Origin: Halomarina pelagica
GTDB taxonomy: Archaea; Halobacteriota; Halobacteria; Halobacteriales; Haloarculaceae
Reading direction: 5' to 3'
DNA: 64,000 nt
Assembly: GCF_024228315.1 (NCBI RefSeq)
Contig: NZ_CP100455.1
Span: forward strand, 248,001 to 312,000
Shown: positions 1 to 64,000 of the stretch, piece by piece
How the letters are laid out: every line of letters starts with the position of its first letter
Position numbering within the stretch: position 1 is the first letter of the stretch
Notes under the pieces: generated by a model
The model's database searches: none
The model's input: the letters and a program-made list of their open reading frames with translations, nothing else
What the model was told of the DNA's origin: nothing
Made by a program: the position numbers and the translations under genes

Positions 1-53
1 ATGTTCGGGGTCAGTGACTGGGGGCCCCGGCGGCTAGCTTCGATCGAACGACG

Positions 54-710
54 ATGCCGCGAGCCAATCTCACGTTGACGCTGCCGGAGGGGGTGTGGGT
101 GGGCGACGTCACGCGCGCCCACCCCGACGCGCGGATCCGTATTCTCGCCGCGCTGGCCGACGACGACGCGGGCGTCGGTCTCGCCGAGGTCTCGGCCCCC
201 GACCTCGACGCGGTCCTCCGCGAGATCGCCGCCAGCGAGTCGGTCACCGAACTCGACGTGCTGGGACGTCGAGGCGACGGGGTACTGATCCAGTTCGAGA
301 CGACGATGCCGCTGCTCCTGCTCCCGATGCAGGACTCGGGCGTCCCGCTCGAGATGCCGTTCACCATCGAGGACGGACGGGCCGACTGGGAGATCACGGC
401 TCCCCAGCGGCGGCTCTCCACGCTCGGCACCCAGCTCGAACGGTTCGGTATCCCGTTCACCGTCAACGAGGTCCACCAGCGGTTCGAACCGGAACAGGTC
501 CTCACGCACCGGCAGCTCCGGCTCGTCAGCGCCGCCGTCGAACGGGGCTACTACGACACGCCCCGCCGGACGACGTTGACGGAACTCGCCGCGACGCTGG
601 GCATCGCGAAGTCCACCTGCAGCGAGACCCTGCACCGTGCGGAGGAGAAGATCGTAAAGGAGTTCGTCGAGGACGTAGCCGACCGCGCCCCGGAGGCGCG
701 GTCGGGATAA
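54..710 (+). CDS. HTH_10 (bacterio-opsin activator-type) DNA-binding regulator
   Basis: This 218-residue soluble protein ends in an HTH_10 domain (about residues 150-203: LTHRQ start, ERGYYDTPR, LTELAATLGIAKST recognition helix). That domain is typical of haloarchaeal Bat-like regulators. The first 140 residues form a small effector/sensor domain with no recognised ligand motif, and there is no GAF or PAS domain. It lies 16 bp before a winged-helix gene on the same strand and about 900 bp before the nitric oxide reductase gene, so a link to respiration or nitrosative stress is possible but only inferred. Its first ATG follows a GC-rich leader with no obvious TATA box in the visible 50 bp. The family assignment is firm; the target genes are unknown. 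Confidence 0.85.
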   Translation: MPRANLTLTLPEGVWVGDVTRAHPDARIRILAALADDDAGVGLAEVSAPDLDAVLREIAASESVTELDVLGRRGDGVLIQFETTMPLLLLPMQDSGVPLEMPFTIEDGRADWEITAPQRRLSTLGTQLERFGIPFTVNEVHQRFEPEQVLTHRQLRLVSAAVERGYYDTPRRTTLTELAATLGIAKSTCSETLHRAEEKIVKEFVEDVADRAPEARSG

Positions 711-725
711 CGCCCGTTCAGCGCG

Positions 726-1145
726 ATGTTCGACCAGCACATGACTCCCCTCACTCCCCCCCAGCGAGCGATGAATCGCGATCCACTCACCGTCGACGCG
801 CCGCGGCTCCAGGCCGTCCTCGACGCGCTCGACGATCCCGACTGCCGGGCGATCGTCGAACAACTGCGCGAACCCATGACCGCCAGCGAACTCGCCGACG
901 CCTGCGACATCCCCCGGTCGACGACCTACCGGAAGCTCGATCTCCTCACCGACGTCGCCCTCCTCGACGAGCGCGTCTCGATCAATCCGAAGGGACACCA
1001 CTCGACCCGGTACGGCGTGGCCTTCGACGAGGTCCGGATCACCCTCACCGACGACCGCACCCTCGACGCGGAGATCAACCGCCGGGCGTGGACGCCGGAC
1101 GAACGCCTCTCGGAACTCTGGGACGAAGTCAGGAGGGAACTGTGA
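726..1145 (+). CDS. Winged-helix DNA-binding protein (ArsR-like)
   Basis: This is a small regulator with a winged-helix fold. The residues LREPMTASELADACDIPRST followed by TYRKLDLL form a helix-turn-helix, and a short C-terminal segment carries SRYG-like HHSTRYG. Haloarchaea often pair such a regulator with a small membrane protein, as here: the next gene starts at 1142 with a 4-bp GTGA overlap. Three in-frame starts are possible (726, 741 and 771). A TATA-like GGGATAACG at about 703-712 would place a leaderless start near 735-741, so 741 may be the true one. The target is unknown. Confidence 0.8.
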   Translation: MFDQHMTPLTPPQRAMNRDPLTVDAPRLQAVLDALDDPDCRAIVEQLREPMTASELADACDIPRSTTYRKLDLLTDVALLDERVSINPKGHHSTRYGVAFDEVRITLTDDRTLDAEINRRAWTPDERLSELWDEVRREL

Positions 1146-1420
1146 GCCCGCACGTCACCACGCTCGTCACGGTCTTCAAGACGCTCACGCTCGCGCTCGG
1201 CGGCACGATCACGTTCTACTCCTACCGGGCGTATCGCCGGACGGACGCCCCCGCGCTCCGGGCGCTCGCGCTCGGGTTCGGCATCGTCACGATCGGCGCG
1301 CTGCTCGCCGGCGTCGTCGATCAGCTCCTCCCGCTCGACGCGAACCTCGCGCTCCTCGTCGAGAGCGCCTTCACCGTCGTCGGGTTCGGACTCGTCCTCT
1401 ACTCGCTGTACGCCGAGTGA
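1142..1420 (+). CDS. Small three-helix membrane protein (DUF7521-like)
   Basis: This is a 92-residue hydrophobic protein starting at a GTG that overlaps the stop of the preceding winged-helix gene (GTGA). It contains about three membrane segments: VTVFKTLTLALGGTITFYSY, then ALALGFGIVTIGALLAGVV, then LALLVESAFTVVGFGLVLYS. It resembles the haloarchaeal DUF7521 proteins that are commonly encoded next to ArsR-like regulators. The translational coupling suggests the two act together, perhaps as a membrane partner controlling the regulator. No enzyme motif is visible. Confidence 0.75.
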   Translation: MSPHVTTLVTVFKTLTLALGGTITFYSYRAYRRTDAPALRALALGFGIVTIGALLAGVVDQLLPLDANLALLVESAFTVVGFGLVLYSLYAE

Positions 1421-1616
1421 TCCAGCGTCGCGCCCCTCGGTCCCGTTCGACCCGTCCGACTCGACTCTCCGAGCGACGCCGATCCACTCTCTACGCCGTC
1501 ACCGCCGGCGGACCGACCCCCGGTGTCGTCGCTCCGCCGAACGTGTTCGGTTCCGTTCTCGGCAACTCGGAATTAGGGCAGGCTAGATCCTAATAGAACC
1601 CCATCGTACAGCTGGT

Positions 1617-3911
1617 ATGAAAGTGAGACGACGCACGCTCGCGAAGATCCTCGCCGTGGTCTTCGTGTTCAATCTCGTGGTGATGGGTGCGGGGGCGCTC
1701 TACTCCTACCAGCAGGCGCCGCCGATCCCGCAGGAGGTCGTCGGGCCGGACGGCGAGACGGTCGTCACGAAGGCCCAGGTACAGGCCGGGAAGGTGACGT
1801 TCCAGTCGAACGGCCTGATGAACCACGGGTCGATACTCGGTAACGGGGCCTACTACGGCGTCGACTACACCGCCGACGCGCTCGACCTGAAGGTGCAGTT
1901 CATGCGCGAGTACTACGCCCAGCAGCGGTACGACTCGGCGTACGACGCGCTGGCGGCGAGCGAGCAGGCGGCGGTCGACAGCTTCGTCCGCACCGACCTC
2001 GACGGATCGCAGTCCGGCCAGCGGATTCAGTACTCCGCCGCGGAGGTGTTCGCCCACGAGCAGGTCCGCGAGGTGTACGTCGAGCGCTACCACGAGGGGA
2101 GCGCCGAGCGCGGCGTCCCCGAGGGGATGATCGGCTCGGCGGAGGAGGCGCGCCGGTTCGCCGACTTCGCGCTCTGGACCGCCTGGATCTCCCACACGGA
2201 CCGCCCAGGGAGTGACCACAGCTACACGAACGACTGGCCGTACGCCCCGGTCGCCGGGAACGTCCCGACGGGCGCGACGATGACGTGGAGCGTCGTCAGC
2301 ATGATCCTGCTCGTCGCGGGCGCGGGGATCGGCGTCTGGCTCTACAAGTCGGTCGAACTCCCGGCACCGAAGACGACGGGCATCGAGATCCCACACCCCG
2401 ACGACCTGCACCTCCTCCCGAGTCAGCGCGCGGTGACGCGGTTCCTGCCGGTCGCGGCGGCGCTGTTCACGCTCCAGGTGCTCCTCGGCGGGCTCCTCGC
2501 CCACTACTACGTCGAGCGCCACGCGTTCTTCGGGATCGAGGAGGTGTTCGGGGTGAAGATCCTCCAGGTGATGCCGTTCGCGATGGCGAAGACGTTCCAC
2601 CTCGACCTCGGCATCCTCTGGATCGCGACCCTCTGGCTGGCGGCGGGGCTCTTCCTCCCGCCGCTGCTCACCGGATACGAGCCGCCCCGACAGCGGACGT
2701 ACGTCAACGTCCTGCTCGGCGCGCTGCTCGTGGCGGCGGTCGGCGGGCTGGTCGGTATCTGGCTCGGCGCGCAGGGGTACATCGAGGGACCGCTCTGGTG
2801 GATCGTCGGGAACGAGGGCCTCGAGTACCTCGAGGTCGGCCGGCTCTGGCAGTTCGGCCTGCTCGTCGGCTTCGGTCTCTGGACCGTCCTCATCGCGCGC
2901 GGGTTCAGGCCGCTGCTCGACCGCGAGCCGAGCTACGGGCTCGCGCACATGATCATCTACGCCGGCGGGTCGATCGGCCTGCTGTTCACCGCCGGGATGC
3001 TCTACACGCCGCAGACGAACATCGTGATGACGGAGTTCTGGCGCTGGTGGGTCGTCCACATGTGGGTCGAGGGTGCCTTCGAGTTCTTCATCGTCGCCGT
3101 CGTCGGCGTCACCCTCGTGAGCATGGGACTGCTCCGGAAGCAGTCCGCCGAGAAGGCGGTCATCTTCCAGGCGCTGTTCGTGATGGGGTCGGGCGTGATC
3201 GGGGCCGCCCACCACTACTGGTGGATCGGCCAGCCCGACGTCTGGATCCCGTTCGGGAGCGTCTTCTCGACGCTCGAACTCATCCCGCTCGTGCTCATCC
3301 TGTTCGAGGCGATGGGGCAGTACCGCGCGCTGGCGACCAGCGACGAGACGTTCCCGTACACGCTGCCGTTCATGTTCATCATCGCGAGCGGCGTCTGGAA
3401 CTTCGTCGGTGCCGGCGTCCTCGGGTTCTTCATCAACCTCCCGCTCGTCAACTACTACGAGCACGGCACGTACCTCACGGTCGCGCACGCCCACGCCGCG
3501 ATGTTCGGCGCGTTCGGCTTCCTCGCGCTCGGGATGGCGACGTACCTCCTCCGGCTCTCGGTGCGCCCCGGCGAGTGGGTCGAACGCCGCCTCCGATGGG
3601 CGTTCTGGCTCTGGAACGTCGGGCTCGCCGTGATGGTGTTCGTCTCCGTCCTCCCGGTCGGGTTCCTCCAGCTGGAGACGGCGTTCACGGGGAACTACGC
3701 CGCCGCCCGCAGCCTCGCCTTCTACAACGGCGACCTCGTGCAACTGCTGTTCTGGGCGCGGCTCCCCGGCGACACGATGATCATCGTCGGCACGCTCGTG
3801 TTCGCCTACGACATGGTCAGAAAGCGCTTCGCGATCCGGCCGGTGTCGACGCCGGAGGAGTCGCCGGCGTCCGGGTCGATCTCAGCCCGGGTGATGGCCG
3901 AGGACGACTGA
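1617..3911 (+). CDS. norB: Quinol-dependent nitric oxide reductase (qNOR, single-subunit)
   Basis: This 764-residue membrane enzyme reduces two NO to N2O with quinol electrons. The N-terminal helix and soluble domain (about residues 10-215, with FQSNGLMNHGSILGNGAYYG) correspond to the fused NorC-like domain of qNOR, which lacks a CxxCH heme c site. The rest is a heme-copper-oxidase core of about 13 helices. Candidate metal ligands are His in FHLDLG (about 327), VVHMWVEG (about 480), AAHHYWW (about 529-530) and VAHAHAAM (about 622 and 624), plus Glu in WVEGAFEFF, matching qNOR family positions. A TATA-like CCTAATAG lies about 24 bp before the ATG, which suggests a leaderless mRNA. The gene stands alone and is convergent with the acyl-CoA dehydrogenase gene. 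The role may be denitrification or NO detoxification. Confidence 0.95.
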   Translation: MKVRRRTLAKILAVVFVFNLVVMGAGALYSYQQAPPIPQEVVGPDGETVVTKAQVQAGKVTFQSNGLMNHGSILGNGAYYGVDYTADALDLKVQFMREYYAQQRYDSAYDALAASEQAAVDSFVRTDLDGSQSGQRIQYSAAEVFAHEQVREVYVERYHEGSAERGVPEGMIGSAEEARRFADFALWTAWISHTDRPGSDHSYTNDWPYAPVAGNVPTGATMTWSVVSMILLVAGAGIGVWLYKSVELPAPKTTGIEIPHPDDLHLLPSQRAVTRFLPVAAALFTLQVLLGGLLAHYYVERHAFFGIEEVFGVKILQVMPFAMAKTFHLDLGILWIATLWLAAGLFLPPLLTGYEPPRQRTYVNVLLGALLVAAVGGLVGIWLGAQGYIEGPLWWIVGNEGLEYLEVGRLWQFGLLVGFGLWTVLIARGFRPLLDREPSYGLAHMIIYAGGSIGLLFTAGMLYTPQTNIVMTEFWRWWVVHMWVEGAFEFFIVAVVGVTLVSMGLLRKQSAEKAVIFQALFVMGSGVIGAAHHYWWIGQPDVWIPFGSVFSTLELIPLVLILFEAMGQYRALATSDETFPYTLPFMFIIASGVWNFVGAGVLGFFINLPLVNYYEHGTYLTVAHAHAAMFGAFGFLALGMATYLLRLSVRPGEWVERRLRWAFWLWNVGLAVMVFVSVLPVGFLQLETAFTGNYAAARSLAFYNGDLVQLLFWARLPGDTMIIVGTLVFAYDMVRKRFAIRPVSTPEESPASGSISARVMAEDD

Positions 3912-3950
3912 CCGGACGACCGCACCGGTCGTCGAACCGGACGACCGACC

Positions 3951-5159
3951 TCACCGATCGTCGAACCGGGCGACGCCCGCCACCTCCTCGGGGCGGTGCT
4001 CCTCGAACGCCGCGCGCGCGATCGTCCGCCTGTGGACCTCGTCGGCCCCGTCGACGATCCGGAACATGCGAACCGTCTCGTAGAAGTCCGCCAGCGGGAG
4101 GTCGCGGGCGATGCCGTTGCCCCCGCACAGCTGGACGGCGGTATCGATCGCGTCCTGTGCGACGCTCGCGGTGAACACCTTGCTCATCGCGACCTCGACT
4201 CTGGCCTCCTCGCCCGCGGCGAGTCGGTCGGCGGCGTGGCGGATCGTCGTCCGCGCCGCGTGCAGCCGCGTCTCCGCGTCGGCGATCTCGAACCGCAACC
4301 CCTGTTTCTCGGCCAGCGGCTCGCCGAAGGCCCGCCGCTCGTGCAGGTAGGCCTTCGCGACCGCGAGCGCCCGCTCGGCCATCCCCGAGAAGCGCATGCA
4401 GTGGGTCAACCGCGCCGGGCCGAGGCGGAGCTGGACGCCCCTGAACCCCTCGTTCTCCGGCCCGAGGAGGTTCTCCCGGGGGACGCGAACGCCGTCGTAC
4501 CGTATCTCCGCGTGGCTCGTCCCCCGCCCGAGGTGCGGGATGTCCCGCTCGACGTGAACGCCCGGCGCGTCGGCCGGGACGAGCAGGATCGAGCACCCGC
4601 CGTAGGGGTGGGCGTCCGGATCGGTGCGCGCGAACACGAGGAGGAGGTCAGCCTCCACCCCGTTGGTCGTCCACCACTTGTGGCCGTCGATCACCCACTC
4701 GTCGCCGTCCCGCTCCGCCCTGGTCCGGATCATCTTCGGGTCGGACCCGGCACCGGGGAGCGGTTCGGTCATCGAGAACCCCGAGACGAGGTCGCCGTCG
4801 ACCAGGGGTCGCAGCCAGCGGTCCTTCTGCGCCTCCGTGCCGAGCAGTTCGAGCAGGTGCATGTTCCCCTCGTCGGGCGCGTCGACGCGCATGGCCGGGG
4901 GTCCGAGCAGGCTCCGCCCCGCCTGCTCGAACGCGGGGAGCGCGTCCCGGAGCGACACCCCCATGCCGCCCCACTCCTCGCCGATCTGCGGGCAGTAGAC
5001 GCCGTAGTCGCGCGCCGCCTCGCGCAGGTCGGCCAGTTCGCTTCGGGAGACGGCCTCCACGTCGTTCCGTTCGCGCTCGACGGGGAGGACGACCTCGTCC
5101 ACGAAGGCACGCGCTCGATCGGCCAGTTCCGCCGCGGTCGGGGAGTCGTCGTACTCCAT
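3951..5159 (-). CDS. Acyl-CoA dehydrogenase family flavoprotein (ACAD10/11-like)
   Basis: This 402-residue FAD enzyme of the acyl-CoA dehydrogenase fold has an alpha N-terminal domain, then FSMTEPLPGAGSDP and WVIDGHKWWTTNG in the flavin-binding middle domain, then RRAFGEPLAEKQGLRF and LCGGNGIARD in the C-terminal domain. At the place of the usual catalytic Glu (YEGT in MCAD) it has IVDGADEVHRR, as in ACAD10/11-type enzymes, so its substrate is probably not a simple short fatty acyl-CoA. I chose the start at 5159 because the family N-terminus begins there and the extension to 5318 is low-complexity Arg-rich. A C5-GGTATCG-G5 element lies 37 nt upstream of this start (see findings). Confidence 0.88.
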   Translation of the reverse strand: MEYDDSPTAAELADRARAFVDEVVLPVERERNDVEAVSRSELADLREAARDYGVYCPQIGEEWGGMGVSLRDALPAFEQAGRSLLGPPAMRVDAPDEGNMHLLELLGTEAQKDRWLRPLVDGDLVSGFSMTEPLPGAGSDPKMIRTRAERDGDEWVIDGHKWWTTNGVEADLLLVFARTDPDAHPYGGCSILLVPADAPGVHVERDIPHLGRGTSHAEIRYDGVRVPRENLLGPENEGFRGVQLRLGPARLTHCMRFSGMAERALAVAKAYLHERRAFGEPLAEKQGLRFEIADAETRLHAARTTIRHAADRLAAGEEARVEVAMSKVFTASVAQDAIDTAVQLCGGNGIARDLPLADFYETVRMFRIVDGADEVHRRTIARAAFEEHRPEEVAGVARFDDR

Positions 5160-5196
5160 CTCCCGGTACGTGCGCGGTCGGAACCCATCAGCGCCG

Positions 5197-5220
5197 CCCC
5201 CCGGTATCGTGGGGGTTGAT
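5197..5220 (-). promoter_or_regulatory. C5-GGTATCG-G5 inverted-repeat element, copy 1
   Basis: On the plus strand the sequence reads CCCCCCGGTATCGTGGGGG followed by TTGAT. It is an inverted repeat of five C and five G around GGTATCG(T). It ends 37 nt before the start codon of the acyl-CoA dehydrogenase on the minus strand. A near-identical element sits exactly 37 nt before cysK at 6988-7010. It is either a protein-binding site overlapping the promoter or a 5'-leader hairpin; the sequence alone does not decide. Confidence 0.5.
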
Positions 5221-5327
5221 ACCGTTGCAGAACCCCTCCGAACCCGTCGGGCGTCCCGCCGTAGTCGGGCGCGCTGGCGAAGGTGTTCGGGAGAGGGCGT
5301 ATCCCGCTCGCTCGCCACCGTCGGTAC

Positions 5328-5969
5328 ATGTCGTCCGGACTCCGGGTCGAAGTCGCGGTCAGCGCGCCGGGGGACTGCCCCGTCGCCAGCGTCTCAGCCG
5401 AGACGAACGCGCCCGTCGCGTCCGTCTCGCGCTCCTCGATAACCGACGCGACCGGGCGTATCGCCGAGGAGTTCACGCTCGACGGCGACGCGTCGCCGTC
5501 CCGCGACGACCTGACCGAAGTCGCCGCGTACAGCGGACGGACCGTCTATCGGTTCCGGCGCGGTCACGACCGGGGGTGCGTCTGCGAGAACGTCGAGGCG
5601 TTCGGGTACCCGGTCGCCGCGATCCGCGCGCGGGCGGGGACGCTCTACGTCTCGTTTCACGCCCCGGACGTAGAGACGGTGCGCGCGATCGTGACCGCGC
5701 TCCGGGAGCGCTTCTCGGGCATCCGCCTCCGAAAGCTCGTGCGTCCGGACGAGCGGTCCGGCGACGACCTCGTCTTCGTGGACCGAAGCCGACTGACCGA
5801 CCGCCAGCGCGAGGTGTTACAGACCGCCTACGACGCGGGCTACTTCGAGCACCCGAAGGGGGCGAACGCGAGCGAGGTCGCGGCGCTACTCGACATCTCC
5901 CCGTCGACGTTCGCGGAGCACCTCGCCGCCGCCCAGCGGAAGGTCCTCGACGCCCTGCTGACGGCGTGA
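5328..5969 (+). CDS. HTH_10 (Bat-like) transcriptional regulator
   Basis: This is a 213-residue regulator. The C-terminal HTH_10 domain (about residues 158-210) shows LTDRQREVLQTAYDAGYFEH and SEVAALLDISPSTFAEHL. The N-terminal half carries GDCPVASVSAET and a CVCEN pair in a predicted sensor domain, features seen in one group of haloarchaeal Bat-like proteins where cysteines may sense redox state or metal. The start at 5328 (MSSGLRVEVAV) is preferred over 5283 because the family begins there. It lies between the minus-strand acyl-CoA dehydrogenase and cysK and has its own promoter region shared with the former. The ligand is unknown. Confidence 0.85.
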   Translation: MSSGLRVEVAVSAPGDCPVASVSAETNAPVASVSRSSITDATGRIAEEFTLDGDASPSRDDLTEVAAYSGRTVYRFRRGHDRGCVCENVEAFGYPVAAIRARAGTLYVSFHAPDVETVRAIVTALRERFSGIRLRKLVRPDERSGDDLVFVDRSRLTDRQREVLQTAYDAGYFEHPKGANASEVAALLDISPSTFAEHLAAAQRKVLDALLTA

Positions 5970-5975
5970 GGCCGG

Positions 5976-6950
5976 TCAGTCGCCGGCGTTCGGCCGACCG
6001 CGTTCTGCCGCGGTGACGACCGCCTCGCCCGACTCGGCGGGGTACAGGTCCGTCGAGAGGTAGCGCTCGCCGGTGTCCGGGAGGACGACGACGATCAGCT
6101 TCTCCCGGTTCTCGGGCCGTCGTGCGACCCGCAGCGCGGCCTCGACGGCCGCGCCGGAGGAGATCCCCGCCAGGATCCCCTCGTCGTAGGCGAGCTTTCG
6201 CGCCGCCGTGATCGCGTCCTCGCGCTCCACGGCGACGACCTCGTCGATCAGTTCCCGCCGGAGTACGTCGGGCACGAAGCCCGCGCCGATCCCCTGTATC
6301 CCGTGGCTCCCCGGCTCCCCGCCGGAGAGCACCGGCGACTCGGCGGGTTCGACGGCCACGGACCGGAACTCGTCGTCGCCCAGTTCCTCCTTGACGTACT
6401 CGGAGATCCCGGTGATGGTGCCGCCGGTGCCCACGCCGGCGACGAGAACGTCGACCCGTCCGTCCGTGTCGCTCCAGATCTCCGGACCGGTCGTCATCCG
6501 GTGGATCCACGGGTTGGCGAGGTTCGCGAACTGCTGCGGAACGAACGCGTCCCCCCGCTCGTCGGCGATGGCCTCGGCCCGTTCGATCGCGCCGGCCATC
6601 CCGTCCTCGCCGGGCGTGAGGACGAGCGTCGCCCCGAGCGCGCGCAGGAGCCGTCGGCGCTCCTCGCTCATCGAATCGGGCATCGTGAGGATCAGCTCGT
6701 ACCCCTTCGCGGCCGCAGTGAACGCGAGACCGATGCCCGTGTTTCCGCTCGTGGGCTCTACGATCGCGGTCCCGTCGCCGAGCAGTCCCTCCTCCTCGGC
6801 GCGCTCGATCATCGCGACGCCGATGCGGTCCTTGACGGACCCCGCCGGGTTGAACGACTCGACCTTCCCCACGAGGTTCTCGTCGAAGGAGTCGAGTCGA
6901 ACGAGCGGCGTCCGACCGATCACCTCGGTGACGTCGTCTGCGATCTTCAT
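5976..6950 (-). CDS. cysK: Cysteine synthase (O-acetylserine sulfhydrylase)
   Basis: This 324-residue PLP enzyme of fold type II makes cysteine from O-acetylserine and sulfide. Visible signatures are [13 protein letters not shown] with the Schiff-base Lys (about residue 43), the TSGNTGIG substrate loop, [10 protein letters not shown] as phosphate-binding loop, and [12 protein letters not shown] near the C-terminus. The start at 6950 ([19 protein letters not shown]) is the family N-terminus. Two cupin genes lie upstream on the same strand, and the 89-bp gap holds the second C5-GGTATCG-G5 element, so cysK probably has its own promoter. The length is normal for CysK/CysM; a cystathionine beta-synthase-like role cannot be excluded. 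Confidence 0.93.
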
Positions 6951-6987
6951 CGACCGTCCCGACGGCGGGAGTGCCCTTGACGCCCGT

Positions 6988-7010
6988 CCCCCGGTATCGG
7001 GGGGGTTCAA
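6988..7010 (-). promoter_or_regulatory. C5-GGTATCG-G5 inverted-repeat element, copy 2
   Basis: The plus strand reads CCCCCGGTATCGGGGGGG followed by TTCAA, ending 37 nt before the cysK start codon on the minus strand. The C5 arm, GGTATCG core, G5 arm and following TT match copy 1 at 5197-5220 almost perfectly, and the distance to the start codon is the same. This argues for a shared regulator or a shared promoter architecture, not chance. Confidence 0.5.
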
Positions 7011-7039
7011 GCCGGCGGGCGGCGCGCCGGCCGCGTCGG

Positions 7040-7435
7040 TCACCCGTCGGCGCGGGGCGCGAGCACGACGAGCGCCACGCTGTCGGTCACCGCGCGCGGC
7101 GAGATGTCCCGGTCGCCGTCGAAGCGGGCGACGTCGCCCGCTTCGAGTCCCTCGCTCTCGTCGCCGACGCGCAACTCGAGTTCGCCCTCCACGACGAAGA
7201 GCACGACCTGTCGGTCCGGGTGCCGGTGGGGTTCGACGCGCTCGCCCGCCGCGAGCGTCAGCCGGATCGTCGTCGGCTCCTCGCCGGGGAAGACGTTCGC
7301 GTGCGGCCTCCCCGCGAGGGCGTCGAGTCGCTCGACCGAGATCGGGTTCGACGCCCGCGAACCGTCGCCGCCCCTCGATCCGTCGTCGGTCCCCGCGCGA
7401 TCGCCGCTCCGCGTTCCGTCGTCGCGTTCCGTCAT
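7040..7435 (-). CDS. Cupin-domain protein
   Basis: This is a 131-residue single-domain cupin. After a Gly/Asp/Arg-rich N-terminal tail of about 30 residues, the barrel shows the cupin motif 1 pattern [20 protein letters not shown] and motif 2 [19 protein letters not shown]. The two His and a Glu in motif 1 could bind a metal. It starts 4 bp after the stop of the second cupin gene, so the pair is one transcript, possibly reading on into cysK. The substrate is unknown. Such pairs are common in haloarchaea as stress-related or sugar-isomerase-like proteins. Confidence 0.8.
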
Positions 7436-7439
7436 CGGA

Positions 7440-7829
7440 TCACTCCTCCCCCGCCGCGAGCGGGTCGAACTCGCCGCGTCGAATGCCCTCGCGGACGGGG
7501 TCGTGCTCCGCGTCGGTCGGGGGCGGGGCGGTCACCAGCGCCGCTTCCAGTCCATCGCCCTCGTCGGCGCGGATCCCGCGCTCCGTGCCCGCCTCGACGA
7601 CGACCACGTCGTCCGGACCCACCGCGTGCTCGTCGCTCCCCTCGCGGACCACGCCGCTCCCGGACCGGACGACGACGGCGACGTCGCTGGCCGGCGCGTG
7701 GACCGGGATGAACTGGCCGGGCTCGAAGTAGCCCAGGACGACCTTCATCCGGTCGCTCTCGAAGACCGTCCTCGCGGCGAATCGGTCCTCGTCGTACCCC
7801 CGTTCGGCGTCGAAGCTCGTGCTGACCAT
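7440..7829 (-). CDS. Cupin-domain protein
   Basis: This 129-residue cupin has GYFEPGQFIPVHAPASDVAV as motif 1 and VGPDDVVVVEAGTERGIRA as motif 2. Only one clear metal-type His is present in motif 1, so metal binding may be lost. The C-terminal tail is acidic. It is the first gene of a cupin-cupin pair on the minus strand (4-bp gap). The two proteins differ clearly in sequence, so they are not a recent duplication and may form a hetero-oligomer. Function is unknown. Confidence 0.78.
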   Translation of the reverse strand: MVSTSFDAERGYDEDRFAARTVFESDRMKVVLGYFEPGQFIPVHAPASDVAVVVRSGSGVVREGSDEHAVGPDDVVVVEAGTERGIRADEGDGLEAALVTAPPPTDAEHDPVREGIRRGEFDPLAAGEE

Positions 7830-8094
7830 CGCTCACCGCCACCCGCGGGGTCGGCCGGTTCCGGTCACTCCTTCCGCCGTCGATAGCTCCACGTGCATAC
7901 GAGCGGAGGATGCGCGGTGACCGCGTGTAGTTTGTGCCGAAGACGTTCGCTCCGCTCCACCGCGTCACGTCCTCCCCGCCGCGTCACGTCCTCCAGTCCG
8001 CGCGCCGAGAAAACCGTGGGACGGACGTCCCCTCCCGAACGGTCGTTCGGAGGGGCATCCGATGCGCTCTCGAGTCGAGCGGGCGGCGAGCCCC

Positions 8095-8439
8095 TCAGGC
8101 GGTCATCATGTCCCGACAGCTCTCCGCGCACCGGCGGAGCACGTCGGCACAGACCTGGCAGTGCTCTGCGTCGTGGCGTTCGCACTCCTCGGCGCACTCC
8201 TCGCACGCGCCGGCACAGACCTCCGCGAGTTCCGGGCTGTAGTTGGAACTGCGCGCCATGAAGCGGGCGTGGGTGGTCGCCACGTCGGCGACGTCCCGAC
8301 AGAGACGCAGGCACCTCGCCATCCCCTCGCCCTCGCCGGCGCACTCGTCCGCGCACCACTCGCAGGCCTGCGCGGCCTCGAAACAGTTGTCGATGCAGTC
8401 TGCGGCTCGATCGTCGACGGGAAGTTGCTCTAGCGCCAT
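8095..8439 (-). CDS. Cys-rich four-helix-bundle copper-storage-like protein (Csp3/DUF326)
   Basis: This 114-residue protein has 15 cysteines spaced along helices (CIDNC, CEWCADEC, CLRLC, CAGACEECAEEC, CQVCADVLRRCAESC). This is the pattern of the DUF326/Csp family, in which Cys thiols line a four-helix bundle and bind many Cu(I) ions. There is no signal peptide or Tat motif, so it should be cytosolic like Csp3. The start at 8439 gives the normal family length. It is monocistronic, with about 265 bp downstream and about 800 bp upstream lacking clear genes. A role in copper buffering is inferred from the family. Confidence 0.88.
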   Translation of the reverse strand: MALEQLPVDDRAADCIDNCFEAAQACEWCADECAGEGEGMARCLRLCRDVADVATTHARFMARSSNYSPELAEVCAGACEECAEECERHDAEHCQVCADVLRRCAESCRDMMTA

Positions 8440-9258
8440 CGCGTCTCGAACCGACGCGCCCCTGCCTCAAGCGGCTTTTCGCTAACGAACCGCGACCGAA
8501 CGGCGGTAGAAGCTTCGACTGTTAGCGACGCCCGGGCACGCCGGAACGCTCCCCGACAAACTCCTTGCATACGCTGGTCCCACGGTGATAGGGAACGCGG
8601 GGGCGGGCGGCGTCACTTTGGATTACAAAGGACGGATCGACGGTCCCGGGCCCCTCTCCGCCCCAGAAAACATATGCCGGACACCGGCACAGGCCGATGT
8701 GGGCTCGGGTCCGTCGTTCGACGTCCCTGGCCCGCAGAGTGTGGTCACGAACACGACTGGCACGTCGGACGCCTGCATCGCAGGTGGCCGAGGGGACGGC
8801 GGCGAGGTACCGCCGCCCCGCACACTCCCCCTTCGATCAGCGCTCGCTCGACGAGCGCCCCGCCGCCGAACAGCGCCTCGCCGCCGAACGACGGGGTCCC
8901 GGACGAGCGACTGCCCGGCACTGCCGCCCTACCCGAGCGAGGACGCAGACGAGTCCGGTGACCCCTCACGATGGATCGGGCGTACGCACCACGCTACGAA
9001 TAGCGTACGAACAGTCAATTATTATCTACGATAATGGAGCTGGATTTTTCGAGGCGGAAGGCGTTAGAGACATCGGATAACCGCATTTATACGGGGCATA
9101 TGCACGATGTAATTCGTAATTGGCCATCTATTCTATCATTTTTCGAATTCACCTGTGAACCATGCACCTTTAATTCCACCAATTTAAGATAAAATTTTAT
9201 CATTTTATCCAAAATACTCCGCCCTCCTCGGTCCTTCGCCGGGGCGACGAGTAACGTG
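8440..9258. other. Long intergenic region without a convincing gene
   Basis: Several overlapping open frames of 66-149 codons exist here, but all are Arg/Pro/Ser-rich in the way of antisense or out-of-frame GC-rich DNA, and none resembles a family. The ATG at 8674 is preceded by AAAACAT and opens a 95-codon frame containing CGHEHDWHVGRLH, a possible decayed zinc-finger protein; I do not call it. The last 250 bp are AT-rich, with a TATA-like CATTTATACG at about 9083-9092 and a perfect 14-bp palindrome GATAAAATTTTATC at 9188-9201. The palindrome lies downstream of the inositol-phosphatase gene on the minus strand and may belong to its 3' end. Confidence 0.5.
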
Positions 9259-10047
9259 CTACTCCACTGCCTCGCTGATGGCCGACCGGACCTCGTCGTG
9301 TGCGGTTCCGTTCGAGGCGACGATCCCCCTGCCGTCGGGCGTAAAGCGGTCCCCGTCGAGGTCGGTCACCGTCCCACCGGCACGTTCGACGAGGTGCGCC
9401 CCGGCGACGGTGTCCCAGGCGTTCGGTCGCGGGGAGAAGGCTACGGCGGCGTCGAGCGCGCCGCTCGCCACGAGCGAGAGGGTCAACTGGGCGGAGCCGA
9501 ACCGCCGGAGTTCGCCGAACCGGTCGACGACCGCGCGCGCCAGCGCTCCGACGGCGGCGCTGTCGGCCGCCGCCCACCTGAGCGTCGCCCCCACGAGGAA
9601 CGTCTCGGGGTCGCTCCGTCGGCTGACCGCGATGCGCTGCCCGTTGCGCGTCGCGCCGTCCGCCGTCGCCCGGTAGCGCTCGCCGAGCGCCGGCGCGACG
9701 TTCACCGAACTCGTCGGCTCCCCGTCGCGCACGACCGCCACGCTCGTCACCCACTGGGGGATCCCCCGGACGAAGTTCCCCGTCCCGTCGATCGGATCGA
9801 CGATCCACGCGACCCCCCTCTCCGGGACGCTCCCGCGTTCGTCCCCCTCCTCGCCGACGATCCCGTCGTCGGGGAAGTACTCCTCGACCGTCGACATGAC
9901 GCGTCGCTGGGTCATGCGGTCGACGTCGGTGACGAGGTCGGTCTTGCCCGACTTCCGCTCGACGGCGAGCGCCGTCCGGAAGTGGCGCTGCGCGTAGTCG
10001 GCGGCGTCGCACGCGGCGTCGATCGCGATCGTCTCTCTCGAGGGCAT
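9259..10047 (-). CDS. Inositol monophosphatase / fructose-1,6-bisphosphatase family phosphatase
   Basis: This 262-residue Mg-dependent, Li-sensitive-fold sugar phosphatase has its metal site marked by GEEGDE (about residue 65-70), WIVDPIDGTGNF (about residues 82-93) and NAWDTVAGAHLVERAGG near the C-terminus. These are the three conserved motifs of the family. In archaea, family members hydrolyse inositol-1-phosphate and/or fructose-1,6-bisphosphate, and the sequence does not settle which. It is monocistronic, with its promoter in the 170 bp before the DUF3891 gene end. Confidence 0.9.
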   Translation of the reverse strand: MPSRETIAIDAACDAADYAQRHFRTALAVERKSGKTDLVTDVDRMTQRRVMSTVEEYFPDDGIVGEEGDERGSVPERGVAWIVDPIDGTGNFVRGIPQWVTSVAVVRDGEPTSSVNVAPALGERYRATADGATRNGQRIAVSRRSDPETFLVGATLRWAAADSAAVGALARAVVDRFGELRRFGSAQLTLSLVASGALDAAVAFSPRPNAWDTVAGAHLVERAGGTVTDLDGDRFTPDGRGIVASNGTAHDEVRSAISEAVE

Positions 10048-10217
10048 ACGCCACCGTTCGAGGGGCGGGCGTAAATACGTCCGCCACGAGCGACGGACGG
10101 GTGGATAACGATATTACTCTTGTTACGGACTCCGGCGGGTGCGGTCTGTCGGCGCGAGCGAGGTCGCGATTCGACGGGGGCTCGCTCGGCCTCTCACGAG
10201 GGGCGAAGACCGCCGGG

Positions 10218-11072
10218 TCAATCGTCGTCTCGAGCGCACAGCGTGAACGCGGTCGTCCGGAGGTCGGCCTCGTAGAACGCACTGCGGAGGTCGGTCTCGT
10301 CGACGAACTCGCGCTCGGGGATCGTCCGCTCGCGGACGGACACGACGAGCGGGTCGACGTCGAACGGGTACGGGTCGAGCGCGGCGGTGGTTCCATCTTC
10401 GGGCGCGACGTCGACGTCGGTGGTCCCGTCGTCGGAAGAGACCGGTACCGGACCGAGGGTCGCCGACTCGAGTCTCGCAGGGAGACAGCAGTGGAGCGCG
10501 AGTCGGTCCCAGAACTGGAGCAGACAGTACCCTCGCCACAGCGCGTTGTCACCGCCGTAGCCCCCCGTCTCGTGGAGCGTATCGAGCATCTCGACTGCCC
10601 CGTCGGTGACGAACGCTCCGTACCGATCGGAGCCGCGGAGATCCCCCGCGAGCCGCCGCTGTCGGGACTCCTCGCGGGCGATGAACGCCGCGTACTCCTC
10701 GCTTCGGTCGGGCATCGAGGGTGCCGTGCCGTAGCGACGACGGCGGACCCCCGAGCCGTGCATCGAGACCAGCAGTCCGACGTACGGGTCCATCGTCACC
10801 GCGTTCTCGATACCCACCTCGTAGAACTGTTCCCACTTCGCGGCCGGCACCTCGAAGAGGTTGATCGGCGCGCCGTCGGTTCCCAGATGCGGGTAGAGAT
10901 CCCACGTCCACCAGCCGTTGTCGTGTGTGTATCCGGCCGCACGCATCGCCGCGGTCGGGTTCGGTGCGTCGAAGCGTTCGTTCCCCCAGTGGTCGGCGAA
11001 GCGACCGGCCATCGCCGCGTGTTCGTTCTGCGTGACGATCCGGTAGCCGTCCTCCCGATTCGCGACTAACAT
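10218..11072 (-). CDS. DUF3891 family protein
   Basis: This 284-residue soluble protein matches the DUF3891 family: VTQNEHAAMAGRFADHWGN near the N-terminus, then THDNGWWTWD, a GLLVSMHGSG stretch, and RGYCLLQFWDRLALHCCL. The family is widespread in bacteria and haloarchaea but has no assigned reaction. The clustered His, Asp and Glu in NEHA, THDNGW and MHGSG suggest a metal-dependent hydrolase related to HD proteins; this is inference. It is followed on the same strand by the phosphatase gene after 170 bp, and its upstream neighbour is an IclR regulator on the same strand. Confidence 0.8.
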   Translation of the reverse strand: MLVANREDGYRIVTQNEHAAMAGRFADHWGNERFDAPNPTAAMRAAGYTHDNGWWTWDLYPHLGTDGAPINLFEVPAAKWEQFYEVGIENAVTMDPYVGLLVSMHGSGVRRRRYGTAPSMPDRSEEYAAFIAREESRQRRLAGDLRGSDRYGAFVTDGAVEMLDTLHETGGYGGDNALWRGYCLLQFWDRLALHCCLPARLESATLGPVPVSSDDGTTDVDVAPEDGTTAALDPYPFDVDPLVVSVRERTIPEREFVDETDLRSAFYEADLRTTAFTLCARDDD

Positions 11073-11160
11073 CCACCGACACCCGCGTTTGCCGTCATAC
11101 CTCCCGGATCGTCGGGGGGACGCTTGGTTCTTTCGTCGGTACTGGATCGTCGATCCCCTG

Positions 11161-11946
11161 CTACTGTCGCACCGGACTCGTCGAGTACTTGAGGTTGATC
11201 TCGAGTTCGTTCGCGGAGCCGAGTAACAGATCGGGGATCTCCTCCTCCAGCCAGCTCCCCTTCATCCGGTGGGCCGGCCCGGAGACGCTGAGCGCCCCGA
11301 CGACGCCACCGTTGGGATCGAGGACGGGCGCGGCGACCGCTTTCAGCCCGTCGATGCACTCCTCGCGATTGAACGCGACGCCGCGCTCGCGGACCCGTTC
11401 GAGTTCGTCCGCGAGTTCGTCCCGATCCGTGATCGTGGTCGGGGTCACCGCGGGTAGCCCCCAGCGGTCGATGATGGCGTCGACCCGCTCGTCGGGGAGG
11501 TGCGCGAGGATGACCTTCCCGCCCGCGATCGTGTGGAGGTACCGTCGAGTGCCCGTCGTGGAGTTCGTCCTGACGGCGTGGGCACCGAGGCCACGGTAGA
11601 GATATACCGCTCGACCGTGCTCCTCGGTCATGAACAGCGCACGTTCTTCCGTCTGTTCGGCGAGCTGGTCGACGATGGGACGCGCCATCCCGTAGACGGG
11701 GTTGCGTTCGCGAGTGTACTCGCCGATCCCGAGGAACCGGAGTCCGAGGTGGTACTCGTCGCCTTCCTTCACGACGTACTCGTTGGCTTCGAGCGTCGAG
11801 AGGTGGCGGTGGACGGTACTCTTCCCGATACCCAGGTGATCGGCGAGTTCGGTCACCCGCGCGCCGTCGAGTTCCCGAACGCCTTCGACGACGGTGAGCA
11901 GGGTCTCGGCGGATTTCACCCTGCCGCTGGTGTTCGTGGGGTCCAT
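11161..11946 (-). CDS. IclR-family transcriptional regulator (island regulator candidate)
   Basis: This 261-residue regulator has an N-terminal winged helix (about residues 10-70, RVTELADHLGIGKSTVHRHL) followed by the IclR effector domain (about residues 80-250, with GGKVILAHLPDERVDAII and GVVGALSVSGPAHRM). IclR proteins usually control nearby catabolic genes and their own promoter. It sits at the left edge of the amidohydrolase island on the same strand. Its start codon lies inside a perfect inverted repeat with 11-bp arms (11938-11963), and a TATA-like ACACTAAA at 11970-11978 on the minus strand places the mRNA start at or beside the ATG. Autoregulation is therefore likely. Confidence 0.92.
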   Translation of the reverse strand: MDPTNTSGRVKSAETLLTVVEGVRELDGARVTELADHLGIGKSTVHRHLSTLEANEYVVKEGDEYHLGLRFLGIGEYTRERNPVYGMARPIVDQLAEQTEERALFMTEEHGRAVYLYRGLGAHAVRTNSTTGTRRYLHTIAGGKVILAHLPDERVDAIIDRWGLPAVTPTTITDRDELADELERVRERGVAFNREECIDGLKAVAAPVLDPNGGVVGALSVSGPAHRMKGSWLEEEIPDLLLGSANELEINLKYSTSPVRQ

Positions 11947-11963
11947 GCCGGAGCATGGACCCC
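11938..11963. promoter_or_regulatory. Perfect 11-bp-arm palindrome over the IclR start codon
   Basis: GGGGTCCATGC (11938-11948), spacer CGGA, GCATGGACCCC (11953-11963). The arms are exact inverted repeats. The minus-strand start codon occupies 11944-11946, and the TATA-like box lies at 11970-11978, so the element covers the predicted transcription start. That is where a repressor would block initiation. As RNA it could also hide the start codon in a hairpin if transcription begins further upstream. Confidence 0.65.
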
Positions 11964-12337
11964 CGCCGCCTTTAGTGTTCCGCAGGGGAGAACGGCTCGA
12001 AATCAGCTAAACGGCGTTTCGGGGCCTGAAACGTCGCGCGAAAGGGTTAGTAGTTCTACAACGCTCGTCCCGTGCTGAGGGATTTACTCCGGTGTGAGTA
12101 ATGATAACACGATATAACCGCCACTTTCGAGGTGAACTGAACGCACGGGCCGCCGTGAACCACCGGTACGTACTTAAAATCCCCGAGGGCGGAACGTCGA
12201 CATCTCGACGGAAATACGGACCTACCGGCCGGGAACTCGCGTCTGACCGTGTATCGGGGACCGATGCAGCGGCCGATCGGTCCCTGCGTCCGGTGACTCC
12301 GGGAGAACGAAAACCGACTGACGGTTCGTACCGGCGG
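11947..12337. other. Intergenic region with second palindrome
   Basis: No gene is seen in these 391 bp. Besides half of the IclR palindrome it holds TTACTC-CGGTGT-GAGTAA at 12084-12101, an operator-like inverted repeat with a 6-bp spacer. TATA-like AT-rich patches are near 12105-12115 and 12170-12178. The plus-strand frame that crosses the region runs antisense through the amidohydrolase gene and is not a gene. Confidence 0.5.
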
Positions 12338-13738
12338 TCAGATCGGTCGGTCGAGGTGGGTGCCGTCGCCCGGTTCGCCGACGATCTCGCCGTCTTCGAA
12401 GGCGACCCGTCCGCGAACGATCGTGTGCGTCGGCCACCCCGTCATCTCTCTCCCCTCGTAGATCGAGTAATCGGCGGCACCCTGGAGAAGTTCCGGGGTG
12501 ACGGTCCTGGTGTCGTCGAGGTCGACGACGACGAGGTCGGCGTCGCTCCCCACGCGGATCGCTCCCTTCTTGGGGTAGAGGTTCCAGGCCTTCGCCGCGT
12601 TCGTACTCGTCACCTCGACCGCCCGCTCGAGCGACAGGCGGCCCGCGTTCACCCCCTCCGACAGGATCAACGGCAACATGGTCGAACTGGACGGGAAGCC
12701 GAGCGCGCTGTCGCGGATGCCGTCGCCGAGTTTGGTCTCGGTCAGGTTCGCGCAATGGTCGGTGCCGATACAGTCGATGGTGCCGTCGGCGAGTCGCTTC
12801 CACAGGGTCTCCTGGTCGTCTCCTCCGCGAACCGGTGGGTTGACCTTCATTCGCTCGTCGCACTCCTCGGTCGTCAGGGTGAGGTAGTGGGGGCAGGTTT
12901 CGCCCCAGAGACGGTAGCCGGCGGCTCTGAGGGCGGCGAGTTCGTCGGCGGTGCGTCCCGAGGAGATGTGGACGGCGTAGAAGTTCTCGTCGTAGTCGTG
13001 GCACTTCGCGAGCGCCGCGCCCGCGACCATGCTCTGGGTCTCCGCGTACCCGGGGAACTCCTCTACCATCACCTCGTATCCCTCGTCGGCGTCGACCTCG
13101 GCGTCGCCGGACTCGGAGGTGACGTAGACGTTCCCCCCCGCGAGCGCGTTCGTGATCTCGACGTTTTCGGAGTGATAGCCGAGCGTCGTCGGCACGTCCT
13201 GCGCGGCGAGCGTCCTTACGAAGGCGTCGCCGAAGTCGTCGAGCATGTCGCAGTCGACGCCGAACTTGTCGGCGGCGGCGTACTTGTAGTTCATGTACCA
13301 CTTGAACGAGGTGATGCCCAGTTCGTTCACGATGTAGGGGATCTCCTCGACGTGCTCGAACGAGAGCAGTCCGAGCGAGAAGAAGTAGTCGTGGTAGTAG
13401 TTCGCCTCGGCCTCGGCGAAGTACCCGTCCATGATGTCGGCGTAGGCCCCCGGCCGGCGGAAGTAGTTCCCGATGGTCGTCACGCCCCCGACGAGGTCCG
13501 AGCGGGATTCGCTCTCGGCGTCCGCTTCGAGACCGCGGTAGATGCCGTGGTGGGTGTGGGGGTCGATGGCTCCGGGGAGGACGTGGTTACCGGTGGCGTC
13601 GACGACGCGGTCGCCGGTCAGCGAGTTGGGGCGGGCGATCGCCGAGACGACGCCGTCGTCGGCGGCGACGTCCGCGCGGAGCGTACCCTGATCGGGCGTC
13701 ACCACCGTCCCGTTGCGCACCACGAGATCGTGACTCAT
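12338..13738 (-). CDS. Dihydropyrimidinase / cyclic-imidase-like amidohydrolase, cassette 1
   Basis: This 466-residue cytosolic zinc amidohydrolase hydrolyses cyclic amide rings in related enzymes (dihydropyrimidines, hydantoins, imides, allantoin). All expected metal ligands are present: H61 and H63 in IDPHTHHG, the carboxylated Lys K146 in TSFKWY, H189 in LGYHSENVE, H257 in AVHISSG and D327 in IGTDHCA. The C-terminal NLYPKKGAIRVGSDADLVVV is the family end of the barrel. Its start overlaps the stop of the upstream amidase gene (ATGA), so the two are translated together. It shares three blocks of identical DNA with the cassette 2 copy (17307-18671). The exact substrate is unknown. Confidence 0.88.
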   Translation of the reverse strand: MSHDLVVRNGTVVTPDQGTLRADVAADDGVVSAIARPNSLTGDRVVDATGNHVLPGAIDPHTHHGIYRGLEADAESESRSDLVGGVTTIGNYFRRPGAYADIMDGYFAEAEANYYHDYFFSLGLLSFEHVEEIPYIVNELGITSFKWYMNYKYAAADKFGVDCDMLDDFGDAFVRTLAAQDVPTTLGYHSENVEITNALAGGNVYVTSESGDAEVDADEGYEVMVEEFPGYAETQSMVAGAALAKCHDYDENFYAVHISSGRTADELAALRAAGYRLWGETCPHYLTLTTEECDERMKVNPPVRGGDDQETLWKRLADGTIDCIGTDHCANLTETKLGDGIRDSALGFPSSSTMLPLILSEGVNAGRLSLERAVEVTSTNAAKAWNLYPKKGAIRVGSDADLVVVDLDDTRTVTPELLQGAADYSIYEGREMTGWPTHTIVRGRVAFEDGEIVGEPGDGTHLDRPI

Positions 13739-14406
13739 TCGAGCGCCCCCATCTCGTCGAGGTAGGACTTCACCTCGTCGACCTCGAGTACCTCGGCGTA
13801 CTTCATCCAGAGGTCGAGCAGCCCGATCCGGTGCGACGCCTCGATGCGGTCGAAGACGCACTCCTGCGGGAGGACCACGTTGAACCCGTTCGACTGCGCG
13901 TCGACCGCGGTCGCGCGGACGCAGCCGGACGTCGAGTTGCCGACGATGACCACGGTGTCGACGTCCGAACGAATGAGCCGCGAGAGTAGGTCCGTCCCGT
14001 AGAACGCGCTCGCGTAGGACTTCTCGATCACCGCGTCGCCCTCCCGCGGCGCGATGGGTTCGACGATCTCGAGGTCCGGATGGTCGGGGTCGTCGTAGCT
14101 CGACGGGACGACCCGCGTGTAGGTGATCGGGATGTCGTTTCCGCGGGCGAACCCGAGGAACGGCTCCATGTGATCGATGGCCCGCCACGCGACCTCGCCC
14201 ATCGCCGTCCGGTACTCCTCGACGGCCTCGAGGATGGGAACGTCCTCCCCGACGATGAGCCGTTGCATGTCGATGACGAGCACCATCGGGTTCTCGCCGA
14301 GCCCACGCGATTCCCACGATGACGCCCCTTCCTTGTCGTAGCCGGCCTTCGTGATGACCTGCCTGTCCCGTTCGGTCAACAGGTCCTCCCAGATTCGCTC
14401 AGTCAT
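13735..14406 (-). CDS. Isochorismatase-family amidase (half-amidase / N-carbamoyl amidase-like), cassette 1
   Basis: This 223-residue cysteine hydrolase of the isochorismatase fold has the catalytic triad D46 (VLVIDMQR), K129 (VIEKSYASAFYG) and C162 (NSTSGCVRATAVDA). The YASAFYGTDL and STSGCVRAT patterns are those of N-carbamoylsarcosine amidase and maleamate amidohydrolase (NicF), enzymes that release ammonia from an open-chain amide or carbamoyl group. A roughly 40-residue N-terminal extension (MTERIWEDLLTERDRQVI) is shared with the cassette 3 copy. It would act after the ring opening by the overlapping amidohydrolase. A minus-strand TATA-like TTTTATACC lies about 40 bp before the start. 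Confidence 0.88.
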   Translation of the reverse strand: MTERIWEDLLTERDRQVITKAGYDKEGASSWESRGLGENPMVLVIDMQRLIVGEDVPILEAVEEYRTAMGEVAWRAIDHMEPFLGFARGNDIPITYTRVVPSSYDDPDHPDLEIVEPIAPREGDAVIEKSYASAFYGTDLLSRLIRSDVDTVVIVGNSTSGCVRATAVDAQSNGFNVVLPQECVFDRIEASHRIGLLDLWMKYAEVLEVDEVKSYLDEMGALE

Positions 14407-14463
14407 GGGTGATAATCACAATCGAGTTCGGACGGCAGGCGGTATAAAATTTCGTACCCGCTC

Positions 14464-14525
14464 GTCCCCGGGGACGGGAGGTGACGGGAGGTGATGGGAC
14501 GAGACGGGATGGGAGGGGACGAGAC
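14464..14525. repeat. Pentanucleotide repeat tract (GACGR/GAGGK) and 12-bp palindrome
   Basis: A perfect palindrome GTCCCCGGGGAC (14464-14475) runs into a tract of about eleven 5-bp units from 14473 to 14525: GACGG, GAGGT, GACGG, GAGGT, GATGG, GACGA, GACGG, GATGG, GAGGG, GACGA, GACG. It lies between the divergent starts of the amidase (14406, minus) and the flavoprotein (14595, plus). A tract of the same pentamer on the opposite strand lies at 35630-35680. Confidence 0.6.
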
Positions 14526-14562
14526 GCCGAACGCTCGGCCGGGTAGCGGGAGGTGTACGATA

Positions 14563-14570
14563 CGTTTACA
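14563..14570 (+). promoter_or_regulatory. TATA-like box of the flavoprotein gene
   Basis: CGTTTACA is centred about 28 bp before the ATG at 14595. This is the spacing of a haloarchaeal TATA box to a leaderless transcript, and it supports 14595 over the upstream in-frame ATG at 14553. Confidence 0.55.
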
Positions 14571-14594
14571 ATCCCCGAACGCGGCGGGAGATAC

Positions 14595-16028
14595 ATGAGC
14601 GAGGCCGAACAGCCGACTATCGACGACGACAGGGAGGAGGTCGTCCCCGCCTCGGCGGTCGAGTGGGACGTGGAGACGGACGTGCTCGTCGCGGGCGCGG
14701 GGGGCACGGGGCTCGTCGCGGCGCTCGCGGCCTGCGAGGACCCCGACCTCACGGTGACCGTACTGGAGAAGGCCCCCGAGCCCGGCGGGAACACCGCGCT
14801 CTCGACGGGGATGGTCCCCGCGGCCGGGACGCGACTCCAGCGGGAGAAGGGGATCGAGGAGACGCCCGAGGACATGGCTCGCGACATCATGGAGAAGAAC
14901 GGCCACCAGGCCGACGAGGGGATGGTCCTCCACCTCGCCCGCGAGAGCGCGAACCTCGTTCACTGGCTCGTCGACTGGGGTGTCACCCTCCACCTCGTGG
15001 ACGACTTCAAGTACCCGAAACACTCGGAGTTCCGGATGCACGCTCCCGAGGGGAACAACGGCGCGAACCTCGTCGCGGAACTCGTCGACCTCCTGCGGGC
15101 TCGCCCCAACGTGGAACTCCTCACGAACGCCCCCGTCACCAGGCTCGTCGCGGAGGACGGCGTCGTCGTCGGTGTCGTCGCGGGCGACCGCCGCGAGGAG
15201 GTCATTCGCGCGAGGAAGGTCGTCCTCGCGACCGACGGGTTCGGCGGCAACCGACGGATGATCCGCGAGTACTGCGAGGAGGAGATCGACGACGCGCTCT
15301 ACTTCGGAGCGGACGGCAACACGGGCGACGGCATCCGGTTCGGAGCCGACCTCGGCGGCGAACTCGCCTACATGGACGCCTACCAGGGTCACGCGACGGT
15401 CGCGCGGGACACCGGGGCGCTCTCGACGTACGCCGTCGTGATGAACGGCGGGATCCTCGTCAACGAGGACGGCGAGCGGTTCGGCGACGAGTCGGCCGGC
15501 TACTCCGAGTTCGCCGTCGACGTGCTCCGCCAGCCGGGCGGCGTCGCCTACGAGATCTTCGACGAGCGCATCTTCGAGCGGCTCCGGGGCCAGTTCGACG
15601 ACTTCGACGAGGCGGTGAAGCTCGGCGCGTACGCCGAGGCCGACACCGTCGCGGACCTCTGTGCCCGCCTCGGTTGTGCCGCCGAGCCGACCGAGGCGTC
15701 GGTCGAGGCGTACAACGCGGCGGTCGAGGCCGGCGAACCGGACGAAGTCGGTCGCACCGACGGCGTCCACACGCTCTCCCCGCCGTTCTACGGAACCCGG
15801 GTGACGGGCGCGCTGTTCCACACCCAGGGCGGTCTGGTCGTCGACGAGCACGCCCGCGTCCTCCGCGAGGACGGGACGACGGTCGGAAACCTCTACGCCG
15901 GGGGTGGCGTCGCCTGCGGCGTCAGCGGTCACGGGGCCGGCGGGTACCTCTCGGGGAACGGCCTGACGGCCGCGCTCGGACTCGGTCGACTGGCGGGGAT
16001 CCACGCCCGCGAATCGCTCACGGAATAG
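14595..16028 (+). CDS. FAD-dependent oxidoreductase (fumarate reductase/succinate dehydrogenase flavoprotein family)
   Basis: This is a 477-residue soluble flavoprotein. The dinucleotide fold VLVAGAGGTGLVAALAA is at about residues 30-46, followed by VLEKAPEPGGNTALSTG, the flavin-contact segment of the FrdA/3-ketosteroid dehydrogenase/urocanate reductase group. The C-terminus has NLYAGGGVACGVSGHGAGGY, which completes the FAD site. It lacks a Tat signal, so it is cytosolic, and it has no partner iron-sulfur gene. In the island it could desaturate or reduce a ring or a C=C bond next to a carbonyl. It stands between cassettes 1 and 2 and faces the opposite way. Confidence 0.87.
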   Translation: MSEAEQPTIDDDREEVVPASAVEWDVETDVLVAGAGGTGLVAALAACEDPDLTVTVLEKAPEPGGNTALSTGMVPAAGTRLQREKGIEETPEDMARDIMEKNGHQADEGMVLHLARESANLVHWLVDWGVTLHLVDDFKYPKHSEFRMHAPEGNNGANLVAELVDLLRARPNVELLTNAPVTRLVAEDGVVVGVVAGDRREEVIRARKVVLATDGFGGNRRMIREYCEEEIDDALYFGADGNTGDGIRFGADLGGELAYMDAYQGHATVARDTGALSTYAVVMNGGILVNEDGERFGDESAGYSEFAVDVLRQPGGVAYEIFDERIFERLRGQFDDFDEAVKLGAYAEADTVADLCARLGCAAEPTEASVEAYNAAVEAGEPDEVGRTDGVHTLSPPFYGTRVTGALFHTQGGLVVDEHARVLREDGTTVGNLYAGGGVACGVSGHGAGGYLSGNGLTAALGLGRLAGIHARESLTE

Positions 16029-16049
16029 GTCGCACGGAATCGGTCGTGA

Positions 16050-17261
16050 TCACCGCACCTCGTTCGGCAGCCGCGTCCCGAGCAGCAGCGCGACGGTCGC
16101 GACCCCGGCCAGGAGGAGAAACGCCTCGTCGAACAGCCCCGCGTCCGCGAGCGATCCCACGAGCACCGGTCCCCCGGCCGCGAGCACGAGGTAGGCCGTT
16201 CGTATCAGGCCGAACCCGCTTCCCTGCACCGTGTCGGGCAGGACGGCGATGGCGTGGGCGTTGGCGACCGGCCAGAACCCGAGTTGAACGCCGAGCAGAA
16301 CGGTAACCCCCGCCAGCGCGACGGCGTCGTCGAACACCGGGAGCAGGGCGAGCGCCCCGATGGTGACGAGGGTGGCGGCGAGCAGCGTCGTCTTCGTTCC
16401 GAGGCGGTCGCTGGCCGCACCCGCGAGCGGCTGGACGACCACGCCCGTGGCGAAGAAGAGCCCGTAGAGCGCGGCCGCGGTGCCGTCGGGGAGCTGCTTG
16501 GCGGTGACGAGATACGTGGGATAGAAGCTCGTGAACCCCTGGTACACGAGCGACATCGTGAACATCATCCCGGCGACGAGCAGCGGGACGGGTCGGAGGA
16601 CGCCCGCCAGCGCCGTCCGAATCGAGCGTCCGTCGTCCGCCGAAACTACCGGATGAGTGCGCTGGGGGACCGTCAACCACAGGCCGACGGCGGTGGCCGC
16701 GAACGGGAGGGCGATGACGCCGAGTCCGCCGCGCCAGCCGAGAGCCGTGGCGGCCAGGAGGCCGGCGACGACCGGGAGCACCGCGGTCCCCACGTTGCCC
16801 GCCGCTTGACTGAGGCCGATGGCGGTCGCCGTGACGCGGGGGTACACGTCCGACATGATGGTCATCCGGGTCGTCGAGTAGAGGCCGGTACCGACGCCGA
16901 AGACGACCGTTCCGGCGACGAACGAGCCGACGTCGGGGGCCAGCGCGGCGATCGCGACCCCGACCGTCGAGACGACCGTGCTCGCCGCCAGCGTCGCCCG
17001 CTCGCCGACGCGATCGCCGAGCAGACCGCCGGGAAACTGCGAGACGGCGTAGGCGATCCACAGCGCGGTGAGCACCAGGCCGGCCCCCGTGAGATCGAGC
17101 CCGAGTCCGACCCGTATCCGGGGGAGCAACGCCGGGAAGACGAGCCGCGTCCCGATGGAGAGCAACCACCCGAGGGTGACGGCGAGAAACAGCCACCCGC
17201 GGCCCTCGCCGCGTAGCTGGCTCACGACCTCCCGAACGGAGCCGTGAACGTCGTCTACCAC
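16050..17261 (-). CDS. Major facilitator superfamily transporter
   Basis: This 403-residue membrane protein has about twelve hydrophobic helices. The loop between helices 2 and 3 reads QFPGGLLGDRVGERA, the MFS signature region (GxLxDRxGxR), and a second copy after the middle reads AGAASDRLGTKT. Residues PYP-like VYPRVTATAIGLSQAAGNVG fit the helix 4-5 region. It lies 45 bp after the cassette 2 amidohydrolase on the same strand, so it is probably the last gene of that operon and imports the cassette substrate or exports a product. Confidence 0.88.
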   Translation of the reverse strand: MVDDVHGSVREVVSQLRGEGRGWLFLAVTLGWLLSIGTRLVFPALLPRIRVGLGLDLTGAGLVLTALWIAYAVSQFPGGLLGDRVGERATLAASTVVSTVGVAIAALAPDVGSFVAGTVVFGVGTGLYSTTRMTIMSDVYPRVTATAIGLSQAAGNVGTAVLPVVAGLLAATALGWRGGLGVIALPFAATAVGLWLTVPQRTHPVVSADDGRSIRTALAGVLRPVPLLVAGMMFTMSLVYQGFTSFYPTYLVTAKQLPDGTAAALYGLFFATGVVVQPLAGAASDRLGTKTTLLAATLVTIGALALLPVFDDAVALAGVTVLLGVQLGFWPVANAHAIAVLPDTVQGSGFGLIRTAYLVLAAGGPVLVGSLADAGLFDEAFLLLAGVATVALLLGTRLPNEVR

Positions 17262-17306
17262 GGGGTCCCCTCACCCCCGACGGTCGGCGTGACGATTCGG
17301 ACCACG

Positions 17307-18671
17307 TCAGACGGGTCGGTCGACGTGGGTGCCGTCGCCCGGTTCGCCGACGACCTCGCCGTCTTCGAAGGCGACCCGCCCGCGAACGACCGTGTGCGTC
17401 GGCCACCCCGTCACCTCCATCCCCTCGTAGATCGAGTAGTCCGCACCGCTCTGCAGGAGGTCGGGGGTGACGGTCCTGGTGTCGTCGAGGTCGACGACGA
17501 CGAGGTCGGCGTCGCTCCCCACGCGGATCGCTCCCTTCTTGGGGTAGAGGTTCCAGGCCTTCGCCGCGTTCGTACTCGTCACCTCGACCGCTCGCTCCAG
17601 CGATAGTCGCCCCGCGTTCACCCCCTCCGACAGCACCAGCGGTAACATCGTCTGCGTGCCCGAGAACGCGAGCTTCGTCTCCCAGATGTCGTCGCCCAGT
17701 TTCTCGTCGAGCGTGTTACAGACGTGATCGGTGCCGACGCAGTCGATGGTGCCGTCGGCGAGCCGCGCCCACAGCGTTTCGCGATCCTCCGCCCCGCGCA
17801 TCGGGGGCGTCACCTTCATCCGGGCGTCACACTCGTCGGCCGTGTAGACGAGGTAGTGGGGGCAGGTTTCGCCCCAGAGACGGTAGCCGGCGGCTCTGAG
17901 GGCGGCGAGTTCGTCGGCGGTGCGTCCCGAGGAGATGTGGACGGCGTAGAAGTTCTCGTCGTAGTCGTGGCACTTCGCGAGCGCTGCACCCGCGACCATG
18001 CTCTGGGTCTCCGCGTACCCGGGGTACCGTTCGCGCAGGGCGTGGTAGTCGGCGTCCGGGTCGCCGGGATCCAGCAACGACCGCGTGATCTCGGCGTTCT
18101 CCGCGTGGTAGCCGAGCGTCGTCGGCACGTCCTGCGCGGCGAGCGCCTGAATCATCCCGTCGCCGACGTCGTCCAGCAGGTAGTCGTCGAGGCCGAACTT
18201 CTCCCGCGTCATGAACTTGTAGAGGGCGTACCACTTGAACGAGGTGATGCCCAGTTCGTTCACGATGTAGGGGATCTCCTCGACGTGGTCGTGCGAGAGG
18301 ATACCGAGCGTGTAGAAGTAGTCGTGGTAACTGTTCGCCTCGCTCCGCTCGACGTAGTCGGCCATGATCTCGGGGTAGGACCCCGGCCGGCGGAAGATGT
18401 TCCCGACGGTCGTCACGCCCCCGACGAGGTCTCCGCGGGTCTCCGTCTCGTGGTCGAGCGCGTAGTCCCGGTACAGGCCGTAGTGAACGTGCGGGTCGAT
18501 GGCTCCGGGGAGGACGTGGTTGCCGGTGGCGTCGACGACGTGCTCGCCGGTCAGCGAGTTGGGGCGGGCGATCGCCGAGACGACGCCGTCGTCGGCGGCG
18601 ACGTCCGCGCGGAGCGTACCCTGATCGGGCGTCACCACCGTCCCGTTGCACACCACCAGGTCGTGGCTCAC
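17307..18671 (-). CDS. Dihydropyrimidinase / cyclic-imidase-like amidohydrolase, cassette 2
   Basis: This 454-residue paralogue of the cassette 1 enzyme keeps all zinc ligands: H61 and H63 (IDPHVHYG), K146 (TSFKWY), H189 (LGYHAENAE), H245 (AVHISSG) and D315 (VGTDHVC). It starts at a GTG overlapping the amidase stop (GTGA). Blocks at 17464-17591, 17850-17984 and 18544-18649 are identical base for base to 12495-12622, 12881-13015 and 13611-13716. Substrate-facing segments such as residues 195-215 and 315-325 differ strongly. The pattern suggests duplication followed by diversification of specificity, with gene conversion keeping the scaffold alike. Confidence 0.88.
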   Translation of the reverse strand: MSHDLVVCNGTVVTPDQGTLRADVAADDGVVSAIARPNSLTGEHVVDATGNHVLPGAIDPHVHYGLYRDYALDHETETRGDLVGGVTTVGNIFRRPGSYPEIMADYVERSEANSYHDYFYTLGILSHDHVEEIPYIVNELGITSFKWYALYKFMTREKFGLDDYLLDDVGDGMIQALAAQDVPTTLGYHAENAEITRSLLDPGDPDADYHALRERYPGYAETQSMVAGAALAKCHDYDENFYAVHISSGRTADELAALRAAGYRLWGETCPHYLVYTADECDARMKVTPPMRGAEDRETLWARLADGTIDCVGTDHVCNTLDEKLGDDIWETKLAFSGTQTMLPLVLSEGVNAGRLSLERAVEVTSTNAAKAWNLYPKKGAIRVGSDADLVVVDLDDTRTVTPDLLQSGADYSIYEGMEVTGWPTHTVVRGRVAFEDGEVVGEPGDGTHVDRPV

Positions 18672-19324
18672 GCCGCCACCTCCCGGAAGTAGGCCTGCAC
18701 GTCCGCGGTCGACCACACCTGTCCGTACCGCTCGTCGATGTCGACCAGCGCGACGGCGGTGGACGCCTGCACCCGGTCGAAGACGCACTCGCGTGGCGTG
18801 AGGACGGCGAATCCTAACTCCGCGGCGTCGAGCGCCGTCGATCGGACGCAACCGCTCGCCGAACAGCCGAGGACGACGACGGTGTCCACGCCGCGTCGGA
18901 CCAGCCGCGAGACGAGGTCGGTCCCGTAGAAGGCGCTGGAGTACGACTTGTCGAGCACGAGATCGCCCTCGTGCGGCGTCGCCTCGTCGACGATCCGGAC
19001 GTCGCGGGCGGTGAGCCCGCTCCTGGCTCCCGGAATCACGCGCGTGTAGGCGATCGGTACGCCGCACTCGCGGGCGACCGAGAGCAGCGGGAGGACGTGA
19101 TCGAGCGCCCGGTACGCGACCTCGCCCATCGCCGTCCGGTACTCCTCGACGGCCTCGGGGATGGGGACGTCCCGGCCGAACAAGTGTCGCTGGAGGTCGA
19201 TCGCCAGTACCATCGGGCTCTCGCCCGGACTGCGCCGGGGGGTGAGCCCCGGCAGCGGTTTCTCGGTCGTCGCGGCGAGTACCTCACGGTCGCTCGCGGC
19301 GAGGACGGGGTCTCGCTCGCACAT
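18668..19324 (-). CDS. Isochorismatase-family amidase, cassette 2
   Basis: This is a 218-residue paralogue of the cassette 1 amidase with triad D43 (VLAIDLQR), K126 (LVLDKSYSSAFYG) and C159 (GCSASGCVRSTALDA). It ends at GTGA, overlapping the next amidohydrolase gene. The N-terminal extension is diverged and shorter than in copies 1 and 3. A minus-strand TATA-like CTTATTAC at about 19359-19366 lies about 40 bp upstream, so it may be read from its own promoter as well as from the CoA-transferase/CitE genes 60 bp upstream. Confidence 0.87.
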   Translation of the reverse strand: MCERDPVLAASDREVLAATTEKPLPGLTPRRSPGESPMVLAIDLQRHLFGRDVPIPEAVEEYRTAMGEVAYRALDHVLPLLSVARECGVPIAYTRVIPGARSGLTARDVRIVDEATPHEGDLVLDKSYSSAFYGTDLVSRLVRRGVDTVVVLGCSASGCVRSTALDAAELGFAVLTPRECVFDRVQASTAVALVDIDERYGQVWSTADVQAYFREVAA

Positions 19325-19384
19325 GGGAATCGGTCACACGACAGTTCCGGGGAGGCGGTAATAAGGATATCTCCCGTGGCGCTG

Positions 19385-20245
19385 TCACGAGCGGGCTCCG
19401 AGCGCCTCGGCGCGGGCGACGAGTCGTCGATAGCGCTCCACGATCGCCTCGTCCAGGAAGACGCCGTCGTGGACGAACGCGCCGCGGTCGGACGCCTCGT
19501 ACGCCGCGACGTGCGCTCGCGCCGCGTCGACCGCCGCGTCGTCGGGCGTGAACACCTCGTTGACGGCGGCGACCTGATCCGGGTGGATGACGGACTGTCC
19601 GACGAATCCGAGTTCGACTGCGCGTTCCGCCACCACCCGCAGTCGGTCGGTGTCGTTCACGTCGGGGAACACCGACGAGATCGGCTGGAGGCCGCCGATG
19701 GCCGCGAACCCGACGATGCGGTGGTTCAGGAACTCGCGGATCCGGTCGGACGTCGGTTCGCCGCCGGTCGCACGTGCGTAGTCCCCGACGCCGAAGGAGA
19801 GGGCCGTCACCTCCCGGTGTCGACCGGCGACCGCCGCGATGGCCCGCCCGTCGAAGACGCCCTCGGGCGATTCGAGCAGGAGGATCAGTTCGGGCGGCTC
19901 GTCGGTCAGCCGTCGTACCGCCGAGACGACCTGCACGACCGCCTCCGGCGTCTCTACCGACGGTACCGTCACCGTGTCGACTCCCGCCTCGACGGCGGTC
20001 TCGAGATCGGCGCGCCAATCGTCGGTCCCGACGGCGTTTATCCGGGTCGCGATCTCGGTCGTCCCGAAGTCGACGGCGGCGAGTATCGCCCGAAGGTTCT
20101 CGCGAGCCGCCGGCCTGTCCTCGGGGCGAACGGCGTCTTCCAGGTCGAACGTGATCGCGTCGGAGTCGGCGTTCGCGGCCTTCTCCATCATGTCGGGCGC
20201 GTCGGCCGGCGTGTAGAGGAATGACCGACGGAGGCGGTCAACCAA
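19385..20245 (-). CDS. CitE-like HpcH/HpaI family lyase (malyl-/citramalyl-CoA lyase type)
   Basis: This 286-residue TIM-barrel lyase has the N-terminal SFLYTPADAPDMMEKA and AITFDLEDAV, metal-binding Glu in ILLLESPEG and Asp in LSFGVGDYA, and the C-terminal SVIHPDQVAAVNEVFTP, all typical of CitE/malyl-CoA lyases. Free-standing CitE-like proteins cleave 3-hydroxyacyl-CoAs such as malyl-, methylmalyl- or citramalyl-CoA into an acyl-CoA plus glyoxylate or pyruvate. It starts 8 bp inside the end of the family III CoA-transferase, so activation and cleavage are probably successive steps. The exact substrate is not readable from sequence. Confidence 0.87.
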   Translation of the reverse strand: MVDRLRRSFLYTPADAPDMMEKAANADSDAITFDLEDAVRPEDRPAARENLRAILAAVDFGTTEIATRINAVGTDDWRADLETAVEAGVDTVTVPSVETPEAVVQVVSAVRRLTDEPPELILLLESPEGVFDGRAIAAVAGRHREVTALSFGVGDYARATGGEPTSDRIREFLNHRIVGFAAIGGLQPISSVFPDVNDTDRLRVVAERAVELGFVGQSVIHPDQVAAVNEVFTPDDAAVDAARAHVAAYEASDRGAFVHDGVFLDEAIVERYRRLVARAEALGARS

Positions 20246-21437
20246 GCCGAACCACCCCCCGGGACGCGAGTTCCTCCACGTCCGCCTCCGAGAGGCCCGC
20301 CCGGTCGGTCAACACCGCCATCGTGTCGGCTCCGAGCGCCCGCCCCGCGTGTTCGATCCCGCCGGGGGTCTCCGACAGCTTCGGGACGACCCCCGGCAGC
20401 ACGAGGTTCGGGTAGTCGTCGTCGGGGACGCGTTCGAGCGCCCCGCGCTCCCAGAAGTAGGCGTCCTCGAAGATGTCCGCCGTGTCGTAGACCGGGCCGA
20501 TGGCCGCCTCGTGTTCCTCGAACACCCGGAGCACCTCCTCGCGATCGCGCTCCGCCATCCACTCGGCGATGATCGCGTCGAGTTCGTCGCCGTGTTCGAG
20601 TCGCCCGGACGCCGTGGCGAATCGAGGGTCCTCGGCGAGGTCGTCGCCGCCCACCGCCCGGAGGATGCGCCCGGCGACGGTCTCGGCGCTCCCCGAGATG
20701 GCGACCCAGCGGCCGTCCCTCGTCCGATAGGTGTTCCGGGGCGCGGAGTAGGCGCTTCGGTTGCCAGTCCGGGTCTTCACCGTCCCGTTCACGCCGTAGT
20801 CGACCGTCAGCCGCCCCATGATGGAGAACAGCGGTTCGACGAGGCTCGTGTCGATACACTGCCCCCCGCCGTCGTTGACGTCCCGGTGGTAGAGCGCGAA
20901 CATCGCGGCCCACGTCGAGTAACAGGCGGCGACCGCGTCAGCGAGTCCGAGCGAGGGCAGCGTCGGGGGTTTGTCGGGGAACCCCGTTACCTCGGCGAAC
21001 CCCGACATCGCCTCCGCGAGGGTGCCGAACCCCGGGCGTTCTCGATAGGGACCGGTCTGCCCGAATCCGCTCGTGCGGACCATGACGAGGCCGGGGTTGA
21101 CCTCGCTGAGCGCCTCCCAGCCGAGCCCCCAGCGCTCCATCGTCCCCGGGCGGAACCCCTCGACGAGGACGTCGGCGGAGGCGACGAGCCTCTCGAACGC
21201 TTCGGCACCGTCGGGGTCGCTCAGATCGAGGCCGACGCTCCGCTTGTTCCGCCCCAGCCACTTCCACGAGAGTTCCTGCCCCTCCCGGCCGAAGTTCCGG
21301 ATGGAGTCGCCGTACTCGGGGTGTTCGACCTTGATGACGTCCGCGCCGAAGTCGGCCATGAACGTCGCGGCCATCGGGCCGGCGATGAGCGTCGCGCAGT
21401 CTATCACCGTGACGTCCGCAAGCGGCTTGGTAGCCAT
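20238..21437 (-). CDS. CaiB/BaiF family III CoA-transferase A
   Basis: This 399-residue enzyme moves CoA between carboxylates. It has the N-terminal ADVTVIDCATLIAGPMAAT, VIKVEHPEYGD, GRNKRSVGLDL and the segment LPSLGLADAVAACYS, whose Asp aligns with the catalytic Asp of the family. The start at 21437 is set by a minus-strand TATA-like CTTTATC at 21462-21468, 28 bp upstream, and the extension to 21563 is rejected. It leads the minus-strand operon CoA-transferase, CitE, amidase, amidohydrolase, MFS, and is probably what activates the dicarboxylate made by the amidase. It is closest in layout to the transferase at 45569, sharing SAPRN-YRT and FGTLAEAMSGFA. Confidence 0.88.
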   Translation of the reverse strand: MATKPLADVTVIDCATLIAGPMAATFMADFGADVIKVEHPEYGDSIRNFGREGQELSWKWLGRNKRSVGLDLSDPDGAEAFERLVASADVLVEGFRPGTMERWGLGWEALSEVNPGLVMVRTSGFGQTGPYRERPGFGTLAEAMSGFAEVTGFPDKPPTLPSLGLADAVAACYSTWAAMFALYHRDVNDGGGQCIDTSLVEPLFSIMGRLTVDYGVNGTVKTRTGNRSAYSAPRNTYRTRDGRWVAISGSAETVAGRILRAVGGDDLAEDPRFATASGRLEHGDELDAIIAEWMAERDREEVLRVFEEHEAAIGPVYDTADIFEDAYFWERGALERVPDDDYPNLVLPGVVPKLSETPGGIEHAGRALGADTMAVLTDRAGLSEADVEELASRGVVRLG

Positions 21438-21461
21438 CGACGACGGTTTCTCGGCCGGTGA

Positions 21462-21468
21462 GATAAAG
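21462..21468 (-). promoter_or_regulatory. TATA-like box for the minus-strand operon
   Basis: CTTTATC read on the minus strand lies about 27 bp before the CoA-transferase ATG at 21437. It predicts a leaderless transcript for the operon running from 21437 down to 16050. It shares a 119-bp divergent control region with the plus-strand operon. Confidence 0.55.
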
Positions 21469-21520
21469 CGTTCGCCGCTGCGCACACTCTCCCCCTCGCC
21501 ACGCCCGCCTCCCGTGACAA

Positions 21521-21530
21521 CACTTTTGCC
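21521..21530 (+). promoter_or_regulatory. TATA-like box for the plus-strand operon
   Basis: CACTTTTGCC is centred about 30 bp before the ATG at 21557, in a region with no other AT-rich stretch. It would drive the long plus-strand unit from 21557 to 31852. This box is weaker than its minus-strand counterpart. Confidence 0.4.
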
Positions 21531-21556
21531 GTCGCCCGACCGACCGACACCGCCGT

Positions 21557-21931
21557 ATGTCACCCGTACACACCCCGAGGGAGGTCGCGGAGGAGTTCTT
21601 CGCCCGCATGGAGGACGACCGCCGCGAGACGGTCGGTGAACTGTTCGCCGCCGACGCCGTGATCACGGTCCCCGGCGCGCGTTTCGACGGGCCGGACGCG
21701 GCCGACGCGCTGCTCGAGCACCTCGCCCCCCGGTACGACTGGGCGGCCAAGCGGTTCGACCGCTGGATCGAGACCGACACCGAGGTCGTGAGCATCGGTA
21801 CGCTCTACGGCGTCGACGGCGACGGCGAGGAGTTCTCCGGCGTCCGCTACGTCGACGTCTACGAGGTCGAGGACGGTCGAATCCGGCGCGTCGACATCTG
21901 GAACGACCTGGCCGTCGACGGGGTCGTATGA
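21557..21931 (+). CDS. SnoaL/NTF2-like small protein
   Basis: This 124-residue protein has the NTF2-like/SnoaL fold pattern: VAEEFFARMEDDRRETVGEL helices, LFAADAVITVPG, a central FDGPDAADALLEHL and the final YVDVYEVEDGRIRRVDIWND strands. The family includes polyketide cyclases, ketosteroid isomerases and many small-molecule-binding proteins. It is the first gene of the plus-strand operon and ends with an ATGA overlap with the luciferase-like monooxygenase, so it may assist that enzyme. No catalytic Asp/His pair can be assigned with confidence. Confidence 0.8.
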   Translation: MSPVHTPREVAEEFFARMEDDRRETVGELFAADAVITVPGARFDGPDAADALLEHLAPRYDWAAKRFDRWIETDTEVVSIGTLYGVDGDGEEFSGVRYVDVYEVEDGRIRRVDIWNDLAVDGVV

Positions 21932-22911
21932 CCCGAACCGGCGTCCTGTTCTCGCTCACCGACGACCTGGATCTCGTGCGGCGGGCGGAGGCGTACGGCT
22001 ACGAGAGCGTCTGGGCCGCGGAGGGCCAGGGGAAGACGGCGTTCGGGAAGCTCGAACGCTGGGCGACCGCGACCGATCGGATCGGGCTCGCGACGGGTAT
22101 CGTGAACGTGTTTTCGCGGACGCCGGCCGGGCTGGCGCAGGCGGCGGCGACGCTGGACGCGCACTCCGAGGGCCGGGCGATTCTGGGCCTCGGGGTCGCC
22201 CACCCGGGAGTCGTGGAAGACTTCCACGGCGTCCCCTTCGACCGGCCGCTCGACCGCCTCCACGAGTACGTCGAACTCGTTCGGTGGTACCTCCGCGGTG
22301 ACGGTGAGCCGTTCGAGGGTGTGTTTTTTTCGCCGTCGCGGCCGCGGTTCTGGGGGGCGTTCGAGCCGGTGCGTCGGGAGATCCCGATCTACAACGCGGC
22401 GCTCGGCCCCGCGAACGTCCGCCTCACCGGACAGGTCGCCGACGGCTGGCTGCCGAACCTCTACCCGACGTCTCAGTTCGAGGAGGCGATGGGATGGCTA
22501 GAGACCGGCGCTGAACGCGCCGGGCGGGATCCGGACGACATCGACGTCGCGATGTACGTACTCACCGTCCCCGACGACGACCGCGAGGCGGCGCGTCGTC
22601 GGGCCGCCGAACACGTCGCCTACTACCTGCGCGACCTCCCCGGCTACTACGATCGGCCGGCCGAGGCGGCCGGGTTCGCCGACGAGGTGGCGAGCGTGAA
22701 GGCCGCCGGATCGACGGCCGAGGGGGCGCGGCGGATCAGCGACGCCCTCGTCGACGCCCTGGCCGTCGCCGGGACGCCCGACGAGTGTCGCGACCGGATC
22801 GACCGCCTCCGCGTGGCGGGCGTCGACCTCCCCATCGTCCGGGCCCCGTCGGGCGCGAGTCGCGCCCTCGAGGAACGGGTGCTGGAGACGTTCGCACCGG
22901 AGGGCGCATGA
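21928..22911 (+). CDS. LLM-class flavin/F420-dependent oxidoreductase
   Basis: This 327-residue TIM-barrel enzyme is of the bacterial-luciferase-like superfamily. Segments are SLTDDLDLVRRAEAYGYESV, TDRIGLATGIVNVFSRTP, RAILGLGVAHPGVVEDFHG, IYNAALGPANVRLTGQVADG and a C-terminal AGTPDECRDRI. The pattern GLAT-GIVNVFSRTP and PANVRLTG fits archaeal and actinobacterial F420-dependent members such as methylenetetrahydromethanopterin reductase relatives. Haloarchaea make F420. It overlaps both neighbours by ATGA. An internally deleted copy lies at 33615-34025. It may oxidise or reduce an island intermediate. Confidence 0.87.
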   Translation: MTRTGVLFSLTDDLDLVRRAEAYGYESVWAAEGQGKTAFGKLERWATATDRIGLATGIVNVFSRTPAGLAQAAATLDAHSEGRAILGLGVAHPGVVEDFHGVPFDRPLDRLHEYVELVRWYLRGDGEPFEGVFFSPSRPRFWGAFEPVRREIPIYNAALGPANVRLTGQVADGWLPNLYPTSQFEEAMGWLETGAERAGRDPDDIDVAMYVLTVPDDDREAARRRAAEHVAYYLRDLPGYYDRPAEAAGFADEVASVKAAGSTAEGARRISDALVDALAVAGTPDECRDRIDRLRVAGVDLPIVRAPSGASRALEERVLETFAPEGA

Positions 22912-24284
22912 CCGAACTCAGGTGTCTCTCGCTCAACGGGCTGATGCACGGCAACGGGTTCCCGACGGCGTCGCTGGACGCCGGTCTCGACCGCGATCCG
23001 CACTTCGTGGGCGTCGACGCCGGTTCGACCGACGGCGGCCCCTACTTCCTCGGCTCCGGCGAGAATATGCACTCCTCGCGCCGGGCCGTGAAACAGGTCT
23101 ACCGGACGCTCCTCACGCGGTGTCTCGACGCCGACGTCCCCCTCCTCGTCGGGTCCGCGGCGACCGCCGGGGCGGACGTACACGTCGACTGGACCGCCGC
23201 CCTCGTCCGCGAGATCGCCGCCGCGGAGGGGCTCGCGTTCGATCTGGGGATCGTCTACTGCGAGCAGTCGATCGGCGACCTGGTCGCGGCGATCGAGTCG
23301 GGACGCACCGAACCGCTCGACGAGTCGCCGCCGCTGGACGTGGCGACCGTCGAGGCGGCCGAGCGGGTCGTGGCGATGGCCGGCCCCGAGGTGTTCGTCG
23401 AGGCGCTCGACCGAGGTGCGGACGTCGTCGTGGCGGGCCGGTGCTCGGACGTCGCCATCTACAAGGCGATGGCCGTCCGGGAGGGGCTTCACGAGGGGCT
23501 GGCGACGCACCTCGCGAAGACCATCGAGTGCGGGGGACTCATCGCAACGCCGCGGGGCGGCGACTGCGTCCTCGGGACGCTCACCGACGACGCGTTCACC
23601 GTCACGCCGACGAACCCCGCGAAGCGGACCGACCCGCTCACGGTCGCGTCCCACCTGCTGTACGAGACGGCCGACCCGACCCGGTTCGTCGAGCCGCGGG
23701 GCGTCCTCCACACGGGAGACGCGACGTACGACGCGGTCGACGACCGAACCGTCCGCGTCACCGGTTCGAGGTTCCAGCGGGCCGACGACTACACGGTGAA
23801 GCTAGAGGGAGCGCGGGAGGTGGGCCACCGGGGCGTAGCGACCGCCGGCATCCGCGATCCGACCGCCGTCGCGGAGCTGGACGCCCTGCTGACCGCCGCT
23901 CGAACGGCCGTCGACGAGAAGGCGTCGCGACTCGGGCTGGCGACCCACGCGTTCTCCATCGACGTCCGGGTGTACGGCCGCGACGGGGTGATGGGCGGCC
24001 GCGAGCCGACCCCCGACGCGGGCCACGAGGTCGGCCTGTTCGTCGAGGCCGTCGCGCCGGACGCGGGGACGGTCGACGACCTGCTCGAGGAGTTCACGTA
24101 CGCGCTGTTCGTGAGCGACTTCCCCGGACGACGGACGACGGCCGGCAACGCCGCGTTCCCGACGTCGCCGGCACACGCCCCCGTCGGCCCGGCGTACGAG
24201 TTCTCCGTCTGGCACCGCCTGCGAGTCGCTGATCCGCTCGACCCCGTCCGTATCGAGGTCGAGCGCGTGGGGGGATCCGCGTGA
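22908..24284 (+). CDS. AtuA family protein (acyclic terpene utilization / DUF1446)
   Basis: This 458-residue soluble protein has the AtuA pattern: GSTDGGPYFLGSG at about residues 40-52, then VPLLVGSAATAGADVHVDW, DVVVAGRCSDVAIYKAM, THLAKTIECGGLIAT and a C-terminal SDFPGRRTTAGN segment. AtuA is required for acyclic terpene catabolism in Pseudomonas, but its reaction is not established and family members occur in many other gene clusters. It is translationally coupled to its neighbours by ATGA upstream and GTGA downstream, and is followed by DUF4387, its usual partner. No terpene-specific carboxylase is present, so a terpene role is not supported here. Confidence 0.85.
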   Translation: MTELRCLSLNGLMHGNGFPTASLDAGLDRDPHFVGVDAGSTDGGPYFLGSGENMHSSRRAVKQVYRTLLTRCLDADVPLLVGSAATAGADVHVDWTAALVREIAAAEGLAFDLGIVYCEQSIGDLVAAIESGRTEPLDESPPLDVATVEAAERVVAMAGPEVFVEALDRGADVVVAGRCSDVAIYKAMAVREGLHEGLATHLAKTIECGGLIATPRGGDCVLGTLTDDAFTVTPTNPAKRTDPLTVASHLLYETADPTRFVEPRGVLHTGDATYDAVDDRTVRVTGSRFQRADDYTVKLEGAREVGHRGVATAGIRDPTAVAELDALLTAARTAVDEKASRLGLATHAFSIDVRVYGRDGVMGGREPTPDAGHEVGLFVEAVAPDAGTVDDLLEEFTYALFVSDFPGRRTTAGNAAFPTSPAHAPVGPAYEFSVWHRLRVADPLDPVRIEVERVGGSA

Positions 24285-24592
24285 GACTCGGTGCCCTCGC
24301 GGACGTGGTCCGCAGCAAGAACGCCGGCATCCACTACGTCACCGTCGACGTGATGTTCCGAGATCGACGGACGTTCGAGGCGGTGCGGGACTCGGGCGTC
24401 CTCTCGGCGGCGACGGTCGCGGACCGGTACGGGCTCCCGGTCGACGACGTCCGGTTTTTCGTCTACGAGCCCGGTCTCGCGTTCAAGGCCACGTTCCCCC
24501 GCGCCCACATCGCCGGCAGCCCCGGCGATCCCGACCTCTACGGCGCACAGCAACACGCCCCGTTGCTGGACGTCGAGGTCCCGATCGAGTAG
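24281..24592 (+). CDS. DUF4387 family protein
   Basis: This 103-residue protein starts at a GTG overlapping the stop of the AtuA gene. The sequence LGALADVVRSKNAGIHYVTV, the Y-G-L-P-V-DDVRFFVYEP stretch and the end with ISGSPGDPDLYGAQQHAPLL-like residues match DUF4387. That small domain is often fused to or encoded next to AtuA/DUF1446 proteins, so the two probably form one complex. The reaction is unknown. Confidence 0.85.
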   Translation: MRLGALADVVRSKNAGIHYVTVDVMFRDRRTFEAVRDSGVLSAATVADRYGLPVDDVRFFVYEPGLAFKATFPRAHIAGSPGDPDLYGAQQHAPLLDVEVPIE

Positions 24593-24649
24593 TCAGCCGT
24601 CTATCGGGACACCCGTAGCCTTTTGAACAGGTACCGCGCATAGTCCTCT

Positions 24650-26044
24650 ATGCCAACGAGTACCGTAGATCTCGTCGTGCGTAACGCTCGGGTGGTAACG
24701 CCGTCCGGGACGATCCGTGGCGGGGTCGCCTGCGACGATGGGGTCGTCGTCGGAGTCGGGGGCGATGCGACGCTGCCGGCCGGCGAGGTGGAGGTCGACG
24801 CGGAGGGGAACGTCTGTATCCCGGGGCTGGTGGATCCGCACGTCCACCTCGGTCGTCGCGACGCGGGCTACCCCGATCAGCTCGAGGTGGACTTCGAAAC
24901 GGAGACGCGGGGGGCCGTTCACGGCGGCGTCACCTGTCTGCTCAACTTCGTCGAGCAGGAAGGTCACTACGTTCCCGACCTCGACTTCTTCCGCGACGTC
25001 GGCGAAGCGAACTCCTACGTCGACTTCGGCTACCACATGGTGATGAGCCACGAACACCACATCGACGAGGTCCCCGCCCTCGCCGCGGCCGGCGTGAAGT
25101 CGTTCAAGATGTTCTTCAACATGTACAAATACACGGACATAGACATCGAGCCCTGCGAGGCCGACCGGGTCGAGCGCGTCCTCTCTCAGGTGGCCGAGAT
25201 CCCGGGGGCGGTCGGGATGTTCCACGCGGAGAACGCCGAACTCCAGAGGGAGTGTGAGCGGGCGGCCCGCGACTCCGGCCGTCACGATCTCCGGGCGTGG
25301 GCCGACGCCTCTCCCCCCGAGGCGGAGGCGATGCAGATCGATCAGATCGGTCACCTCACCCGGTTCACCGACGCCGACTCCTACGTCGTCCACGTCTCCA
25401 GCGCGCAGGGCGTCGAGGCGGTCGAGCGCTGGCAGCGGCGGGGCGTCCAGGTCACCGGCGAGACGCTCGTGACGTTCCTCGCCAACACCGTCGAGGACGA
25501 CCTCGGCGTCTGGGGGAAGGTGTCGCCCCCGCTACGAACCCCACGGCATCAGGAGGCGCTGTGGGCCGCGCTCCGCCGCGGCGTCATCGACAACGTCGGT
25601 ACCGACCACATCGCGACGAGCAAGGAGCAGCACGAACTGGGACGGGGACAGCACGGGCCGCACCTCTGGGAGGCCCCGCCGGGCATCCAGCCGGGGATGG
25701 AGTTCCTCCTGCCGATGATGCTCACCGAGGGATACAACAGGAACCGGATCACGATGGAACGGCTGGTCGAGGTCTGCGCCACGAACAACGCGAAGCGATT
25801 CGGGCTCTACCCGCGGAAGGGGGTGATCGCCCCCGGGTCGGACGCCGACCTCGTGGTCGTCGACACGGACGCGACCGCGACTATCGACGACGACTTCTTC
25901 CACACCCGCGAGCCGCGGTGGTCGTCGGTCCACGGTCGCGACGTGCGGGGCCTGCCGACGCACACGATCGTCGGCGGCGAACTCGCCGTCGCGGACGGCG
26001 AACTGCTGGTCGAGAAGGGCGGACGCGAGTTCCTCGCCCGCTGA
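24650..26044 (+). CDS. Dihydropyrimidinase / cyclic-imidase-like amidohydrolase, cassette 3
   Basis: This 464-residue third member of the amidohydrolase set has ligands H64 and H66 (VDPHVHLG), K153 (KSFKMFFNMYK), H192 (GMFHAENAE), H248 (VVHVSSA) and D319 (VGTDHIA). It is more diverged from copies 1 and 2 than they are from each other and shares no long identical DNA with them. A TATA-like TTTTGAA at about 24621-24627 is 27 bp before the ATG, giving the cassette a possible internal promoter. It is followed by its amidase after 64 bp, so the gene order is the reverse of cassettes 1 and 2. Confidence 0.88.
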   Translation: MPTSTVDLVVRNARVVTPSGTIRGGVACDDGVVVGVGGDATLPAGEVEVDAEGNVCIPGLVDPHVHLGRRDAGYPDQLEVDFETETRGAVHGGVTCLLNFVEQEGHYVPDLDFFRDVGEANSYVDFGYHMVMSHEHHIDEVPALAAAGVKSFKMFFNMYKYTDIDIEPCEADRVERVLSQVAEIPGAVGMFHAENAELQRECERAARDSGRHDLRAWADASPPEAEAMQIDQIGHLTRFTDADSYVVHVSSAQGVEAVERWQRRGVQVTGETLVTFLANTVEDDLGVWGKVSPPLRTPRHQEALWAALRRGVIDNVGTDHIATSKEQHELGRGQHGPHLWEAPPGIQPGMEFLLPMMLTEGYNRNRITMERLVEVCATNNAKRFGLYPRKGVIAPGSDADLVVVDTDATATIDDDFFHTREPRWSSVHGRDVRGLPTHTIVGGELAVADGELLVEKGGREFLAR

Positions 26045-26108
26045 CCCGCTCGCCCCCGTCGGACCGACCGCAACGGTAACGTACGACCCACGAGAGGTGT
26101 ACGCACGT

Positions 26109-26777
26109 ATGACCGAGAGACCCTGGGAGACCCTGCTGTCCGACCGCGACCGCGAGGTCATCGAGGCGGCCGGCTACGACACTCGCGGTGCGTCGAACTG
26201 GGACACGCGCGGCGTCGGAACGTCCCCGATGGTGCTCGTCATCGACATGCAACGCGTCACCGTCGGCGCGGACGTTCCGATCGTCGAGGCCGTCGAGGAG
26301 TCGCGCATCGCGATGGGCGAGGTCGCCCATCGGGCGCTCGAACACATCGTCCTGTTCGTCGAGTTCGCCCGCGAGCGGGGGATACCGGTGACGCACGCCC
26401 GCGTCGTCCCGCCGGCGTACGACCCCGACGATCCCGAGGTCCAGTTCGTCGACGCGCTGACCCCGCGAGAGGGCGAGCAGGTGATCGAGAAGCGCTACGC
26501 GAGCGCGTTCTTCGGCACCGACCTCGTCGCCCGACTCGTCCGGGCGGGCGTCGACACCCTGGTCGTCGTCGGCAACACGACCAGCGGCTGTCTCCGCGCG
26601 ACCGTCGTCGACGCCCAGCAGTTCGGGTTCAAGGTGTTGCTCCCCCAGGAGTGCGTCTTCGACCGGATCGACCTCTCACACCGCGTCAACCTCCTGGACA
26701 TGTGGATGAAGTACGCCGACGTCCGACCGACCGAGGAGATACGCGAGCTGCTGGCCGCCCTCGACGGGGACCGATGA
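26109..26777 (+). CDS. Isochorismatase-family amidase, cassette 3
   Basis: This is a 222-residue amidase with triad D46 (VLVIDMQR), K128 (VIEKRYASAFFG) and C161 (NTTSGCLRATVVDA). The N-terminal extension MTERPWETLLSDRDREVIEA closely follows that of cassette 1, and the C-terminus (LLPQECVFDRIDLSHRVNLL) is nearly the same too. I chose 26109 over 26097 because the family extension begins with MTER. It overlaps the next gene by ATGA, linking amide hydrolysis to the CoA ligase. Confidence 0.88.
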   Translation: MTERPWETLLSDRDREVIEAAGYDTRGASNWDTRGVGTSPMVLVIDMQRVTVGADVPIVEAVEESRIAMGEVAHRALEHIVLFVEFARERGIPVTHARVVPPAYDPDDPEVQFVDALTPREGEQVIEKRYASAFFGTDLVARLVRAGVDTLVVVGNTTSGCLRATVVDAQQFGFKVLLPQECVFDRIDLSHRVNLLDMWMKYADVRPTEEIRELLAALDGDR

Positions 26778-28825
26778 CGGACGACCTCTCGGCGCTGTTC
26801 GAACCGGCGTCCATCGCGGTCGTCGGCGCGTCCGCCGACCCCGAGAAGCTGTCCGGCCGCCCCCACCGATTTCTCGCACGCCACGGGTACCCCGGCGAGG
26901 TGTACCTCGTCAACCCCCATCGGACGACGATCGACGGCCAGCCGTGCTACGCGAGCGTGGCGGACGTCCCTGCCCCCGTCGATCTTGCGCTGGTGCTCGT
27001 CCCGGCTCCCCACGCCGCCGACGTGGTCCGGGAGTGCGGCGATCGGGGGGTCCCGTTCGCCGTTGTCATCGCCTCCGGCTTCGCGGAGAGCGGGAACGAC
27101 GAGCGACAGGCCGACCTGCTGACCGCCGCCCGGGAGTCCGGGGTCCGACTCGTCGGACCGAACTCGGAGGGGTTCCTCAACCTGCCGGACCGCGTCGCCG
27201 CGTCGTTCTCCTCGATACTGCGACGTGACGACCTCCAACCGGGGCCGGTCGGGTTCGTCACGCAGAGCGGCGCGTTCGGCGGTGCGCTGTTCCAGCTCAC
27301 GCAGGACCGGGGGATCGGAACGAGCGTCTGGCTATCGACCGGGAACGAGGCCGACGTGGACACGCTCGAGGTCCTCTCGTCTCTGGTCGACGATCCCGAC
27401 ACGGCCGTCGTCGTCAGTTACGTCGAATCGCTGGTCGAGGGACGCCGGTTGCTCGACGTCGGCCGGAGGGCGGCCGAAGCCGGGACCAGCATCGTCGCGA
27501 TGCGCGTCGGTGCGTCGGAGCGCGGGAGCGCGGCGGCGGCGTCCCACACCGGCAGCGTCGCGACCGGGGACGCGGTGTACGACGCCGTCTTCGGACAGGC
27601 CGGCGTCCTTCGGGTCCGGAGCGTCGACGAGTTTCTGGACACCGTCACGGCTCTCGTCCGCACCCCCGACGGGGCGCTTCCGACGCCCGCGGAATCGCTG
27701 GGCGTCGTCAGCATCTCCGGAGGTGCGGCCGTCCTCGTCGCCGACACCTGCGATCGGCTGGGGGTCCCCCTCGCCTCCCTGAGCGACGAGACCGTCGCGG
27801 CCGTCGACGCCGAGATCCCCGCCTACGGATCGGCGACGAACCCCCTCGACGTCACCGCGGCCGCGATGAGCGACCGTTCGGTGTTCGAACGCTGCATCGG
27901 GACGGTGGCCGACGACCCCGCGGTCGGCCCCGTGCTCGTCCAGTTCGGAAACTCCGGACGGGGGATGGCTGAGACGTTCACCGAGAGGTTGCTCGCCCTC
28001 CGGGAGCGCACGAACCGGCCCGTCGTCTGCGTGTTTACCGGGAGCCCCCCGCGCGACGAGCGACGGGAGGCGCTCGAAGCCGGTGGCGTCCTCGTGTTCG
28101 AGGATCCGGTCCGCGCAGTCGCGGTCGTGGACAAGCTGTTCCGGCTCGCGGCGGCCCGCGAGCGACTCGTCGGGAGCGACCCTCCCGCCGTCACCGCTCC
28201 CGAGTGCGAACCGATCCCGACCGAGTGGCCGGCGCTCCGATCGGCGCTCTCCGCGTGTGGCGTCCCCTTCGTCCCGACCGAGCGGGTCGAGACCGTCGAG
28301 GACGCGATCGCCGCCGCCGAGACGATCGGGTTCCCGGTCGTTCTGAAGCTCGACCCGCTCGCGGTCGCGCACAAGACCGAGGAGGGAGGCGTCTACACCG
28401 ATCTGACCGACGCCGACGCGGTCGGGGAGGCGTTCCGCGCGCTGGCGGGATCCCCGGGGTCTCCCCCGATCGTGTGTCAGCGACAGGTCGAGGGCGTCGA
28501 GGCGCTCGTCGGGATCCGGGAGGACGACGATTTCGGCCCGATCGCGACCGTCGGCGCGGGCGGCGTCTTCGTCGAACTGTTCGACGACGTCGCCTGTCGA
28601 GCGCTCCCGGTCGATCCGTCGATGGCTCGAGCGATGGTCGCGGAGACGCCGCTCGACCGCCTGTTCGACGGGTACCGTGGCCAGTCCGGCGACGCGGCGG
28701 CGTTCTCGGAACTGGTCGCCGGCCTCTCTACGTTCTACGGCCGGTACGACTGTTCGACCGTCGAGTGCAACCCCGTCGTGGTCACGTCCGACGGCGCGCT
28801 GGCCGTCGACGTGCTCGTCGAGTGA
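26774..28825 (+). CDS. Acyl-CoA synthetase (NDP-forming), fused alpha-beta
   Basis: This 683-residue cytosolic ligase is of the acetyl-CoA synthetase (ADP-forming)/succinyl-CoA synthetase superfamily. The N-terminal CoA-binding Rossmann domain (IAVVGASADPEKL, residues 14-26) is followed by the ligase_CoA domain, with FVTQSGAFGG and the phosphorylated His in AASHTGS (H258). The C-terminal ATP-grasp part (about residues 480-683) has FPVVLKLDPLAVAHKTE and CNPVVVTSDG. It could form a CoA ester of an island acid with ATP, or run in reverse to make ATP from the final acyl-CoA. It is coupled to the amidase upstream (ATGA). Confidence 0.9.
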   Translation: MTDDLSALFEPASIAVVGASADPEKLSGRPHRFLARHGYPGEVYLVNPHRTTIDGQPCYASVADVPAPVDLALVLVPAPHAADVVRECGDRGVPFAVVIASGFAESGNDERQADLLTAARESGVRLVGPNSEGFLNLPDRVAASFSSILRRDDLQPGPVGFVTQSGAFGGALFQLTQDRGIGTSVWLSTGNEADVDTLEVLSSLVDDPDTAVVVSYVESLVEGRRLLDVGRRAAEAGTSIVAMRVGASERGSAAAASHTGSVATGDAVYDAVFGQAGVLRVRSVDEFLDTVTALVRTPDGALPTPAESLGVVSISGGAAVLVADTCDRLGVPLASLSDETVAAVDAEIPAYGSATNPLDVTAAAMSDRSVFERCIGTVADDPAVGPVLVQFGNSGRGMAETFTERLLALRERTNRPVVCVFTGSPPRDERREALEAGGVLVFEDPVRAVAVVDKLFRLAAARERLVGSDPPAVTAPECEPIPTEWPALRSALSACGVPFVPTERVETVEDAIAAAETIGFPVVLKLDPLAVAHKTEEGGVYTDLTDADAVGEAFRALAGSPGSPPIVCQRQVEGVEALVGIREDDDFGPIATVGAGGVFVELFDDVACRALPVDPSMARAMVAETPLDRLFDGYRGQSGDAAAFSELVAGLSTFYGRYDCSTVECNPVVVTSDGALAVDVLVE

Positions 28826-28876
28826 CCGGCGTCGTCGTCGCTACCGCTAAGTGCGTGTGGGGTGGTGACGTACACG

Positions 28877-30010
28877 ATGCAGTTCGGGTTCACCGAGACG
28901 CAACGGCTGTTGAAGCGCACGGCGCGGAATCTCGCCGAGCGGGAGCTGGCGACCGACGCCTTCACCTGGGAGGGGGCGTACCCCTGGGAGAACGCCGCCA
29001 AACTCGCGGACGCGGGACTTCTGGGAATCGCCCTCTCCGAGGAACACGGCGGCGGTGGACTGACCCCGCTGGAGGTGCTGTTAGTACAGGAGGAGATCGG
29101 CCGGGTCTGTCCGGACTCGGCACACGTCGTCTCGAAGTCGTCGATGGGCGCGCCCCGCGCCGTGGACGTCCTCGGCAGCGACTACCTCCGCGAGACGTAC
29201 CTCCCCCCCGTCTGCGCGGGGGAGTCGGTGATGAGCATCGCCATCAGCGAGGCGGAGGCCGGGAGTGCCGCGGGGGAGATGACCACCGCCGCCACCGACG
29301 ACGGCGACGAGGTCGTGCTGAACGGTCGAAAGCTGTGGGTCACACAGGCCGACGTCGCCGACGCGTTCCTCGTCTACGTTCGGTTCCCGGAGGGCATCGG
29401 TGCCGTCGTGGTCGACCGCGACGCCCCCGGATTCGAAGAGGGCGAGCGCTACACCAACATGGGCGGCGAGACCCAGTCGGAACTCGTGTTCGACGACTGT
29501 CGCCTCCCCGACGAGCAGGTCCTCGTCCGCGGTGAGGACGCGTTCGTGACGCTGCTGAAGACGTTCAACGTCGAACGGTGTCACAACGCGATGATCTGCG
29601 TCTCGATGGCGCGAAACGCCTTCGAGCGCACCATCGAGTACGCGACGGATCGGGAGCAGTTCGGCCGACCGATCGCCGAGTTCCAGGCCATCCAGCACAA
29701 GCTCGCGGACATGGCGATACAGATAGAGACCGCCCGGCTCGCGGTGCTGTACGCGGCCGCGACGGCCGACACGGACGACGGCCTCGCGACGAGAGCCCAG
29801 ACGAGCATCGCCAAGGTGTACGCGAACGAGGTGGGCGAACGCGTGCTGACCGAGGCGCTCCAGGTTCACGGCGCGAACGGCTACGCGAAGGGCCATCCCG
29901 TCGAGTACATGTACCGGAAGATCCGCGGGTGGAAGATCGCCGGCGGAACCGTCGAGATCCATCGTAACGGCATCGCCGGTCTCCTCCTCGAGGAGGGCTA
30001 CGACCCATGA
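28877..30010 (+). CDS. Acyl-CoA dehydrogenase (isovaleryl/long-chain type active site)
   Basis: This 377-residue FAD enzyme desaturates an acyl-CoA at alpha-beta. It has MSIAISEAEAGSAAGEM and VLNGRKLWVTQADVAD in the middle domain, REQFGRPIAEFQAIQHKLAD and LQVHGANGYAKGHPVEYMYR in the C-terminal domain. The usual late catalytic Glu site reads IAGGTVEIHR, with no Glu. Instead FNVERCHNA supplies a Glu where isovaleryl- and long-chain-type enzymes have theirs. A branched or bulky substrate is therefore likely. The start at 28877 (ATG) is preferred to the GTG at 28862, and a TATA-like CGCTAAGT lies about 27 bp upstream. Confidence 0.9.
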   Translation: MQFGFTETQRLLKRTARNLAERELATDAFTWEGAYPWENAAKLADAGLLGIALSEEHGGGGLTPLEVLLVQEEIGRVCPDSAHVVSKSSMGAPRAVDVLGSDYLRETYLPPVCAGESVMSIAISEAEAGSAAGEMTTAATDDGDEVVLNGRKLWVTQADVADAFLVYVRFPEGIGAVVVDRDAPGFEEGERYTNMGGETQSELVFDDCRLPDEQVLVRGEDAFVTLLKTFNVERCHNAMICVSMARNAFERTIEYATDREQFGRPIAEFQAIQHKLADMAIQIETARLAVLYAAATADTDDGLATRAQTSIAKVYANEVGERVLTEALQVHGANGYAKGHPVEYMYRKIRGWKIAGGTVEIHRNGIAGLLLEEGYDP

Positions 30011-30074
30011 CGGGGTCGAGAACACCCGTAGCCGTTCCGTCGAGGGGAAGGGGTGGGTTCGAGAAACGGTCGTA

Positions 30075-30093
30075 CCTCCCTGCTTCCAGGAGG
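30075..30093 (+). promoter_or_regulatory. Shine-Dalgarno AGGAGG in a small hairpin
   Basis: CCTCC (30075-30079) can pair with GGAGG (30089-30093). The latter is part of an AGGAGG Shine-Dalgarno sequence 11 nt before the ATG at 30105. This decides the start of the hydro-lyase gene in favour of 30105 over the in-frame ATG at 30120, and might allow translational control. Confidence 0.45.
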
Positions 30094-30104
30094 GACGCGT
30101 CATC

Positions 30105-31361
30105 ATGAACGGCGGTACCATGGCGCAGCGAATACTGGCGTCGCACACGGACGCGACGTCGGTGTCGCCCGGCGAACACGTCACCGTCGAACCCGACTGG
30201 GTGCTCGCTCACGACCTCTCGGCGTACCCGGTGAAGGGACGGATGGCGGAACTCGGGTACGATCGGATCGCCCGCCCCGAGGCCGTCGTCGTCGTCTTCG
30301 ACCACCACGTCCCCTCGTCGAGCGATCTCATCACCGACCACATGAACGAGGTCGAAGACTGGATCCGCGAGCAGGGAGTCGAACACTTCTACCCCGCTGG
30401 CTCCGGCATCTGTCACAACGTGCTGGCCGAAGAGGGGTTCTCCGTGCCGGGGGCGCTCGTCCTCGGTGCCGACTCCCACACCACCAGTCACGGCGCGTAC
30501 GGCGCGTACGCCACCGGAATCGGCCACACCGACTGCGGGGAGGTGCTCGGATCGGGGCGGCTGTGGTTGCGCGTCCCCGAGACGAGGAAACTCGTCGTCG
30601 AGAACGCCCTCCCCGAGGGGACGAGCGCCAAGGATCTCGGGCTCGCGATAATGAGGCGAGTGACGGCGAAGGGAGCGATCTACGACGCCATCGAGTACCA
30701 CGGGGAGGGGATCGAAGCGCTGGCGATGCACGAGCGTCGGACGCTCTCGAACCTCGCGGTCGAACTCGGGGCCGTCACGGGCATGGTGCCGCCGGACGAC
30801 GTCACCGAGGCGTACGTCGAGGGCCGCGCTCGAACCGACTACGAGCCGGTCCGTCCCGCTCCGGACGCCCGGTACGCCGCGGAGATCCGCCTCGACGCGG
30901 CCGCGGTCGAGCCGCTCCTGGCGAGACCGTCGCAGGTCGACAACGTCGGCACCGTCGCGGAGAGTGCCGGGACGCCCGTCGACCAGGTGTTCGTCGGCAG
31001 CTGTAACAACAGCTCGTACGAGGACCTCGCGGCGTTCGCTCGCCTCCTCGAGGGCGAGCGGGTCGCCGCCGGGACGGACCTCGTCGTCGTCCCCGGGAGC
31101 AAGCGCGCGCTCCTCCGACTGAACGAGGAGGGGTTGTCGAACGCCGTCGTCGAGGCGGGGGGGATGATCTCGCCGCCCGGATGCGGGCCGTGTTTCGGGG
31201 CCCACGGCGGCATCCTCGGGGAGGGGGACGTCTGCCTCGGGACGATGAACCGCAACTTCCCCGGACGGATGGGGCCGGGAGAGATCTACCTCGGGAGTCC
31301 GGAGACGGCCGCCGCGACCGCCATCTACGGCGAGATAACCGACCCGCGGGAGGTGCGGTGA
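30105..31361 (+). CDS. Aconitase/3-isopropylmalate dehydratase family large subunit A
   Basis: This 418-residue catalytic subunit of a two-subunit [4Fe-4S] hydro-lyase has FDHHVPSSS, GICHNVLAEEG, GADSHTTSHGAYG, and the cluster cysteines in GSCNN and PPGCGPCFGAHGG. GSCNN departs from the usual GSCTN. Family members act on isopropylmalate, homoaconitate, maleate, citraconate or 2,3-dimethylmalate. It overlaps its small subunit by one base. No leucine pathway gene is nearby, and its position after the acyl-CoA dehydrogenase and next to an isocitrate-lyase-family gene suggests a (di)methylmalate- or citramalate-type substrate, which is inference. Confidence 0.9.
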   Translation: MNGGTMAQRILASHTDATSVSPGEHVTVEPDWVLAHDLSAYPVKGRMAELGYDRIARPEAVVVVFDHHVPSSSDLITDHMNEVEDWIREQGVEHFYPAGSGICHNVLAEEGFSVPGALVLGADSHTTSHGAYGAYATGIGHTDCGEVLGSGRLWLRVPETRKLVVENALPEGTSAKDLGLAIMRRVTAKGAIYDAIEYHGEGIEALAMHERRTLSNLAVELGAVTGMVPPDDVTEAYVEGRARTDYEPVRPAPDARYAAEIRLDAAAVEPLLARPSQVDNVGTVAESAGTPVDQVFVGSCNNSSYEDLAAFARLLEGERVAAGTDLVVVPGSKRALLRLNEEGLSNAVVEAGGMISPPGCGPCFGAHGGILGEGDVCLGTMNRNFPGRMGPGEIYLGSPETAAATAIYGEITDPREVR

Positions 31362-31852
31362 TGGAGCGGACCGGTCGCGTCCACCGGCTTCCGGACGACG
31401 TGGACACCGACCAGATCATCCCCGGAGAGTACCTCACGACCGTCCCCGACGAGGAACTCGGCCAGTACGCGCTCCGGGGTTACGATCCCACCTTCGCCGA
31501 CCGTGTCGAGCGGGGTGACGTCATCGTCGCGGGCGAGAACTTCGGGCTCGGCTCCTCGCGCGAGTCCGCGCCGGTCGCGCTCCGAAACGCCGGCGTCGGA
31601 GCGGTCGTCGCCGAGTCGTTCGCGCGTATCTTCTACCGGAACGCCATCAACGTGGGGCTGCCCATCGCGACCGTGCCGGGCATCGCGGATCGCGTCTCGG
31701 ACGGTGACGTCCTCCGCGTCGACGTCGCCACGGGCGACGTCGAGGACGTGACGACCGGTGAGACGTTCACGTTCGACCCGCTCCCTCCCGACCTGCTCGA
31801 GATCCTCGAGGCGGGCGGGCTGGTGGCGCTCAGACGGCGGAGGAGGGGCTAA
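31361..31852 (+). CDS. Aconitase/3-isopropylmalate dehydratase family small subunit A
   Basis: This is a 163-residue swivel-domain subunit. Visible signatures are DDVDTDQIIPGEYL (about residues 12-25), GENFGLGSSRESAP and ARIFYRNAINVGLPI. The loop after IIP that sets substrate choice reads GEYLTTVPDEEL, unlike that of the second small subunit at 49192 (SRFIVSSDPDDL), so the two hydro-lyases probably use different substrates. It is the last gene of the plus-strand operon begun at 21557. Confidence 0.9.
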   Translation: MERTGRVHRLPDDVDTDQIIPGEYLTTVPDEELGQYALRGYDPTFADRVERGDVIVAGENFGLGSSRESAPVALRNAGVGAVVAESFARIFYRNAINVGLPIATVPGIADRVSDGDVLRVDVATGDVEDVTTGETFTFDPLPPDLLEILEAGGLVALRRRRRG

Positions 31853-31876
31853 TCGACGCAGACGGCGGGAGCGGGA

Positions 31877-32779
31877 TCAATCGAGGTCAGCGTCGAGGTC
31901 GGCGTAGCGCGCCGCGTACGCCCGCTCTCGTTCGTCCGCCCGCTCCTCGAGTGCCGTCCACTCGTCGAGGCGCGTGATGTCGTCGCGCTCGTCCCACTCG
32001 ACCATCTCGTCGAGCACCGACGTCCGACTCCCCTCCGCGACGACGGTCTCGTAGACGGTTCGGATGGTGCGTAGCGCGGCCTTGAACGCGTCGGACGGGT
32101 AGATCGCGACGTCGTACCCGACGGCCGCGAGTTCCTCGACCGAGAGCGGTGGCGTCTTGCCCTTCGCGGCCATGTTCGCGAGGTGCGGTCCCTCGACCGC
32201 CGACGTGATCGTCCGCATCTGGTCCTCGTCCGTGGGCGCTTCCACGAACAGTACGTCCGCGCCGGCTTCGCGGTACAGTCGCGCTCGACTGATGGCCTCG
32301 GCGATGCCGTGGGTGGCGAGCGCGTCGGTGCGGGCGATGACGAGGAACTCGTCGCTCTCTCTGGCTTCGGTCGCGGCCTCGACCTTCGCGGCGAACTCCG
32401 GCGCGTCGACGACTCGCTTCCCCTCGAAGTGCCCGCACTTCTTCGGGAATCGCTGATCTTCCAGTTGGATGGCGGCGACGCCCGCTCGTTCGTACTCGCG
32501 GACGGTTCGGCGGACGTTCAGTGCGCTCCCGTAGCCGGTGTCGCCGTCCGCGACGAGCGGGACGTCGATGGCGTCGGCCATCTGGCGGGCGCGACGTGCC
32601 ATCTCGGTCATCGTCGTCAGTCCGACGTCCGGGCCGCCGTGCACCGACGAGGAGACGCAGGAACCGGACATGTAGACGGCCTCGGCTCCGGCCTGCGCGG
32701 CCATACGAGCGGTGAGGGCGTCCCACGCGCCGTGAATCGTCAACAGTTCGTCCGCCGCGATGCGCTCGCGAAGTCGCAT
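31877..32779 (-). CDS. Isocitrate lyase/PEP mutase family lyase (2-methylisocitrate or dimethylmalate lyase-like)
   Basis: This 300-residue TIM-barrel enzyme cleaves 2-hydroxy-dicarboxylates in related proteins. It shows ADGDTGYGSALNV (metal binding Asp residues), IQLEDQ and the lyase signature KKCGHFEGK with the catalytic Cys, plus FVEAPTDEDQM. The Cys loop argues for a lyase (methylisocitrate, 2,3-dimethylmalate or similar), not a phosphonomutase. A minus-strand TATA-like GCTTTATG about 26 bp before the ATG supports a leaderless start at 32779. It converges on hydro-lyase A, the pairing known from the dimethylmaleate part of anaerobic nicotinate degradation. Confidence 0.88.
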   Translation of the reverse strand: MRLRERIAADELLTIHGAWDALTARMAAQAGAEAVYMSGSCVSSSVHGGPDVGLTTMTEMARRARQMADAIDVPLVADGDTGYGSALNVRRTVREYERAGVAAIQLEDQRFPKKCGHFEGKRVVDAPEFAAKVEAATEARESDEFLVIARTDALATHGIAEAISRARLYREAGADVLFVEAPTDEDQMRTITSAVEGPHLANMAAKGKTPPLSVEELAAVGYDVAIYPSDAFKAALRTIRTVYETVVAEGSRTSVLDEMVEWDERDDITRLDEWTALEERADERERAYAARYADLDADLD

Positions 32780-32841
32780 GTCTGCGCTGCGTCGTGTGAG
32801 CATAAAGCGGCTGTGGAACGTCTCGCGGCTCGGATAGTTCC

Positions 32842-33618
32842 CTAGCTCGTGCTGTGGACGCCGCCGTCGACGACGAGCGACAGTCCGGTGACGTAGTCGG
32901 CCCGGTCGCTCGCGAGGTAGACGGCGGCCTCGGCGACGTCCGCGGGGTGACCGAACCGTCGAAGCGGGATGCGCTCCTCGAACGCGTCGCCGCGTGCGGT
33001 CCCGAGGACCTTCGAATCGGATCGGGTCATCTCCGACTCGACGACGCCGGGGTGGACGGCGTTCGCGCGGACGCCGTACGGCCCGAGCGCGTCGGCCATC
33101 GCGTACGTCATCAGTCTGACGGCTCCCTTCGAGGCGCAGTAGGCGACGTAGTCGCCGACGCCGTACAGCCCGGCCGTGCTGGAGAGGTTGACGATGCTCC
33201 CGCTCCCCCGTTCGCGCATTCGGCGGGCGGCGGCCTGCGCGCCGAAGAACACCCCCTTGGCGTTCACGTCCATCGCGCGGTCGAACTCGGCTTCGGTGGT
33301 GTCGAGGAAGTCGGCCAGCACGAAGACGCCCGCGTTGTTCACCATCACGTCCACGCCGCCGAACGCGTCGGCGGCGCCGACCGCCGCCTCCAGCGCCCCC
33401 GGGTCGGTGACGTCGCACTCGACGAAGGTGGCGTCGGCGTCGGTCTCGTCGACGAGTCGGTCGTCGGTCGGCGTCCCCCCCTCGCGGGGATCGCGCTGGC
33501 GGTCCGCGACGACGATCCCGCTCGCGCCCTCGCGGGCGAACGCGAGGCAGATCTCGCGGCCGATCCCGCTCGCGCCGCCCGTGACGACCGCGACGCGGCC
33601 GTCGAGGTCCCCCGTCAT
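32842..33618 (-). CDS. Short-chain dehydrogenase/reductase (SDR) 1
   Basis: This is a 258-residue classical SDR. The cofactor site VVTGGASGIGREI is at about residues 11-23, NNAG at about residue 95, Ser in LSSTAGL and the YCASKGA catalytic Tyr-x3-Lys follow. The ADRQ end of the second strand suggests NAD(H). It overlaps the truncated LLM gene (ATGA) upstream and lies 62 bp before the lyase gene, so the three probably form a minus-strand unit. The substrate is a hydroxyacid or alcohol intermediate of unknown identity. Confidence 0.88.
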   Translation of the reverse strand: MTGDLDGRVAVVTGGASGIGREICLAFAREGASGIVVADRQRDPREGGTPTDDRLVDETDADATFVECDVTDPGALEAAVGAADAFGGVDVMVNNAGVFVLADFLDTTEAEFDRAMDVNAKGVFFGAQAAARRMRERGSGSIVNLSSTAGLYGVGDYVAYCASKGAVRLMTYAMADALGPYGVRANAVHPGVVESEMTRSDSKVLGTARGDAFEERIPLRRFGHPADVAEAAVYLASDRADYVTGLSLVVDGGVHSTS

Positions 33619-34025
33619 ACCGCCTCCGGGGCGAGCGCGGCCATCGTGCGCCGTCGCTCCGTCCCGTCGGCGGTCATCGGAGCGCGAACGATGGGGAGAC
33701 CGAGCCCCGCATCCCGGCGTTCGTCGATCCCGGCGCGTACCTCGGCAGCGGTACCGACGACGCCGACGGACTCGACGAACCTGTCCGAGAGCGCGTCGGC
33801 GGTAGCCTGCGCCAGCCTCGCCGGCGTCCGCGAAAACACGTTCACGATACCCGTCGCGAGTTCGATGCGGTCGGTCGCCGCCGCCCGACGTTCGAGCTTC
33901 CCGAACGCCGTCTTCCCCCGGCGCTCGCCGGTCCAGGCGCTCTCGTAGCCGTACGCCTCCGCCCGCCGCACGAGATCCAGGTCGTCCAGTAGCCCGACGG
34001 GGAGGGCGATACGTTCTCTGTTCAC
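33615..34025 (-). pseudogene. Internally deleted copy of the LLM oxidoreductase gene
   Basis: This frame of 136 residues from a GTG joins the N-terminal ~65 residues of the LLM oxidoreductase at 21928 (DDLDLVRRAEAYGYES, TDRI-LATGIVNVFSRTP) directly to its C-terminal ~55 residues (GTAAEVRAGID, LPIVRAP). About 200 residues of the barrel are missing in frame. DNA similarity to 21960-22150 is very high, so the duplication is fairly recent. It keeps an open frame and a 4-bp overlap with the SDR gene, and might still be translated, but it cannot form the TIM barrel. It is most likely a decayed duplicate. Confidence 0.75.
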
Positions 34026-34100
34026 AGGACTCACGACCGCTCGTTTCTCCGCCGTGGGCAAAACCGTTCCCCCGGGACGGTACGGTTGAGCGAAACAAGG

Positions 34101-34106
34101 TTTATA
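34101..34106 (+). promoter_or_regulatory. TATA box of the ABC ATPase operon
   Basis: TTTATA (34101-34106) lies 27-32 bp before the ATG at 34133, the spacing of a leaderless haloarchaeal gene. This argues against the in-frame ATG at 34106, which overlaps the TATA box itself. Confidence 0.65.
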
Positions 34107-34132
34107 TGTCGGAGGGGACAGTATCACGTCAG

Positions 34133-34882
34133 ATGGTTTCACTCCTCGAAATCGATGGGCTCACCAAGACGTTCGGTGCGCTCGTCGCGAACGACGGCAT
34201 CACGCTCTCGGTGGCCGACGGTGAGGTTCGAGGGATTATCGGTCCCAACGGGAGCGGGAAGTCCACCTTCTTCAACACCCTGACCGGGTTCTATCGGTCC
34301 GACGGGGGGACCGTCGTCTTCGACGGGACCGACGTCAGTGGGTGGAAGCCCCACCGAATCGCCCAGCGAGGGCTCGCACGGACGTTCCAGATCGTCTCCC
34401 CGTTCGAGGACCTCACCGTCCGCGAGAACCTCCTCGCCGTCCACACGGCCGGCCTGCGCGTCTCCGAGGAGAAACGACGGCGCGCCGACGAGATCCTCGA
34501 GTTCCTCGAGATCGAGCACATCAGCGACAACGAGGCGTCGGAGATGAGCGGCGGTCAGCAGAAGTTGCTCGAACTGGCGCGGGTGCTGATGCTCGACCCG
34601 AAGTGCATCCTCCTCGACGAGCCGACCGCCGGGGTCAACCCCGCGCTCCAGGACCGCATCCTCGACCGGCTGGAGGTGATGAACGAACGCGGCACCACGT
34701 TCGTCATCGTCGAGCACGACATGTCGCTCATCCAGCGATTCGCCGACTCGGTCACCGTCTTCGATCAGGGACAGGTCATCGCCGAAGGTGACTTCGAGGA
34801 GGTGACCGCGGACGCCCGCGTCCGCGAGGCATATCTGGGAACCGACGCCGCCGGCGAGACCGCAGAGGACCTCCTCTCATGA
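34133..34882 (+). CDS. Branched-chain-amino-acid-type ABC transporter ATP-binding protein (LivG-like)
   Basis: This 249-residue ABC ATPase has Walker A GPNGSGKST, the LivG-type Q-loop region ARTFQIVSPFEDLTVREN, signature EMSGGQQK, Walker B CILLDEPTAG and the switch His in VIVEHDM. It is the first of two ATPase genes (ATGA overlap with the next). Together with LivF-, LivK-, LivH- and LivM-like genes at 34879-40560 it forms a complete HAAT-type importer. In this setting the cargo may be an amide, imide or carboxylate instead of leucine. Confidence 0.92.
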   Translation: MVSLLEIDGLTKTFGALVANDGITLSVADGEVRGIIGPNGSGKSTFFNTLTGFYRSDGGTVVFDGTDVSGWKPHRIAQRGLARTFQIVSPFEDLTVRENLLAVHTAGLRVSEEKRRRADEILEFLEIEHISDNEASEMSGGQQKLLELARVLMLDPKCILLDEPTAGVNPALQDRILDRLEVMNERGTTFVIVEHDMSLIQRFADSVTVFDQGQVIAEGDFEEVTADARVREAYLGTDAAGETAEDLLS

Positions 34883-35628
34883 CCGCGAGCGAATCCGAGC
34901 GGGTCGATCGTGACGGGCGGGATCGACTCGTCGCCGAGGACGTCGTCACCGGCTACGGGAGTTCGGAGATCCTCCACGGCGTCTCCGTGCGGAGCCACGA
35001 CGGGGTCACCTGCATCTTCGGGCCGAACGGCTCCGGGAAGTCGACGCTCATCAAGACGCTGAACGGTATCGTCCCCGTCTGGTCGGGCTCCGTCCGGTAC
35101 GGTTCGACCGACATCACCGACTACGACGCGAACGAGGTGGTCTCGAGCGGCATCATCACGCTCCCGCAGGACGGCGGGCTGTTCCCGAACCTCACCGTCC
35201 GCGAGAACCTCCGGATGGGCGGCTACACCGTCGCCGACAAGTCGGTCGTCGAGGAACGGATCCGGGCGGCGCTGACCGCGTTCCCCGCGCTCGAGGACAA
35301 GCTCTCGAACAGGGCGAAGTCGCTCTCCGGGGGCCAGCAGATGATGCTCAGTTTCGGCCGAGCGATGGTCTCCGACTCCGACGTCTACCTGCTCGACGAA
35401 CCGAGCGCGGGACTCGCGCCGTCGCTCGTCGACGACGTCATCGACCAGGTCAGGACGCTCGTCGACCACGGGGCACAGATACTCCTCGTCGAGCAGAACG
35501 TCCGCGCGGCGCTCCGCATCGCCGACCACGTCTACATCCTCGCGCAGGGGGAGACGCAGTTCGACGGCCCGCCGGAGGACCTGAGCGAGGAGGACGAACT
35601 CATCGAACTCTACCTCGGCCTCGGGTAG
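34879..35628 (+). CDS. Branched-chain-amino-acid-type ABC transporter ATP-binding protein (LivF-like)
   Basis: This 249-residue ABC ATPase has Walker A GPNGSGKST, the Q-loop LPQDGGLFPNLTVRENLRMG that marks the LivF group, signature LSGGQQM, Walker B VYLLDEPSAG and H-loop-like LLVEQNVRAAL. Glu-Gln-Asn after the switch replaces the His, as is usual in LivF (VEQN). It overlaps the LivG-like gene. An oppositely oriented MmgE/PrpD gene separates it from the rest of the transporter. Confidence 0.92.
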   Translation: MTASESERVDRDGRDRLVAEDVVTGYGSSEILHGVSVRSHDGVTCIFGPNGSGKSTLIKTLNGIVPVWSGSVRYGSTDITDYDANEVVSSGIITLPQDGGLFPNLTVRENLRMGGYTVADKSVVEERIRAALTAFPALEDKLSNRAKSLSGGQQMMLSFGRAMVSDSDVYLLDEPSAGLAPSLVDDVIDQVRTLVDHGAQILLVEQNVRAALRIADHVYILAQGETQFDGPPEDLSEEDELIELYLGLG

Positions 35629-35629
35629 G

Positions 35630-35680
35630 TCGTCTCGTCTCGTTTCATCTCGTCGCGTCTCGTCGCGTCGCGTCGCGCTC
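35630..35680. repeat. Pentanucleotide tract TCGTC/GCGTC
   Basis: About ten 5-bp units (TCGTC, TCGTC, TCGTT, TCATC, TCGTC, GCGTC, TCGTC, GCGTC, GCGTC, GCGCT) fill the gap between the stop codons of the LivF-like gene and the converging MmgE/PrpD gene. Read on the other strand the unit is GACGA, the same pentamer as in the tract at 14473-14525. Confidence 0.6.
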
Positions 35681-35684
35681 CGCT

Positions 35685-37019
35685 TCAGCGCCGGGCGGCG
35701 GCGCAGAGCCGTTTCGGGTTCGCGTCCCCGCCCCGTGCCAACTCCCACAGCGTCGACGCCGCGCTCGTACCGAGCAGCGGGGCGACGAGTTCGTCGAACT
35801 TCTCGCGGAGTTCCCCCTCCGACCACGGCCGCTCGGCCCCGCCGCGGGCGTGTTCGACCTCCTCGACGAGTTCCCGGCCGTCGTCGAGTCGAATCGTGAC
35901 CCGGCTGCCGCGAGCGTCGGGGAGTCGCGCGGCGACGTCGTCGGCGACGACCACCGCCACCCGCTCGGCGAGCGCGAACGCCTCCGCGGAGAGCGACTCG
36001 TCGGCGAACGCCCCCTTCCCGGACGAACCGCGGAGCAGGCGCGTCGCGACCGCGTACGGGACGGAGAACTTCGCCTGTAGCGCGTTCTTCGGGCGGGTTG
36101 GCGTCAATCCCGCCGCGGTAGGGTACGTCTCTACGAGCACCGACTCGACGGCGTCGACCTCGAACGGTTCGGCCGCCTGCAGGGCGTCGAGCGCGTCGAG
36201 CGTCGGGTGCGTGTACCGGCAGGCCGCGTGTCGCTTGAAGTACCCACCGAGAACGTCCCACCGCTCGCCCAGATCGGCCGAGAGTTCGGTCGCGTCGAAC
36301 CTCCCACCGGCGGGTACGGCGAGGTGGTTGGCAATCCCCTCCTCGACGCCGGTGAAGCCGGCGATCGCGAGGTCCACGGCGACGAGGCCGTCGAGGTTCG
36401 CCTTCCCGGCGTAGCTGTTTCGGACGGTCGCCCCCTCCGTGGCGGCGGTCATCAGCGTGTGCTGGGCGCTGTTGCCCGCGATACGCATCGCCTGGAGGGT
36501 CGTGTCGGGGTCACATCCGCGCACTCGAGCGACGCCCGCGGCCGCCCCGACCGCGCCCCAGACGCCGTGGGGATGGTACCCCTCTGCCAGCGGGTAACAG
36601 GCCCGAGCGACGCGAGTGCCGACCTCGTAACCGGCGACGGTCGCCGCCAGGAACTCCTCGCTCTCCACGGTTCGCGTCTCCGCGACCGCGAGCACCGCGG
36701 GCAGGACGTGGATGGCCGGGTGGCCCGCCGCGTACTTGTGCCCCTCGTCGAGTTCGAGCACGGTTCCGCCGGTACCGTTGACGAGCGCGGCGAAGCGGGG
36801 TTCGAGTCGATGAGACGTCCCGAGGACCGTCGCCGGGCCGGGCGTCTCCTCGGCGAACCAGTCGGCCAGAGCGGCGGTGTCGGGATCGGTCGAACCGCCG
36901 ATCATCGCGCCGAGGGTGTCGGCCAGGACGAGACCGACGTGGTCGAGCACGTCGGCCGGGACGTCCCGGGCGTCGAGTTCGGACGCGAACGTGGCGGCCG
37001 CGCGTTCGTAATCAGTCAT
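35685..37019 (-). CDS. MmgE/PrpD family protein 1
   Basis: This 444-residue protein matches the family that includes 2-methylcitrate dehydratase PrpD, MmgE and cis-aconitate decarboxylase. It has an all-alpha part with GATVRNSYAGKANLDGLVAV, ELDEGHKYAAGHPAIHVLPA at about residues 88-107 and HAACRYTHPTLDALDAL near residue 265, followed by the smaller alpha/beta domain (AKFSVPYAVA). Members dehydrate or decarboxylate branched tricarboxylates and related acids, and some are catalytically uncharacterised. It is inserted in reverse between the two halves of the ABC importer operon. A second member lies at 41345. Confidence 0.88.
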   Translation of the reverse strand: MTDYERAAATFASELDARDVPADVLDHVGLVLADTLGAMIGGSTDPDTAALADWFAEETPGPATVLGTSHRLEPRFAALVNGTGGTVLELDEGHKYAAGHPAIHVLPAVLAVAETRTVESEEFLAATVAGYEVGTRVARACYPLAEGYHPHGVWGAVGAAAGVARVRGCDPDTTLQAMRIAGNSAQHTLMTAATEGATVRNSYAGKANLDGLVAVDLAIAGFTGVEEGIANHLAVPAGGRFDATELSADLGERWDVLGGYFKRHAACRYTHPTLDALDALQAAEPFEVDAVESVLVETYPTAAGLTPTRPKNALQAKFSVPYAVATRLLRGSSGKGAFADESLSAEAFALAERVAVVVADDVAARLPDARGSRVTIRLDDGRELVEEVEHARGGAERPWSEGELREKFDELVAPLLGTSAASTLWELARGGDANPKRLCAAARR

Positions 37020-37191
37020 CTTCCTCGCCGTGGGTGAGAGAAGTAGTCGACATGTTCCGACGGAGATGGACCGGGGGTGGGCTTAGGTGTTGTCCGTGGT
37101 ACCGTCCGCCAGTCACCGAGGGAGGTGTCCGACGTCGATCGGGCCGCCGAATCTCCCCCGTTCGGCGGCTTCTGTCATCGATCGTGTGCGA

Positions 37192-37203
37192 ACTTATATA
37201 TAT
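37192..37203 (+). promoter_or_regulatory. TATA box of the substrate-binding protein gene
   Basis: CTTATATATATG (37192-37203) is the strongest TATA-like sequence in the window. The ATG at 37234 is 31-42 bp downstream, leaving a leader of only a few bases. The gene probably has high expression, as expected for a binding protein. Confidence 0.65.
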
Positions 37204-37233
37204 GAATAGATTCAACACTCTACGACGGTTTGC

Positions 37234-38520
37234 ATGATCAACGATAGCAAGACTCCTCTCCGGAGTCGCCGGAACTACCTGAAAGCCGTCGGTGTCGGTG
37301 TCGCAGCGGGATTGGCCGGCTGCACCGGCGGCGACGGTGGCGGGAACGACAGCGGGAACGGCGGTACGAACACCGGTTCGTCGAACGGGGGTGCGGTCGA
37401 AGAGGTCGTCATCGGGGCGAACCACCCACTGAGCGGGTTCCTCGGGCGCTCCGGTCAGGCGATGACGAACGCGGGGAAACTCGCCGCGATGCACGTCAAC
37501 GAGGCCGGTGGCATCGAGGCGCTCGACGGCGCGACGTTGAAATTCGTCAGTCGGGACAACAAGGGCTCGCAGGAAGAGGGTGCCCCGGTCGAACAGCAAC
37601 TCATCGAGGAGGACGGTGCACACATCCTCACGGGCTGTTTCTCCTCGCCGGTCACGCTCGCCGCGACCCAGGTCGCGGAGCGGGCGGGCATCCCGCACGT
37701 CATCGACGTCTCGGTCGCGAACAGTATCCTGCAGGGTCGTGGCCTGAACTACGCCTACCGCATTCAGACGCCCGCGAGCGGTATGGCTGGCGACTACGCC
37801 CGGTTCATGCCCGAGATCACGGCGGCGAGCGGGGTCCCGATGAAGACGGCCTCGCTCGTCTACCTCGACAACGCGTTCGGGCAGTCGATCCGTGAGACGC
37901 TCGCCACGGACCTCCCGGAGAACGGAGTCGAACTCGTCGAGGAGTCCGCGTACACCTTCGGACAGGAGTCGATGGACACGGAGGCGACCCGCGTGAAGCA
38001 GGCCAACGCGGACGCGTTCATCTTCGTCGGCTACGGCGGTGGCGGTATCCGGATGATGCAGTCGTTGCAGAACGTCGACTACCGGCCGCCCCTGCTCACG
38101 GGCACCTCGACGCCGACGTTCACCGACGACGACGTCATCGCCCAGATCGGGAAGTTCGCCAACGGCGGCTTCGGGAACAACTACGAGTTCGATTACAACA
38201 AGGAGGAGACGGACAAGATCTTCGCCGACTACCGTCGGGAGTACGGAAAGCCCCTCGGCGTCACCCACACGGTCATGACCTACTCGATGGTCAAGGTCGC
38301 CCAGGCCGCCCTCGAGGAGGCGGGTTCGGTCGATCCCGACGACATCAACGAGGCGCTGAAGCGCATCACCGTGGAGGACCACCCCGCGGCCATGGGGCCC
38401 ATCGAGTTCAAGGAAAACGGTGAGAACAAGAACGCGCTCTCGCCGATGCTCCAGGTGCAGAACCTGGACGCCCAACTGGTCTGGCCCGAGAAGTACGCGC
38501 AGACGGCACCGAAACTGTGA
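37234..38520 (+). CDS. ABC transporter substrate-binding lipoprotein (LivK-like)
   Basis: This 428-residue extracytoplasmic binding protein has a Tat signal with SRRNYLK at residues 11-17, a hydrophobic stretch, and a lipobox LAGC with the lipidated Cys at residue 30, followed by a Gly/Asn/Ser linker. The mature part shows VVIGANHPLSGFLGRSGQAM and VYLDNAFGQSIRETL, typical of Leu/Ile/Val-binding-protein-type (periplasmic binding fold I) receptors. Export by Tat is normal in haloarchaea. It precedes the permease genes by 47 bp. The ligand is unknown; family members bind amides, urea and aromatic acids as well as amino acids. Confidence 0.92.
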   Translation: MINDSKTPLRSRRNYLKAVGVGVAAGLAGCTGGDGGGNDSGNGGTNTGSSNGGAVEEVVIGANHPLSGFLGRSGQAMTNAGKLAAMHVNEAGGIEALDGATLKFVSRDNKGSQEEGAPVEQQLIEEDGAHILTGCFSSPVTLAATQVAERAGIPHVIDVSVANSILQGRGLNYAYRIQTPASGMAGDYARFMPEITAASGVPMKTASLVYLDNAFGQSIRETLATDLPENGVELVEESAYTFGQESMDTEATRVKQANADAFIFVGYGGGGIRMMQSLQNVDYRPPLLTGTSTPTFTDDDVIAQIGKFANGGFGNNYEFDYNKEETDKIFADYRREYGKPLGVTHTVMTYSMVKVAQAALEEAGSVDPDDINEALKRITVEDHPAAMGPIEFKENGENKNALSPMLQVQNLDAQLVWPEKYAQTAPKL

Positions 38521-38537
38521 CCGCGACCGAGAACAAC

Positions 38538-38544
38538 CTTTAAG
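38538..38544 (+). promoter_or_regulatory. TATA-like box before the permease gene
   Basis: CTTTAAG (38538-38544) lies 24-30 bp before the ATG at 38568, so the permease genes may be transcribed separately from the binding-protein gene. Confidence 0.5.
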
Positions 38545-38567
38545 AACCCATTCACCTACACCGTCAC

Positions 38568-39500
38568 ATGGTACTCCCGCTCATCATCGACGACGTCGTC
38601 AGTGCCGTCAGCGAGTTCGCCGGCGACGTCGTCGAACTCGACCCGGTCCTGTTGCAACTCACCGTCTTCGCGCTGTTGCTCGGCGGCGTGTTCGCGCTGG
38701 CCGCGCTGGGCCTGACGATGATCTTCGGCGTGATGGACGTCGTCAACTTCGCCCACGGGATGCTCATCGTCACCGGGATGTACGTCGTCTTCTTCGTCCA
38801 CACGACGTTCGGCGTGAACCCACTGTTCGCGCTGCCGGTAGCCGTCGTCGCGCTGTTCGCGCTCGGGGTCGTCATCAGCGTCGCAACGATCGAGCCGATC
38901 ATCGAAGCCCCGGAGGAGAACCAGTTCATCGTCACGCTCGGTCTCTCGTTCATCCTCCTCGCGCTCATCCAGATCCAGTTCTCGCCGGACCCGCGATCGA
39001 TCGTGCTCGACCTGGGCCGCTACCAACTGGGCGGGGCACAGATACCGAAGGGACAGGCGTACGCGCTGGTCATCGCCGTCGTCGCGATGGGGGCGTTGTG
39101 GCTGTTCCTCCAGCGAACCGAACTCGGGACCGCCATCCGCGCGACGGCGGACAACCGCGAGGGAGCGTGGTACGTCGGCATCGACGTCCCCAACGTCGAC
39201 CATCTGACGGTCGGTCTCGGGAGCGCGATGGCCGGGCTGGCCGGCGCGGCCATCGTCATCTTCTCGCCGTTCGACCCGTTCATCGGCGAGAGCTACCTGG
39301 TCAAGGCGTTCGTCATCGTCGTCCTCGGCGGACTCGGCTCGCTCCCCGGCGCGTTCGTGGGTGGACTCATCGTCGGGTTCATACAGGTGTTCGGCGGGTT
39401 CTACCTCCCCGGAACGACCAACGAGATCGTCATCTTCCTGCTGTTCATCCTCCTGCTGTACCTGAAACCGACCGGTCTCTTCGGGGAGAGGGAGGTCTGA
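38568..39500 (+). CDS. Branched-chain-amino-acid-type ABC permease (LivH-like)
   Basis: This 310-residue inner membrane permease has about eight helices. It shows the LivH signature around GVMDVVNFAHGMLIVTGMY (residues 50-68) and GLGSAMAGLAGAAIVIFSP, and ends with FVGGLIVGFIQVFGG and KPTGLFGEREV. It forms the channel with the LivM-like protein encoded 2 bp downstream. The two are driven by the ATPases at 34133 and 34879. Confidence 0.92.
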   Translation: MVLPLIIDDVVSAVSEFAGDVVELDPVLLQLTVFALLLGGVFALAALGLTMIFGVMDVVNFAHGMLIVTGMYVVFFVHTTFGVNPLFALPVAVVALFALGVVISVATIEPIIEAPEENQFIVTLGLSFILLALIQIQFSPDPRSIVLDLGRYQLGGAQIPKGQAYALVIAVVAMGALWLFLQRTELGTAIRATADNREGAWYVGIDVPNVDHLTVGLGSAMAGLAGAAIVIFSPFDPFIGESYLVKAFVIVVLGGLGSLPGAFVGGLIVGFIQVFGGFYLPGTTNEIVIFLLFILLLYLKPTGLFGEREV

Positions 39501-39501
39501 G

Positions 39502-40560
39502 ATGGCGGACAGCACCTCAACCCAGACGGGGATCGGCGACCTGGCCGCGCGCATCGACGAGTCGGGGTACGGCCCCTACGTGAAGGGCGCGCTCGGGTTC
39601 GGTCTGCTCGCCGCCCTCCCGTACCTCCTCGACGTCGGAGTCGCGGGGATCAGCCTCGGATCCGTCCTCACGCTGAAGGTCCTCATCCTCACCCTCGTGT
39701 TCGCCTACTCGAGTCAGGCGTGGAACATCGTCTCCGGGTTCACGGGTTACTTCTCGTTCGGCCACGCGGCGTTCTTCGGCGTCGGCGCGTACGCCACCCA
39801 GAAGCTCGCCATCGACTTCGGCATCAACCCCTGGATCGGAATGCTCGTCGGCGGCGGCATCGCCGTCCTCGTCGCGCTGCTCGTGGGCTTTCTGAACTTC
39901 CGGTACGACCTGAAGGGCCACTACTTCGCGCTGGCGACGTTCGCCATCGCCATGCTGCTCGGCGTCGTCGTGCGGAACACGAGCGAACTGGGCGGCGCTA
40001 TCGGCTACTATCGGCCGTTCCCCCGCGAGTACGGCGCGGAGTACGGCCTCCTCGCCTTCCAGTTCCAGAGCGACCTGCCGTACTACTACGTCATCTTCGC
40101 GTTCCTCGTCGTCGTGACAGTGGTGGCGTACGCGCTGAAGGAGTCGCAACTGGGGCTCTACCTGTTCGCCATCCGAGAGAACGAGAACGCCGCGGCCAGC
40201 GTCGGCATCCCGACGTTCCGATACAAGATGCTCGCCATCAGCGTCTCCGCGTTCTTCACCGCCTGGGCCGGTGCGTTCTGGAGCATGTACTTCGAGATCA
40301 TCCGGCCGTCGACGGTCTTCGGGCTCTCGAAGAACGTCGAGATACTCCTCCCCGCGGTCGTCGGTGGACTCGGGACCGTCCCGGGTGCGATCGTCGGCGC
40401 GTTCTTCGTCTTCCCGCTGGCGGAGTTCTTCCGCGCGAACGTCGACCAGATCGTCGGGCTCGACGACGTCGTGTACGGCGTCGCGCTCGTGCTCGTCGCG
40501 CTGGTCCTCCCGAACGGACTCATCTCGCTACGCGAGCGCATTCGCGAGCGACGCGATTGA
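39502..40560 (+). CDS. Branched-chain-amino-acid-type ABC permease (LivM-like)
   Basis: This 352-residue membrane protein has about ten helices and the LivM region SGFTGYFSFGHAAFFGVGAY at about residues 73-92, plus AIRENENAAASVGIP (the coupling-helix EAA-type loop contacting the ATPase) and VGGLGTVPGAIVGAFF. The start lies 2 bp after the LivH-like stop, and the following SDR gene starts 2 bp after its stop, so all are one transcript. Confidence 0.92.
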   Translation: MADSTSTQTGIGDLAARIDESGYGPYVKGALGFGLLAALPYLLDVGVAGISLGSVLTLKVLILTLVFAYSSQAWNIVSGFTGYFSFGHAAFFGVGAYATQKLAIDFGINPWIGMLVGGGIAVLVALLVGFLNFRYDLKGHYFALATFAIAMLLGVVVRNTSELGGAIGYYRPFPREYGAEYGLLAFQFQSDLPYYYVIFAFLVVVTVVAYALKESQLGLYLFAIRENENAAASVGIPTFRYKMLAISVSAFFTAWAGAFWSMYFEIIRPSTVFGLSKNVEILLPAVVGGLGTVPGAIVGAFFVFPLAEFFRANVDQIVGLDDVVYGVALVLVALVLPNGLISLRERIRERRD

Positions 40561-40561
40561 G

Positions 40562-41329
40562 ATGCGGATCGATCTCACCGACCGAACCGCGATCGTCACG
40601 GGGGCGAGCGCCGGGATCGGTCGGGGTATCGCGGTGTCCCTGGCCGAGGCCGGCGCGCGGGTCGTCGTCGCGGACCGACACGACACGCCGCCCTCCGGGG
40701 CCGAGCGGACGACCGTCGAACGCGTCGTGGAGGAGGGCGGTGACGCCGAGTTCGTGGAGACCGACGTCGCCGACTACGACAGCGTGGCGGCGCTCGTCGA
40801 GGCGACCGTCTCGACGTGGGGCGGGCTCGACGTCCTCGTGAACAACGCCGGCATCTCGCACGACGGGACCGTCGAGGAGACAACGCCGGAGGAGTGGGAC
40901 CGGGTGCTCGACGTGAACCTCACCGGGGTCTACAACGGCGTTCACCACGCGATGCCCCACCTGAGAGAGAGCGACGCCCCTCGCGTCGTCAACGTCGCCT
41001 CCCAGTTGGCGTTCGTCGCCCAGCGACGCAAACCCGCGTACCTCGCCTCGAAGGGCGGCGTCGTCTCGCTCACCCGCTCGCTCGCGCTCGATTACGCGAC
41101 CGTCCCGGTGCTCGTCAACGCCGTCTGTCCCGGCGTCGTTCGAACCGAGCTGACGAGAGACGCGCTCGCGGACGACGACCGCCGGGCGTTCTTCGAGTCG
41201 CAGACGCCGCTTCCGTATCTCGGCCGGCCGGAGGACGTCGGCGCGGTGACGGCGTTCCTCGCCTCCGAGTACGCGCGGTTCGTCACCGGACAGTGTTTCG
41301 TCGTCGACGGCGGCTACACGATACAGTGA
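40562..41329 (+). CDS. Short-chain dehydrogenase/reductase (SDR) 2
   Basis: This is a 255-residue classical SDR with IVTGASAGIGRGI (cofactor loop, residues 10-22), VVVADRHD (Asp suggests NAD), LVNNAGIS, catalytic Ser in NVASQLAF and Tyr-x3-Lys in YLASKGG. It is tied to the transporter operon (2-bp gap), which suggests it works on the imported compound or an early product. It differs clearly from the SDR at 32842. Confidence 0.88.
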   Translation: MRIDLTDRTAIVTGASAGIGRGIAVSLAEAGARVVVADRHDTPPSGAERTTVERVVEEGGDAEFVETDVADYDSVAALVEATVSTWGGLDVLVNNAGISHDGTVEETTPEEWDRVLDVNLTGVYNGVHHAMPHLRESDAPRVVNVASQLAFVAQRRKPAYLASKGGVVSLTRSLALDYATVPVLVNAVCPGVVRTELTRDALADDDRRAFFESQTPLPYLGRPEDVGAVTAFLASEYARFVTGQCFVVDGGYTIQ

Positions 41330-41344
41330 GACGGCGGGGCGCTA

Positions 41345-42706
41345 TCACGTCCGCAGCGCCGTTCCGACGTCCCGGGCCGTCACGTCCCGCACGTCGAGCA
41401 GTTCGCCGAGCGCCGTCCTCGCCCGCTCGTCGCCGAGTCGCCACGCGAGCACGCGCTCGAACTTCGCCACCAGCGCGTCCTCGCCGGGGAAGTTCCGGTG
41501 GTCGCCCGGGGCGTCGATGCACTCGGCCTCGACCGTGGTGCCGTCGGTGTGTGTCACCTCCACCCGCGCGCTCCAGCGTTCCGGGAACGTCTCCTCGTAG
41601 CCGAGGTCGTGGTGGAGGTGGACCCGCCGGGCGAGTGCTCGCACGTCCGGGTCGGCCAGTGCCGCGTCCTCGAAGTCGTCGAACCAGAGATCGCCCGACG
41701 CGAGATACCGCGCGAGGACGTAGGGGATGGAGAACTTCCCGCTCGTCATCGTCGTGTAGTCGGCGTAGTCGAGGTCGCACGCGTTCCGATAGGCGTAGAC
41801 GTCGATCGACTCGACCTCGTCCGCGTCCACCTCGTCAGCGATAGCTTCGAGCGCGCCGAGCGGGGCGTGGGTGTATCGGCACGACGGCGTGAACTTGTAG
41901 TAGTTCTCCGCGACGGTCCAGTGCTCGCCGAGATCGGCGAACGACCGGTCGAACGCCTCCCCCTTCATCTCGCGGAGCGGATCGTACACCGCTCGCATCG
42001 CGGCTCGTGACCCCTCCAGCCCGGCGGCCGCGGCGAGTGCCGCGTTCACGCCGGCCTGCGCGGAGAACCCCGCCGTGTAGTTGCGGGCGGGTGCGCCCTC
42101 GCGGTACGGATCGTGCATCGAGACGACCGCGAGGTTCGCACCGAGTCGGAAGGCCTCCCCGACGGTCTCGTCGTCCGCTCCCATCGCGATGGCCCCCGCG
42201 ACGGCCGGGCCGATCGTCGTCCACGTCGAGTGCGGGTCGCGGAGGAGCCAGGGCAACGCCTCGTTCATCCGGTCTTTCATCAGGAATATCGCGTTTTCGA
42301 TGCGCGTACACAGCTCGTAGGCTTTCACGACCCCCTCGACGAGCGCATCGCCGTCAGCGTCGTACGCCTCCGCGAGCGCGAACCCGCCGATAACGACGCC
42401 CGCTCCGACGTGGCCGCCGGTGTTGTGGCCCTCCTCGATCTCGGGGGTGATGGCCGCCGCCCCGTTCAGCAGGGCGGCGCTCCCCGGATCGGTCGTCCGG
42501 TCGGTGCCGACGACCGACACCTCGCCGGGCGGTAGCGTCATCCCGGCTGCGACCCGATCGTTCGCCCCCGCGGCGGAGCCCGCCACCGCCGCGGAGAGTA
42601 CGTCCGCGACCACCCGTACCCCGTGATCGAGCACCTCGTCGGGAACCGGTTCGGCGAGAAACGCCGTCGTGTCCGCTATCCACGCTCTGTCCGCTGGGCT
42701 AGCCAT
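41345..42706 (-). CDS. MmgE/PrpD family protein 2
   Basis: This 453-residue second member of the family keeps the same landmarks as the one at 35685: EIEEGHNTGGHVGAGVVIGG, GAPARNYTAGFSAQAGVNAA and SCRYTHAPLGALEAI, then SGKFSIPYVLARYL. Its overall sequence is far from copy 1, so it is an old paralogue or separate acquisition. A minus-strand TATA box GGTTATACC at 42728-42736 sits 26 bp before the start. It converges with the transporter/SDR operon. A dehydratase or decarboxylase role on a branched di- or tricarboxylate is possible. Confidence 0.87.
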   Translation of the reverse strand: MASPADRAWIADTTAFLAEPVPDEVLDHGVRVVADVLSAAVAGSAAGANDRVAAGMTLPPGEVSVVGTDRTTDPGSAALLNGAAAITPEIEEGHNTGGHVGAGVVIGGFALAEAYDADGDALVEGVVKAYELCTRIENAIFLMKDRMNEALPWLLRDPHSTWTTIGPAVAGAIAMGADDETVGEAFRLGANLAVVSMHDPYREGAPARNYTAGFSAQAGVNAALAAAAGLEGSRAAMRAVYDPLREMKGEAFDRSFADLGEHWTVAENYYKFTPSCRYTHAPLGALEAIADEVDADEVESIDVYAYRNACDLDYADYTTMTSGKFSIPYVLARYLASGDLWFDDFEDAALADPDVRALARRVHLHHDLGYEETFPERWSARVEVTHTDGTTVEAECIDAPGDHRNFPGEDALVAKFERVLAWRLGDERARTALGELLDVRDVTARDVGTALRT

Positions 42707-42727
42707 GCGTGGGAGTTCCTGCCAGGA

Positions 42728-42736
42728 GGTATAACC
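42728..42736 (-). promoter_or_regulatory. TATA box of MmgE/PrpD gene 2
   Basis: GGTTATACC on the minus strand, centred 26 bp before the ATG at 42706, predicts a leaderless transcript. Confidence 0.55.
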
Positions 42737-42804
42737 TTTCGCCCGATCGTCACCGGGGGCGTGGAGAGCCGTCCGTGCGCGGAGGCGGTACGCCCCCGGA
42801 GGCC

Positions 42805-43212
42805 TCAGGCCCGAAAGGACACGTCGGGGACGGCGAGCACGGGTCGATCGGCGTCCAGCAGGACCTGCTGGGTGGTGCTGCCGAAGACGGCCTTGCCCGT
42901 CGGCGAGCGCCGACGCGATCCGACGCAGACGAGGTCCGCGTCGAGGTCCGCGGCGAGGTCGAGTATCTCGGCGGCGGGATCGCCGCTCGACTCGGTGAGC
43001 GTCACGTCGAACCCGGCGTCGTCGAGGACCTCGCGCGCGCGGCGGACCGACGCGACCTGGTCGACGTACGCCCCCTCGGGGTTGTCGGTGAAGGTGTGGT
43101 GGAGGACGACGCTCGCGTCGTCCGGGTCGAAGAGACCCGTGACGGCGCGGGCCTGCGTCCGGGCGCGGTTCTCGTCGTCGGCGACGGCGAGCAGTATCTG
43201 TCGGGTAGCCAT
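42805..43212 (-). CDS. Universal stress protein (UspA family)
   Basis: This 135-residue single Usp domain starts with TRQILLAVADDENRARTQ and ends with the nucleotide-binding pattern VGSRRRSPTGKAVFGST followed by QQVLLDADRPVLAVPD. That matches the G-x2-G-x9-G(S/T) ATP-binding form. The start at 43212 is supported by a minus-strand TATA-like GATATTACT about 28 bp upstream, and the extension to 43236 is rejected. It is monocistronic and has no obvious tie to the island chemistry. Confidence 0.9.
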   Translation of the reverse strand: MATRQILLAVADDENRARTQARAVTGLFDPDDASVVLHHTFTDNPEGAYVDQVASVRRAREVLDDAGFDVTLTESSGDPAAEILDLAADLDADLVCVGSRRRSPTGKAVFGSTTQQVLLDADRPVLAVPDVSFRA

Positions 43213-43309
43213 GTCACCGAACAGTGGGGGCGACAAGTAATATCCGTGACTGTTGCCGCGCGGTCGTTCGGGGACGGGACCATACCGTTATGTCACCGAC
43301 GGCCGACCC

Positions 43310-43405
43310 ATGGGTATGCCCGTCGACAACGACCCGTGGAACCGGGACGGCGACGCCGTCTCCCTGCACGATTCGACCGAACCCCCCGCCCCTGGAGGGG
43401 TGTGA
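43310..43405 (+). CDS. Possible short leader ORF before CoA-transferase B
   Basis: This is an open frame of 31 codons (29 if it starts at the ATG at 43316) with an acidic, haloarchaea-like composition (MPVDNDPWNRDGDAVSLHD). It stops one base before the ATG of the CoA-transferase at 43407. Its last codons contain the GGAGG Shine-Dalgarno sequence (43394-43398) of that gene. It may be a leader peptide that couples translation, a tiny protein, or chance. Confidence 0.3.
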   Translation: MGMPVDNDPWNRDGDAVSLHDSTEPPAPGGV

Positions 43406-43406
43406 G

Positions 43407-44633
43407 ATGGTCGGTGAAGCCGAGCGGCCCAGCGGTGACCGCGGCCCGCTCGACGGGATCACCGTGCTCGACGCGTCGCGGGTGCTCGCCGGGCCGTTCT
43501 GCACGATGCAACTCGGAGACCTCGGCGCGGACGTCGTCAAGATCGAGCGACCGGGCGAGGGCGACCAGACCCGCGGGTGGCACCCGCCGACCTACGGCGA
43601 CAGCGGGGAAAGCGCCTACTACCTCAGCGTCAACCGGAACAAGCGCTCCGTCACGCTCGACCTCGCCGGCGAGGCGGGGCAGACGGTCTTTCGCGACCTC
43701 GCGCGGAACGCGGACGTCCTCGTCGAGAACTTCCGCGTGGGGACGATGGAGTCGTGGGGGCTTGGCTACGAAGACCTCCGCGCGGCGAACCCCGAACTCG
43801 TCTACTGCTCGCTGTCCGGCTACGGCGAGTGGGGTCCGGCCCGCGACCGCCCGGCTTACGACATCGTCGTGCAGGGCGAGGCCGGGATGATGAGCATCAC
43901 CGGCGTCGAGGACGGACCTCCCGTCCGCGTCGGGGTTGCCATCGCCGACATCGGTGCCGGGATGTACTGCACGCAGGCCATCCTGGCGGCGCTGTTCGCC
44001 CGGGAGTTCGGGTCGGCCGGTGGACAGAAGATCGACGTCAGCCTCTTCGACGGCCAGGTGGCGTGGATGACGTACATGGCCTCGAACTACTTCGCCACGG
44101 GCGAGCCGCCGGGTCGGATGGGGAGCAAACACCCGACCATCGCTCCGTACCAGGCGTTCCTCACGCGCGACGGCTACGTGGTCGTGGCCGTCTCCTCGGA
44201 ACACATGTGGCCCCGGTTCTGCCGGGCCATCGATCGGGAGGACCTCGTCGACGACGACCGGTTCGCCGTCAACGCGAAGCGGGTCGAGAACCGCGAGACG
44301 CTCGACGCGCTGCTCGACGACGAACTGGGCGAGTACACGACCGACGAACTCGTCGATCGGCTCGACGAAGCTGGCGTCCCCGCGACCCCCGTTCAGGACC
44401 TCGAACAGGTGTTCGACCACGAGCAGGTCCGCGCACGAGGGATGCGACAGTCGATCGAGCACCCGACCGCGGGCGTCGTGGAGATGCCGGGGAGCCCGAT
44501 GCACTTCTCCAGCACCCCGGCGACGATCCGACGCGCACCGCCGCTCCTGGGCGAACACACCGCCGAGGTGCTGGCGGAGTACGGCTACAGCGAAGCCGAG
44601 ATCGAGCGGCTGGAGGCCGACGGCGTCGTCTGA
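43407..44633 (+). CDS. CaiB/BaiF family III CoA-transferase B
   Basis: This 408-residue CoA-transferase has GITVLDASRVLAGPFCTMQL, VVKIERPGEGDQTRGW, NRNKRSVTLDL and catalytic Asp in VGVAIADIGAG. PAYDIVVQGEAGMMSITG places it with succinate/acetate-type dicarboxylate CoA-transferases (for example succinyl-CoA:mesaconate or citramalate type), a different subgroup from transferases A and C. GGAGG lies 8 nt before the ATG, an unusually clear Shine-Dalgarno site for this window. It starts a plus-strand unit with a metallo-hydrolase, transferase C, an HMG-CoA-lyase-like enzyme and hydro-lyase B. Confidence 0.9.
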   Translation: MVGEAERPSGDRGPLDGITVLDASRVLAGPFCTMQLGDLGADVVKIERPGEGDQTRGWHPPTYGDSGESAYYLSVNRNKRSVTLDLAGEAGQTVFRDLARNADVLVENFRVGTMESWGLGYEDLRAANPELVYCSLSGYGEWGPARDRPAYDIVVQGEAGMMSITGVEDGPPVRVGVAIADIGAGMYCTQAILAALFAREFGSAGGQKIDVSLFDGQVAWMTYMASNYFATGEPPGRMGSKHPTIAPYQAFLTRDGYVVVAVSSEHMWPRFCRAIDREDLVDDDRFAVNAKRVENRETLDALLDDELGEYTTDELVDRLDEAGVPATPVQDLEQVFDHEQVRARGMRQSIEHPTAGVVEMPGSPMHFSSTPATIRRAPPLLGEHTAEVLAEYGYSEAEIERLEADGVV

Positions 44634-44655
44634 CCCCCGCCACCGCCCATCGCAT

Positions 44656-44664
44656 CGTTTTATG
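44656..44664 (+). promoter_or_regulatory. TATA-like box of the metallo-hydrolase gene
   Basis: CGTTTTATG (44656-44664) contains the first in-frame ATG (44662) of the next gene, but a TATA role would place transcription start near 44687, favouring the GTG at 44689 as a leaderless start. Confidence 0.45.
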
Positions 44665-44688
44665 TCGCGGTGGGGCGTACTGTTCGTC

Positions 44689-45351
44689 GTGCCCCCCGAG
44701 TACGACGGCCTGACGTTCACGCGACCGGGCCACGCCACCGTCCGCATCCAGTCCGACGATCTCTTCGCGTACGTCGACCCGTGGAGCGACGTCGTCGACG
44801 GTCGGCCGGCTGACGCCGACCTCGTCTTCGTCACGCACGACGACTACGACCACTACGATCCCGACGGCATCGAGGCCGTCTCCACCCCCGAGACGACGGT
44901 CGTCGTCTACGAGGGGGTGGACGCGACCGACCTCGATCGCGACGTCCGGTCACTCGCGGCCGACGAGGAGTTTACCGTCGAGGGCGTCACCGCCCGGGCA
45001 GTGCCGGCGTACAACGATCCGGAGGGCGAGCACGTCCGGGAACCGGGCGTCCCGTACCACGCCGAGGGGGAGGGTATCGGTCTCCTGTTCGACTTCGACG
45101 GCGCGACGATCCTCGTCCCGAGCGACACGGACTTCCTCCCCGTCCACCGCGAACTCTCGGCGGCCGTCGTCCTCCCGCCGATCGGTGGAACCTACACGAT
45201 GGATCGCCGCGAGGCGGCCGACCTCGCGGCCGCGGTCGGGGCGTCGCTCGTCCTCCCGGTCCACTACGACACGTTCGAGGCCATCGAGACGGACGCCGAG
45301 GCGTTCGTCGAGGACGTCCGGGCGCGCGGGATGGACGCGGTACTGTTCTGA
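44689..45351 (+). CDS. Metallo-beta-lactamase-fold hydrolase (UlaG-like)
   Basis: This protein of about 220 residues begins with the MBL-fold segment FTRPGHATVRIQ and AYVDPWSDVV. The metal motif reads THDDYDHYDPDG where most family members have THxHxDH, so the second His is Asp. Later FLPVHR, GATILVPSDTDF and LVLPVHYDTFEAI supply further ligands. UlaG-like enzymes hydrolyse lactones or cyclic phosphodiesters. I chose the GTG at 44689 because homologues begin near here and a TATA-like box covers 44662, and the ATG at 44662 (9 residues longer) is the alternative. A lactonase-type role next to a CoA-transferase is possible. Confidence 0.8.
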   Translation: MPPEYDGLTFTRPGHATVRIQSDDLFAYVDPWSDVVDGRPADADLVFVTHDDYDHYDPDGIEAVSTPETTVVVYEGVDATDLDRDVRSLAADEEFTVEGVTARAVPAYNDPEGEHVREPGVPYHAEGEGIGLLFDFDGATILVPSDTDFLPVHRELSAAVVLPPIGGTYTMDRREAADLAAAVGASLVLPVHYDTFEAIETDAEAFVEDVRARGMDAVLF

Positions 45352-45521
45352 GGTCGGTTCACCGACGTCGGTCCGAGGCGGCCGACGGCTGGACTCTCCC
45401 TCGACGGCGACACCCTCCTTCGGTCTCGTCGTCCGCGTCCGGCGGGCTACGTGTATCCGCGATGTCAGCGGGGTTTATAGGTGTCCGACGCGAACCCGTA
45501 GCATCGTCGCCGGTGTCTGTC

Positions 45522-45572
45522 ATGGGCTCTCGGCCGACCGGCACGGGCGAGTACCGACAGTGTCTATCATGA
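45522..45572 (+). CDS. Possible 16-codon upstream ORF before CoA-transferase C
   Basis: ATG at 45522 opens 16 codons (MGSRPTGTGEYRQCLS) whose TGA overlaps the ATG of the CoA-transferase (ATGA at 45569-45572). A TATA-like GGGTTTATAG at 45471-45480 would start the mRNA near 45505, so this short frame would be the first one met by ribosomes. It may only serve coupling. The evidence is limited to position. Confidence 0.25.
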   Translation: MGSRPTGTGEYRQCLS

Positions 45573-46780
45573 ACGAAGCAAATCACGACGGTGGACCGCT
45601 CCGCGGCCTGACGGCCGTCGAGGCGGGGTCGATGATCTCCGGGCCGACGGTGGGCCGCCTGCTGGCGGACTTCGGCGCGACGGTGATCAAGGTCGAACAT
45701 CCCGAGTTCGGCGATCACATCCGGAGCTTCGGCCCGCAGAAGGGGGGGATCGGCCTCTGGCACAAGTACCTCTCGCGGAACAAGCGGTCGGTCACGCTCG
45801 ACCTGAGCGCCGAGCGCGGGCAGGCCGTGTTCGAGGACCTCGTGAGCGAGGCGGACGTGCTGATCGAGAACTTCCGCCCCGGCACGTTCGAGCGGTGGAA
45901 CCTCGGTTACGGGCGGCTCCGCGAGGTCGCCCCCGGCCTGGTGATGCTCCGGATGTCGGGGTTCGGGCAGGACGGCCCCTACGCGGAGAAGCCGGGGTTC
46001 GGTACGCTCGCTGAGGCGATGAGCGGCTTCGCCTACCTCAACGGCTTCCCGGACCGCGAGCCGCTGCTCCCGCCGACGGGCCTCGCGGACTCCATCGCGG
46101 CGCTCTACGCCACCTTCTCCGTGATGTTCGCGCTGTACGACCGAGAGGTGAACGGCGGGAGCGGCCAGTGTATCGACGTGAGCCTCATCGAACCGATCTT
46201 CAACGTCCTCGGCCCCCAGCCGCTGCGCTACCAGCAGCTCGGGGAGGTCGAGGCGCGCTCGGGCAACCGCTCTACCTCCTCCGCGCCGCGGAACGTCTAC
46301 CGGACGAGCGACGACCGCTGGGTCGCCATCTCCGCGAGCGCACAGCCCCTCGCCATGCGCACCTTCGACGCCATCGGTCGTCCCGACCTCAAGGACGACC
46401 CGCGCTTTTCGACCAACGAGCGCCGCGTCGAGAACGTCGAGGAACTCGACGCGATCGTACAGGAGTGGATGGACGAGCACACCCGAGAGGAGGTGCTCGC
46501 CGCGTTCGACGCCGCGGACGCGACGCTCGCGCCGATCTACAACGTCGAGGACATCCTGCACGACGAGCACTACCGGGCGAGGGAGGCGACCGTGACGGTC
46601 GACGACCCCGACCTCGGGGAGGCGGTCGTCCAGAGCGTCGTCCCGAAGTTCTCCGAGACGCCGGGCGAGGTCCGCCACCTCGGCGCGGACCTGGGCGAGC
46701 ACAACGACGCGGTGTACGGCGACCTGCTCGGCTACGACGAGGCGCTACGCGCGGAACTCGAGGAGGACGGGGTCGTATGA
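45569..46780 (+). CDS. CaiB/BaiF family III CoA-transferase C
   Basis: This is a 403-residue CoA-transferase with LTAVEAGSMISGPTVGRLLA, VIKVEHPEFGDHIRSFG, RNKRSVTLDL and catalytic Asp in PTGLADSIAALYA. It resembles transferase A (20238) more than B (FGTLAEAMSGFAYLNGFPD, SSAPRNVYRT, FSETPGEVRHLG). It is coupled by ATGA to the HMG-CoA-lyase-like gene, so its CoA ester is the likely lyase substrate. The start at 45569 begins the family sequence; there is no in-frame ATG between it and the probable mRNA start. Confidence 0.9.
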   Translation: MNEANHDGGPLRGLTAVEAGSMISGPTVGRLLADFGATVIKVEHPEFGDHIRSFGPQKGGIGLWHKYLSRNKRSVTLDLSAERGQAVFEDLVSEADVLIENFRPGTFERWNLGYGRLREVAPGLVMLRMSGFGQDGPYAEKPGFGTLAEAMSGFAYLNGFPDREPLLPPTGLADSIAALYATFSVMFALYDREVNGGSGQCIDVSLIEPIFNVLGPQPLRYQQLGEVEARSGNRSTSSAPRNVYRTSDDRWVAISASAQPLAMRTFDAIGRPDLKDDPRFSTNERRVENVEELDAIVQEWMDEHTREEVLAAFDAADATLAPIYNVEDILHDEHYRAREATVTVDDPDLGEAVVQSVVPKFSETPGEVRHLGADLGEHNDAVYGDLLGYDEALRAELEEDGVV

Positions 46781-47730
46781 GCCTCCGCCTCCCCGACTCC
46801 GTGACCGTCGTCGAGATGCTGCCCCGCGACGGGTTTCAGCGCCTCAACGAGTTCGTCCCGACCGACGAGAAGGTCGAGATCGTCGACCGGCTGAGCGCGA
46901 CCGGCGTGGACGAGATCGAGATCACGTCGTTCACCCACCCGAAGGCGGTGCCGACGCTTCGGGACGCCGACGAGGTCGCGGCGCGGATCGAGCGCCGCGA
47001 CGGCGTGACCTACCGGGCGCTCGTGCCGAACCGGGTCGGGATGGAGCGCGCGATCGACGCCGAGGTGGACAAGGTGAACGCGCTCGTCACGGTGAGCGAG
47101 ACGTACAGCCGGAAGAACCAGAACATGACCGTCGAGGAGATTCTGGGAGAGATCGAGGCGATCTGCGATCTCGCCGCGGACCACGACGTCGAGGTCGAGG
47201 CGGGGATGGGGACGAGCTTCTACTGCCCCTACGAGGGACGGGTCCCCCGCGATCGGACCCTCGACGTGGTCGACCGCGTCGTCGCGGCGGGCGTCGACGA
47301 GGTGACGCTGGCGACGACGATGGGCCTCGCGAACCCCGTCCAGGTCGCGGAGACCTTCGAGGCCGTCTTCGAGCGCCACCCCGACCTCGACGCGGGGTTG
47401 CACCTCCACGACACGAACGGGATGAGCCTCGCGAACACGCTCGCGGCGATGGAGAGCGGCGTCTCGCGCTTCGACGCGTCGGTGTGCGGCCTCGGCGGCG
47501 GCGTCGTCCTCCCCGGCGGGATGAGCGGCGTCGGCAACACGCCGACCGAGGACCTCGTCCACATGCTCGCCGCGATGGGCGTCGACGCGAACGCCGACCT
47601 GGAGCGCGTGACCGACGTCGCGCGCGACGTGCGCGACCGACTGGAGCTGTCCACCGCGAGCCACGTCCTCGCCGGGGGCACCGTCGAGGGCGTCCTCGAC
47701 GCGGTCGCCGCAGGGGAGGGAGACGACTGA
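46777..47730 (+). CDS. Hydroxymethylglutaryl-CoA-lyase-like enzyme lacking the loop cysteine
   Basis: This is a 317-residue TIM-barrel lyase. VEMLPRDGFQRLNEFVPT holds the Arg-Asp of the HMG-CoA lyase start (usually RDGLQ). GTSFYCPYEG and LHLHDTNGM with metal-binding His residues follow. The signature GLGGC of true HMG-CoA lyases is GLGGG here (about residues 238-242), so the mobile-loop catalytic Cys is missing, although another Cys precedes it (SVCGLGG). It may cleave a related 3-hydroxyacyl-CoA or use a different acid. The gene lies between CoA-transferase C (ATGA overlap) and hydro-lyase B. Confidence 0.87.
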   Translation: MSLRLPDSVTVVEMLPRDGFQRLNEFVPTDEKVEIVDRLSATGVDEIEITSFTHPKAVPTLRDADEVAARIERRDGVTYRALVPNRVGMERAIDAEVDKVNALVTVSETYSRKNQNMTVEEILGEIEAICDLAADHDVEVEAGMGTSFYCPYEGRVPRDRTLDVVDRVVAAGVDEVTLATTMGLANPVQVAETFEAVFERHPDLDAGLHLHDTNGMSLANTLAAMESGVSRFDASVCGLGGGVVLPGGMSGVGNTPTEDLVHMLAAMGVDANADLERVTDVARDVRDRLELSTASHVLAGGTVEGVLDAVAAGEGDD

Positions 47731-47870
47731 TGTCCCCCCAGCGCGAACGGACGCGTATCGGCCGCCCCGGTCGATACGACCGCGTAGATAGTATCGACAG
47801 CCGACCGTCCGACCGACGTCCCCGACGTGGGGGCGTCGACACCCTACGACCAGTGACCAGCGACCCATGA
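47730..47870 (+). CDS. Possible small Arg-rich ORF linking lyase and hydro-lyase genes
   Basis: ATG at 47730 overlaps the HMG-CoA-lyase-like stop (TGATG), and the frame of 46 codons ends at a TGA overlapping the hydro-lyase ATG (CCATGA, 47867-47870). The peptide (MSPQRERTRIGRPGRYDR start) is basic and unlike the acidic proteome, so it is doubtful as a protein. It contains an imperfect hairpin at 47814-47837 (CGACG-T-CCCC, loop GACG, GGGG-CGTCG). The overlap at both ends is striking but could be chance. Confidence 0.25.
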   Translation: MSPQRERTRIGRPGRYDRVDSIDSRPSDRRPRRGGVDTLRPVTSDP

Positions 47871-49195
47871 CCGGAAAGACCCTAGCAGAGAAGATCCTCG
47901 CGGAGAAGTCGGGGACTGACGCCCGCGCCGGCGACTACGTCGAGGCGGCCGTCGACGTGATGATGGCCCACGACGTGACCGGCCCGCTCGCCTTCCAGAC
48001 CTTCCGCGAGGTGACGGGCGACGACGCCGAACTCTTCGCCCCCGAGCGGACCGTACTGACGATCGACCACCACGCGCCCGCGGACGGCGTGCAGGCGGCG
48101 AACAACCACAACTCGGTGCGCGGCTTCGCCGCGGAGTTCGGTGCCGTCCAGTACGACGTGGGGGATGGCATCTGCCACCAGGTGCTGATAGAGGACGGCT
48201 TCGTCGCGCCGGGCGACCTCGTCGTCGGCGCGGACTCCCACTCGACGACCTTCGGCGGCGTCGGCGCGTTCGGGACGGGCGTCGGCTCGACCGACCTCGG
48301 CACGGCGTTCGCGACGGGCGAACTCTGGTTCCGCGTCCCCGAGACGAAGCGCTTCGAGGTGGCCGGCGACCTCCCGGACGGCGTCTACGCGAAGGACCTG
48401 ATCCTCAAGTTCATCGGCGACGTCGGCTTCGCCGGCGCGACGTACGACGCCGTGGAGTTCGGCGGCGAGGCGATCCGGGGCCTCCCGATCCACGAGCGGA
48501 TCGTCCTCTCGAACATGACCATCGAGATGGGCGGCAAGGCGGGCCTCGTCGAACCCGACGAGCGCGTGGCGAGGTTCCTCGCGGCGGGGAACGGGGACGT
48601 CCGCGCGGCGGACGTGGACACGAGCCTCGCGCCCGACGACGACGCCGAGTACGACGCCCGGTTCACCTACGAGGGGAGCGAGATCGACCCCCAGGTGTCG
48701 AAGCCGTCGAACCCCGAGAACGCCGTCCCGGTGACGGCCGTCGAGGGGACCGAGATCGATCAGCTGTTCGTCGGCACCTGCACGAACGGGCGCTACGAGG
48801 ACATCAGGCTCGTCGCCGACGTGCTGGAGGGCGAACGGCTCCACCCGGACGTCCGGATGGTCGTCGTCCCCGCGTCGAAGGCGGTCTACCGGAAGGCCCT
48901 GGAGAGCGGGGTGCTGGAGACGCTGATCGACGCGGGAGCCATCTTCCAGACCGCCGGCTGCGGTCCCTGCTTCGGGACGCACTCGGGCGTCCTCGGCGAC
49001 GGCGACGTCTGCCTGGCCACGGCCAACCGCAACTTCCCCGGCCGCGAGGGGTCGATGGAGTCGTCGGTGTACCTCGCCAGCCCGGCCACGGTCGCCGCGT
49101 CCGCGCTCTACGGCGAGATCACCGACCCGAGGGCCGTAGAGACGAGGCGGTACGACGACTATCGCGTCGCGGACCGGGAGGGGGTGTCGTCGTGA
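47867..49195 (+). CDS. Aconitase/3-isopropylmalate dehydratase family large subunit B
   Basis: This 442-residue [4Fe-4S] hydro-lyase large subunit has TIDHHAPADGVQAANNHN, GICHQVLIEDG, GADSHSTTFGGVGAFGTGV, and cluster cysteines in GTCTNGR and TAGCGPCFGTHSG. Unlike large subunit A it keeps the standard CTN motif. It is close to the homoaconitase/isopropylmalate isomerase branch of archaea. A true leucine pathway role is possible, but no leuA or leuB is nearby, and it follows a CoA-transferase and a lyase. It overlaps its small subunit (GTGA). Confidence 0.9.
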   Translation: MTGKTLAEKILAEKSGTDARAGDYVEAAVDVMMAHDVTGPLAFQTFREVTGDDAELFAPERTVLTIDHHAPADGVQAANNHNSVRGFAAEFGAVQYDVGDGICHQVLIEDGFVAPGDLVVGADSHSTTFGGVGAFGTGVGSTDLGTAFATGELWFRVPETKRFEVAGDLPDGVYAKDLILKFIGDVGFAGATYDAVEFGGEAIRGLPIHERIVLSNMTIEMGGKAGLVEPDERVARFLAAGNGDVRAADVDTSLAPDDDAEYDARFTYEGSEIDPQVSKPSNPENAVPVTAVEGTEIDQLFVGTCTNGRYEDIRLVADVLEGERLHPDVRMVVVPASKAVYRKALESGVLETLIDAGAIFQTAGCGPCFGTHSGVLGDGDVCLATANRNFPGREGSMESSVYLASPATVAASALYGEITDPRAVETRRYDDYRVADREGVSS

Positions 49196-49695
49196 CCGAT
49201 CCGAGCACCCCCGCCCGCGCGTGGGTCTTCGGCGACGACGTGGACACCGACCAGATCATCCCCTCGCGCTTCATCGTCTCCAGCGACCCGGACGACCTCG
49301 GACAGCACCCGTTCAACGACCTCCGTCCGGAGTTCTCGGAGTCGGTCGAGCGCGGCGAGTTCGTCGTCGGGGGCCACAACTTCGGGAGCGGCTCCTCGCG
49401 CGAACACGCCCCGCTGTCGCTCGTCGGGGCGGGCGTCGCGGGCGTCGTCGCGCGGTCGTTCGCGCGCATCTTCTTCCGCAACGCGATCAACCTCGGCCTG
49501 GCGGTGCTCATCTGCCCCGACGCGGATCGCATCGCCGACGGCGACGAGATCAGCGTGCACCTCGACGACGGAACGGTCGTCAACCACACCGCCGACGAGA
49601 CGTACGACGCCGAGCCCCTCCCCCCGTTCTTGCAGGACCTCGTCGAGCGGGGCGGGCTCGTCCCGTACACCAAGTCGAAGCTATCAGAAGACTGA
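49192..49695 (+). CDS. Aconitase/3-isopropylmalate dehydratase family small subunit B
   Basis: This 167-residue swivel subunit starts at a GTG overlapping the large-subunit stop. Motifs are DDVDTDQIIPSRFIV, GGHNFGSGSSREHAP and ARIFFRNAINLGLAV. The loop after IIP (SRFIVSSDPDDLG) differs from subunit A. It ends the island's right-hand plus-strand unit, and beyond it lies 0.8 kb without genes. Confidence 0.9.
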   Translation: MTDPSTPARAWVFGDDVDTDQIIPSRFIVSSDPDDLGQHPFNDLRPEFSESVERGEFVVGGHNFGSGSSREHAPLSLVGAGVAGVVARSFARIFFRNAINLGLAVLICPDADRIADGDEISVHLDDGTVVNHTADETYDAEPLPPFLQDLVERGGLVPYTKSKLSED

Positions 49696-50519
49696 CGTCC
49701 GGCGCGCGGCCGTCTCGGCCAAACGAAACTAAAATATAGTTTATTACTATCTATATAGCGATGGGCAGGTAGAACGATGGTCTTCTTCCGGGGCTATCCA
49801 TTGGAAAGATCGAGATCAGGCGCGGATAAGTGATGAATCGTCAGTATCGTTCGACGGCTGCGACTGGTCCCACGTGGGTAATAAAACTCATATCTATTTA
49901 TTATCGAAACGCGGTAGGCGGCCCGTCCCTTCGTCTCCCCGGGTCGATCGTCACGCCGAGTAGGGCGGTCCCGTCGAGTGCGCCGAAAAGGAATGCAACG
50001 TGGGGATGCACCCGTGAGCGTCGGTGGCCGGCCTGCGTTCGGCGAGTCACCGACGGTTCCCGTACGACGTACGGTGATTTCGTTATACGGTGGTTGCACT
50101 CGAGGGCGGTCGTCGTCGCGGGTCGAACGGAGGCCACCGGAATCCGCAGACGTCGGCGCACTCGCGCGATCGGGGTCGGAGTGCCGTCTTCGGGGATCGG
50201 CGCGTCGGCCCGTCCGCTCCATCTCGAATCGCTCCCGCCGCTCTCCTCTCCCCCGTGAACCGGCGAACGCGCCCCGCTCTGACACGTCGGTTCGCGGCCC
50301 CTCGTTTCGAGCTACCGTCGCCGCGCCGGCGGACGGCGTCGGTAGTTCGGGATCACACGATTAAACGAGTACTATATGGTCGGTAAAATTCTATTAATGC
50401 GGACCGTGGCGCTGCCGTGAGCGTCGTTTCTCGCTTCCCGCTTCCCGCTCCCCGACGCTCGCGTCTCCCGACGGTCGGATCACTCGTCGCCGGTACGATC
50501 CCGCGGCGGTCGTCGAGCG
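49696..50519. other. Gene-free region between convergent genes
   Basis: No convincing coding region is seen; open frames here are Arg/Pro/Ser-rich and overlap each other. The left end has AAACTA-AAATA-TAGTTT (49726-49742), a small hairpin followed by AT-rich DNA, a plausible transcription end for the hydro-lyase genes. Further AT-rich patches lie at 49885-49910 and 50370-50400. The region may mark the right border of the catabolic island. Confidence 0.5.
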
Positions 50520-51575
50520 CTACTCGGTCTGCTCGGTCAGTTCGGTCTGCCGGACGTTCCGCGGGTCGAGTTCGACGGGTTCCCCCCGTCGAGCCGACTC
50601 GTAGGCGGCCTCGGTGACGGCCGTGACGCGCAGTCCGTCCCGGATCGTCGCCGGCGGCTCGGTGCCGGTGCGGATCGACTGGACGAACGCGCCCGCCTTG
50701 TTCTCGTGCAGCCCCCGGTTGAAGTATGGCCGTCGCTCGCCGCTCTCGTCGTCGATCTCGGTGAGTTCGCGGGGGTCCCACTCGCGGCCGTCGAGGTACG
50801 TCGCCCCCTCCTCGTCCCAGACGTGGATGTGCTCTCGCACCGCGGGGGCCCGGGCGTAGGTCGACACCGTGGCGCGGGTACCCTCCTCGAAGTCGATCGT
50901 GACGGTCGCCCAGTCGTCGACCCGCCGCTCGTCGTCTACGTAGGTCATCTGCGCGGAGACGCGCTCCGGCGTCAGCCCCGTCGTCCAGAGGATGGCGTCG
51001 AGCAGGTGGCTTCCGGTGTCGTAGAGGAACCCGCCGCCGCTGAGGTCGGGATCGAGCCGCCACGTCCCCTCGCGGGTTCCCACCCACCCCTCGCAGATCT
51101 CGGCGGTGATCCACGTCGGCGTGAGGTCGCCCTGCCATCGCTCGCGCGCCGCGATGAACGCCGGGTTGATGTGGCGCTGATACCCGATCATCACGACCTG
51201 GTCCGTGTTCGCGACCCGATCCTGGACGTCTCGCGCCTCGTCGAGGTCGGTCGTGATCGGTTTGTCACAGAGGACGTGCAGCCCGCGATCGAGCGCCGCG
51301 ACGATCTGCTCGTAGTGGAGGGTGTGCGGCGTCCCGATCAGCACCGCGTCGAGAGTCGTCCCCTCGAACATCGCCTCGTAGTCGGCGTACTGCGCGTCCG
51401 ACGGGAGGTGAAAGAGGTTCGCCGCCTCCTCGCGCGCCGACCGCGACGGGTCGGCGACCGCCGCGACCGTCGCCCCCGTGTGTCGGTGGAACTCCCGACC
51501 GACGCTCTGTCCGATGTATCCGGCCCCGATGACGCCGACGCGAAGCCGTTCCGATGAATCGTCGTGCCCGCTCAT
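50520..51575 (-). CDS. Gfo/Idh/MocA family NAD(P)-dependent oxidoreductase
   Basis: This 351-residue dehydrogenase has an N-terminal Rossmann fold (RVGVIGAGYIGQSVGREFH), the hinge motif CDKPITTDL (usually EKP) with the catalytic Lys, and a C-terminal alpha/beta domain with the active-site DTGSHLLDAILW His. Family members oxidise or reduce sugars, inositols or related polyols. It stands alone on the minus strand, convergent with the hydro-lyase genes across a gene-free region. The substrate is unknown. Confidence 0.9.
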   Translation of the reverse strand: MSGHDDSSERLRVGVIGAGYIGQSVGREFHRHTGATVAAVADPSRSAREEAANLFHLPSDAQYADYEAMFEGTTLDAVLIGTPHTLHYEQIVAALDRGLHVLCDKPITTDLDEARDVQDRVANTDQVVMIGYQRHINPAFIAARERWQGDLTPTWITAEICEGWVGTREGTWRLDPDLSGGGFLYDTGSHLLDAILWTTGLTPERVSAQMTYVDDERRVDDWATVTIDFEEGTRATVSTYARAPAVREHIHVWDEEGATYLDGREWDPRELTEIDDESGERRPYFNRGLHENKAGAFVQSIRTGTEPPATIRDGLRVTAVTEAAYESARRGEPVELDPRNVRQTELTEQTE

Positions 51576-51676
51576 CGCTCGGCCGTACGGTCGGGGCGGT
51601 CATAAAACGTCCATTGTCACGAGAAAAATTGACACGCACCCGGAACCGGGCGGCGGAAGGCGGGAGCGATCGACGG

Positions 51677-52069
51677 TCAATCGGCCGATTCGAGCGTGCC
51701 GACGAGGCTGATGCCGTTCTCGCGCAGCACGCGGCGGACGGGTTCCGGGACGAGTTCGGCGGGCCAGCCGCCGTCCGGGCGGGCGACCGATTCCTCCTCG
51801 ATGCGGATCGACGCCACGACGGCGGTCGTCGCGTCGAGCAGCGAGAGCGCGTAGCGGTAGTCGCGGCCGCTCGCGTCGCTCGCGTAGACGACCGCCTCGC
51901 CGCCCGCTCGTCGTGCGGCTTCGAGGTCGTGCCGCCGGAGGACGACGCGACCGGCGGGCGATACCGCCCGCGAGCCGCACTCGGGGCACCGCCCGGGGTG
52001 AGCCTCGGAACCGACGTAGGCGTACTCGATCCCGCAGCGGTAACACCGGACGCCGGACCCGCGTCCCAT
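51677..52069 (-). CDS. Zinc-ribbon protein encoded behind TFB
   Basis: This 130-residue protein begins with a zinc ribbon (RCYRCGIEY at residues 8-16 and RCPECGSR at about 27-34), followed by an unassigned alpha/beta region. It starts 3 bp after the TFB stop on the same strand, so the two are co-transcribed. A DNA- or TFB-related role is possible from the pairing and the ribbon, but the C-terminal domain is not recognised. Confidence 0.75.
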   Translation of the reverse strand: MGRGSGVRCYRCGIEYAYVGSEAHPGRCPECGSRAVSPAGRVVLRRHDLEAARRAGGEAVVYASDASGRDYRYALSLLDATTAVVASIRIEEESVARPDGGWPAELVPEPVRRVLRENGISLVGTLESAD

Positions 52070-52072
52070 GGC

Positions 52073-53035
52073 TCACGCCACCCCCTGCTCGCGGGCCGCC
52101 GTGAGGAGTTCCCGGTAGCGGTTGCGGATCGTCACCGCGCTCACGTCGGTGACCGCCGTGACGTCCGACTGGGTGAGTTCGGCGTCGGTGAGGAGGCCGG
52201 CGGCGTAGATCGCCGCCGCCGCGAGGCCGACGGGGGACTTCCCGACGTGGACCCCCTCGCGCGTCCCGGCGTCGAGGATGCGTCTGGCGGTCCGCTCGGT
52301 CGCGTTCGACACGTCGAGGTCCGACGCCACCCGCGGGAGGTAGTCGGTCGGGTTCGCCGGCGGCACGCCCAGTTCGAGTTCGCGGACGAGATACCGGTAG
52401 GTGCGCTCGAACTCCAGTTTCTCGACGCGGCTGACCGCCGCGACCTCGCTGGTCGATCGGGGGACCCCGCCGAGTCTCCCGGCGGCGTACAGGGCCGCCG
52501 TCGACATCCCCTCGATGGAGCGCCCCAGCAGTAGCCCCTCGTCGAGCGCGCGGCGGTAGACGACGCTGGCGGTTTCCCGGACGTTCTCGGGGAGGCCGAG
52601 GGCGCTGGCCATGCGGTCGATCTCGCCGAGCGCCTGCTTGAGGTTGCGCTCCTTCGAGTCGCGCGTGCGGAAGCGCTCGTCCCACGTTCGTAGTCGCTGC
52701 ATCTTCGCCCGCTGGCGCGAGGAGAGCGAGTTGCCGGAGGCGTCCTTGTCCTGCCAGTCGATGTTGGTCGACAGCCCCCTGTCGTGCATCATCGTCGTGG
52801 TTGGCGCGCCGACGCGAGACTTCCGGTCGCGCTCGGCCGCGTCGTACGCGCGCCACTCGGGGCCGCGGTCGATGCCCTCCTCCTCGACGACGAGTCCGCA
52901 CTCCGCGCAGGCGAGTTCGCCCCGATCGTCGCCGACGAGGGCCCCGCCGCACTCCGGACACGTCTCGACGCCGTCGGTGACCGTCGACTCCCGCTCCCTC
53001 CCGCCCGTCCGATTGATCTGTCGTATCGAGTGCAC
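52073..53035 (-). CDS. tfb: Transcription initiation factor IIB (TFB paralogue)
   Basis: This 320-residue archaeal general transcription factor bridges TBP, the BRE and RNA polymerase. The zinc ribbon is TCPECGGALVGDDRG then ACAECGLVVEE (about residues 25-50). The B-finger/linker includes RVGAPTTTMMHDRGLSTNI, and two cyclin repeats follow (first near QALGEIDRMASALGLPENVR, second near LPRVASDLDVSNATERTA, ending with the helix-turn-helix SQSDVTAV-like TQSDVTAVTDVSAVTIRNRY). Haloarchaea carry several TFBs with partly different promoter choice. The GTG at 53035 fits the family length; an in-frame ATG at 53119 is an alternative. Confidence 0.93.
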   Translation of the reverse strand: MHSIRQINRTGGRERESTVTDGVETCPECGGALVGDDRGELACAECGLVVEEEGIDRGPEWRAYDAAERDRKSRVGAPTTTMMHDRGLSTNIDWQDKDASGNSLSSRQRAKMQRLRTWDERFRTRDSKERNLKQALGEIDRMASALGLPENVRETASVVYRRALDEGLLLGRSIEGMSTAALYAAGRLGGVPRSTSEVAAVSRVEKLEFERTYRYLVRELELGVPPANPTDYLPRVASDLDVSNATERTARRILDAGTREGVHVGKSPVGLAAAAIYAAGLLTDAELTQSDVTAVTDVSAVTIRNRYRELLTAAREQGVA

Positions 53036-53263
53036 ACGTATCACCGCCGGAACCGTTCTCCGACGTCGGTTTCCTTCGGTAGGTGAGCGCCGACGGACCC
53101 TATAGCTTGATTCGGTCATAGCCAAATACAATGATGGATCATTATGAATGTCTACACTCGCCGACTTCGAGGGGTCGATTCGCCCCGCGACGAACCGTTT
53201 CAGTGCCACCGACCGTGCACCGCGCTCGAAAGCGCTATTTGGTGGTAGCCGAATGCCGTCTGT

Positions 53264-53986
53264 ATGAAGGAGTACGCGTTCGCCGTCGAGTACCCCGCGG
53301 GCGTCGACCCGCTCGCCGACCTGTTCATCGACCATCCAGGCGCGATGGCGAAGTCGATCGCGTGCGTCGTCAGCGACGACTCGATGTGGCGCGTCGATCG
53401 GGTGACCGGCCCCACCGAGGCGATCGACGCGATCGAGGCCTGCGCGCTCGACCCCGAACGGTGCAACGAGTGTCCCCCGGGCGACTGCGCGTCCCACCGG
53501 GAGTATGAGGTGCTCACCCGGGACGCGACCACCTGTACCTACTACAGCTATCGGACCGACATCGACCGCTGTCCGTCGCTCCCGTCGCTCGCCGCGGACC
53601 ACCTCGGCGACGGCGTCCTCTACGAGTCCGTCCGACGGGGGGGAAACTACACCTGGCGCGTGCTCGTCCGGCGGGACGTCAACGTCGGCCGACTCTTCGA
53701 CGCGCTGCAGGACGCGTACCCCGACGGCGTCGCGGTCACCCTCTCGCACCTCCGATCGCCGACGCACTGGGGGGACGAGGCCATCTCCATCGCGGACCTC
53801 CCCTACGAGCAGCGCGAGGCGCTCGAGGCGGCGGTCGAACACGGCTACTACGCCACGCCGCGCGAGTCGAGCCTCGGCGAGGTGGCGGAGCGCGTCGAGA
53901 TCCCCCACTCCACGTTCCAGTACCGCCTCCAGCGCGCCGAGTCGTGGCTCGCGAACAACTTCGTCTCCGAGTGCTTGCAACCCTGA
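53264..53986 (+). CDS. HTH_10 regulator with Cys-rich sensor segment (NarO/DmsR-like)
   Basis: This 240-residue Bat-like regulator has a C-terminal HTH_10 domain (about residues 183-236: LPYEQREALEAAVEHGYYAT, VAERVEIPHSTFQYRL). The central part has clustered cysteines: CALDPERCNECPPGDC (about residues 59-74), a Cys in ATTCTYY and one in IDRCPS. Cys-rich motifs in the haloarchaeal regulators NarO and DmsR are needed for response to anaerobiosis and control denitrification or DMSO-respiration genes. A redox or Fe-S sensor role here is therefore a reasonable inference, possibly including the NO reductase at 1617. It is divergent from tfb. Confidence 0.82.
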   Translation: MKEYAFAVEYPAGVDPLADLFIDHPGAMAKSIACVVSDDSMWRVDRVTGPTEAIDAIEACALDPERCNECPPGDCASHREYEVLTRDATTCTYYSYRTDIDRCPSLPSLAADHLGDGVLYESVRRGGNYTWRVLVRRDVNVGRLFDALQDAYPDGVAVTLSHLRSPTHWGDEAISIADLPYEQREALEAAVEHGYYATPRESSLGEVAERVEIPHSTFQYRLQRAESWLANNFVSECLQP

Positions 53987-54308
53987 CGCGTTTTCGGACC
54001 TTCACTGACCCTGGCAGGTCCTCGTCAGCGGAGGAACTCGGCGATCACCGGGGGGTACCCGGTCGCCGTCGAGTCCGCGGAATCGTGCGGCGGTCGGTCG
54101 TCGGCCGTCCGCGCCTCGTCCCCGTCGTCTCGCGGAAACGGTATCTCGTGCACGCGTGATCGTCACCGACCGCGAACGATGTGCGTTTCTATGTGGTCTA
54201 TAGCGTTCGGTCGTCCCGAACCGTTCGGTATAGCGTCTCGACGATCCGTCCGGAGCGCTATCGAGACGGACCGACCAGGGCCCCTCACCGGGGTCCGCAC
54301 CCGGCCCG
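53987..54308. other. Intergenic region with inverted repeats downstream of mgsA
   Basis: No gene is seen. An exact inverted repeat CGTCTCGA (54234-54241) / TCGAGACG (54261-54268), and a hairpin GTTCGG-TCGTC-CCGAAC just before it (about 54215-54231), lie between the convergent 3' ends of the HTH_10 gene and mgsA. They may act in transcription termination or be remnants of a repeat. Confidence 0.4.
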
Positions 54309-54683
54309 TCAGAGCCCGCGTTCGAGTTCCTCGACCAGGGGTCGCGCGCTCCCGAGGTTCGTCGCGAGCGGCGTCTCGTGGACGTCGCAGATCCGGAGCA
54401 GCGCCGTGATGTCCGGTTCGTGGGGCTGGGCGCGGAGCGGATCGCGGAGGAAGATGATCCCGTCGAGGGCGTCCTTCGCGACCTCCGCACCGATCATCAG
54501 GTCGCCCCCGATCGGGCCGGAGGCCATGCGCTCGACGGTGAGGTCCGTCTCCTGCTCGAGGCGCTTTCCGGTCGTCCCGGTGGCGATCACCTCGCACTCG
54601 CGGAAGACGTCGACGTGCTCGTCGACGAACTCGATCAGCTCCGGCTTCTTCTCGTCGTGCGCGATGAGCGCGATGCGTGGCAT
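54309..54683 (-). CDS. mgsA: Methylglyoxal synthase
   Basis: This 124-residue enzyme converts dihydroxyacetone phosphate to methylglyoxal and phosphate. Signatures are [14 protein letters not shown] at the N-terminus, the phosphate loop [20 protein letters not shown] with the catalytic Asp, and [20 protein letters not shown] with the active-site His. The length is slightly shorter than the bacterial enzyme (about 150) but typical for haloarchaea, where a methylglyoxal bypass is known. It is monocistronic. Confidence 0.93.
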
Positions 54684-54747
54684 GGCGGTCCTACGGCGGC
54701 CGCCGACATGAGCGTGTACCCCGTCGGCCGCCGTCGATGCCGCGCCG

Positions 54748-56535
54748 TCAGCGGAGTTCGTCGTTCGCTTCTAGTTCGGTCAGTTCGACGCGACCCTCGG
54801 GAATGCGGTACGTCCGGAGCACCGTTCGGGCCGCCCCCGAGCGATCGACCGTGTCGTCGACGGCGTAGGTGGTCCAGGTGGCCGCCTCCGGGGTGAGTTC
54901 GAGCGTCGAGTAGCCGTTGTACTTCGCGTCGAAGAACTCGACGTGGGGGTTCTCCTCGAGGATCGTCTCGGTCATCTCCTCGTTCGTGGGCTGGGGCGAG
55001 TCGGCCTCGACGCTCGTGCCGTCGGTCCCCCAGAAGTCGGAGGTGCCGGAGTCGCTCGAGATGGCGGGCGTCATCAGCTCGACGCCGGCCAGTTCCTCAG
55101 CCGGCGGAACCGGCGTCCGGTTCTGCGCGTCCTCGTAACCGTTCATCAGGTACGCCACGAGGGACGTGTGCATGTCGCCGGTGAGCGCGAGGAAGTTGTC
55201 GATCCCGAAGTGCGTGACCTGCCCCAGGATCTCGTCGCGTTCGTGCTCGTAGCCGTCCCAGGCGTCGTAGTTGCGCGCGAGCTGCTGGTCGTCGCCGAAC
55301 GACATGAGCAGCGGGGAGACGGCGACCTCGTTCGGCCACACCTTCCAGGTGGCGTCCGTCTCGCGGAGCGCGTCGAGGAACCACTCGCGCTGTTCGAAGC
55401 CGAGCATGGTGCGGTCGCCGTCGTCGCGCTCGGGCGCGTTCGGCGGGATTCCCCACTGGCGCTGGCCGGCGGCGTCGCCCCCCGGCGGCATCGATCGGAA
55501 CAGCCGTTCGTCGGTCACCGGGAGTTCGAGGAGGTTCCCGAACCGCACGCTCCGCCACATGTGGAAGCGATCGAGGAGGTTCTCCTCGTCGGCCCTGTAC
55601 GTGACGCGAGCGGGGTTGTACTCCCACCAGGCCTTGATCCCCTCGACGAACAGCCGGTGCATGAACTCGGGGTCGTCGTTCCTGGGGTGGTCCTTCGACC
55701 ACGGGCGGTCGTTCTCGTAGTCCCAGTAGCGGTTGTTGACGATCTCGTGGTCGTCCCACGTCGGGATGAACGTGTGGCGTTCGAGCGCGCGCTGGAAGAA
55801 CCGGTCCCCCCGGTAGGTGCTCCAGAGGTGGCGGAAGTCCTCCAGTCCCCAGGCGACGTCGTGACCGCTCGGGAGTTCCACCGACCGTCCCTCGAACTCG
55901 GACTCCCCGGCGTACTCGTAGATCTGATCGCCCAGGTGGACGAGGTAGTCCACGTCCTCGTCGGCGACGTAGTCGTACGCGGGGTAGTACCCGTCCTGGT
56001 AGGACTGACAGGTCACGACCGCGAGGCTGACCCGATCGGGGGTCGCCTCGGGGTTCGGGAGGGTTCGACACCGTCCCACCTGGCTCGTCACGCCGTCGTA
56101 GTGGAACCGGTAGAAGAGGTGTCGGTCTGTGGGTAGCTTCCCGTCGAGGTCGACCTTGACCACGTGGTCGTGCTCCGGTTTGACGTGTTCGGCCTCGATC
56201 CGTCCCTCGTACACCACGTCGGAGAACCCGCGGCTCGTTCCCACCTGGACGTACGCCGGTTCGCCCTCGACGTAGGCGTCCGCGGCGAGTTTCGACCACA
56301 GGATCGCGCCGGACGGCGTCGGTCCGCCGCTCGCGACCGAGAGCGGGAAGACGTCCTCGGACGGCCCTCCCGCGGACCACGTGACGTCGCTCTCCTGAAC
56401 GGACTGCGGTCGGATTCCCTGAACCAGATCGGCTCCGAAGAGCGAGATCGATAGCCCGCCCACGGTCGCCGCACCCGCCGATTTCAGCACGTCTCGCCGG
56501 CTGATTCCCGATGTCTGACGTTCGTCTCTCGTCAT
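54748..56535 (-). CDS. phoD: Alkaline phosphatase D family protein (PhoD)
   Basis: This is a 595-residue secreted metallophosphatase. It has a Tat signal [16 protein letters not shown] at about residues 12-27, then the PhoD N-terminal domain and the catalytic part with [45 protein letters not shown] and [10 protein letters not shown], the Fe/Ca-binding motifs of PhoD. It hydrolyses phosphomonoesters and -diesters outside the cell and is often induced by phosphate starvation. The promoter lies in an AT-rich stretch (56570-56600, minus-strand AATATAAGC). No Pho-box could be identified with confidence. Confidence 0.94.
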
Positions 56536-56786
56536 GAGACGGGTGCCGGTCGGTCGATCGAACGGATAGCCGCTTATATTTCTACTATTTTCAAAAATTT
56601 GTATAAGATCTATCTATAAATTAGTATGCTACTTGAAGGAATAATCTATGAGGTCGGGAGACGTACCCGGGCGTACCTTTCAGTACGGAGCGCCGTTCTG
56701 GTGGGGCCGTCGTTCGAGGCGTCGCGCGACGTCGACTGTCCACACTCCTGTCGGCTCGATCACGGCGCTCGTCGTTCGCCTCGCGA

Positions 56787-57065
56787 CTACCTGTCGGATC
56801 CGACTCGAGCGGCGGGGGGTTCGTCCTCGACGAACATGACTCCCTGGTCGGTCCCGACGATCCGTCCCTCGGCGAACGTGCGCCGCGCCGCGCTCCGGCG
56901 GACGTTCCGGAGCGCTCGGAGGAGCGCCTCGAACCGATGCTCGTCGTCCGCGCGCCGGATCGAGCGCCGCACGCCTCGGCGGTCGGGGGCGTCGCGTCGG
57001 CCGGGGGCGTCGCGCGGTTCGGATCGCCCGGACGAATTACCCGGGACGTCGAGATCTGACGACAT
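56787..57065 (-). CDS. Small hypothetical protein with leaderless promoter
   Basis: This is a 92-residue charged protein (Arg/Asp rich, ending GRIVGTDQGVMFVEDEPP). I do not recognise a family. The gene is supported by a minus-strand TATA-like CGTTTATC at 57090-57097, 28 bp before the ATG, the usual leaderless spacing. The N-terminal half has repeated PGRRDAPDRRG-like residues and may be disordered. Antisense frames on the plus strand look less protein-like. Confidence 0.5.
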   Translation of the reverse strand: MSSDLDVPGNSSGRSEPRDAPGRRDAPDRRGVRRSIRRADDEHRFEALLRALRNVRRSAARRTFAEGRIVGTDQGVMFVEDEPPAARVGSDR

Positions 57066-57089
57066 GGACTAGGTCAGGTCGCTGACACT

Positions 57090-57097
57090 GATAAACG
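57090..57097 (-). promoter_or_regulatory. TATA-like box of the small hypothetical gene
   Basis: CGTTTATC on the minus strand lies about 28 bp before the ATG at 57065. It is the main reason for calling that small gene. Confidence 0.5.
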
Positions 57098-57337
57098 GGT
57101 GAGATTGTCTCATCGACAAATCGATACATACGGTGGCTCATCGGGGAACTGCGCTCCTCGAGCGGTGACGTAACGGGTCCATTCGGGCGTTATACGCGTC
57201 GTTACGGATCGGAGTCGAAGAGTGTCACAGTTCGGTACTGTACCGTCGAGTCGTCGGGCGCGGTTCGTTTCTCACCGACCGCGTCGATATCCGCCACGGC
57301 CGAAGACGCTTACTGACTGGTCTACGAACGGGTCACC

Positions 57338-58315
57338 ATGGAGTACACGCGACTGGGCGACACCGGGCTGGAGGTGTCGCGGCTGTGTCTCGGCTGCATG
57401 AACTTCGGTACCGAACAGCCGTGGATGGTCCACGACCGCGAGGAGGGCGTCGCCGTCATCGAGCGCGCCCTCGACGCCGGTATCAACTTCTTCGACACCG
57501 CGAACGTCTACTCGCACGGCGAGAGCGAGGAGATCCTCGGCGAGGCCATCGAGGGGTACGATCGCGACGAACTGGTGATCGCGACGAAGGTGTACGGTCC
57601 CATGCGCGAGGGACCGAACGGTCGCGGCCTCTCACGGAAGCACGTCCTCGATCAGATCGACGCGAGCCTGGATCGCCTGGGGGTGGACTACGTCGACCTC
57701 TACCAGATCCACCGGTGGGACGAGCACACGCCGATCGAGGAGACGCTCTCGGCGCTCGACCACCTGGTCGAGACCGGCAAGGTGCGGTACGTGGGCGCGA
57801 GCACGATGGCCGCCTGGCAGTTCATGAAGGCGCTCCACGTCAGCGAGCTGGAGGGTTACGAGCGGTTCGTCTCGATGCAGGCCGAGTACAACCTCGTCGA
57901 CCGCCACGAGGAGGCGAACGTCCTGCCGCTCTGTCGCGATCAGGACGTCGGCGTCGTCCCGTGGTCGCCGCTGGCGGGGGGGTTCCTCAGCGGGAAGTAC
58001 GACCGCGAGGACGGCCCCGACCACGGTCGCGCGGCGCACGACGAGTTCATGGGGAAGCGGTTCACCGACGAGAACTGGGCCGTCCTCGACGCGGTACGCG
58101 AGATCGCGCGCCGCGAGGACGCCTCGCCGACGCAGGTGAGCCTCGCCTGGTTGCTCCACAAGGAGGTCGTCGACGCGCCGATCGTCGGCCCGCGGACGAT
58201 CGAGCACCTCGAAGACGACCTCGGAGCGCTCGACGTGGACCTCACGGACGACGACCTCGCTCGCCTCGAGGAGCCGATCACGCCCGTCTGGAACCCCGAG
58301 ATCGGCGACACCTGA
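57338..58315 (+). CDS. Aldo/keto reductase
   Basis: This 325-residue NADPH-dependent TIM-barrel reductase has the catalytic tetrad Asp (INFFDTANVYSHG), Tyr (VYSHG), Lys (VIATKVYG) and His (LYQIHRWDEHTP). The C-terminal VGPRTIEHLEDDLGALD contacts the cofactor. It belongs to the YajO/GSP69-like AKR branch. Together with the nearby methylglyoxal synthase it might reduce reactive aldehydes, but these enzymes are broad and the link is only by proximity. A TATA-like CGCTTACTG at about 57306-57314 is 28 bp upstream. Confidence 0.92.
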   Translation: MEYTRLGDTGLEVSRLCLGCMNFGTEQPWMVHDREEGVAVIERALDAGINFFDTANVYSHGESEEILGEAIEGYDRDELVIATKVYGPMREGPNGRGLSRKHVLDQIDASLDRLGVDYVDLYQIHRWDEHTPIEETLSALDHLVETGKVRYVGASTMAAWQFMKALHVSELEGYERFVSMQAEYNLVDRHEEANVLPLCRDQDVGVVPWSPLAGGFLSGKYDREDGPDHGRAAHDEFMGKRFTDENWAVLDAVREIARREDASPTQVSLAWLLHKEVVDAPIVGPRTIEHLEDDLGALDVDLTDDDLARLEEPITPVWNPEIGDT

Positions 58316-58363
58316 GGTCGATCGCTCGCGCGTCGCCGTCCCCGACGAACGCCGGCCGGCCGG

Positions 58364-58966
58364 CTACCAGGTGTCGTAGCGCTCCTCGTTCCACGGGTTC
58401 GCCGACGCGGAGTACCCCCGCTGTTCCCAGTAGCCCCGCCTCGGCTCCGTGAGGAACTCGACGCCCGTCACCCACTTCGCGCCCTTGTAGGCGTATCTGT
58501 GCGGCGTGACGACGCGGAGCGGCCCGCCGTGGTCCGACGGGAGCGGTTGCCCGTCGAGTTCCCACGCGAACAGCACCTCCTCGCGCATGCACTCCGACAG
58601 GGGGAGGTCCGTCGAGTAGCCGTCCATCGATCGAAACAGGACGTGGACGGCGTCGTCCGTCACGCCCGCCTCGTCGGCGATCGTGGGGAACGTGACGCCG
58701 GTGAACTCGTTGTCGAACCGGCTCCACCCGGTGACGCAGTGGAAGTCCTGTCGTTGCGTCTCCGCGGGGAGGTCGAGGAACGCCGACCACGAGAGGTCGA
58801 GGTCGTCCTCCACCGCACCGGTGACCGTGAACCGCCAGGTCTCCACGTCCCACGACGGCGTTCCCGACTTCGAGAGGACCGGGAAGCGATCGGTGCGTCG
58901 TTGCCCCGGCGGGAGACGGTCGCCGCCGAACTCCTCGTGGATCGCGGTCGCGTCCTTCGCGGCCAT
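58364..58966 (-). CDS. Sulfite-oxidase-like molybdopterin-dependent oxidoreductase
   Basis: This 200-residue protein consists of the Mo-cofactor domain alone. The Mo-ligating Cys is in DFHCVTGWSRFD (about residue 77), followed by HVLFRSMDGYSTDL, PLRVVTPHRYAYKGAKWV and a C-terminal GYWEQRGYS. It resembles the MsrP/YedY catalytic domain but has no Tat signal, so it should act in the cytoplasm. The start at 58966 gives this family length, and the longer frame to 59653 is Arg-rich and rejected. The substrate is unknown; candidates are sulfite or S/N-oxides. Confidence 0.9.
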   Translation of the reverse strand: MAAKDATAIHEEFGGDRLPPGQRRTDRFPVLSKSGTPSWDVETWRFTVTGAVEDDLDLSWSAFLDLPAETQRQDFHCVTGWSRFDNEFTGVTFPTIADEAGVTDDAVHVLFRSMDGYSTDLPLSECMREEVLFAWELDGQPLPSDHGGPLRVVTPHRYAYKGAKWVTGVEFLTEPRRGYWEQRGYSASANPWNEERYDTW

Positions 58967-59119
58967 GCGAAGCGGTCGGTCGTGACGGGCATAGAGGTAC
59001 GGATGCGCCTCAGCCGGTGACCGACCCGGATCGCGACGCGTCGCGCGATCCGACTCTCCCCCACGCGTCGATGCGGAGTCACGTTTTACCCGACTCGGGT
59101 GCAAACTACGGTTCGTACC

Positions 59120-59425
59120 ATGCCACGCCTCAGGTTCGAAACCGCGGATTCGGCGGAGCGGACGCAGATCGGCGAGGGCCTCGTGCGGTTCGCGGTCCAG
59201 GCGGGGCGGCTCGACGCGGGCCGCGAGGACGGGAAGTACTTCCTCGACCACGCCGACGGCTGCGGCGTCGACGGGAAGCGCATCAGGCCGGGCGATCCGT
59301 TCGTCTTCGATACGGACACCGGTGACGTCCTCTGTGCGGACCACGCCGACCACGCCGATCAGGGCGATCACGCCGACCGGAGCGATCGGGGTGGCCGGGG
59401 CGACCCCGCCGACGGCGGGCGCTAG
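59120..59425 (+). CDS. Small hypothetical protein with His/Asp-rich tail
   Basis: This is a 101-residue acidic protein. The first 75 residues form a compact unit (PRLRFETADSAERTQIGEGL, KYFLDHADGCGVDGKRIRPG), and the tail repeats the tripeptide DHA (CADHADHADQGDHADRSD), which could bind metal ions. No family is recognised. The ATG at 59120 is preceded by a TATA-like GTTTTACC (about 59083-59090), giving a leader of a few bases, and the ATG at 59099 is less likely. Confidence 0.6.
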   Translation: MPRLRFETADSAERTQIGEGLVRFAVQAGRLDAGREDGKYFLDHADGCGVDGKRIRPGDPFVFDTDTGDVLCADHADHADQGDHADRSDRGGRGDPADGGR

Positions 59426-59440
59426 GTCAGGAACAGAACG

Positions 59441-59448
59441 GATATATG
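59441..59448 (+). promoter_or_regulatory. TATA box of small membrane protein gene
   Basis: GATATATG (59441-59448) lies about 27 bp before the ATG at 59472 and supports that leaderless start. Confidence 0.6.
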
Positions 59449-59471
59449 ACGCCTCGACGGAGTTGGTGACG

Positions 59472-59681
59472 ATGTTCGAGGCACTCACCGAGGACGTTGG
59501 ATTCCTGCTCTTCGGCGTCGGGGCGATCGGCGCCGTCGCATCGCTCGCCGTGTGGATGGTCGGGGTCGTTCCGCTCGAGGGCGCGGCCGTCGCCATGCTC
59601 GTCTTCACCCTCGGGTGTCTCGGCGGCCTGCTGAAGCACCTGCTCGACGCCATCGCGGGCCACGACGCCGTCGCGCACTGA
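59472..59681 (+). CDS. Small two-helix membrane protein
   Basis: This 69-residue protein has two hydrophobic segments, FLLFGVGAIGAVASLAVWMV and GAAVAMLVFTLGCLGGLL, with a short polar start and a His-rich end (KHLLDAIAGHDAVAH). It has its own TATA box and no recognised family. The upstream in-frame extension to 59322 overlaps the previous gene and is rejected. Confidence 0.65.
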   Translation: MFEALTEDVGFLLFGVGAIGAVASLAVWMVGVVPLEGAAVAMLVFTLGCLGGLLKHLLDAIAGHDAVAH

Positions 59682-59730
59682 CGCGGCGCGCGCTATCGGA
59701 CCGACGCCGGTCGGACCGCCGGGGCACCGT

Positions 59731-60180
59731 TCAGGGCTCGGACTCGACTTCCTTCCGTCCGGTCAGCGTGTCGGGGACGAGGCGGAACTGCCGGAACGTG
59801 ATGTCCTCGGGCGGGCGGTCGAAGATGTCCACCCTCGGGATCTGGACCGCCCACATCCCCTGGACGGCGACCGACTCGTGCGGTGCGTTCGTCACCTCCT
59901 CCAGCGTGCCGGTCGCGACGGCGCTCCGCCACCCCTCGTCGGTCCGGCCGTGCGCGACGAACGAGGCGGGTCTGTCGATGACGTCCTCCTTCCCGCCGGA
60001 CGGCGGGAAGGCCAGCCGGTAGTAGAAGGTCCCCGCGTCCGCGTAGTAGCCGTACGACACCGGCAGCGAGAACGGCGGTTCGTCCTCGGCCGTCGCGAAC
60101 GAGAGGACGCCGGTGCCTCCCCGTCCGAGGAACTCGTCCAGTTCTCCCCCGGTCATCTGAACCCAGCGAAGACCCTGCAT
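59731..60180 (-). CDS. Pyridoxamine 5'-phosphate oxidase-like flavin-binding protein
   Basis: This 149-residue split-barrel protein has GELDEFLGRGGTGVLSFAT, PFSLPVSYGYY, FYYRLAFPPSGGKEDVI and PASFVAHGRTDEGWRSAVAT, the layout of haloarchaeal PPOX/FMN-binding proteins. It probably binds FMN or F420. A minus-strand TATA-like CTTTTTTG about 27 bp upstream supports the start at 60180. The function beyond flavin binding is unknown. Confidence 0.87.
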   Translation of the reverse strand: MQGLRWVQMTGGELDEFLGRGGTGVLSFATAEDEPPFSLPVSYGYYADAGTFYYRLAFPPSGGKEDVIDRPASFVAHGRTDEGWRSAVATGTLEEVTNAPHESVAVQGMWAVQIPRVDIFDRPPEDITFRQFRLVPDTLTGRKEVESEP

Positions 60181-60306
60181 ACCGGACGACAGGACGCGCC
60201 CGGACAAAAAAGCTCGATCACGCCCGACTGAGTTCCGGGCTCCGCCGAATCTCCGGATCGCCGACCGGCCCGTCGCGCCGACGCCCAGTCCCGCGCGGAC
60301 CACCCT

Positions 60307-60520
60307 GAGAAAATAGAAAATAATCAAATTATAAATGGGGGGTATCTTCGGATGATAGAGTCAAAAAATGGCCTAATAGGGGCAATAAATGATTGTTACA
60401 CAAGTATACTGGGGAAAATAGCGACTATAGCGGGGGTAAAAACGCGATTGAAGTTTATAAAACAATTAGAGAAAGATACGAAGCAAAATAGGGAAGATAG
60501 TGTACGTTTAGTCGTATCTC
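60307..60520. other. AT-rich patch of foreign base composition
   Basis: This stretch is conspicuously rich in A and T (runs such as AAAATAGAAAATAATC and TTTATAAAACAATTAG) in an otherwise GC-rich replicon. Together with the small frame 60352-60579 and a tRNA-T-arm-like sequence at its right end, it looks like a remnant of inserted DNA. Confidence 0.5.
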
Positions 60521-60579
60521 GTAGTCGGGGTTCGATTCCGGGCCGTCTCGTCAGCGGGCTCGACACGTCCCTGCTGTAA
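60352..60579 (+). CDS. Small ORF in AT-rich patch (doubtful)
   Basis: This is a 75-codon frame starting MIESKNGLIGAINDCYTSIL with a basic middle (GVKTRLKFIKQLEKDTKQN). Codon use and amino acid composition (Lys, Ile, Asn rich) differ sharply from all other proteins here. The frame then runs through the tRNA-like sequence into GC-rich DNA, so its C-terminus is probably not native. It is either a truncated acquired gene or non-coding. Confidence 0.3.
   Translation: MIESKNGLIGAINDCYTSILGKIATIAGVKTRLKFIKQLEKDTKQNREDSVRLVVSRSRGSIPGRLVSGLDTSLL
60526..60547 (+). other. tRNA T-arm-like sequence (possible attachment-site remnant)
   Basis: CGGGGTTCGATTCCGGGCC contains the conserved GGTTCGATTCC of a tRNA T-loop. 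The T-stem does not pair fully as read, and no anticodon or D arm precedes it, so it is not a working tRNA. Such 3' tRNA fragments are typical attachment sites of integrative elements. Confidence 0.35.
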
Positions 60580-60630
60580 CACCCATAGTGCTGTTACACG
60601 ACGTCCCGCCGCGCGAGCGCGTGCGTCGAT

Positions 60631-61266
60631 CTACGCGTCCGGCCGGCAATCGCACCCCCCGCGGTCGAGCAGTGCGTGGACGCTCGTCGTGAGCCCGCAC
60701 TCGCGGCACGTGACCGTCACGTCGACGAGCACGTCGTACGGTCCCAGCGCGAAGTCGTCGCCGCGGCGGAGCTGGTCGAGCGAGGATCCCGTGACGGCCT
60801 CCAGTCGGGCCTGGAGCTTCGAGATGCGTTCGCCGTGATCGGTACCGTTTGCCGGCGGCGCTCGCGGTGCCGGCGCGACGCCGTCCAGGTAGCGATTCAC
60901 CGTCTGGTAGGAGACGAAGTCGTCCCGCAGCGCCTCGGCGTCGACCCCGCGCCGGGTCAACCGGTTGATCGCCTGCGTCCGCGTCCCCTCGGTCACCTCG
61001 TCGCTCGTCAGCAGGCGATACAGGTTCGACACCTCGCCGTCGAGCGGGTTCTCGCCGGCGCGCTTCAACGCCGCGTCGAGGAGACGGCGGTTGACGTACG
61101 CCGCGAGTTCCCTGAGGCTGTGGCGCTCCACGCCGTCGCCGGTCCGGCGCGTTAGGAGTTCGGCCTCGACGTCCCCGAGGCCGTACTTCTCGCTCACGCG
61201 CCGTACCTTGTCCCCGTAGTTCGTCTCCCCGCCGCCCTCGGTCTCCTCGGTCGATCCGTCCGGCAT
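60631..61266 (-). CDS. rdfA: Rod-determining factor RdfA homologue with C-terminal Cys motif
   Basis: This 211-residue protein carries the RdfA core: VRRVSEKYGLGDVEAELLTR, SLRELAAYVNRRLLDAAL, PLDGEVSNLYRLLTSDEVTE, TRTQAINRLTRRGVDAEAL, DFVSYQTVNRYLDG. RdfA was reported in Haloferax volcanii as needed for rod-shaped cells and seems to act as a regulator of cell shape. This homologue has an added C-terminal part with TCRECGL and GGCDC (about residues 183-208), a possible zinc site. It is upstream-adjacent to an IclR gene on the same strand, with 97 bp between. Confidence 0.85.
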   Translation of the reverse strand: MPDGSTEETEGGGETNYGDKVRRVSEKYGLGDVEAELLTRRTGDGVERHSLRELAAYVNRRLLDAALKRAGENPLDGEVSNLYRLLTSDEVTEGTRTQAINRLTRRGVDAEALRDDFVSYQTVNRYLDGVAPAPRAPPANGTDHGERISKLQARLEAVTGSSLDQLRRGDDFALGPYDVLVDVTVTCRECGLTTSVHALLDRGGCDCRPDA

Positions 61267-61363
61267 GGGCCGTCGTAGGCCACCGCCGGTCGAAGTCCTT
61301 CCGGTCTCCCGCGAGGACGTTCGTCCGTCGAGAACGGGGTGTCCGGGCGCGTCCGCCCGTCGG

Positions 61364-62179
61364 TCAGGCGAACGTCGGGAAATCCAGGTCCGAGTCCTCC
61401 ATGTTGACGTTCACCTCGATGACGTTCGCGGCGTTGACGACGCTCTCGACGACCGTCCGGTGGTAGTCGGGGTCGTTCATCCGCTTGACCGGCCCCGAGA
61501 CGCTGACGGAGCCGAGCACCCGGCCGTGCCGGTTCCTGACGGGCGCGCCGACGGCCTGCAACCCCTTTATCTCCTCCTCGTCGTTGAGGGCGTAGCCGCG
61601 CTCCCGAACGTGTTCGAGTTCCGCGAACAGCGCGTCGCGGTCGGTGATCGTCTCCTCGGTCTTTCGGGGGAGCCCGTACGTGTCGACGATCCAGTTCACG
61701 CGCTCGCGCGGGAGGTGCGCGAGGATGGCCTTCCCCGTCGCGGAGAAGTGGAGGTAGTCCGCCCGCTGTAGCTTGCTCGTCTGGTAGTCGCTCCCGACCG
61801 CCTTCTCCCCGCTCACCTTGTAGAGGTTGACGCTGAGTCCGTGCTGCTCCGTCGAGAGGTGCGCGTACTCGCCGGTCTTCTCCGCCAGCTCCTCGACTTC
61901 CCCCTTCCCGATGCGGTAGAGCACGTTCTGGTTGCGGACGTACTCGCCCACGAGGAGGAACTGGAGCGACAGCGAGTAGGTGTCGCCCTCCTTGACGACG
62001 AACTTCTCGTCGCGGAGCGTGGTGAGGTAGTTGTACACGACGCTCTTCGAGAGGTCGAGGTGCTCGGCCAGTTCGGTCACGCCAGCGCCGTCGAGTTCCT
62101 CGAGCGCCCGAACGACGTCGAAGGCGCGAGCCACCGTCTTCAGGGTCCGGGGCGAGGCGGTCGTGGGTTGGTCTGTCAT
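61364..62179 (-). CDS. IclR-family transcriptional regulator 2
   Basis: This is a 271-residue regulator. The winged helix (about residues 15-75) shows GVTELAEHLDLSKSVVYNYL, and the effector domain has TGKAILAHLPRERVNWIVD and VLGSVSVSGPVKRMND. It shares this layout with the IclR at 11161 but is clearly a separate protein. The start at 62179 (MTDQPTTASPRTLKTVARAF) is the family N-terminus. It lies 395 bp from the N-carbamoyl-amino-acid-hydrolase-like gene on the same strand and may control it. Confidence 0.92.
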   Translation of the reverse strand: MTDQPTTASPRTLKTVARAFDVVRALEELDGAGVTELAEHLDLSKSVVYNYLTTLRDEKFVVKEGDTYSLSLQFLLVGEYVRNQNVLYRIGKGEVEELAEKTGEYAHLSTEQHGLSVNLYKVSGEKAVGSDYQTSKLQRADYLHFSATGKAILAHLPRERVNWIVDTYGLPRKTEETITDRDALFAELEHVRERGYALNDEEEIKGLQAVGAPVRNRHGRVLGSVSVSGPVKRMNDPDYHRTVVESVVNAANVIEVNVNMEDSDLDFPTFA

Positions 62180-62574
62180 GCGCGAGTCGAACGCCTCCAC
62201 CGTGATAGCTGTTCGTATTTGGTACACACCGTCCATTTCGATACTCTCGCTCGCAGTAGGGCGCTTTTCGCCCGTCGCGACCGCCCCGAGCGGCGACGGA
62301 ATCGCTCTCAACGACGGGAGGCGGCGTCGAGAACGACTGGGGACGAGCCGAGCCGTACGTTCTCATTTCGAGAACTCTCGCTTCGCGATGCCGTTCCGCC
62401 CGGCGACCCGTAGACGATGACCGCCTCGCGGTGGTCGTCCCACGTCCCCCCCCCCACTCCCGGAGCGCGTCGCTGGCACGTCTCCCGGTCGCTGCCGGCT
62501 CGCCGGTCGACTCGGCGCGTCCGCTGTCCGCGGCGAAGCCTCGTATCGCGGAGCGAGTGAAAACGATCGCCCGG
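62180..62574. other. Intergenic region upstream of IclR gene 2
   Basis: No gene is seen. The segment next to the IclR start holds the only AT-rich stretch (around 62205-62245), which should contain its promoter. The rest is GC-rich with Arg-rich shadow frames. No strong inverted repeat comparable to the one at the other IclR gene was found. Confidence 0.4.
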
Positions 62575-63822
62575 CTACTCGCTCGCCAGATCGGCGAGCG
62601 CGCCGGCGAGGACGCGGGTCGCGGCGGCGCAGTCGCTCCAGTCGGTCCACTCCCGCGGGTTGTGCGAGATGCCGTCCCTGGAGGGGGCAAAGAGGAGGGC
62701 GGCGTCGGTCACCTGCGCGACGTGCATCGTGTCGTGGGCCGCCCCCGAGTGGAGGTCGAGCGTCGGAACGTCCGCGGCCTCGCCCGCGGCGTGGAGCGCC
62801 GCGCGAGGCCGATCGTCCATCGCGACGGGCCTGCGGTCCCAGGGGCGTTCGAGGGTCGTCTCGACCGGTCGCTCGCGCTCGATCCGCGCCAGGCTGTCCC
62901 GAGCGCGCCCGACGACGTGATCGATCGACTCGTAGTCGACGTCGCGCACGTCGATGCTCAGCGAGGCCCGACCCGGGACGACGTTCGGCGCGTTCGGCGA
63001 GACGTCCAGCTTGCCGACGGTCCCGACCGCGGTCTCCGACACCGATCGGCGCTCGTTCGTCGCCCGCTCGACGTCGAGGACGAACTCGCTCGCGGCGGCG
63101 AGCGCGTCGGACCGATCGTCCATGGGGGTCGAGCCGGCGTGGTCGGCCTCGCCGACGACCTCCACGGCGCACCGCGTCAGGCCCACGATCGTCGTCACGA
63201 CGCCCGCCGGGACGTCCGCGCGTTCGAGCCGTTCCGCCTGCTCGACGTGGAGTTCGATCCACGCGTCCCAGTCGGCGGCGTCGACGCGCCCCTCGCCGCG
63301 GAAGCCGATGTCGGCGAGCGCGTCGCCGAGCGGGATACCGTCCCCGTCCTCGATCCCGAGCGCCTCCTCGACCGACAGCTCGCCGGCGGCGACCCCGGAG
63401 CCGACGAGCCCGCCGCCGAAGCGCTGGCCCTCCTCCTCGGTGAAGCAGACGACCTCGACGGGGCGCGACGGTTCCACCCCCGCGTCCTGCATCGTCCGGA
63501 CGCTCTCGAGCGCCGCGTACACGCCGAGCGGGCCGTCGAAGATGCCGCCCTCCGGGACGGAGTCGAGGTGGCTCCCCGCGGCGACCGGGGCCGCGTCCGG
63601 GTCGGCGCTCTCCGGCGTCCACCGGCCGACGACGTTCCCGACCTCGTCGATGCGGGTGTCGAGTCCGGCGTCCCGGAGGCGTTCACAGAGGAACTCTCGC
63701 GCCCGTCGATCCGCCTCGGTCCCCGTGAGCACCGTTCTCCCACGGCCTTCCCTGCACGGCACGGCTCCGAACTCCGCGTTCGACTCGATGTCGCTGCGGA
63801 GTCGATCCTCGTTGACTCGCAT
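62575..63822 (-). CDS. M20-family amidohydrolase (N-carbamoyl-L-amino-acid hydrolase / allantoate amidohydrolase-like)
   Basis: This is a 415-residue two-domain metallohydrolase. Metal ligands are visible in GSHLDSVPEGGIFDGPLGV (His and Asp), CFTEEEGQRFGG (Glu-Glu), LHVEQAERLE (His) and SGAAHDTMHVAQV (His). HVEQ and GxAHDxM are the markers of the HyuC/AllC branch that removes the carbamoyl group after hydantoinase ring opening. It fits the dihydropyrimidinase-like enzymes of the island, although it lies 13 kb beyond the last of them. Possible substrates are N-carbamoyl amino acids, ureidopropionate or allantoate. Confidence 0.9.
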   Translation of the reverse strand: MRVNEDRLRSDIESNAEFGAVPCREGRGRTVLTGTEADRRAREFLCERLRDAGLDTRIDEVGNVVGRWTPESADPDAAPVAAGSHLDSVPEGGIFDGPLGVYAALESVRTMQDAGVEPSRPVEVVCFTEEEGQRFGGGLVGSGVAAGELSVEEALGIEDGDGIPLGDALADIGFRGEGRVDAADWDAWIELHVEQAERLERADVPAGVVTTIVGLTRCAVEVVGEADHAGSTPMDDRSDALAAASEFVLDVERATNERRSVSETAVGTVGKLDVSPNAPNVVPGRASLSIDVRDVDYESIDHVVGRARDSLARIERERPVETTLERPWDRRPVAMDDRPRAALHAAGEAADVPTLDLHSGAAHDTMHVAQVTDAALLFAPSRDGISHNPREWTDWSDCAAATRVLAGALADLASE

Positions 63823-63962
63823 GGTCGTACCTGCCGCATTTCGGGGCCGTCACATTACTGTTTGCAAACGTGGCGGTAGAGAGACAGGTGTCCGCGTCGG
63901 ACGGGTCGTCTCTGATGGGTCGTCTCTGACGACCGTCTATCGGCGGAGACGATACGATAACC

Positions 63963-63997
63963 ACAACAGTTATACCGGGCGGGTTGAATGCTGTTGT
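63963..63997 (+). promoter_or_regulatory. TATA-like box flanked by inverted repeat at window end
   Basis: ACAACAG (63963-63969) and CTGTTGT (63991-63997) are exact inverted repeats around a TATA-like GTTATACC (63969-63976). Transcription to the right would start at about 64,000, so the controlled gene lies beyond the window. The arrangement looks like a repressor or activator site. Confidence 0.4.
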
Positions 63998-64000
63998 CTA

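Follow-up and report, generated by a model that had tools for sequence, protein, structure and literature searches.

What use would a haloarchaeon have for three neighbouring pairs of enzymes that open nitrogen-containing rings and then hydrolyse amides? Our window, a stretch of 64,000 nucleotides from Halomarina pelagica, carries three such pairs (Table 1), each consisting of hyd, a metal amidohydrolase of the dihydropyrimidinase type, and ich, a cysteine amidase with the isochorismatase fold. Their gene order and spacing are as the initial annotation had given them: in pairs 1 and 2 the two genes overlap by 4 bp, and in pair 3 hyd3 precedes ich3 with a gap of 64 bp. That annotation had also placed the pairs in a region ending at 26777; the pairs are real, but they open a much larger cluster of some 30 kb (12.3-42.7 kb) that runs past this boundary and is followed by a CoA-transferase/lyase/hydratase module at 43.4-49.7 kb. 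Cluster and module together encode a Liv-type ABC importer, an FAD dehydrogenase, a luciferase-like (LLM) enzyme, a SnoaL protein, two PrpD proteins, two LeuCD hydratases, three CoA-transferases and lyases of the PrpB, CitE and HMGL types. The cluster probably serves the import and consumption of small nitrogen-ring compounds in haloarchaea and some bacteria.

Table 1. Genes of the cluster and of the module that follows it (positions in the window).
Feature	Position	Strand	Basis or remark
hyd1, dihydropyrimidinase/hydantoinase-type metal amidohydrolase	12338..13738	-	metal ligands, AlphaFold model
ich1, predicted Cys amidase, N-carbamoylsarcosine/maleamate amidohydrolase clade	13735..14406	-	triad, structure matches
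FAD_binding_2 oxidoreductase, flavocytochrome-c/tricarballylate-dehydrogenase-like	14595..16028	+	weaker overlapping Pfam DAO match
MFS transporter	16050..17261	-	
hyd2, close hyd1 paralog, gene-converted with hyd1	17307..18671	-	
ich2, divergent amidase	18668..19324	-	
HpcH/CitE lyase	19385..20245	-	nearest NCBIfam model RipC (itaconate degradation C-C lyase), under cut-off
CoA-transferase family III (CaiB1)	20238..21437	-	nearest: succinate-glutarate and mesaconate CoA-transferases, both under cut-off
SnoaL/NTF2-like small protein	21557..21931	+	
Luciferase-like (LLM class) flavin/F420 enzyme	21928..22911	+	
AtuA family (DUF1446)	22908..24284	+	
DUF4387	24287..24592	+	adjoins AtuA
hyd3, ancient amidohydrolase paralog	24650..26044	+	
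ich3, amidase	26109..26777	+	
ADP-forming acyl-CoA synthetase	26774..28825	+	
Acyl-CoA dehydrogenase family	28877..30010	+	
LeuC1, aconitase/homoaconitase-family hydratase large subunit	30120..31361	+	
LeuD1, LeuD/DmdB-type small subunit	31358..31852	+	
PrpB-type lyase (methylisocitrate/2,3-dimethylmalate lyase superfamily)	31877..32812	-	
SDR dehydrogenase	32842..33618	-	
LivG and LivF ABC ATPases	34133..35628	+	starts approximate
MmgE/PrpD 1	35685..36998	-	start approximate
Liv-type solute-binding protein (37234-38520) and permeases LivH, LivM	37234..40560	+	
SDR dehydrogenase 2	40562..41329	+	
MmgE/PrpD 2	41345..42706	-	
CoA-transferase family III (2)	43407..44633	+	
CoA-transferase family III (3)	45569..46780	+	
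HMG-CoA-lyase-family enzyme	46777..47730	+	
LeuC2 hydratase large subunit	47867..49195	+	
LeuD2 hydratase small subunit	49192..49695	+	Haloferax counterpart annotated 3-isopropylmalate dehydratase small subunit

All three pairs have intact active sites. The binuclear metal site of hyd is made up of an HxH motif, a carbamylated lysine, two histidines and an aspartate (in hyd1 H61, H63, K146 as the family's carbamylated lysine, H189, H257 and D327), and these ligands are conserved without exception in all 16 haloarchaeal hyd proteins compared and in all 18 of a set with bacterial ones. The Asp-Lys-Cys triad of ich (D46/K129/C162) is invariant in 14/14 sequences, ich2 and ich3 among them, and in 26/26. 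The metal site of hyd1-3 and the fold of the hyd1 AlphaFold model (pLDDT 92.2) are those of the cyclic amidohydrolase (dihydropyrimidinase/hydantoinase) family, and the best structural matches of the model are dihydropyrimidinases (3dc8: Z 50.8, rmsd 1.9, 433 residues aligned). The previously proposed logic of ring opening followed by amide hydrolysis is well supported for the predicted enzymes. No NCBIfam equivalog cut-off is reached by hyd, ich, CitE, CaiB1 or PrpB: hyd1-3 score 260.2, 266.4 and 267.6 bits for dihydropyrimidinase (TIGR02033, cut-off 393.25), and PrpB, whose superfamily membership is clear, scores 300.4 bits for methylisocitrate lyase (TIGR02317, 354.4). LeuC1 (450.6 bits; hacA_fam, 385.7) and LeuD1 (195.3; LEUD_arch, 108.95) do pass cut-offs for aconitase-family subfamilies. 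Scores far under their cut-offs led us to reject a Rut-type uracil pathway (see below), a biuret hydrolase (BiuH, NF050097, cut-off 370: ich1-3 43.0, 41.4 and 44.9 bits) and an ergothioneine-type hydantoin-5-propionate hydrolase (ErtD, NF058538/NF058539, cut-offs 600 and 650: 163-207 bits).

Two versions of this logic had been suggested, imidase/half-amidase and hydantoinase/carbamoylase, and the first fits somewhat better because of the structure matches of ich1 and because the conserved neighbours belong to families acting on nitrogen-free dicarboxylates or CoA esters, with no recognised PLP enzyme among 35 genes. Four of the top five entries by Z for the ich1 model are maleamate amidase entries, from two enzymes (4l08, with maleate, 4l07, 3uao and 3ot4: Z 25.1-26.2, rmsd 1.8-1.9, 183-192 residues), and the other is N-carbamoylsarcosine amidohydrolase (1nba: Z 25.6, rmsd 2.1, 201 residues); differences in Z are small, the sixth entry being a cysteine hydrolase with no stated substrate (24.7). 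The triad of the maleamate/N-carbamoylsarcosine amidohydrolase clade is present in ich1-3, and this clade contains the nearest solved relatives of ich1 and the top five matches of its profile search. In sequence searches N-carbamoylsarcosine amidohydrolase ranks first, with 95 bits against 80 for the maleamate amidases and 141 against 130 in a second search. Since this enzyme tops the sequence matches and the Z values are close, ich may yet act on a ureido substrate. If so, ring opening of hydantoins or dihydropyrimidines by hyd would give N-carbamoyl amino acids, which ich would convert to NH3, CO2 and amino acids for degradation by the neighbouring enzymes. The ranking of ich is joined here by the closest solved relatives of hyd, which are D-hydantoinases and dihydropyrimidinases, by an M20 carbamoylase-family gene at 62575-63732, with another beside the related locus L064, and by the secondary match of the FAD protein to Pfam DAO (60.8 bits, cut-off 27.9), which leaves some room for an amino-acid-oxidase role of that protein. 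The M20 gene, however, has a match in one of the 31 haloarchaeal loci and in none of the 28 bacterial ones, and what recurs around the pairs are dicarboxylate hydratases, CoA-transferases and C-C lyases. Of the 35 genes called from 12.3 to 49.7 kb, moreover, none was recognised as encoding a PLP enzyme or ammonia-lyase, which is what one would expect of a pathway in which ich leaves a nitrogen-free product. We consider amino acid formation by this route rather unlikely. Racemase-family genes near two bacterial versions count for it and against imides: the stretch with the L083 genes encodes an Asp/Glu/hydantoin-racemase-family protein (Pfam Asp_Glu_race), and the Methylobacterium genes have two neighbours with the annotation aspartate/glutamate racemase family. 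These genes do not decide between the two readings, because the family also contains maleate isomerases.

Our tentative preference, at slightly less than even confidence, is that the locus serves the catabolism of cyclic imides, with C-substituted five-membered rings of the maleimide or succinimide type as the likeliest. In the scheme that we infer, from substrate class to individual reactions and their order, the Liv-type importer would bring the compound into the cell, hyd would open the cyclic imide to a half-amide, and its partner ich would release NH3 to leave a cis-dicarboxylate. The FAD dehydrogenase and the PrpD proteins could correct saturation or stereochemistry when the entry compound is reduced or the wrong isomer. 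LeuCD would then hydrate the dicarboxylate to a substituted malate, which might be cleaved directly by the PrpB-type lyase or, after CoA transfer, by CaiB with the HMGL- or CitE-type lyase, to yield pyruvate or another keto acid together with an acid or acyl-CoA that enters central metabolism. No firm role in this scheme falls to PrpD, LLM, SnoaL or AtuA.

Why there should be three pairs is partly answered by their relationships. Three paralogous copies had been described; the three intact pairs stand, but by identities and trees the copies are unequal. While hyd1 and hyd2 are 78% identical, hyd1 and hyd3 share 39%, and the corresponding path lengths are 0.35 and 3.5 in a tree flagged for meeting long branches; judged by sequence, hyd3 is an ancient paralog and hyd1 and hyd2 are close ones. 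For ich, identities are 52% (ich1/ich2) and 62% (ich1/ich3), and the paths are 1.69 between ich1 and ich2 and 0.91 from ich3 to the nearest ich1-type row, many inner forks being weak. The ich tree is not a mirror of the hyd tree, and because the two disagree, the idea of three tandem copies of one cassette was rejected. Gene conversion has homogenised hyd1 and hyd2 but spared active-face segments. The loop test on the 63 fixed differences, of which 11 are deletion positions (201-212) counted outside loops, is suggestive only, the loop limits having been taken from the model's secondary structure after the alignment had been seen. Because conversion spares these segments, several related substrates, one of the two options raised initially, are favoured over several steps on one substrate, and the pairs would differ in the ring substituents they accept. 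A search for the layout elsewhere, as had been advised, found homologous pairs in the same order in two other genomes of the family, G066 (Halorarius litoreus BND22) and G143, so the arrangement is not due to chance.

Linkage to the wider cluster was counted with 48 window proteins as queries, scoring partners within 10 kb of ich in 28 bacterial loci and in 31 haloarchaeal loci from 28 genomes, many of them closely related. Together, hyd, a LeuC-type hydratase and a C-C lyase accompany ich in 26 of the haloarchaeal and 8 of the bacterial loci; five haloarchaeal loci lack the full triple, as do 20/28 bacterial ones (11/28 have no hyd match), partly owing to short contigs. Among five control loci of the same genome, two of which gave no ich match at the limit used (paralogs being weakly found), none had the triple and none had a hydratase or lyase at all. 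Conceivably, broad-specificity nitrogen scavengers have come to lie by chance within a region of acid degradation: carbon genes are densely packed here and hydrolases of these kinds are generally promiscuous. The recurrence of the same partner families in archaea and several bacterial phyla, against 0/5 controls, makes such coincidence very improbable.

A version with a single ich-hyd pair is common in haloarchaea, among them Haloferax (records of H. lucentense and H. gibbonsii), where the counterpart of CoA-transferase (3) directly follows the pair in many loci, and is present in bacteria. The order ich-hyd-LeuC-LeuD-PrpB is found at L081, L082, L083 and L084, and Methylobacterium nodulans has PrpB, ich, a Liv-type importer, PrpD, FAD, PrpD and hyd in a single run. 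Beside the pairs of Shinella and Antarctobacter lie the aconitase AcnA, in place of LeuCD, and a PrpB-type lyase, so the hydratase superfamily is kept though the gene differs. The Shinella stretch also contains a class III aminotransferase, which counts against the imide scheme, and, approximately 6 to 9 kb from the pair, hemC (333 bits against a cut-off of 164) and a hemL-like gene (323 against 527). The gene listings for the Antarctobacter, Hydrogenophaga, Methylobacterium and Variovorax stretches include no hem gene, and the link is therefore given no weight.

FAD_binding_2 oxidoreductases (26/31), LLM (28/31) and SnoaL (26/31) are also frequent within 10 kb of haloarchaeal ich genes. The last two might first oxidise or reduce the ring of another N-heterocycle (a pyridine, pyrimidine or pyrrole derivative), leaving hyd-ich to attack a lactam or imide that arises late in the pathway; in Antarctobacter, genes near the pair carry both annotations, and a flavin-hydroxylase-like gene adjoins the Shinella pair. 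Such a route is nevertheless unlikely, since none of the 35 genes was recognised as encoding a ring-hydroxylating molybdenum enzyme or a dioxygenase. The LLM query matched none of the 28 bacterial loci, a weak counter-argument since it missed the LLM annotated in Antarctobacter (L102); the SnoaL query likewise missed a gene annotated as SnoaL there. The classical nicotinate-to-maleamate pathway was rejected, no ring-opening gene for it being recognised among the same 35.

Returning to cyclic imides, a natural source might be the mono-pyrrolic breakdown products of chlorophyll and heme, although a pathway dedicated to these is improbable. Methyl maleimide, methyl ethyl and methyl vinyl maleimide and hematinic acid are named as oxidation products in PMC7318184. 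The three pairs would then serve three differently substituted maleimides. Ring-opened by hyd-ich, hematinic acid would be a methylated cis-homoaconitate, which homoaconitase-type LeuCD and the PrpB-type lyase could convert to pyruvate and glutarate; these products would suit the CoA-transferase encoded nearby, for which succinate-glutarate CoA-transferase is the nearest model. If true, archaea and bacteria would share a terminal microbial route for the carbon and nitrogen of tetrapyrroles, which would help to tell who consumes the nitrogen-ring end products of chlorophyll. The cluster is apparently widely shared yet undescribed, no description having been recognised in a literature search with most subscription journals outside its coverage. 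Given the larger cluster and the widespread single-pair version, its novelty extends beyond a haloarchaeal curiosity with three cassettes; what seemed isolated becomes a catabolic module that is conserved in two domains of life and open to testing. A single genome moreover offers three natural cyclic amidohydrolase variants, two of which gene conversion keeps similar, their differences lying mainly in active-face segments.

Parts of this arrangement are familiar from known systems. With the Rut pyrimidine pathway (RutA/RutB) it shares a luciferase-like enzyme and an isochorismatase-fold amidase, but ich1-3 score 30.5, 42.8 and 31.2 bits for RutB ureidoacrylate amidohydrolase (TIGR03614, cut-off 377.95), and hyd with a dicarboxylate module is found instead. 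N-carbamoylsarcosine amidohydrolase (1nba, 26st), the best sequence match of ich, belongs to creatinine degradation, whereas none of the 35 genes here was recognised as part of a creatinine or sarcosine pathway. The maleamate amidases NicF (3uao/3ot4) and Ami (4l07/4l08), of nicotinate and nicotine degradation, are among the nearest structures of ich1 and share its triad, but the pyridine-ring steps of their routes were not recognised among these 35 genes and the half-amide would here be supplied by hyd. Nicotinate fermentation ends with dimethylmaleate hydratase and 2,3-dimethylmalate lyase, and the methylcitrate cycle with aconitase and PrpB; both share with this cluster a LeuCD/DmdB-type or aconitase hydratase and a PrpB-type lyase (the lyase structure 3fa3 is among the matches of the latter), and differ in their entry, which is by an enamidase and a mutase or by methylcitrate synthase rather than by an amide-hydrolysing pair. 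Another parallel in predicted logic is the bacterial imidase (cyclic-imide hydrolase)/half-amidase system, in which dihydropyrimidinase-type ring opening is followed by an amidase that frees ammonia to leave a dicarboxylate; here, in contrast, the pair occurs in archaea, three genomes having three pairs each, and is genetically tied to an importer, an aconitase-family hydratase and C-C lyases.

The initial annotation described three cassettes, each pairing a zinc dihydropyrimidinase-type enzyme (hyd1-hyd3) with an isochorismatase-family amidase (ich1-ich3). The hyd proteins are metal amidohydrolases of dihydropyrimidinase/hydantoinase type, and the ich proteins belong to the N-carbamoylsarcosine/maleamate amidohydrolase clade of isochorismatase-fold amidases. 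All six genes, with their overlaps and gap, were confirmed on re-reading the sequence, and the active sites are intact, the catalytic residues of both proteins being unchanged across every aligned relative. The window is part of contig 2 in a haloarchaeal assembly of 4.6 Mb. The six genes are among 35 called between 12.3 and 49.7 kb. The others encode two LeuCD hydratases (four genes) and two PrpD proteins; CitE-, PrpB- and HMG-CoA-lyase-type C-C lyases; three family III CoA-transferases and an ADP-forming acyl-CoA synthetase; a five-gene Liv-type ABC importer; an FAD dehydrogenase, an MFS protein, an acyl-CoA dehydrogenase and two SDRs; SnoaL, LLM, AtuA and DUF4387 proteins; and a universal stress protein and a metallo-beta-lactamase-fold protein. 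Ring opening followed by amide hydrolysis, as originally proposed, is supported in part and extended to a larger conserved pathway cluster. Judged by family chemistry, hyd would open a cyclic imide to a half-amide, ich would convert this to a dicarboxylate and ammonia, and hydration by LeuCD would precede C-C cleavage.

Coordinates of features in the window and in bacterial loci carrying an ich homolog (L-numbers)
Feature	Sequence	Position	Remarks
Three hyd/ich cassettes	Window	12338-26777	
Nitric oxide reductase large subunit	Window	1656-3911	Fused NorB cytochrome c-like domain (Pfam NorB_cytochrome_c-like and COX1)
AtuA (DUF1446) and DUF4387	Window	22908-24592	Also found close to amidases of the isochorismatase fold in Rhodobacterales L089 and L090
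CaiB3, HMGL, LeuC2, LeuD2 and several later genes	Window	45569-58315	88-96% identical to Halomarina halobia plasmid
M20 hydantoinase/carbamoylase-family amidase and adjoining IclR-family regulator	Window	61364-63732	Amidase gene at 62575-63732
hemL-like aminotransferase gene and clear hemC (hydroxymethylbilane synthase)	L101 (Shinella plasmid)	17069-19349	Near AcnA-hyd-ich
Two tandem genes annotated aspartate/glutamate racemase family	L119	16501-18047	Near Methylobacterium cluster
Two tandem genes	L083	982-2525	First matches Pfam Asp_Glu_race (107.6 bits); second similar by eye
Amidohydrolase other than hyd	L076 (Syntrophaceae)	8407-9951	Resembles TRZ/ATZ deaminase families
Amidohydrolase other than hyd	L079 (Desulfobacterales)	13602-15143	

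An ich1 homolog (E <= 1e-40) occurs in 10 of 146 genomes of the family, the window's own included, and three of these ten carry three ich homologs. A search of other genomes for the three-cassette layout recovered the same pair order in G066 (Halorarius litoreus) and G143, with intervening genes nearly identical in kind; the MFS gene is missing from G143, and the acyl-CoA synthetase and dehydrogenase genes follow LeuD2 in both genomes and ich3 in the window. A survey that took one genome from each species identified 59 loci, of which 31 are haloarchaeal and 28 bacterial. No more than 10 kb from ich, the haloarchaeal loci encode hyd (31/31), CoA-transferase and LLM (28 each), LeuC and a lyase (27 each), SnoaL and FAD (26 each), PrpD (22) and LivH (18). 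Hyd, LeuC and lyase occur together in 26; the five exceptions include the Halorarius three-pair locus (L036), where LeuC lies farther away, and three short stretches (L062, L063 and L065). At five other isochorismatase-family loci of the window's own genome, which served as controls and of which two are relatives so weak that the ich queries miss them, neither LeuC nor a lyase was found and hyd occurred once, separated from the amidase gene by about 4 kb.

The bacterial loci, over the same distance, have hyd and LeuC in 17 of 28 each, a lyase in 12, all three in eight and LLM in none. LeuD, LeuC, PrpD, FAD, ich, hyd and a Liv-type importer are grouped in three Bacilli loci read gene by gene (L068, L070 and L073), and actinobacterial and acidobacterial contigs (L081-L084) have the order ich-hyd-LeuC-LeuD-PrpB. 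On Shinella and Antarctobacter plasmids the pair is accompanied by the aconitase AcnA and a PrpB-type lyase, joined in Antarctobacter by SnoaL and LLM; because AcnA, of the same superfamily, stands in place of LeuCD, an aconitase-type hydration step is supported. A Hydrogenophaga plasmid has hyd-ich-PrpB, a Methylobacterium nodulans plasmid PrpB, ich, Liv-type importer, PrpD, FAD, PrpD and hyd, and a Variovorax plasmid Liv-type importer, PrpD, FAD, PrpD, a GTPase gene, hyd and ich; no LeuCD or AcnA is annotated in the latter two stretches. Hyd is absent from the Neorhizobium stretch (L105), though amidases are present, an AtuA gene lying near several of the isochorismatase fold. No hyd match lies by ich in L076 or L079.

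The preference for imides over ureides as probable substrates comes mainly from the neighbouring genes. In the predicted ich1 structure model, on which the half-amide reading is based, the top entries by Z are maleamate amidase Ami (4l08, 26.2; 4l07, 26.1), N-carbamoylsarcosine amidohydrolase (1nba, 25.6) and NicF (3uao, 25.3; 3ot4, 25.1), with a sixth at 24.7; gaps below 1 count as ties, and a common fold proves no function. Sequence comparison of ich places N-carbamoylsarcosine amidohydrolase first. The neighbours, which include cis-dicarboxylate hydratases, CoA-transferases and C-C lyases of three kinds, would favour an imide, with no PLP enzyme or ammonia-lyase recognised among the 35 genes above the size limit for calling. 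Against this choice, racemase-family genes lie close to two of the bacterial versions, the Shinella stretch contains an aminotransferase, and DAO is a secondary match for the FAD protein. The M20 amidase beside the IclR-family regulator possibly belongs to a separate ureide system.

If imides are the substrates, tetrapyrrole breakdown products are speculative candidates. According to PMC7318184, oxidation of chlorophyll and heme yields hematinic acid together with methyl maleimide, methyl ethyl maleimide and methyl vinyl maleimide. That paper refers to previous findings of hematinic acid and maleimides in leaves and in the sediments of lakes; the leaf material it analysed itself contained hematinic acid but no detectable maleimides. 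The ring-opened acids of these compounds would be a good fit for LeuCD/PrpB chemistry. Enterobacterial glutamate-fermentation clusters in which DUF1446 (AtuA) adjoins methylaspartate ammonia-lyase, as PMC4682846 describes, suggest a further link to branched C5-dicarboxylates.

Exact runs shared by hyd1 and hyd2 reach 98, 135 and 128 nt within the window and 177 nt within G143, whereas orthologs of these two genomes share none above 34 nt; runs of up to 65 nt are common to the hyd1 orthologs of G143 and G066, which are closer to each other, and hyd1 and hyd2 of G066 match over at most 36 nt. The long blocks suggest that gene conversion took place repeatedly in the window and in G143; there is little sign of it in G066. 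At 27 protein positions hyd1 equals hyd2 inside the window and inside G143, yet the two genomes differ; none falls in the barrel loops on the catalytic side (87 of 466 residues), which hold 22 of the 63 fixed differences separating hyd1 from hyd2 in the three genomes (Fisher p 0.0008, with loop limits chosen after the fact). We read this pattern as selection for distinct specificities. Divergence of ich1 from ich2 far exceeds that of hyd1 from hyd2, and in trees hyd3 is ancient, ich3 by contrast being a nearer relative of ich1; because the hyd and ich divergences disagree, the pairs were probably assembled piecemeal. The H. halobia counterparts of CaiB3, HMGL, LeuC2 and LeuD2 adjoin a single hyd-ich pair, and the nearest relatives of the window's 12-43 kb are Halorarius and G143. 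The window thus appears to combine, through recombination, a native cluster of one pair with an acquired cluster of three.

No published description of this pathway cluster was found in the literature searched; it is composed of known kinds of enzyme in a conserved pathway arrangement.

Follow-up and report, generated by a model that had tools for sequence, protein, structure and literature searches.

How can two paralogous genes be identical, base for base, in some segments and strongly diverged in the segments between them? This question is raised by two amidohydrolase genes, a1 and a2, in a 64,000-nt stretch (the window) of a 617-kb contig of Halomarina pelagica. The genes lie ~5 kb apart in the same orientation, and each is preceded by and paired with a gene for an isochorismatase-fold hydrolase (i1 and i2). 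A sequence-only reading had explained the mosaic by gene conversion on a shared scaffold combined with diversifying selection on the specificity loops. Here, the two genes are compared with each other, with their counterparts in other genomes, and with single-copy relatives. Gene conversion confined to the scaffold, together with a separate history of the active-site segments, is very probably the best explanation of the pattern.

The genes and their neighbourhood

Their fold and invariant ligand residues mark a1 and a2 as cyclic amidohydrolases of the dihydropyrimidinase/hydantoinase type. The AlphaFold model of a1 has a pLDDT of 92.7 and finds dihydropyrimidinase 4tqt as its best PDB match, and residues H61, H63, K146, H189, H257, and D327, which we take to be the metal ligands, are invariant among the 30 relatives compared. 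The two proteins resemble D-hydantoinase and dihydropyrimidinase (TIGR02033; PDB 4tqt, 3dc8, and 1gkp) in fold, length, the HxH motif, the lysine, and the two His and one Asp ligands. However, identity to these solved relatives is only ~30%, and neither a1 (260 bits, E 3.7e-77) nor a2 (266 bits) reaches the curated cut-off of 393 bits of the dihydropyrimidinase equivalog TIGR02033 (NCBIfam); a substrate is therefore not assigned. The nearest solved structures of i1 and i2 are N-carbamoylsarcosine amidohydrolases, and the obvious reading is that a1 or a2 would open a ring, after which an amidase of the i1/i2 type would act on the opened product. The neighbouring genes encode a CoA-transferase III, an HpcH/HpaI lyase, an aconitase family protein, an LLM flavin enzyme, an acyl-CoA dehydrogenase, an MmgE/PrpD protein, and a branched-chain-type ABC transporter. 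Thus composed, the cluster looks catabolic and is predicted to degrade a cyclic nitrogen compound, the carbon of which would end as CoA esters. Plasmids that match best are haloarchaeal. The coordinates of the genes and segments discussed are collected in Table 1.

Table 1. Genes, identical tracts, and variable segments at the a1/a2 locus (window coordinates)
Feature	Position	Strand	Remarks
a1, amidohydrolase copy 1, dihydropyrimidinase/hydantoinase type, 466 aa, ATG start	12338..13738	-	Pfam PF01979 (enclosing ORF), TIGR02033, AlphaFold/PDB match
i1, isochorismatase-fold cysteine hydrolase, 223 aa	13735..14406	-	4-nt overlap with the a1 start
FAD-dependent oxidoreductase, between the a1-i1 and a2-i2 units	14553..16028	+	position kept in G021 and G015
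MFS transporter, between the a1-i1 and a2-i2 units	16050..17261	-	present in G015, absent in G021
a2, amidohydrolase copy 2, 454 aa, GTG start	17307..18671	-	a2-type active-site segments, a1-type scaffold
i2, isochorismatase-fold hydrolase, partner of a2, 218 aa	18668..19324	-	Pfam PF00857
a3, third, distant amidohydrolase paralogue	24650..26044	+	36-38% aa identity to a1/a2 (tblastn); outside the conversion
i3, isochorismatase-fold hydrolase, partner of a3	26097..26777	+	
Tract N in a1, residues 8-43	13611..13716	-	106 nt, identical to 18544-18649 in a2
Tract N in a2	18544..18649	-	106 nt, identical to 13611-13716
Tract M in a1, residues 242-286	12881..13015	-	135 nt, identical to 17850-17984 in a2
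Tract M in a2	17850..17984	-	135 nt, identical to 12881-13015
Tract C1 in a1, residues 373-415	12495..12622	-	128 nt, identical to 17464-17591 in a2
Tract C1 in a2	17464..17591	-	128 nt, identical to 12495-12622
Identical run of 60 nt, a1 residues 129-148, up to the metal lysine region	13295..13354	-	identical to 18228-18287; p=0.0026
v1 of a1, residues 61-225	13064..13558	-	HxH, metal lysine K146, H189, active-site loops; orthologous history kept
v2 of a1, residues 287-352	12683..12880	-	D327, beta7/beta8 loops; orthologous history kept

Identical blocks and their position in the fold

The sequence-only reading had noticed three pairs of blocks that are identical in the same orientation, and all three are as it described: there are 0 differences over 128, 135, and 106 nt, with a mismatch at each border, and both genes lie on the minus strand. 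The strong divergence and the length changes that it reported between the blocks were also found, including a 12-residue length change at residues ~201-220. The identity of the blocks exceeds what chance would give. In a GENECONV-style permutation over all sites (5000 permutations), each block has p=0.0002, and with silent sites only the sum-of-squares statistic for the whole gene pair gives p=0.017. Among 187 pairs of this gene from different genomes at 78-88% DNA identity, the longest identical run does not exceed 62 nt (median 35), compared with 135 nt for a1/a2 in the window. Further identical runs of 37 nt (13176-13212/18109-18145), 36 nt (13020-13055/17989-18024), and 29 nt (12356-12384/17325-17353) occur in the pair. 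The 60-nt run listed in Table 1 is a short tract inside the variable region.

The placement of the segments relative to the active site was judged from secondary structure and the positions of the metal ligands. The scaffold comprises residues ~1-60 (the N-terminal half of the beta-sandwich, up to HxH), 226-286 (alpha5-beta6-beta7), and 353-466 (the C-terminal half). HxH, the metal lysine, H189, and D327 all lie in v1 and v2, as do most of the barrel's loops at its active-site end; the sole loop of that end in a converted segment contains the VHxS motif after beta6, which is invariant in the family. The tract borders lie at the edge of the active site, namely at residues 60/61, just before HxH, and at 286/287.

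Recurrence in other genomes

The genome of the window (G000) was compared with G021 (L029) and G015 (L030), which represent two other genera of its family. The gene order IclR-a1-i1-FAD-(MFS)-a2-i2-HpcH-CoAT3-SnoaL-LLM-AtuA-DUF4387-a3-i3-aconitase is common to the three genomes, and because both copies have the same surroundings, their positional orthologues in G021 and G015 can be identified. In sliding windows along the scaffold, a1 and a2 are mostly 93-100% identical in DNA within G000, and within G021 they are 86-100% identical in most windows and ~80% identical near the C-terminus, whereas orthologues from different genomes are mostly 72-90% identical. The relationship is reversed in residues 61-225 and 287-352, where identity is 73-93% between orthologues and mostly 66-82% between paralogues, with a drop to 39% across the length change at 196-225. 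One identical block in G021 spans 177 nt (residues 353-412). Since the tract ends differ between G000 and G021, the conversion events in the two genomes were separate; the overlap of their tracts exceeds that of random placement, at only moderate significance (p=0.01-0.03).

Recurrence is thus strong in G000 and G021. G015 displays the same tendency weakly, with a longest a1/a2 run of 36 nt and a silent-site permutation p of 0.14, homogenisation there being weak and older. In a fourth lineage (G434), in which the copies are 13.8 kb apart and in opposite orientation, only one tract, C1, recurs: residues 353-412 alone look homogenised, with a dS of 0.21 vs. 0.8-1.5 elsewhere. The unlinked copies of G396, which are on separate contigs, share no long identical run, the longest being 20 nt. 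A scan of named genomes with a1/a2 peptide patterns returned only distant matches of no relevance. Within the cluster, no conversion was seen between a3 and a1/a2 (dS 0.74-0.78), and i1 and i2 exhibit no homogenisation comparable to that of a1 and a2, residues ~46-90 being somewhat alike (80-83%) in G000.

Silent sites

Silent divergence along the gene, the first of two checks that the sequence-only reading had proposed for gene conversion, is uneven. Between a1 and a2 of G000, dS is 0.07-0.14 in the blocks and 0.34-0.68 between them; in G021, it is 0.03 in C1 vs. 0.38-0.50 between. At fourfold sites of the scaffold, paralogues are identical at 119/136 positions in G000 and 110/129 in G021, compared with 70/120 for orthologues in both comparisons (p=1.7e-7 and 2.3e-6, respectively). 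Fourfold sites of v1 are homogenised in G000 (paralogues 37/40, orthologues 40/60, p=0.003; 21/24 after removal of the two longest runs), the only genome in which the v1 test is significant. Conversion therefore reaches v1 in patches, while residue differences remain. The second check, whether orthologues retain the same blocks, is taken up below; both came out in favour of conversion on the shared scaffold, which is strongly supported and recurrent in G000 and G021.

Conflicting trees

The scaffold and the variable segments yield conflicting trees (AU p about 1e-54 to 1e-64). In the scaffold tree, a1 and a2 of G000 group together (100/100) and a clade of the three a1 genes is rejected (AU 9e-55); in the variable-segment tree, the three a2 genes group together (100/100) and the pairing of a1 and a2 of G000 is rejected (AU 5e-64). 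In the tree of v1, moreover, the a2 genes join the single-copy genes of the a2 type from other haloarchaea (93/97), an affiliation that the scaffold rejects (AU 4.5e-57). It follows that a2 combines an active site of the a2 type with a scaffold of the a1 type, which was derived from the a1 side, and that the direction of conversion, at least in the older events, was from the a1 side to a2. For G021, the C1 tree unites a1 and a2 (97/95); in the scaffold trees, this pairing is not the best grouping (AU 0.03-0.06) because G021 and G015 share history there. The C2 part (residues 413-466) is ambiguous in the trees.

Selection on the variable segments

Residue differences between a1 orthologues are spread evenly over scaffold (42/235) and variable segments (42/231), as are those between a2 orthologues (38 and 38). 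In the three paralogue pairs, by contrast, scaffold and variable segments differ at 16 and 102, 28 and 113, and 50 and 117 residues, and the split differs from that of the orthologues with Fisher p values of 4e-8, 3e-6, and 0.002. The other part of the sequence-only reading, diversifying selection on the specificity loops, was not supported in that form. No nonsynonymous excess was found in v1 and v2 between orthologues, where pN is 0.09-0.14 and pS 0.30-0.46 (pN/pS ~0.3) and residues change no faster than in the scaffold; these segments are under purifying selection. For this reason, diversifying selection is replaced here by the maintenance of an old specificity difference: the difference between a1 and a2 in v1 and v2 is old and maintained, and stabilising selection against the conversion of these segments agrees better with the data than ongoing diversification does.

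Alternative explanations

Could the blocks simply be parts of the gene that neither copy is able to change? They are indeed conserved parts of the fold, and yet orthologues from different genera differ there at roughly 10-28% of bases, mostly 10-25%, with a pS of 0.31-0.59. The even spread of residue differences over scaffold and variable segments between orthologues speaks against strong constraint as well, as does the comparison of single-copy, unconverted genes of the a1 type and the a2 type, which are only 54-64% identical in amino acids in N and M (residues 1-50 and 241-290). This explanation is rejected by the orthologue and single-copy comparisons and has next to no probability left. 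The same is true of independent recent duplications of one copy in each genome, after which the active-site segments would have diverged very fast. Such duplications would make paralogues more alike than orthologues in the blocks, but the three a2 genes are united in one clade by their variable segments (100/100), both copies have identical gene surroundings in three genera, and i1 and i2 show no homogenisation. Given this synteny and this tree, we reject such an origin. An assembly or polishing error that copied similar short stretches between a1 and a2 is brought to mind by the size of the blocks, 100-135 nt being near the length of short reads. It appears highly improbable, given that the pattern recurs with other sequences and other tract ends in the separate few-contig assemblies of G021, G015, and G434.

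A more serious alternative does without selection. Recombination depends on stretches of identity, so that segments that had diverged by chance, most of all at the 201-220 length change, might no longer recombine, and a mosaic would result neutrally. The indel does lie within a variable segment, and the tracts are found where local identity is now high. However, where conversion is absent, similarity in N and M does not exceed that in v1 and v2: the single-copy a1-type and a2-type genes are 48-71% identical in v1 and v2, the gapped 201-230 stretch aside. In G000, furthermore, the silent sites of v1 have been homogenised around residue differences that were kept, and conversion has spared the same segments in G000, G021, and G015, although that state was inherited by all three. 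We regard neutral escape as unlikely, but as far more plausible than constraint, duplication, or artefact. The homogenised silent sites of v1 around retained residue differences speak for selection against the loss of specificity rather than for a mismatch barrier alone, but they reach significance in G000 only.

Recurrent conversion of the scaffold

Homogenisation occurs within the genome, recurs in separate lineages, and is confined to the same segments. With paralogues closer than orthologues in the affected segments, orthology fixed independently by synteny, homogenised silent sites, and tracts of conflicting history, a1 and a2 present a case of concerted evolution by interlocus conversion. 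As to how it came about, a1 and a2 are very probably old paralogues that originated before the split of the genera concerned. Homologous recombination very probably copies short stretches, from tens to about 180 nt, between them again and again; copies landing in residues ~1-60, 226-286, and 353-466 are kept, and the segments with most of the active-site loops (61-225 and 287-352) retain their separate histories. The agent is presumably the ordinary cellular machinery of homologous recombination and gene conversion, helped by polyploidy. The likeliest reason for the sparing of v1 and v2 is that homogenisation would destroy different substrate specificities. More tentatively, recombination might act as a standing "scaffold exchange" between linked paralogues, with conversion repairing the fold and keeping it common and selection shielding the active-site segments, such that two specificities coexist on a single scaffold for longer than the age of several genera; this wider view is possible rather than probable. 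A common scaffold may also keep a1 and a2 subunits compatible in mixed oligomers.

Whole-gene recurrent concerted evolution has been documented for 26 prokaryotic genes, none of them haloarchaeal or encoding an amidohydrolase (Wang and Chen 2018, PMC6053082). As in the present pair, paralogues of one species were closer than orthologues and the cases were recognised by synteny and trees; however, whole-gene trees were used, in which a segmental case such as a1/a2 would blur. The closest precedent is mtrA-1/mtrA-2 of methanogens, in which conversion is limited to one domain beside a second, different one (Wang et al. 2015, PMC4632066). These are likewise archaeal paralogues with conserved synteny and long-lasting, recurrent conversion of one part of the gene, so that part of one copy is overwritten by the other and another part remains distinct. 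Conversion in mtrA takes in an entire domain, and the copies differ in a separate transmembrane domain unrelated to it, whereas in a1/a2 converted and unconverted segments alternate within a single enzyme fold, composed of a beta-sandwich and a TIM barrel, in which the unconverted segments hold most of the active site. Efficient gene conversion is also known in a haloarchaeon, between the chromosome copies of polyploid Haloferax volcanii (PMC11276520), but there the copies of a single locus are made equal over several kb, whereas a1/a2 involves two loci and short tracts. What is new in a1/a2 is the alternation of converted and spared segments inside one enzyme domain, tracking the active site.

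With this pair, the few prokaryotic protein genes known to undergo recurrent conversion come to include one for a haloarchaeal enzyme, and whole-gene trees of such pairs mislead. The pair is also a natural experiment on how duplicated enzymes retain different functions under recurrent overwriting by recombination. Because the borders lie at the active-site edge, conversion spares the same segments in three genera, and single-copy genes provide unconverted controls, the effects of selection and recombination can be separated.

Other features of the locus

The spacing between the amidohydrolase genes a1 and a2 varies because an MFS transporter gene is found in the window and in one of the two other genera of the family (G015), and is missing from the other (G021). 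The second catabolic cluster is of the type of the same-genus genomes G004, G005 and G006, and its CoA-transferase and aconitase large subunit are 96% and 94% identical, respectively, to those of the Halomarina sp. PSR21 plasmid. Relatives carry an isochorismatase-amidohydrolase unit at the corresponding place, and it appears that the cluster's own unit has been lost in the window's genome.

Features of the locus (window positions)
Feature	Position	Strand	Comparison
MFS transporter, flanked by the FAD gene and a2	16050-17261	-	
Second catabolic cluster	32842-49695		Halomarina sp. PSR21 plasmid
LLM (luciferase-like) flavin oxidoreductase relic	33615-34142	-	LLM gene, 21928-22911

The LLM relic retains the N- and C-terminal parts of the LLM gene, the middle being gone, and shares with it identical blocks of 49, 41 and 30 nt in opposite orientation. 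In G005 and G006, an intact LLM gene is flanked by the SDR gene and a unit made up of i1 (isochorismatase) and a1.

Each of the two clusters has an aconitase small-subunit gene, and one 30-nt block is identical in both (31394-31423 and 49234-49263). Another identical 30-nt block is shared, in opposite orientation, by the isochorismatase genes i1 and i3 (14261-14290 and 26225-26254).

In a fourth lineage (G434, locus L071), two amidohydrolase copies lie approx. 13.8 kb apart in opposite orientation and are alike only across residues 353-412, where the inverted copies may have undergone conversion.
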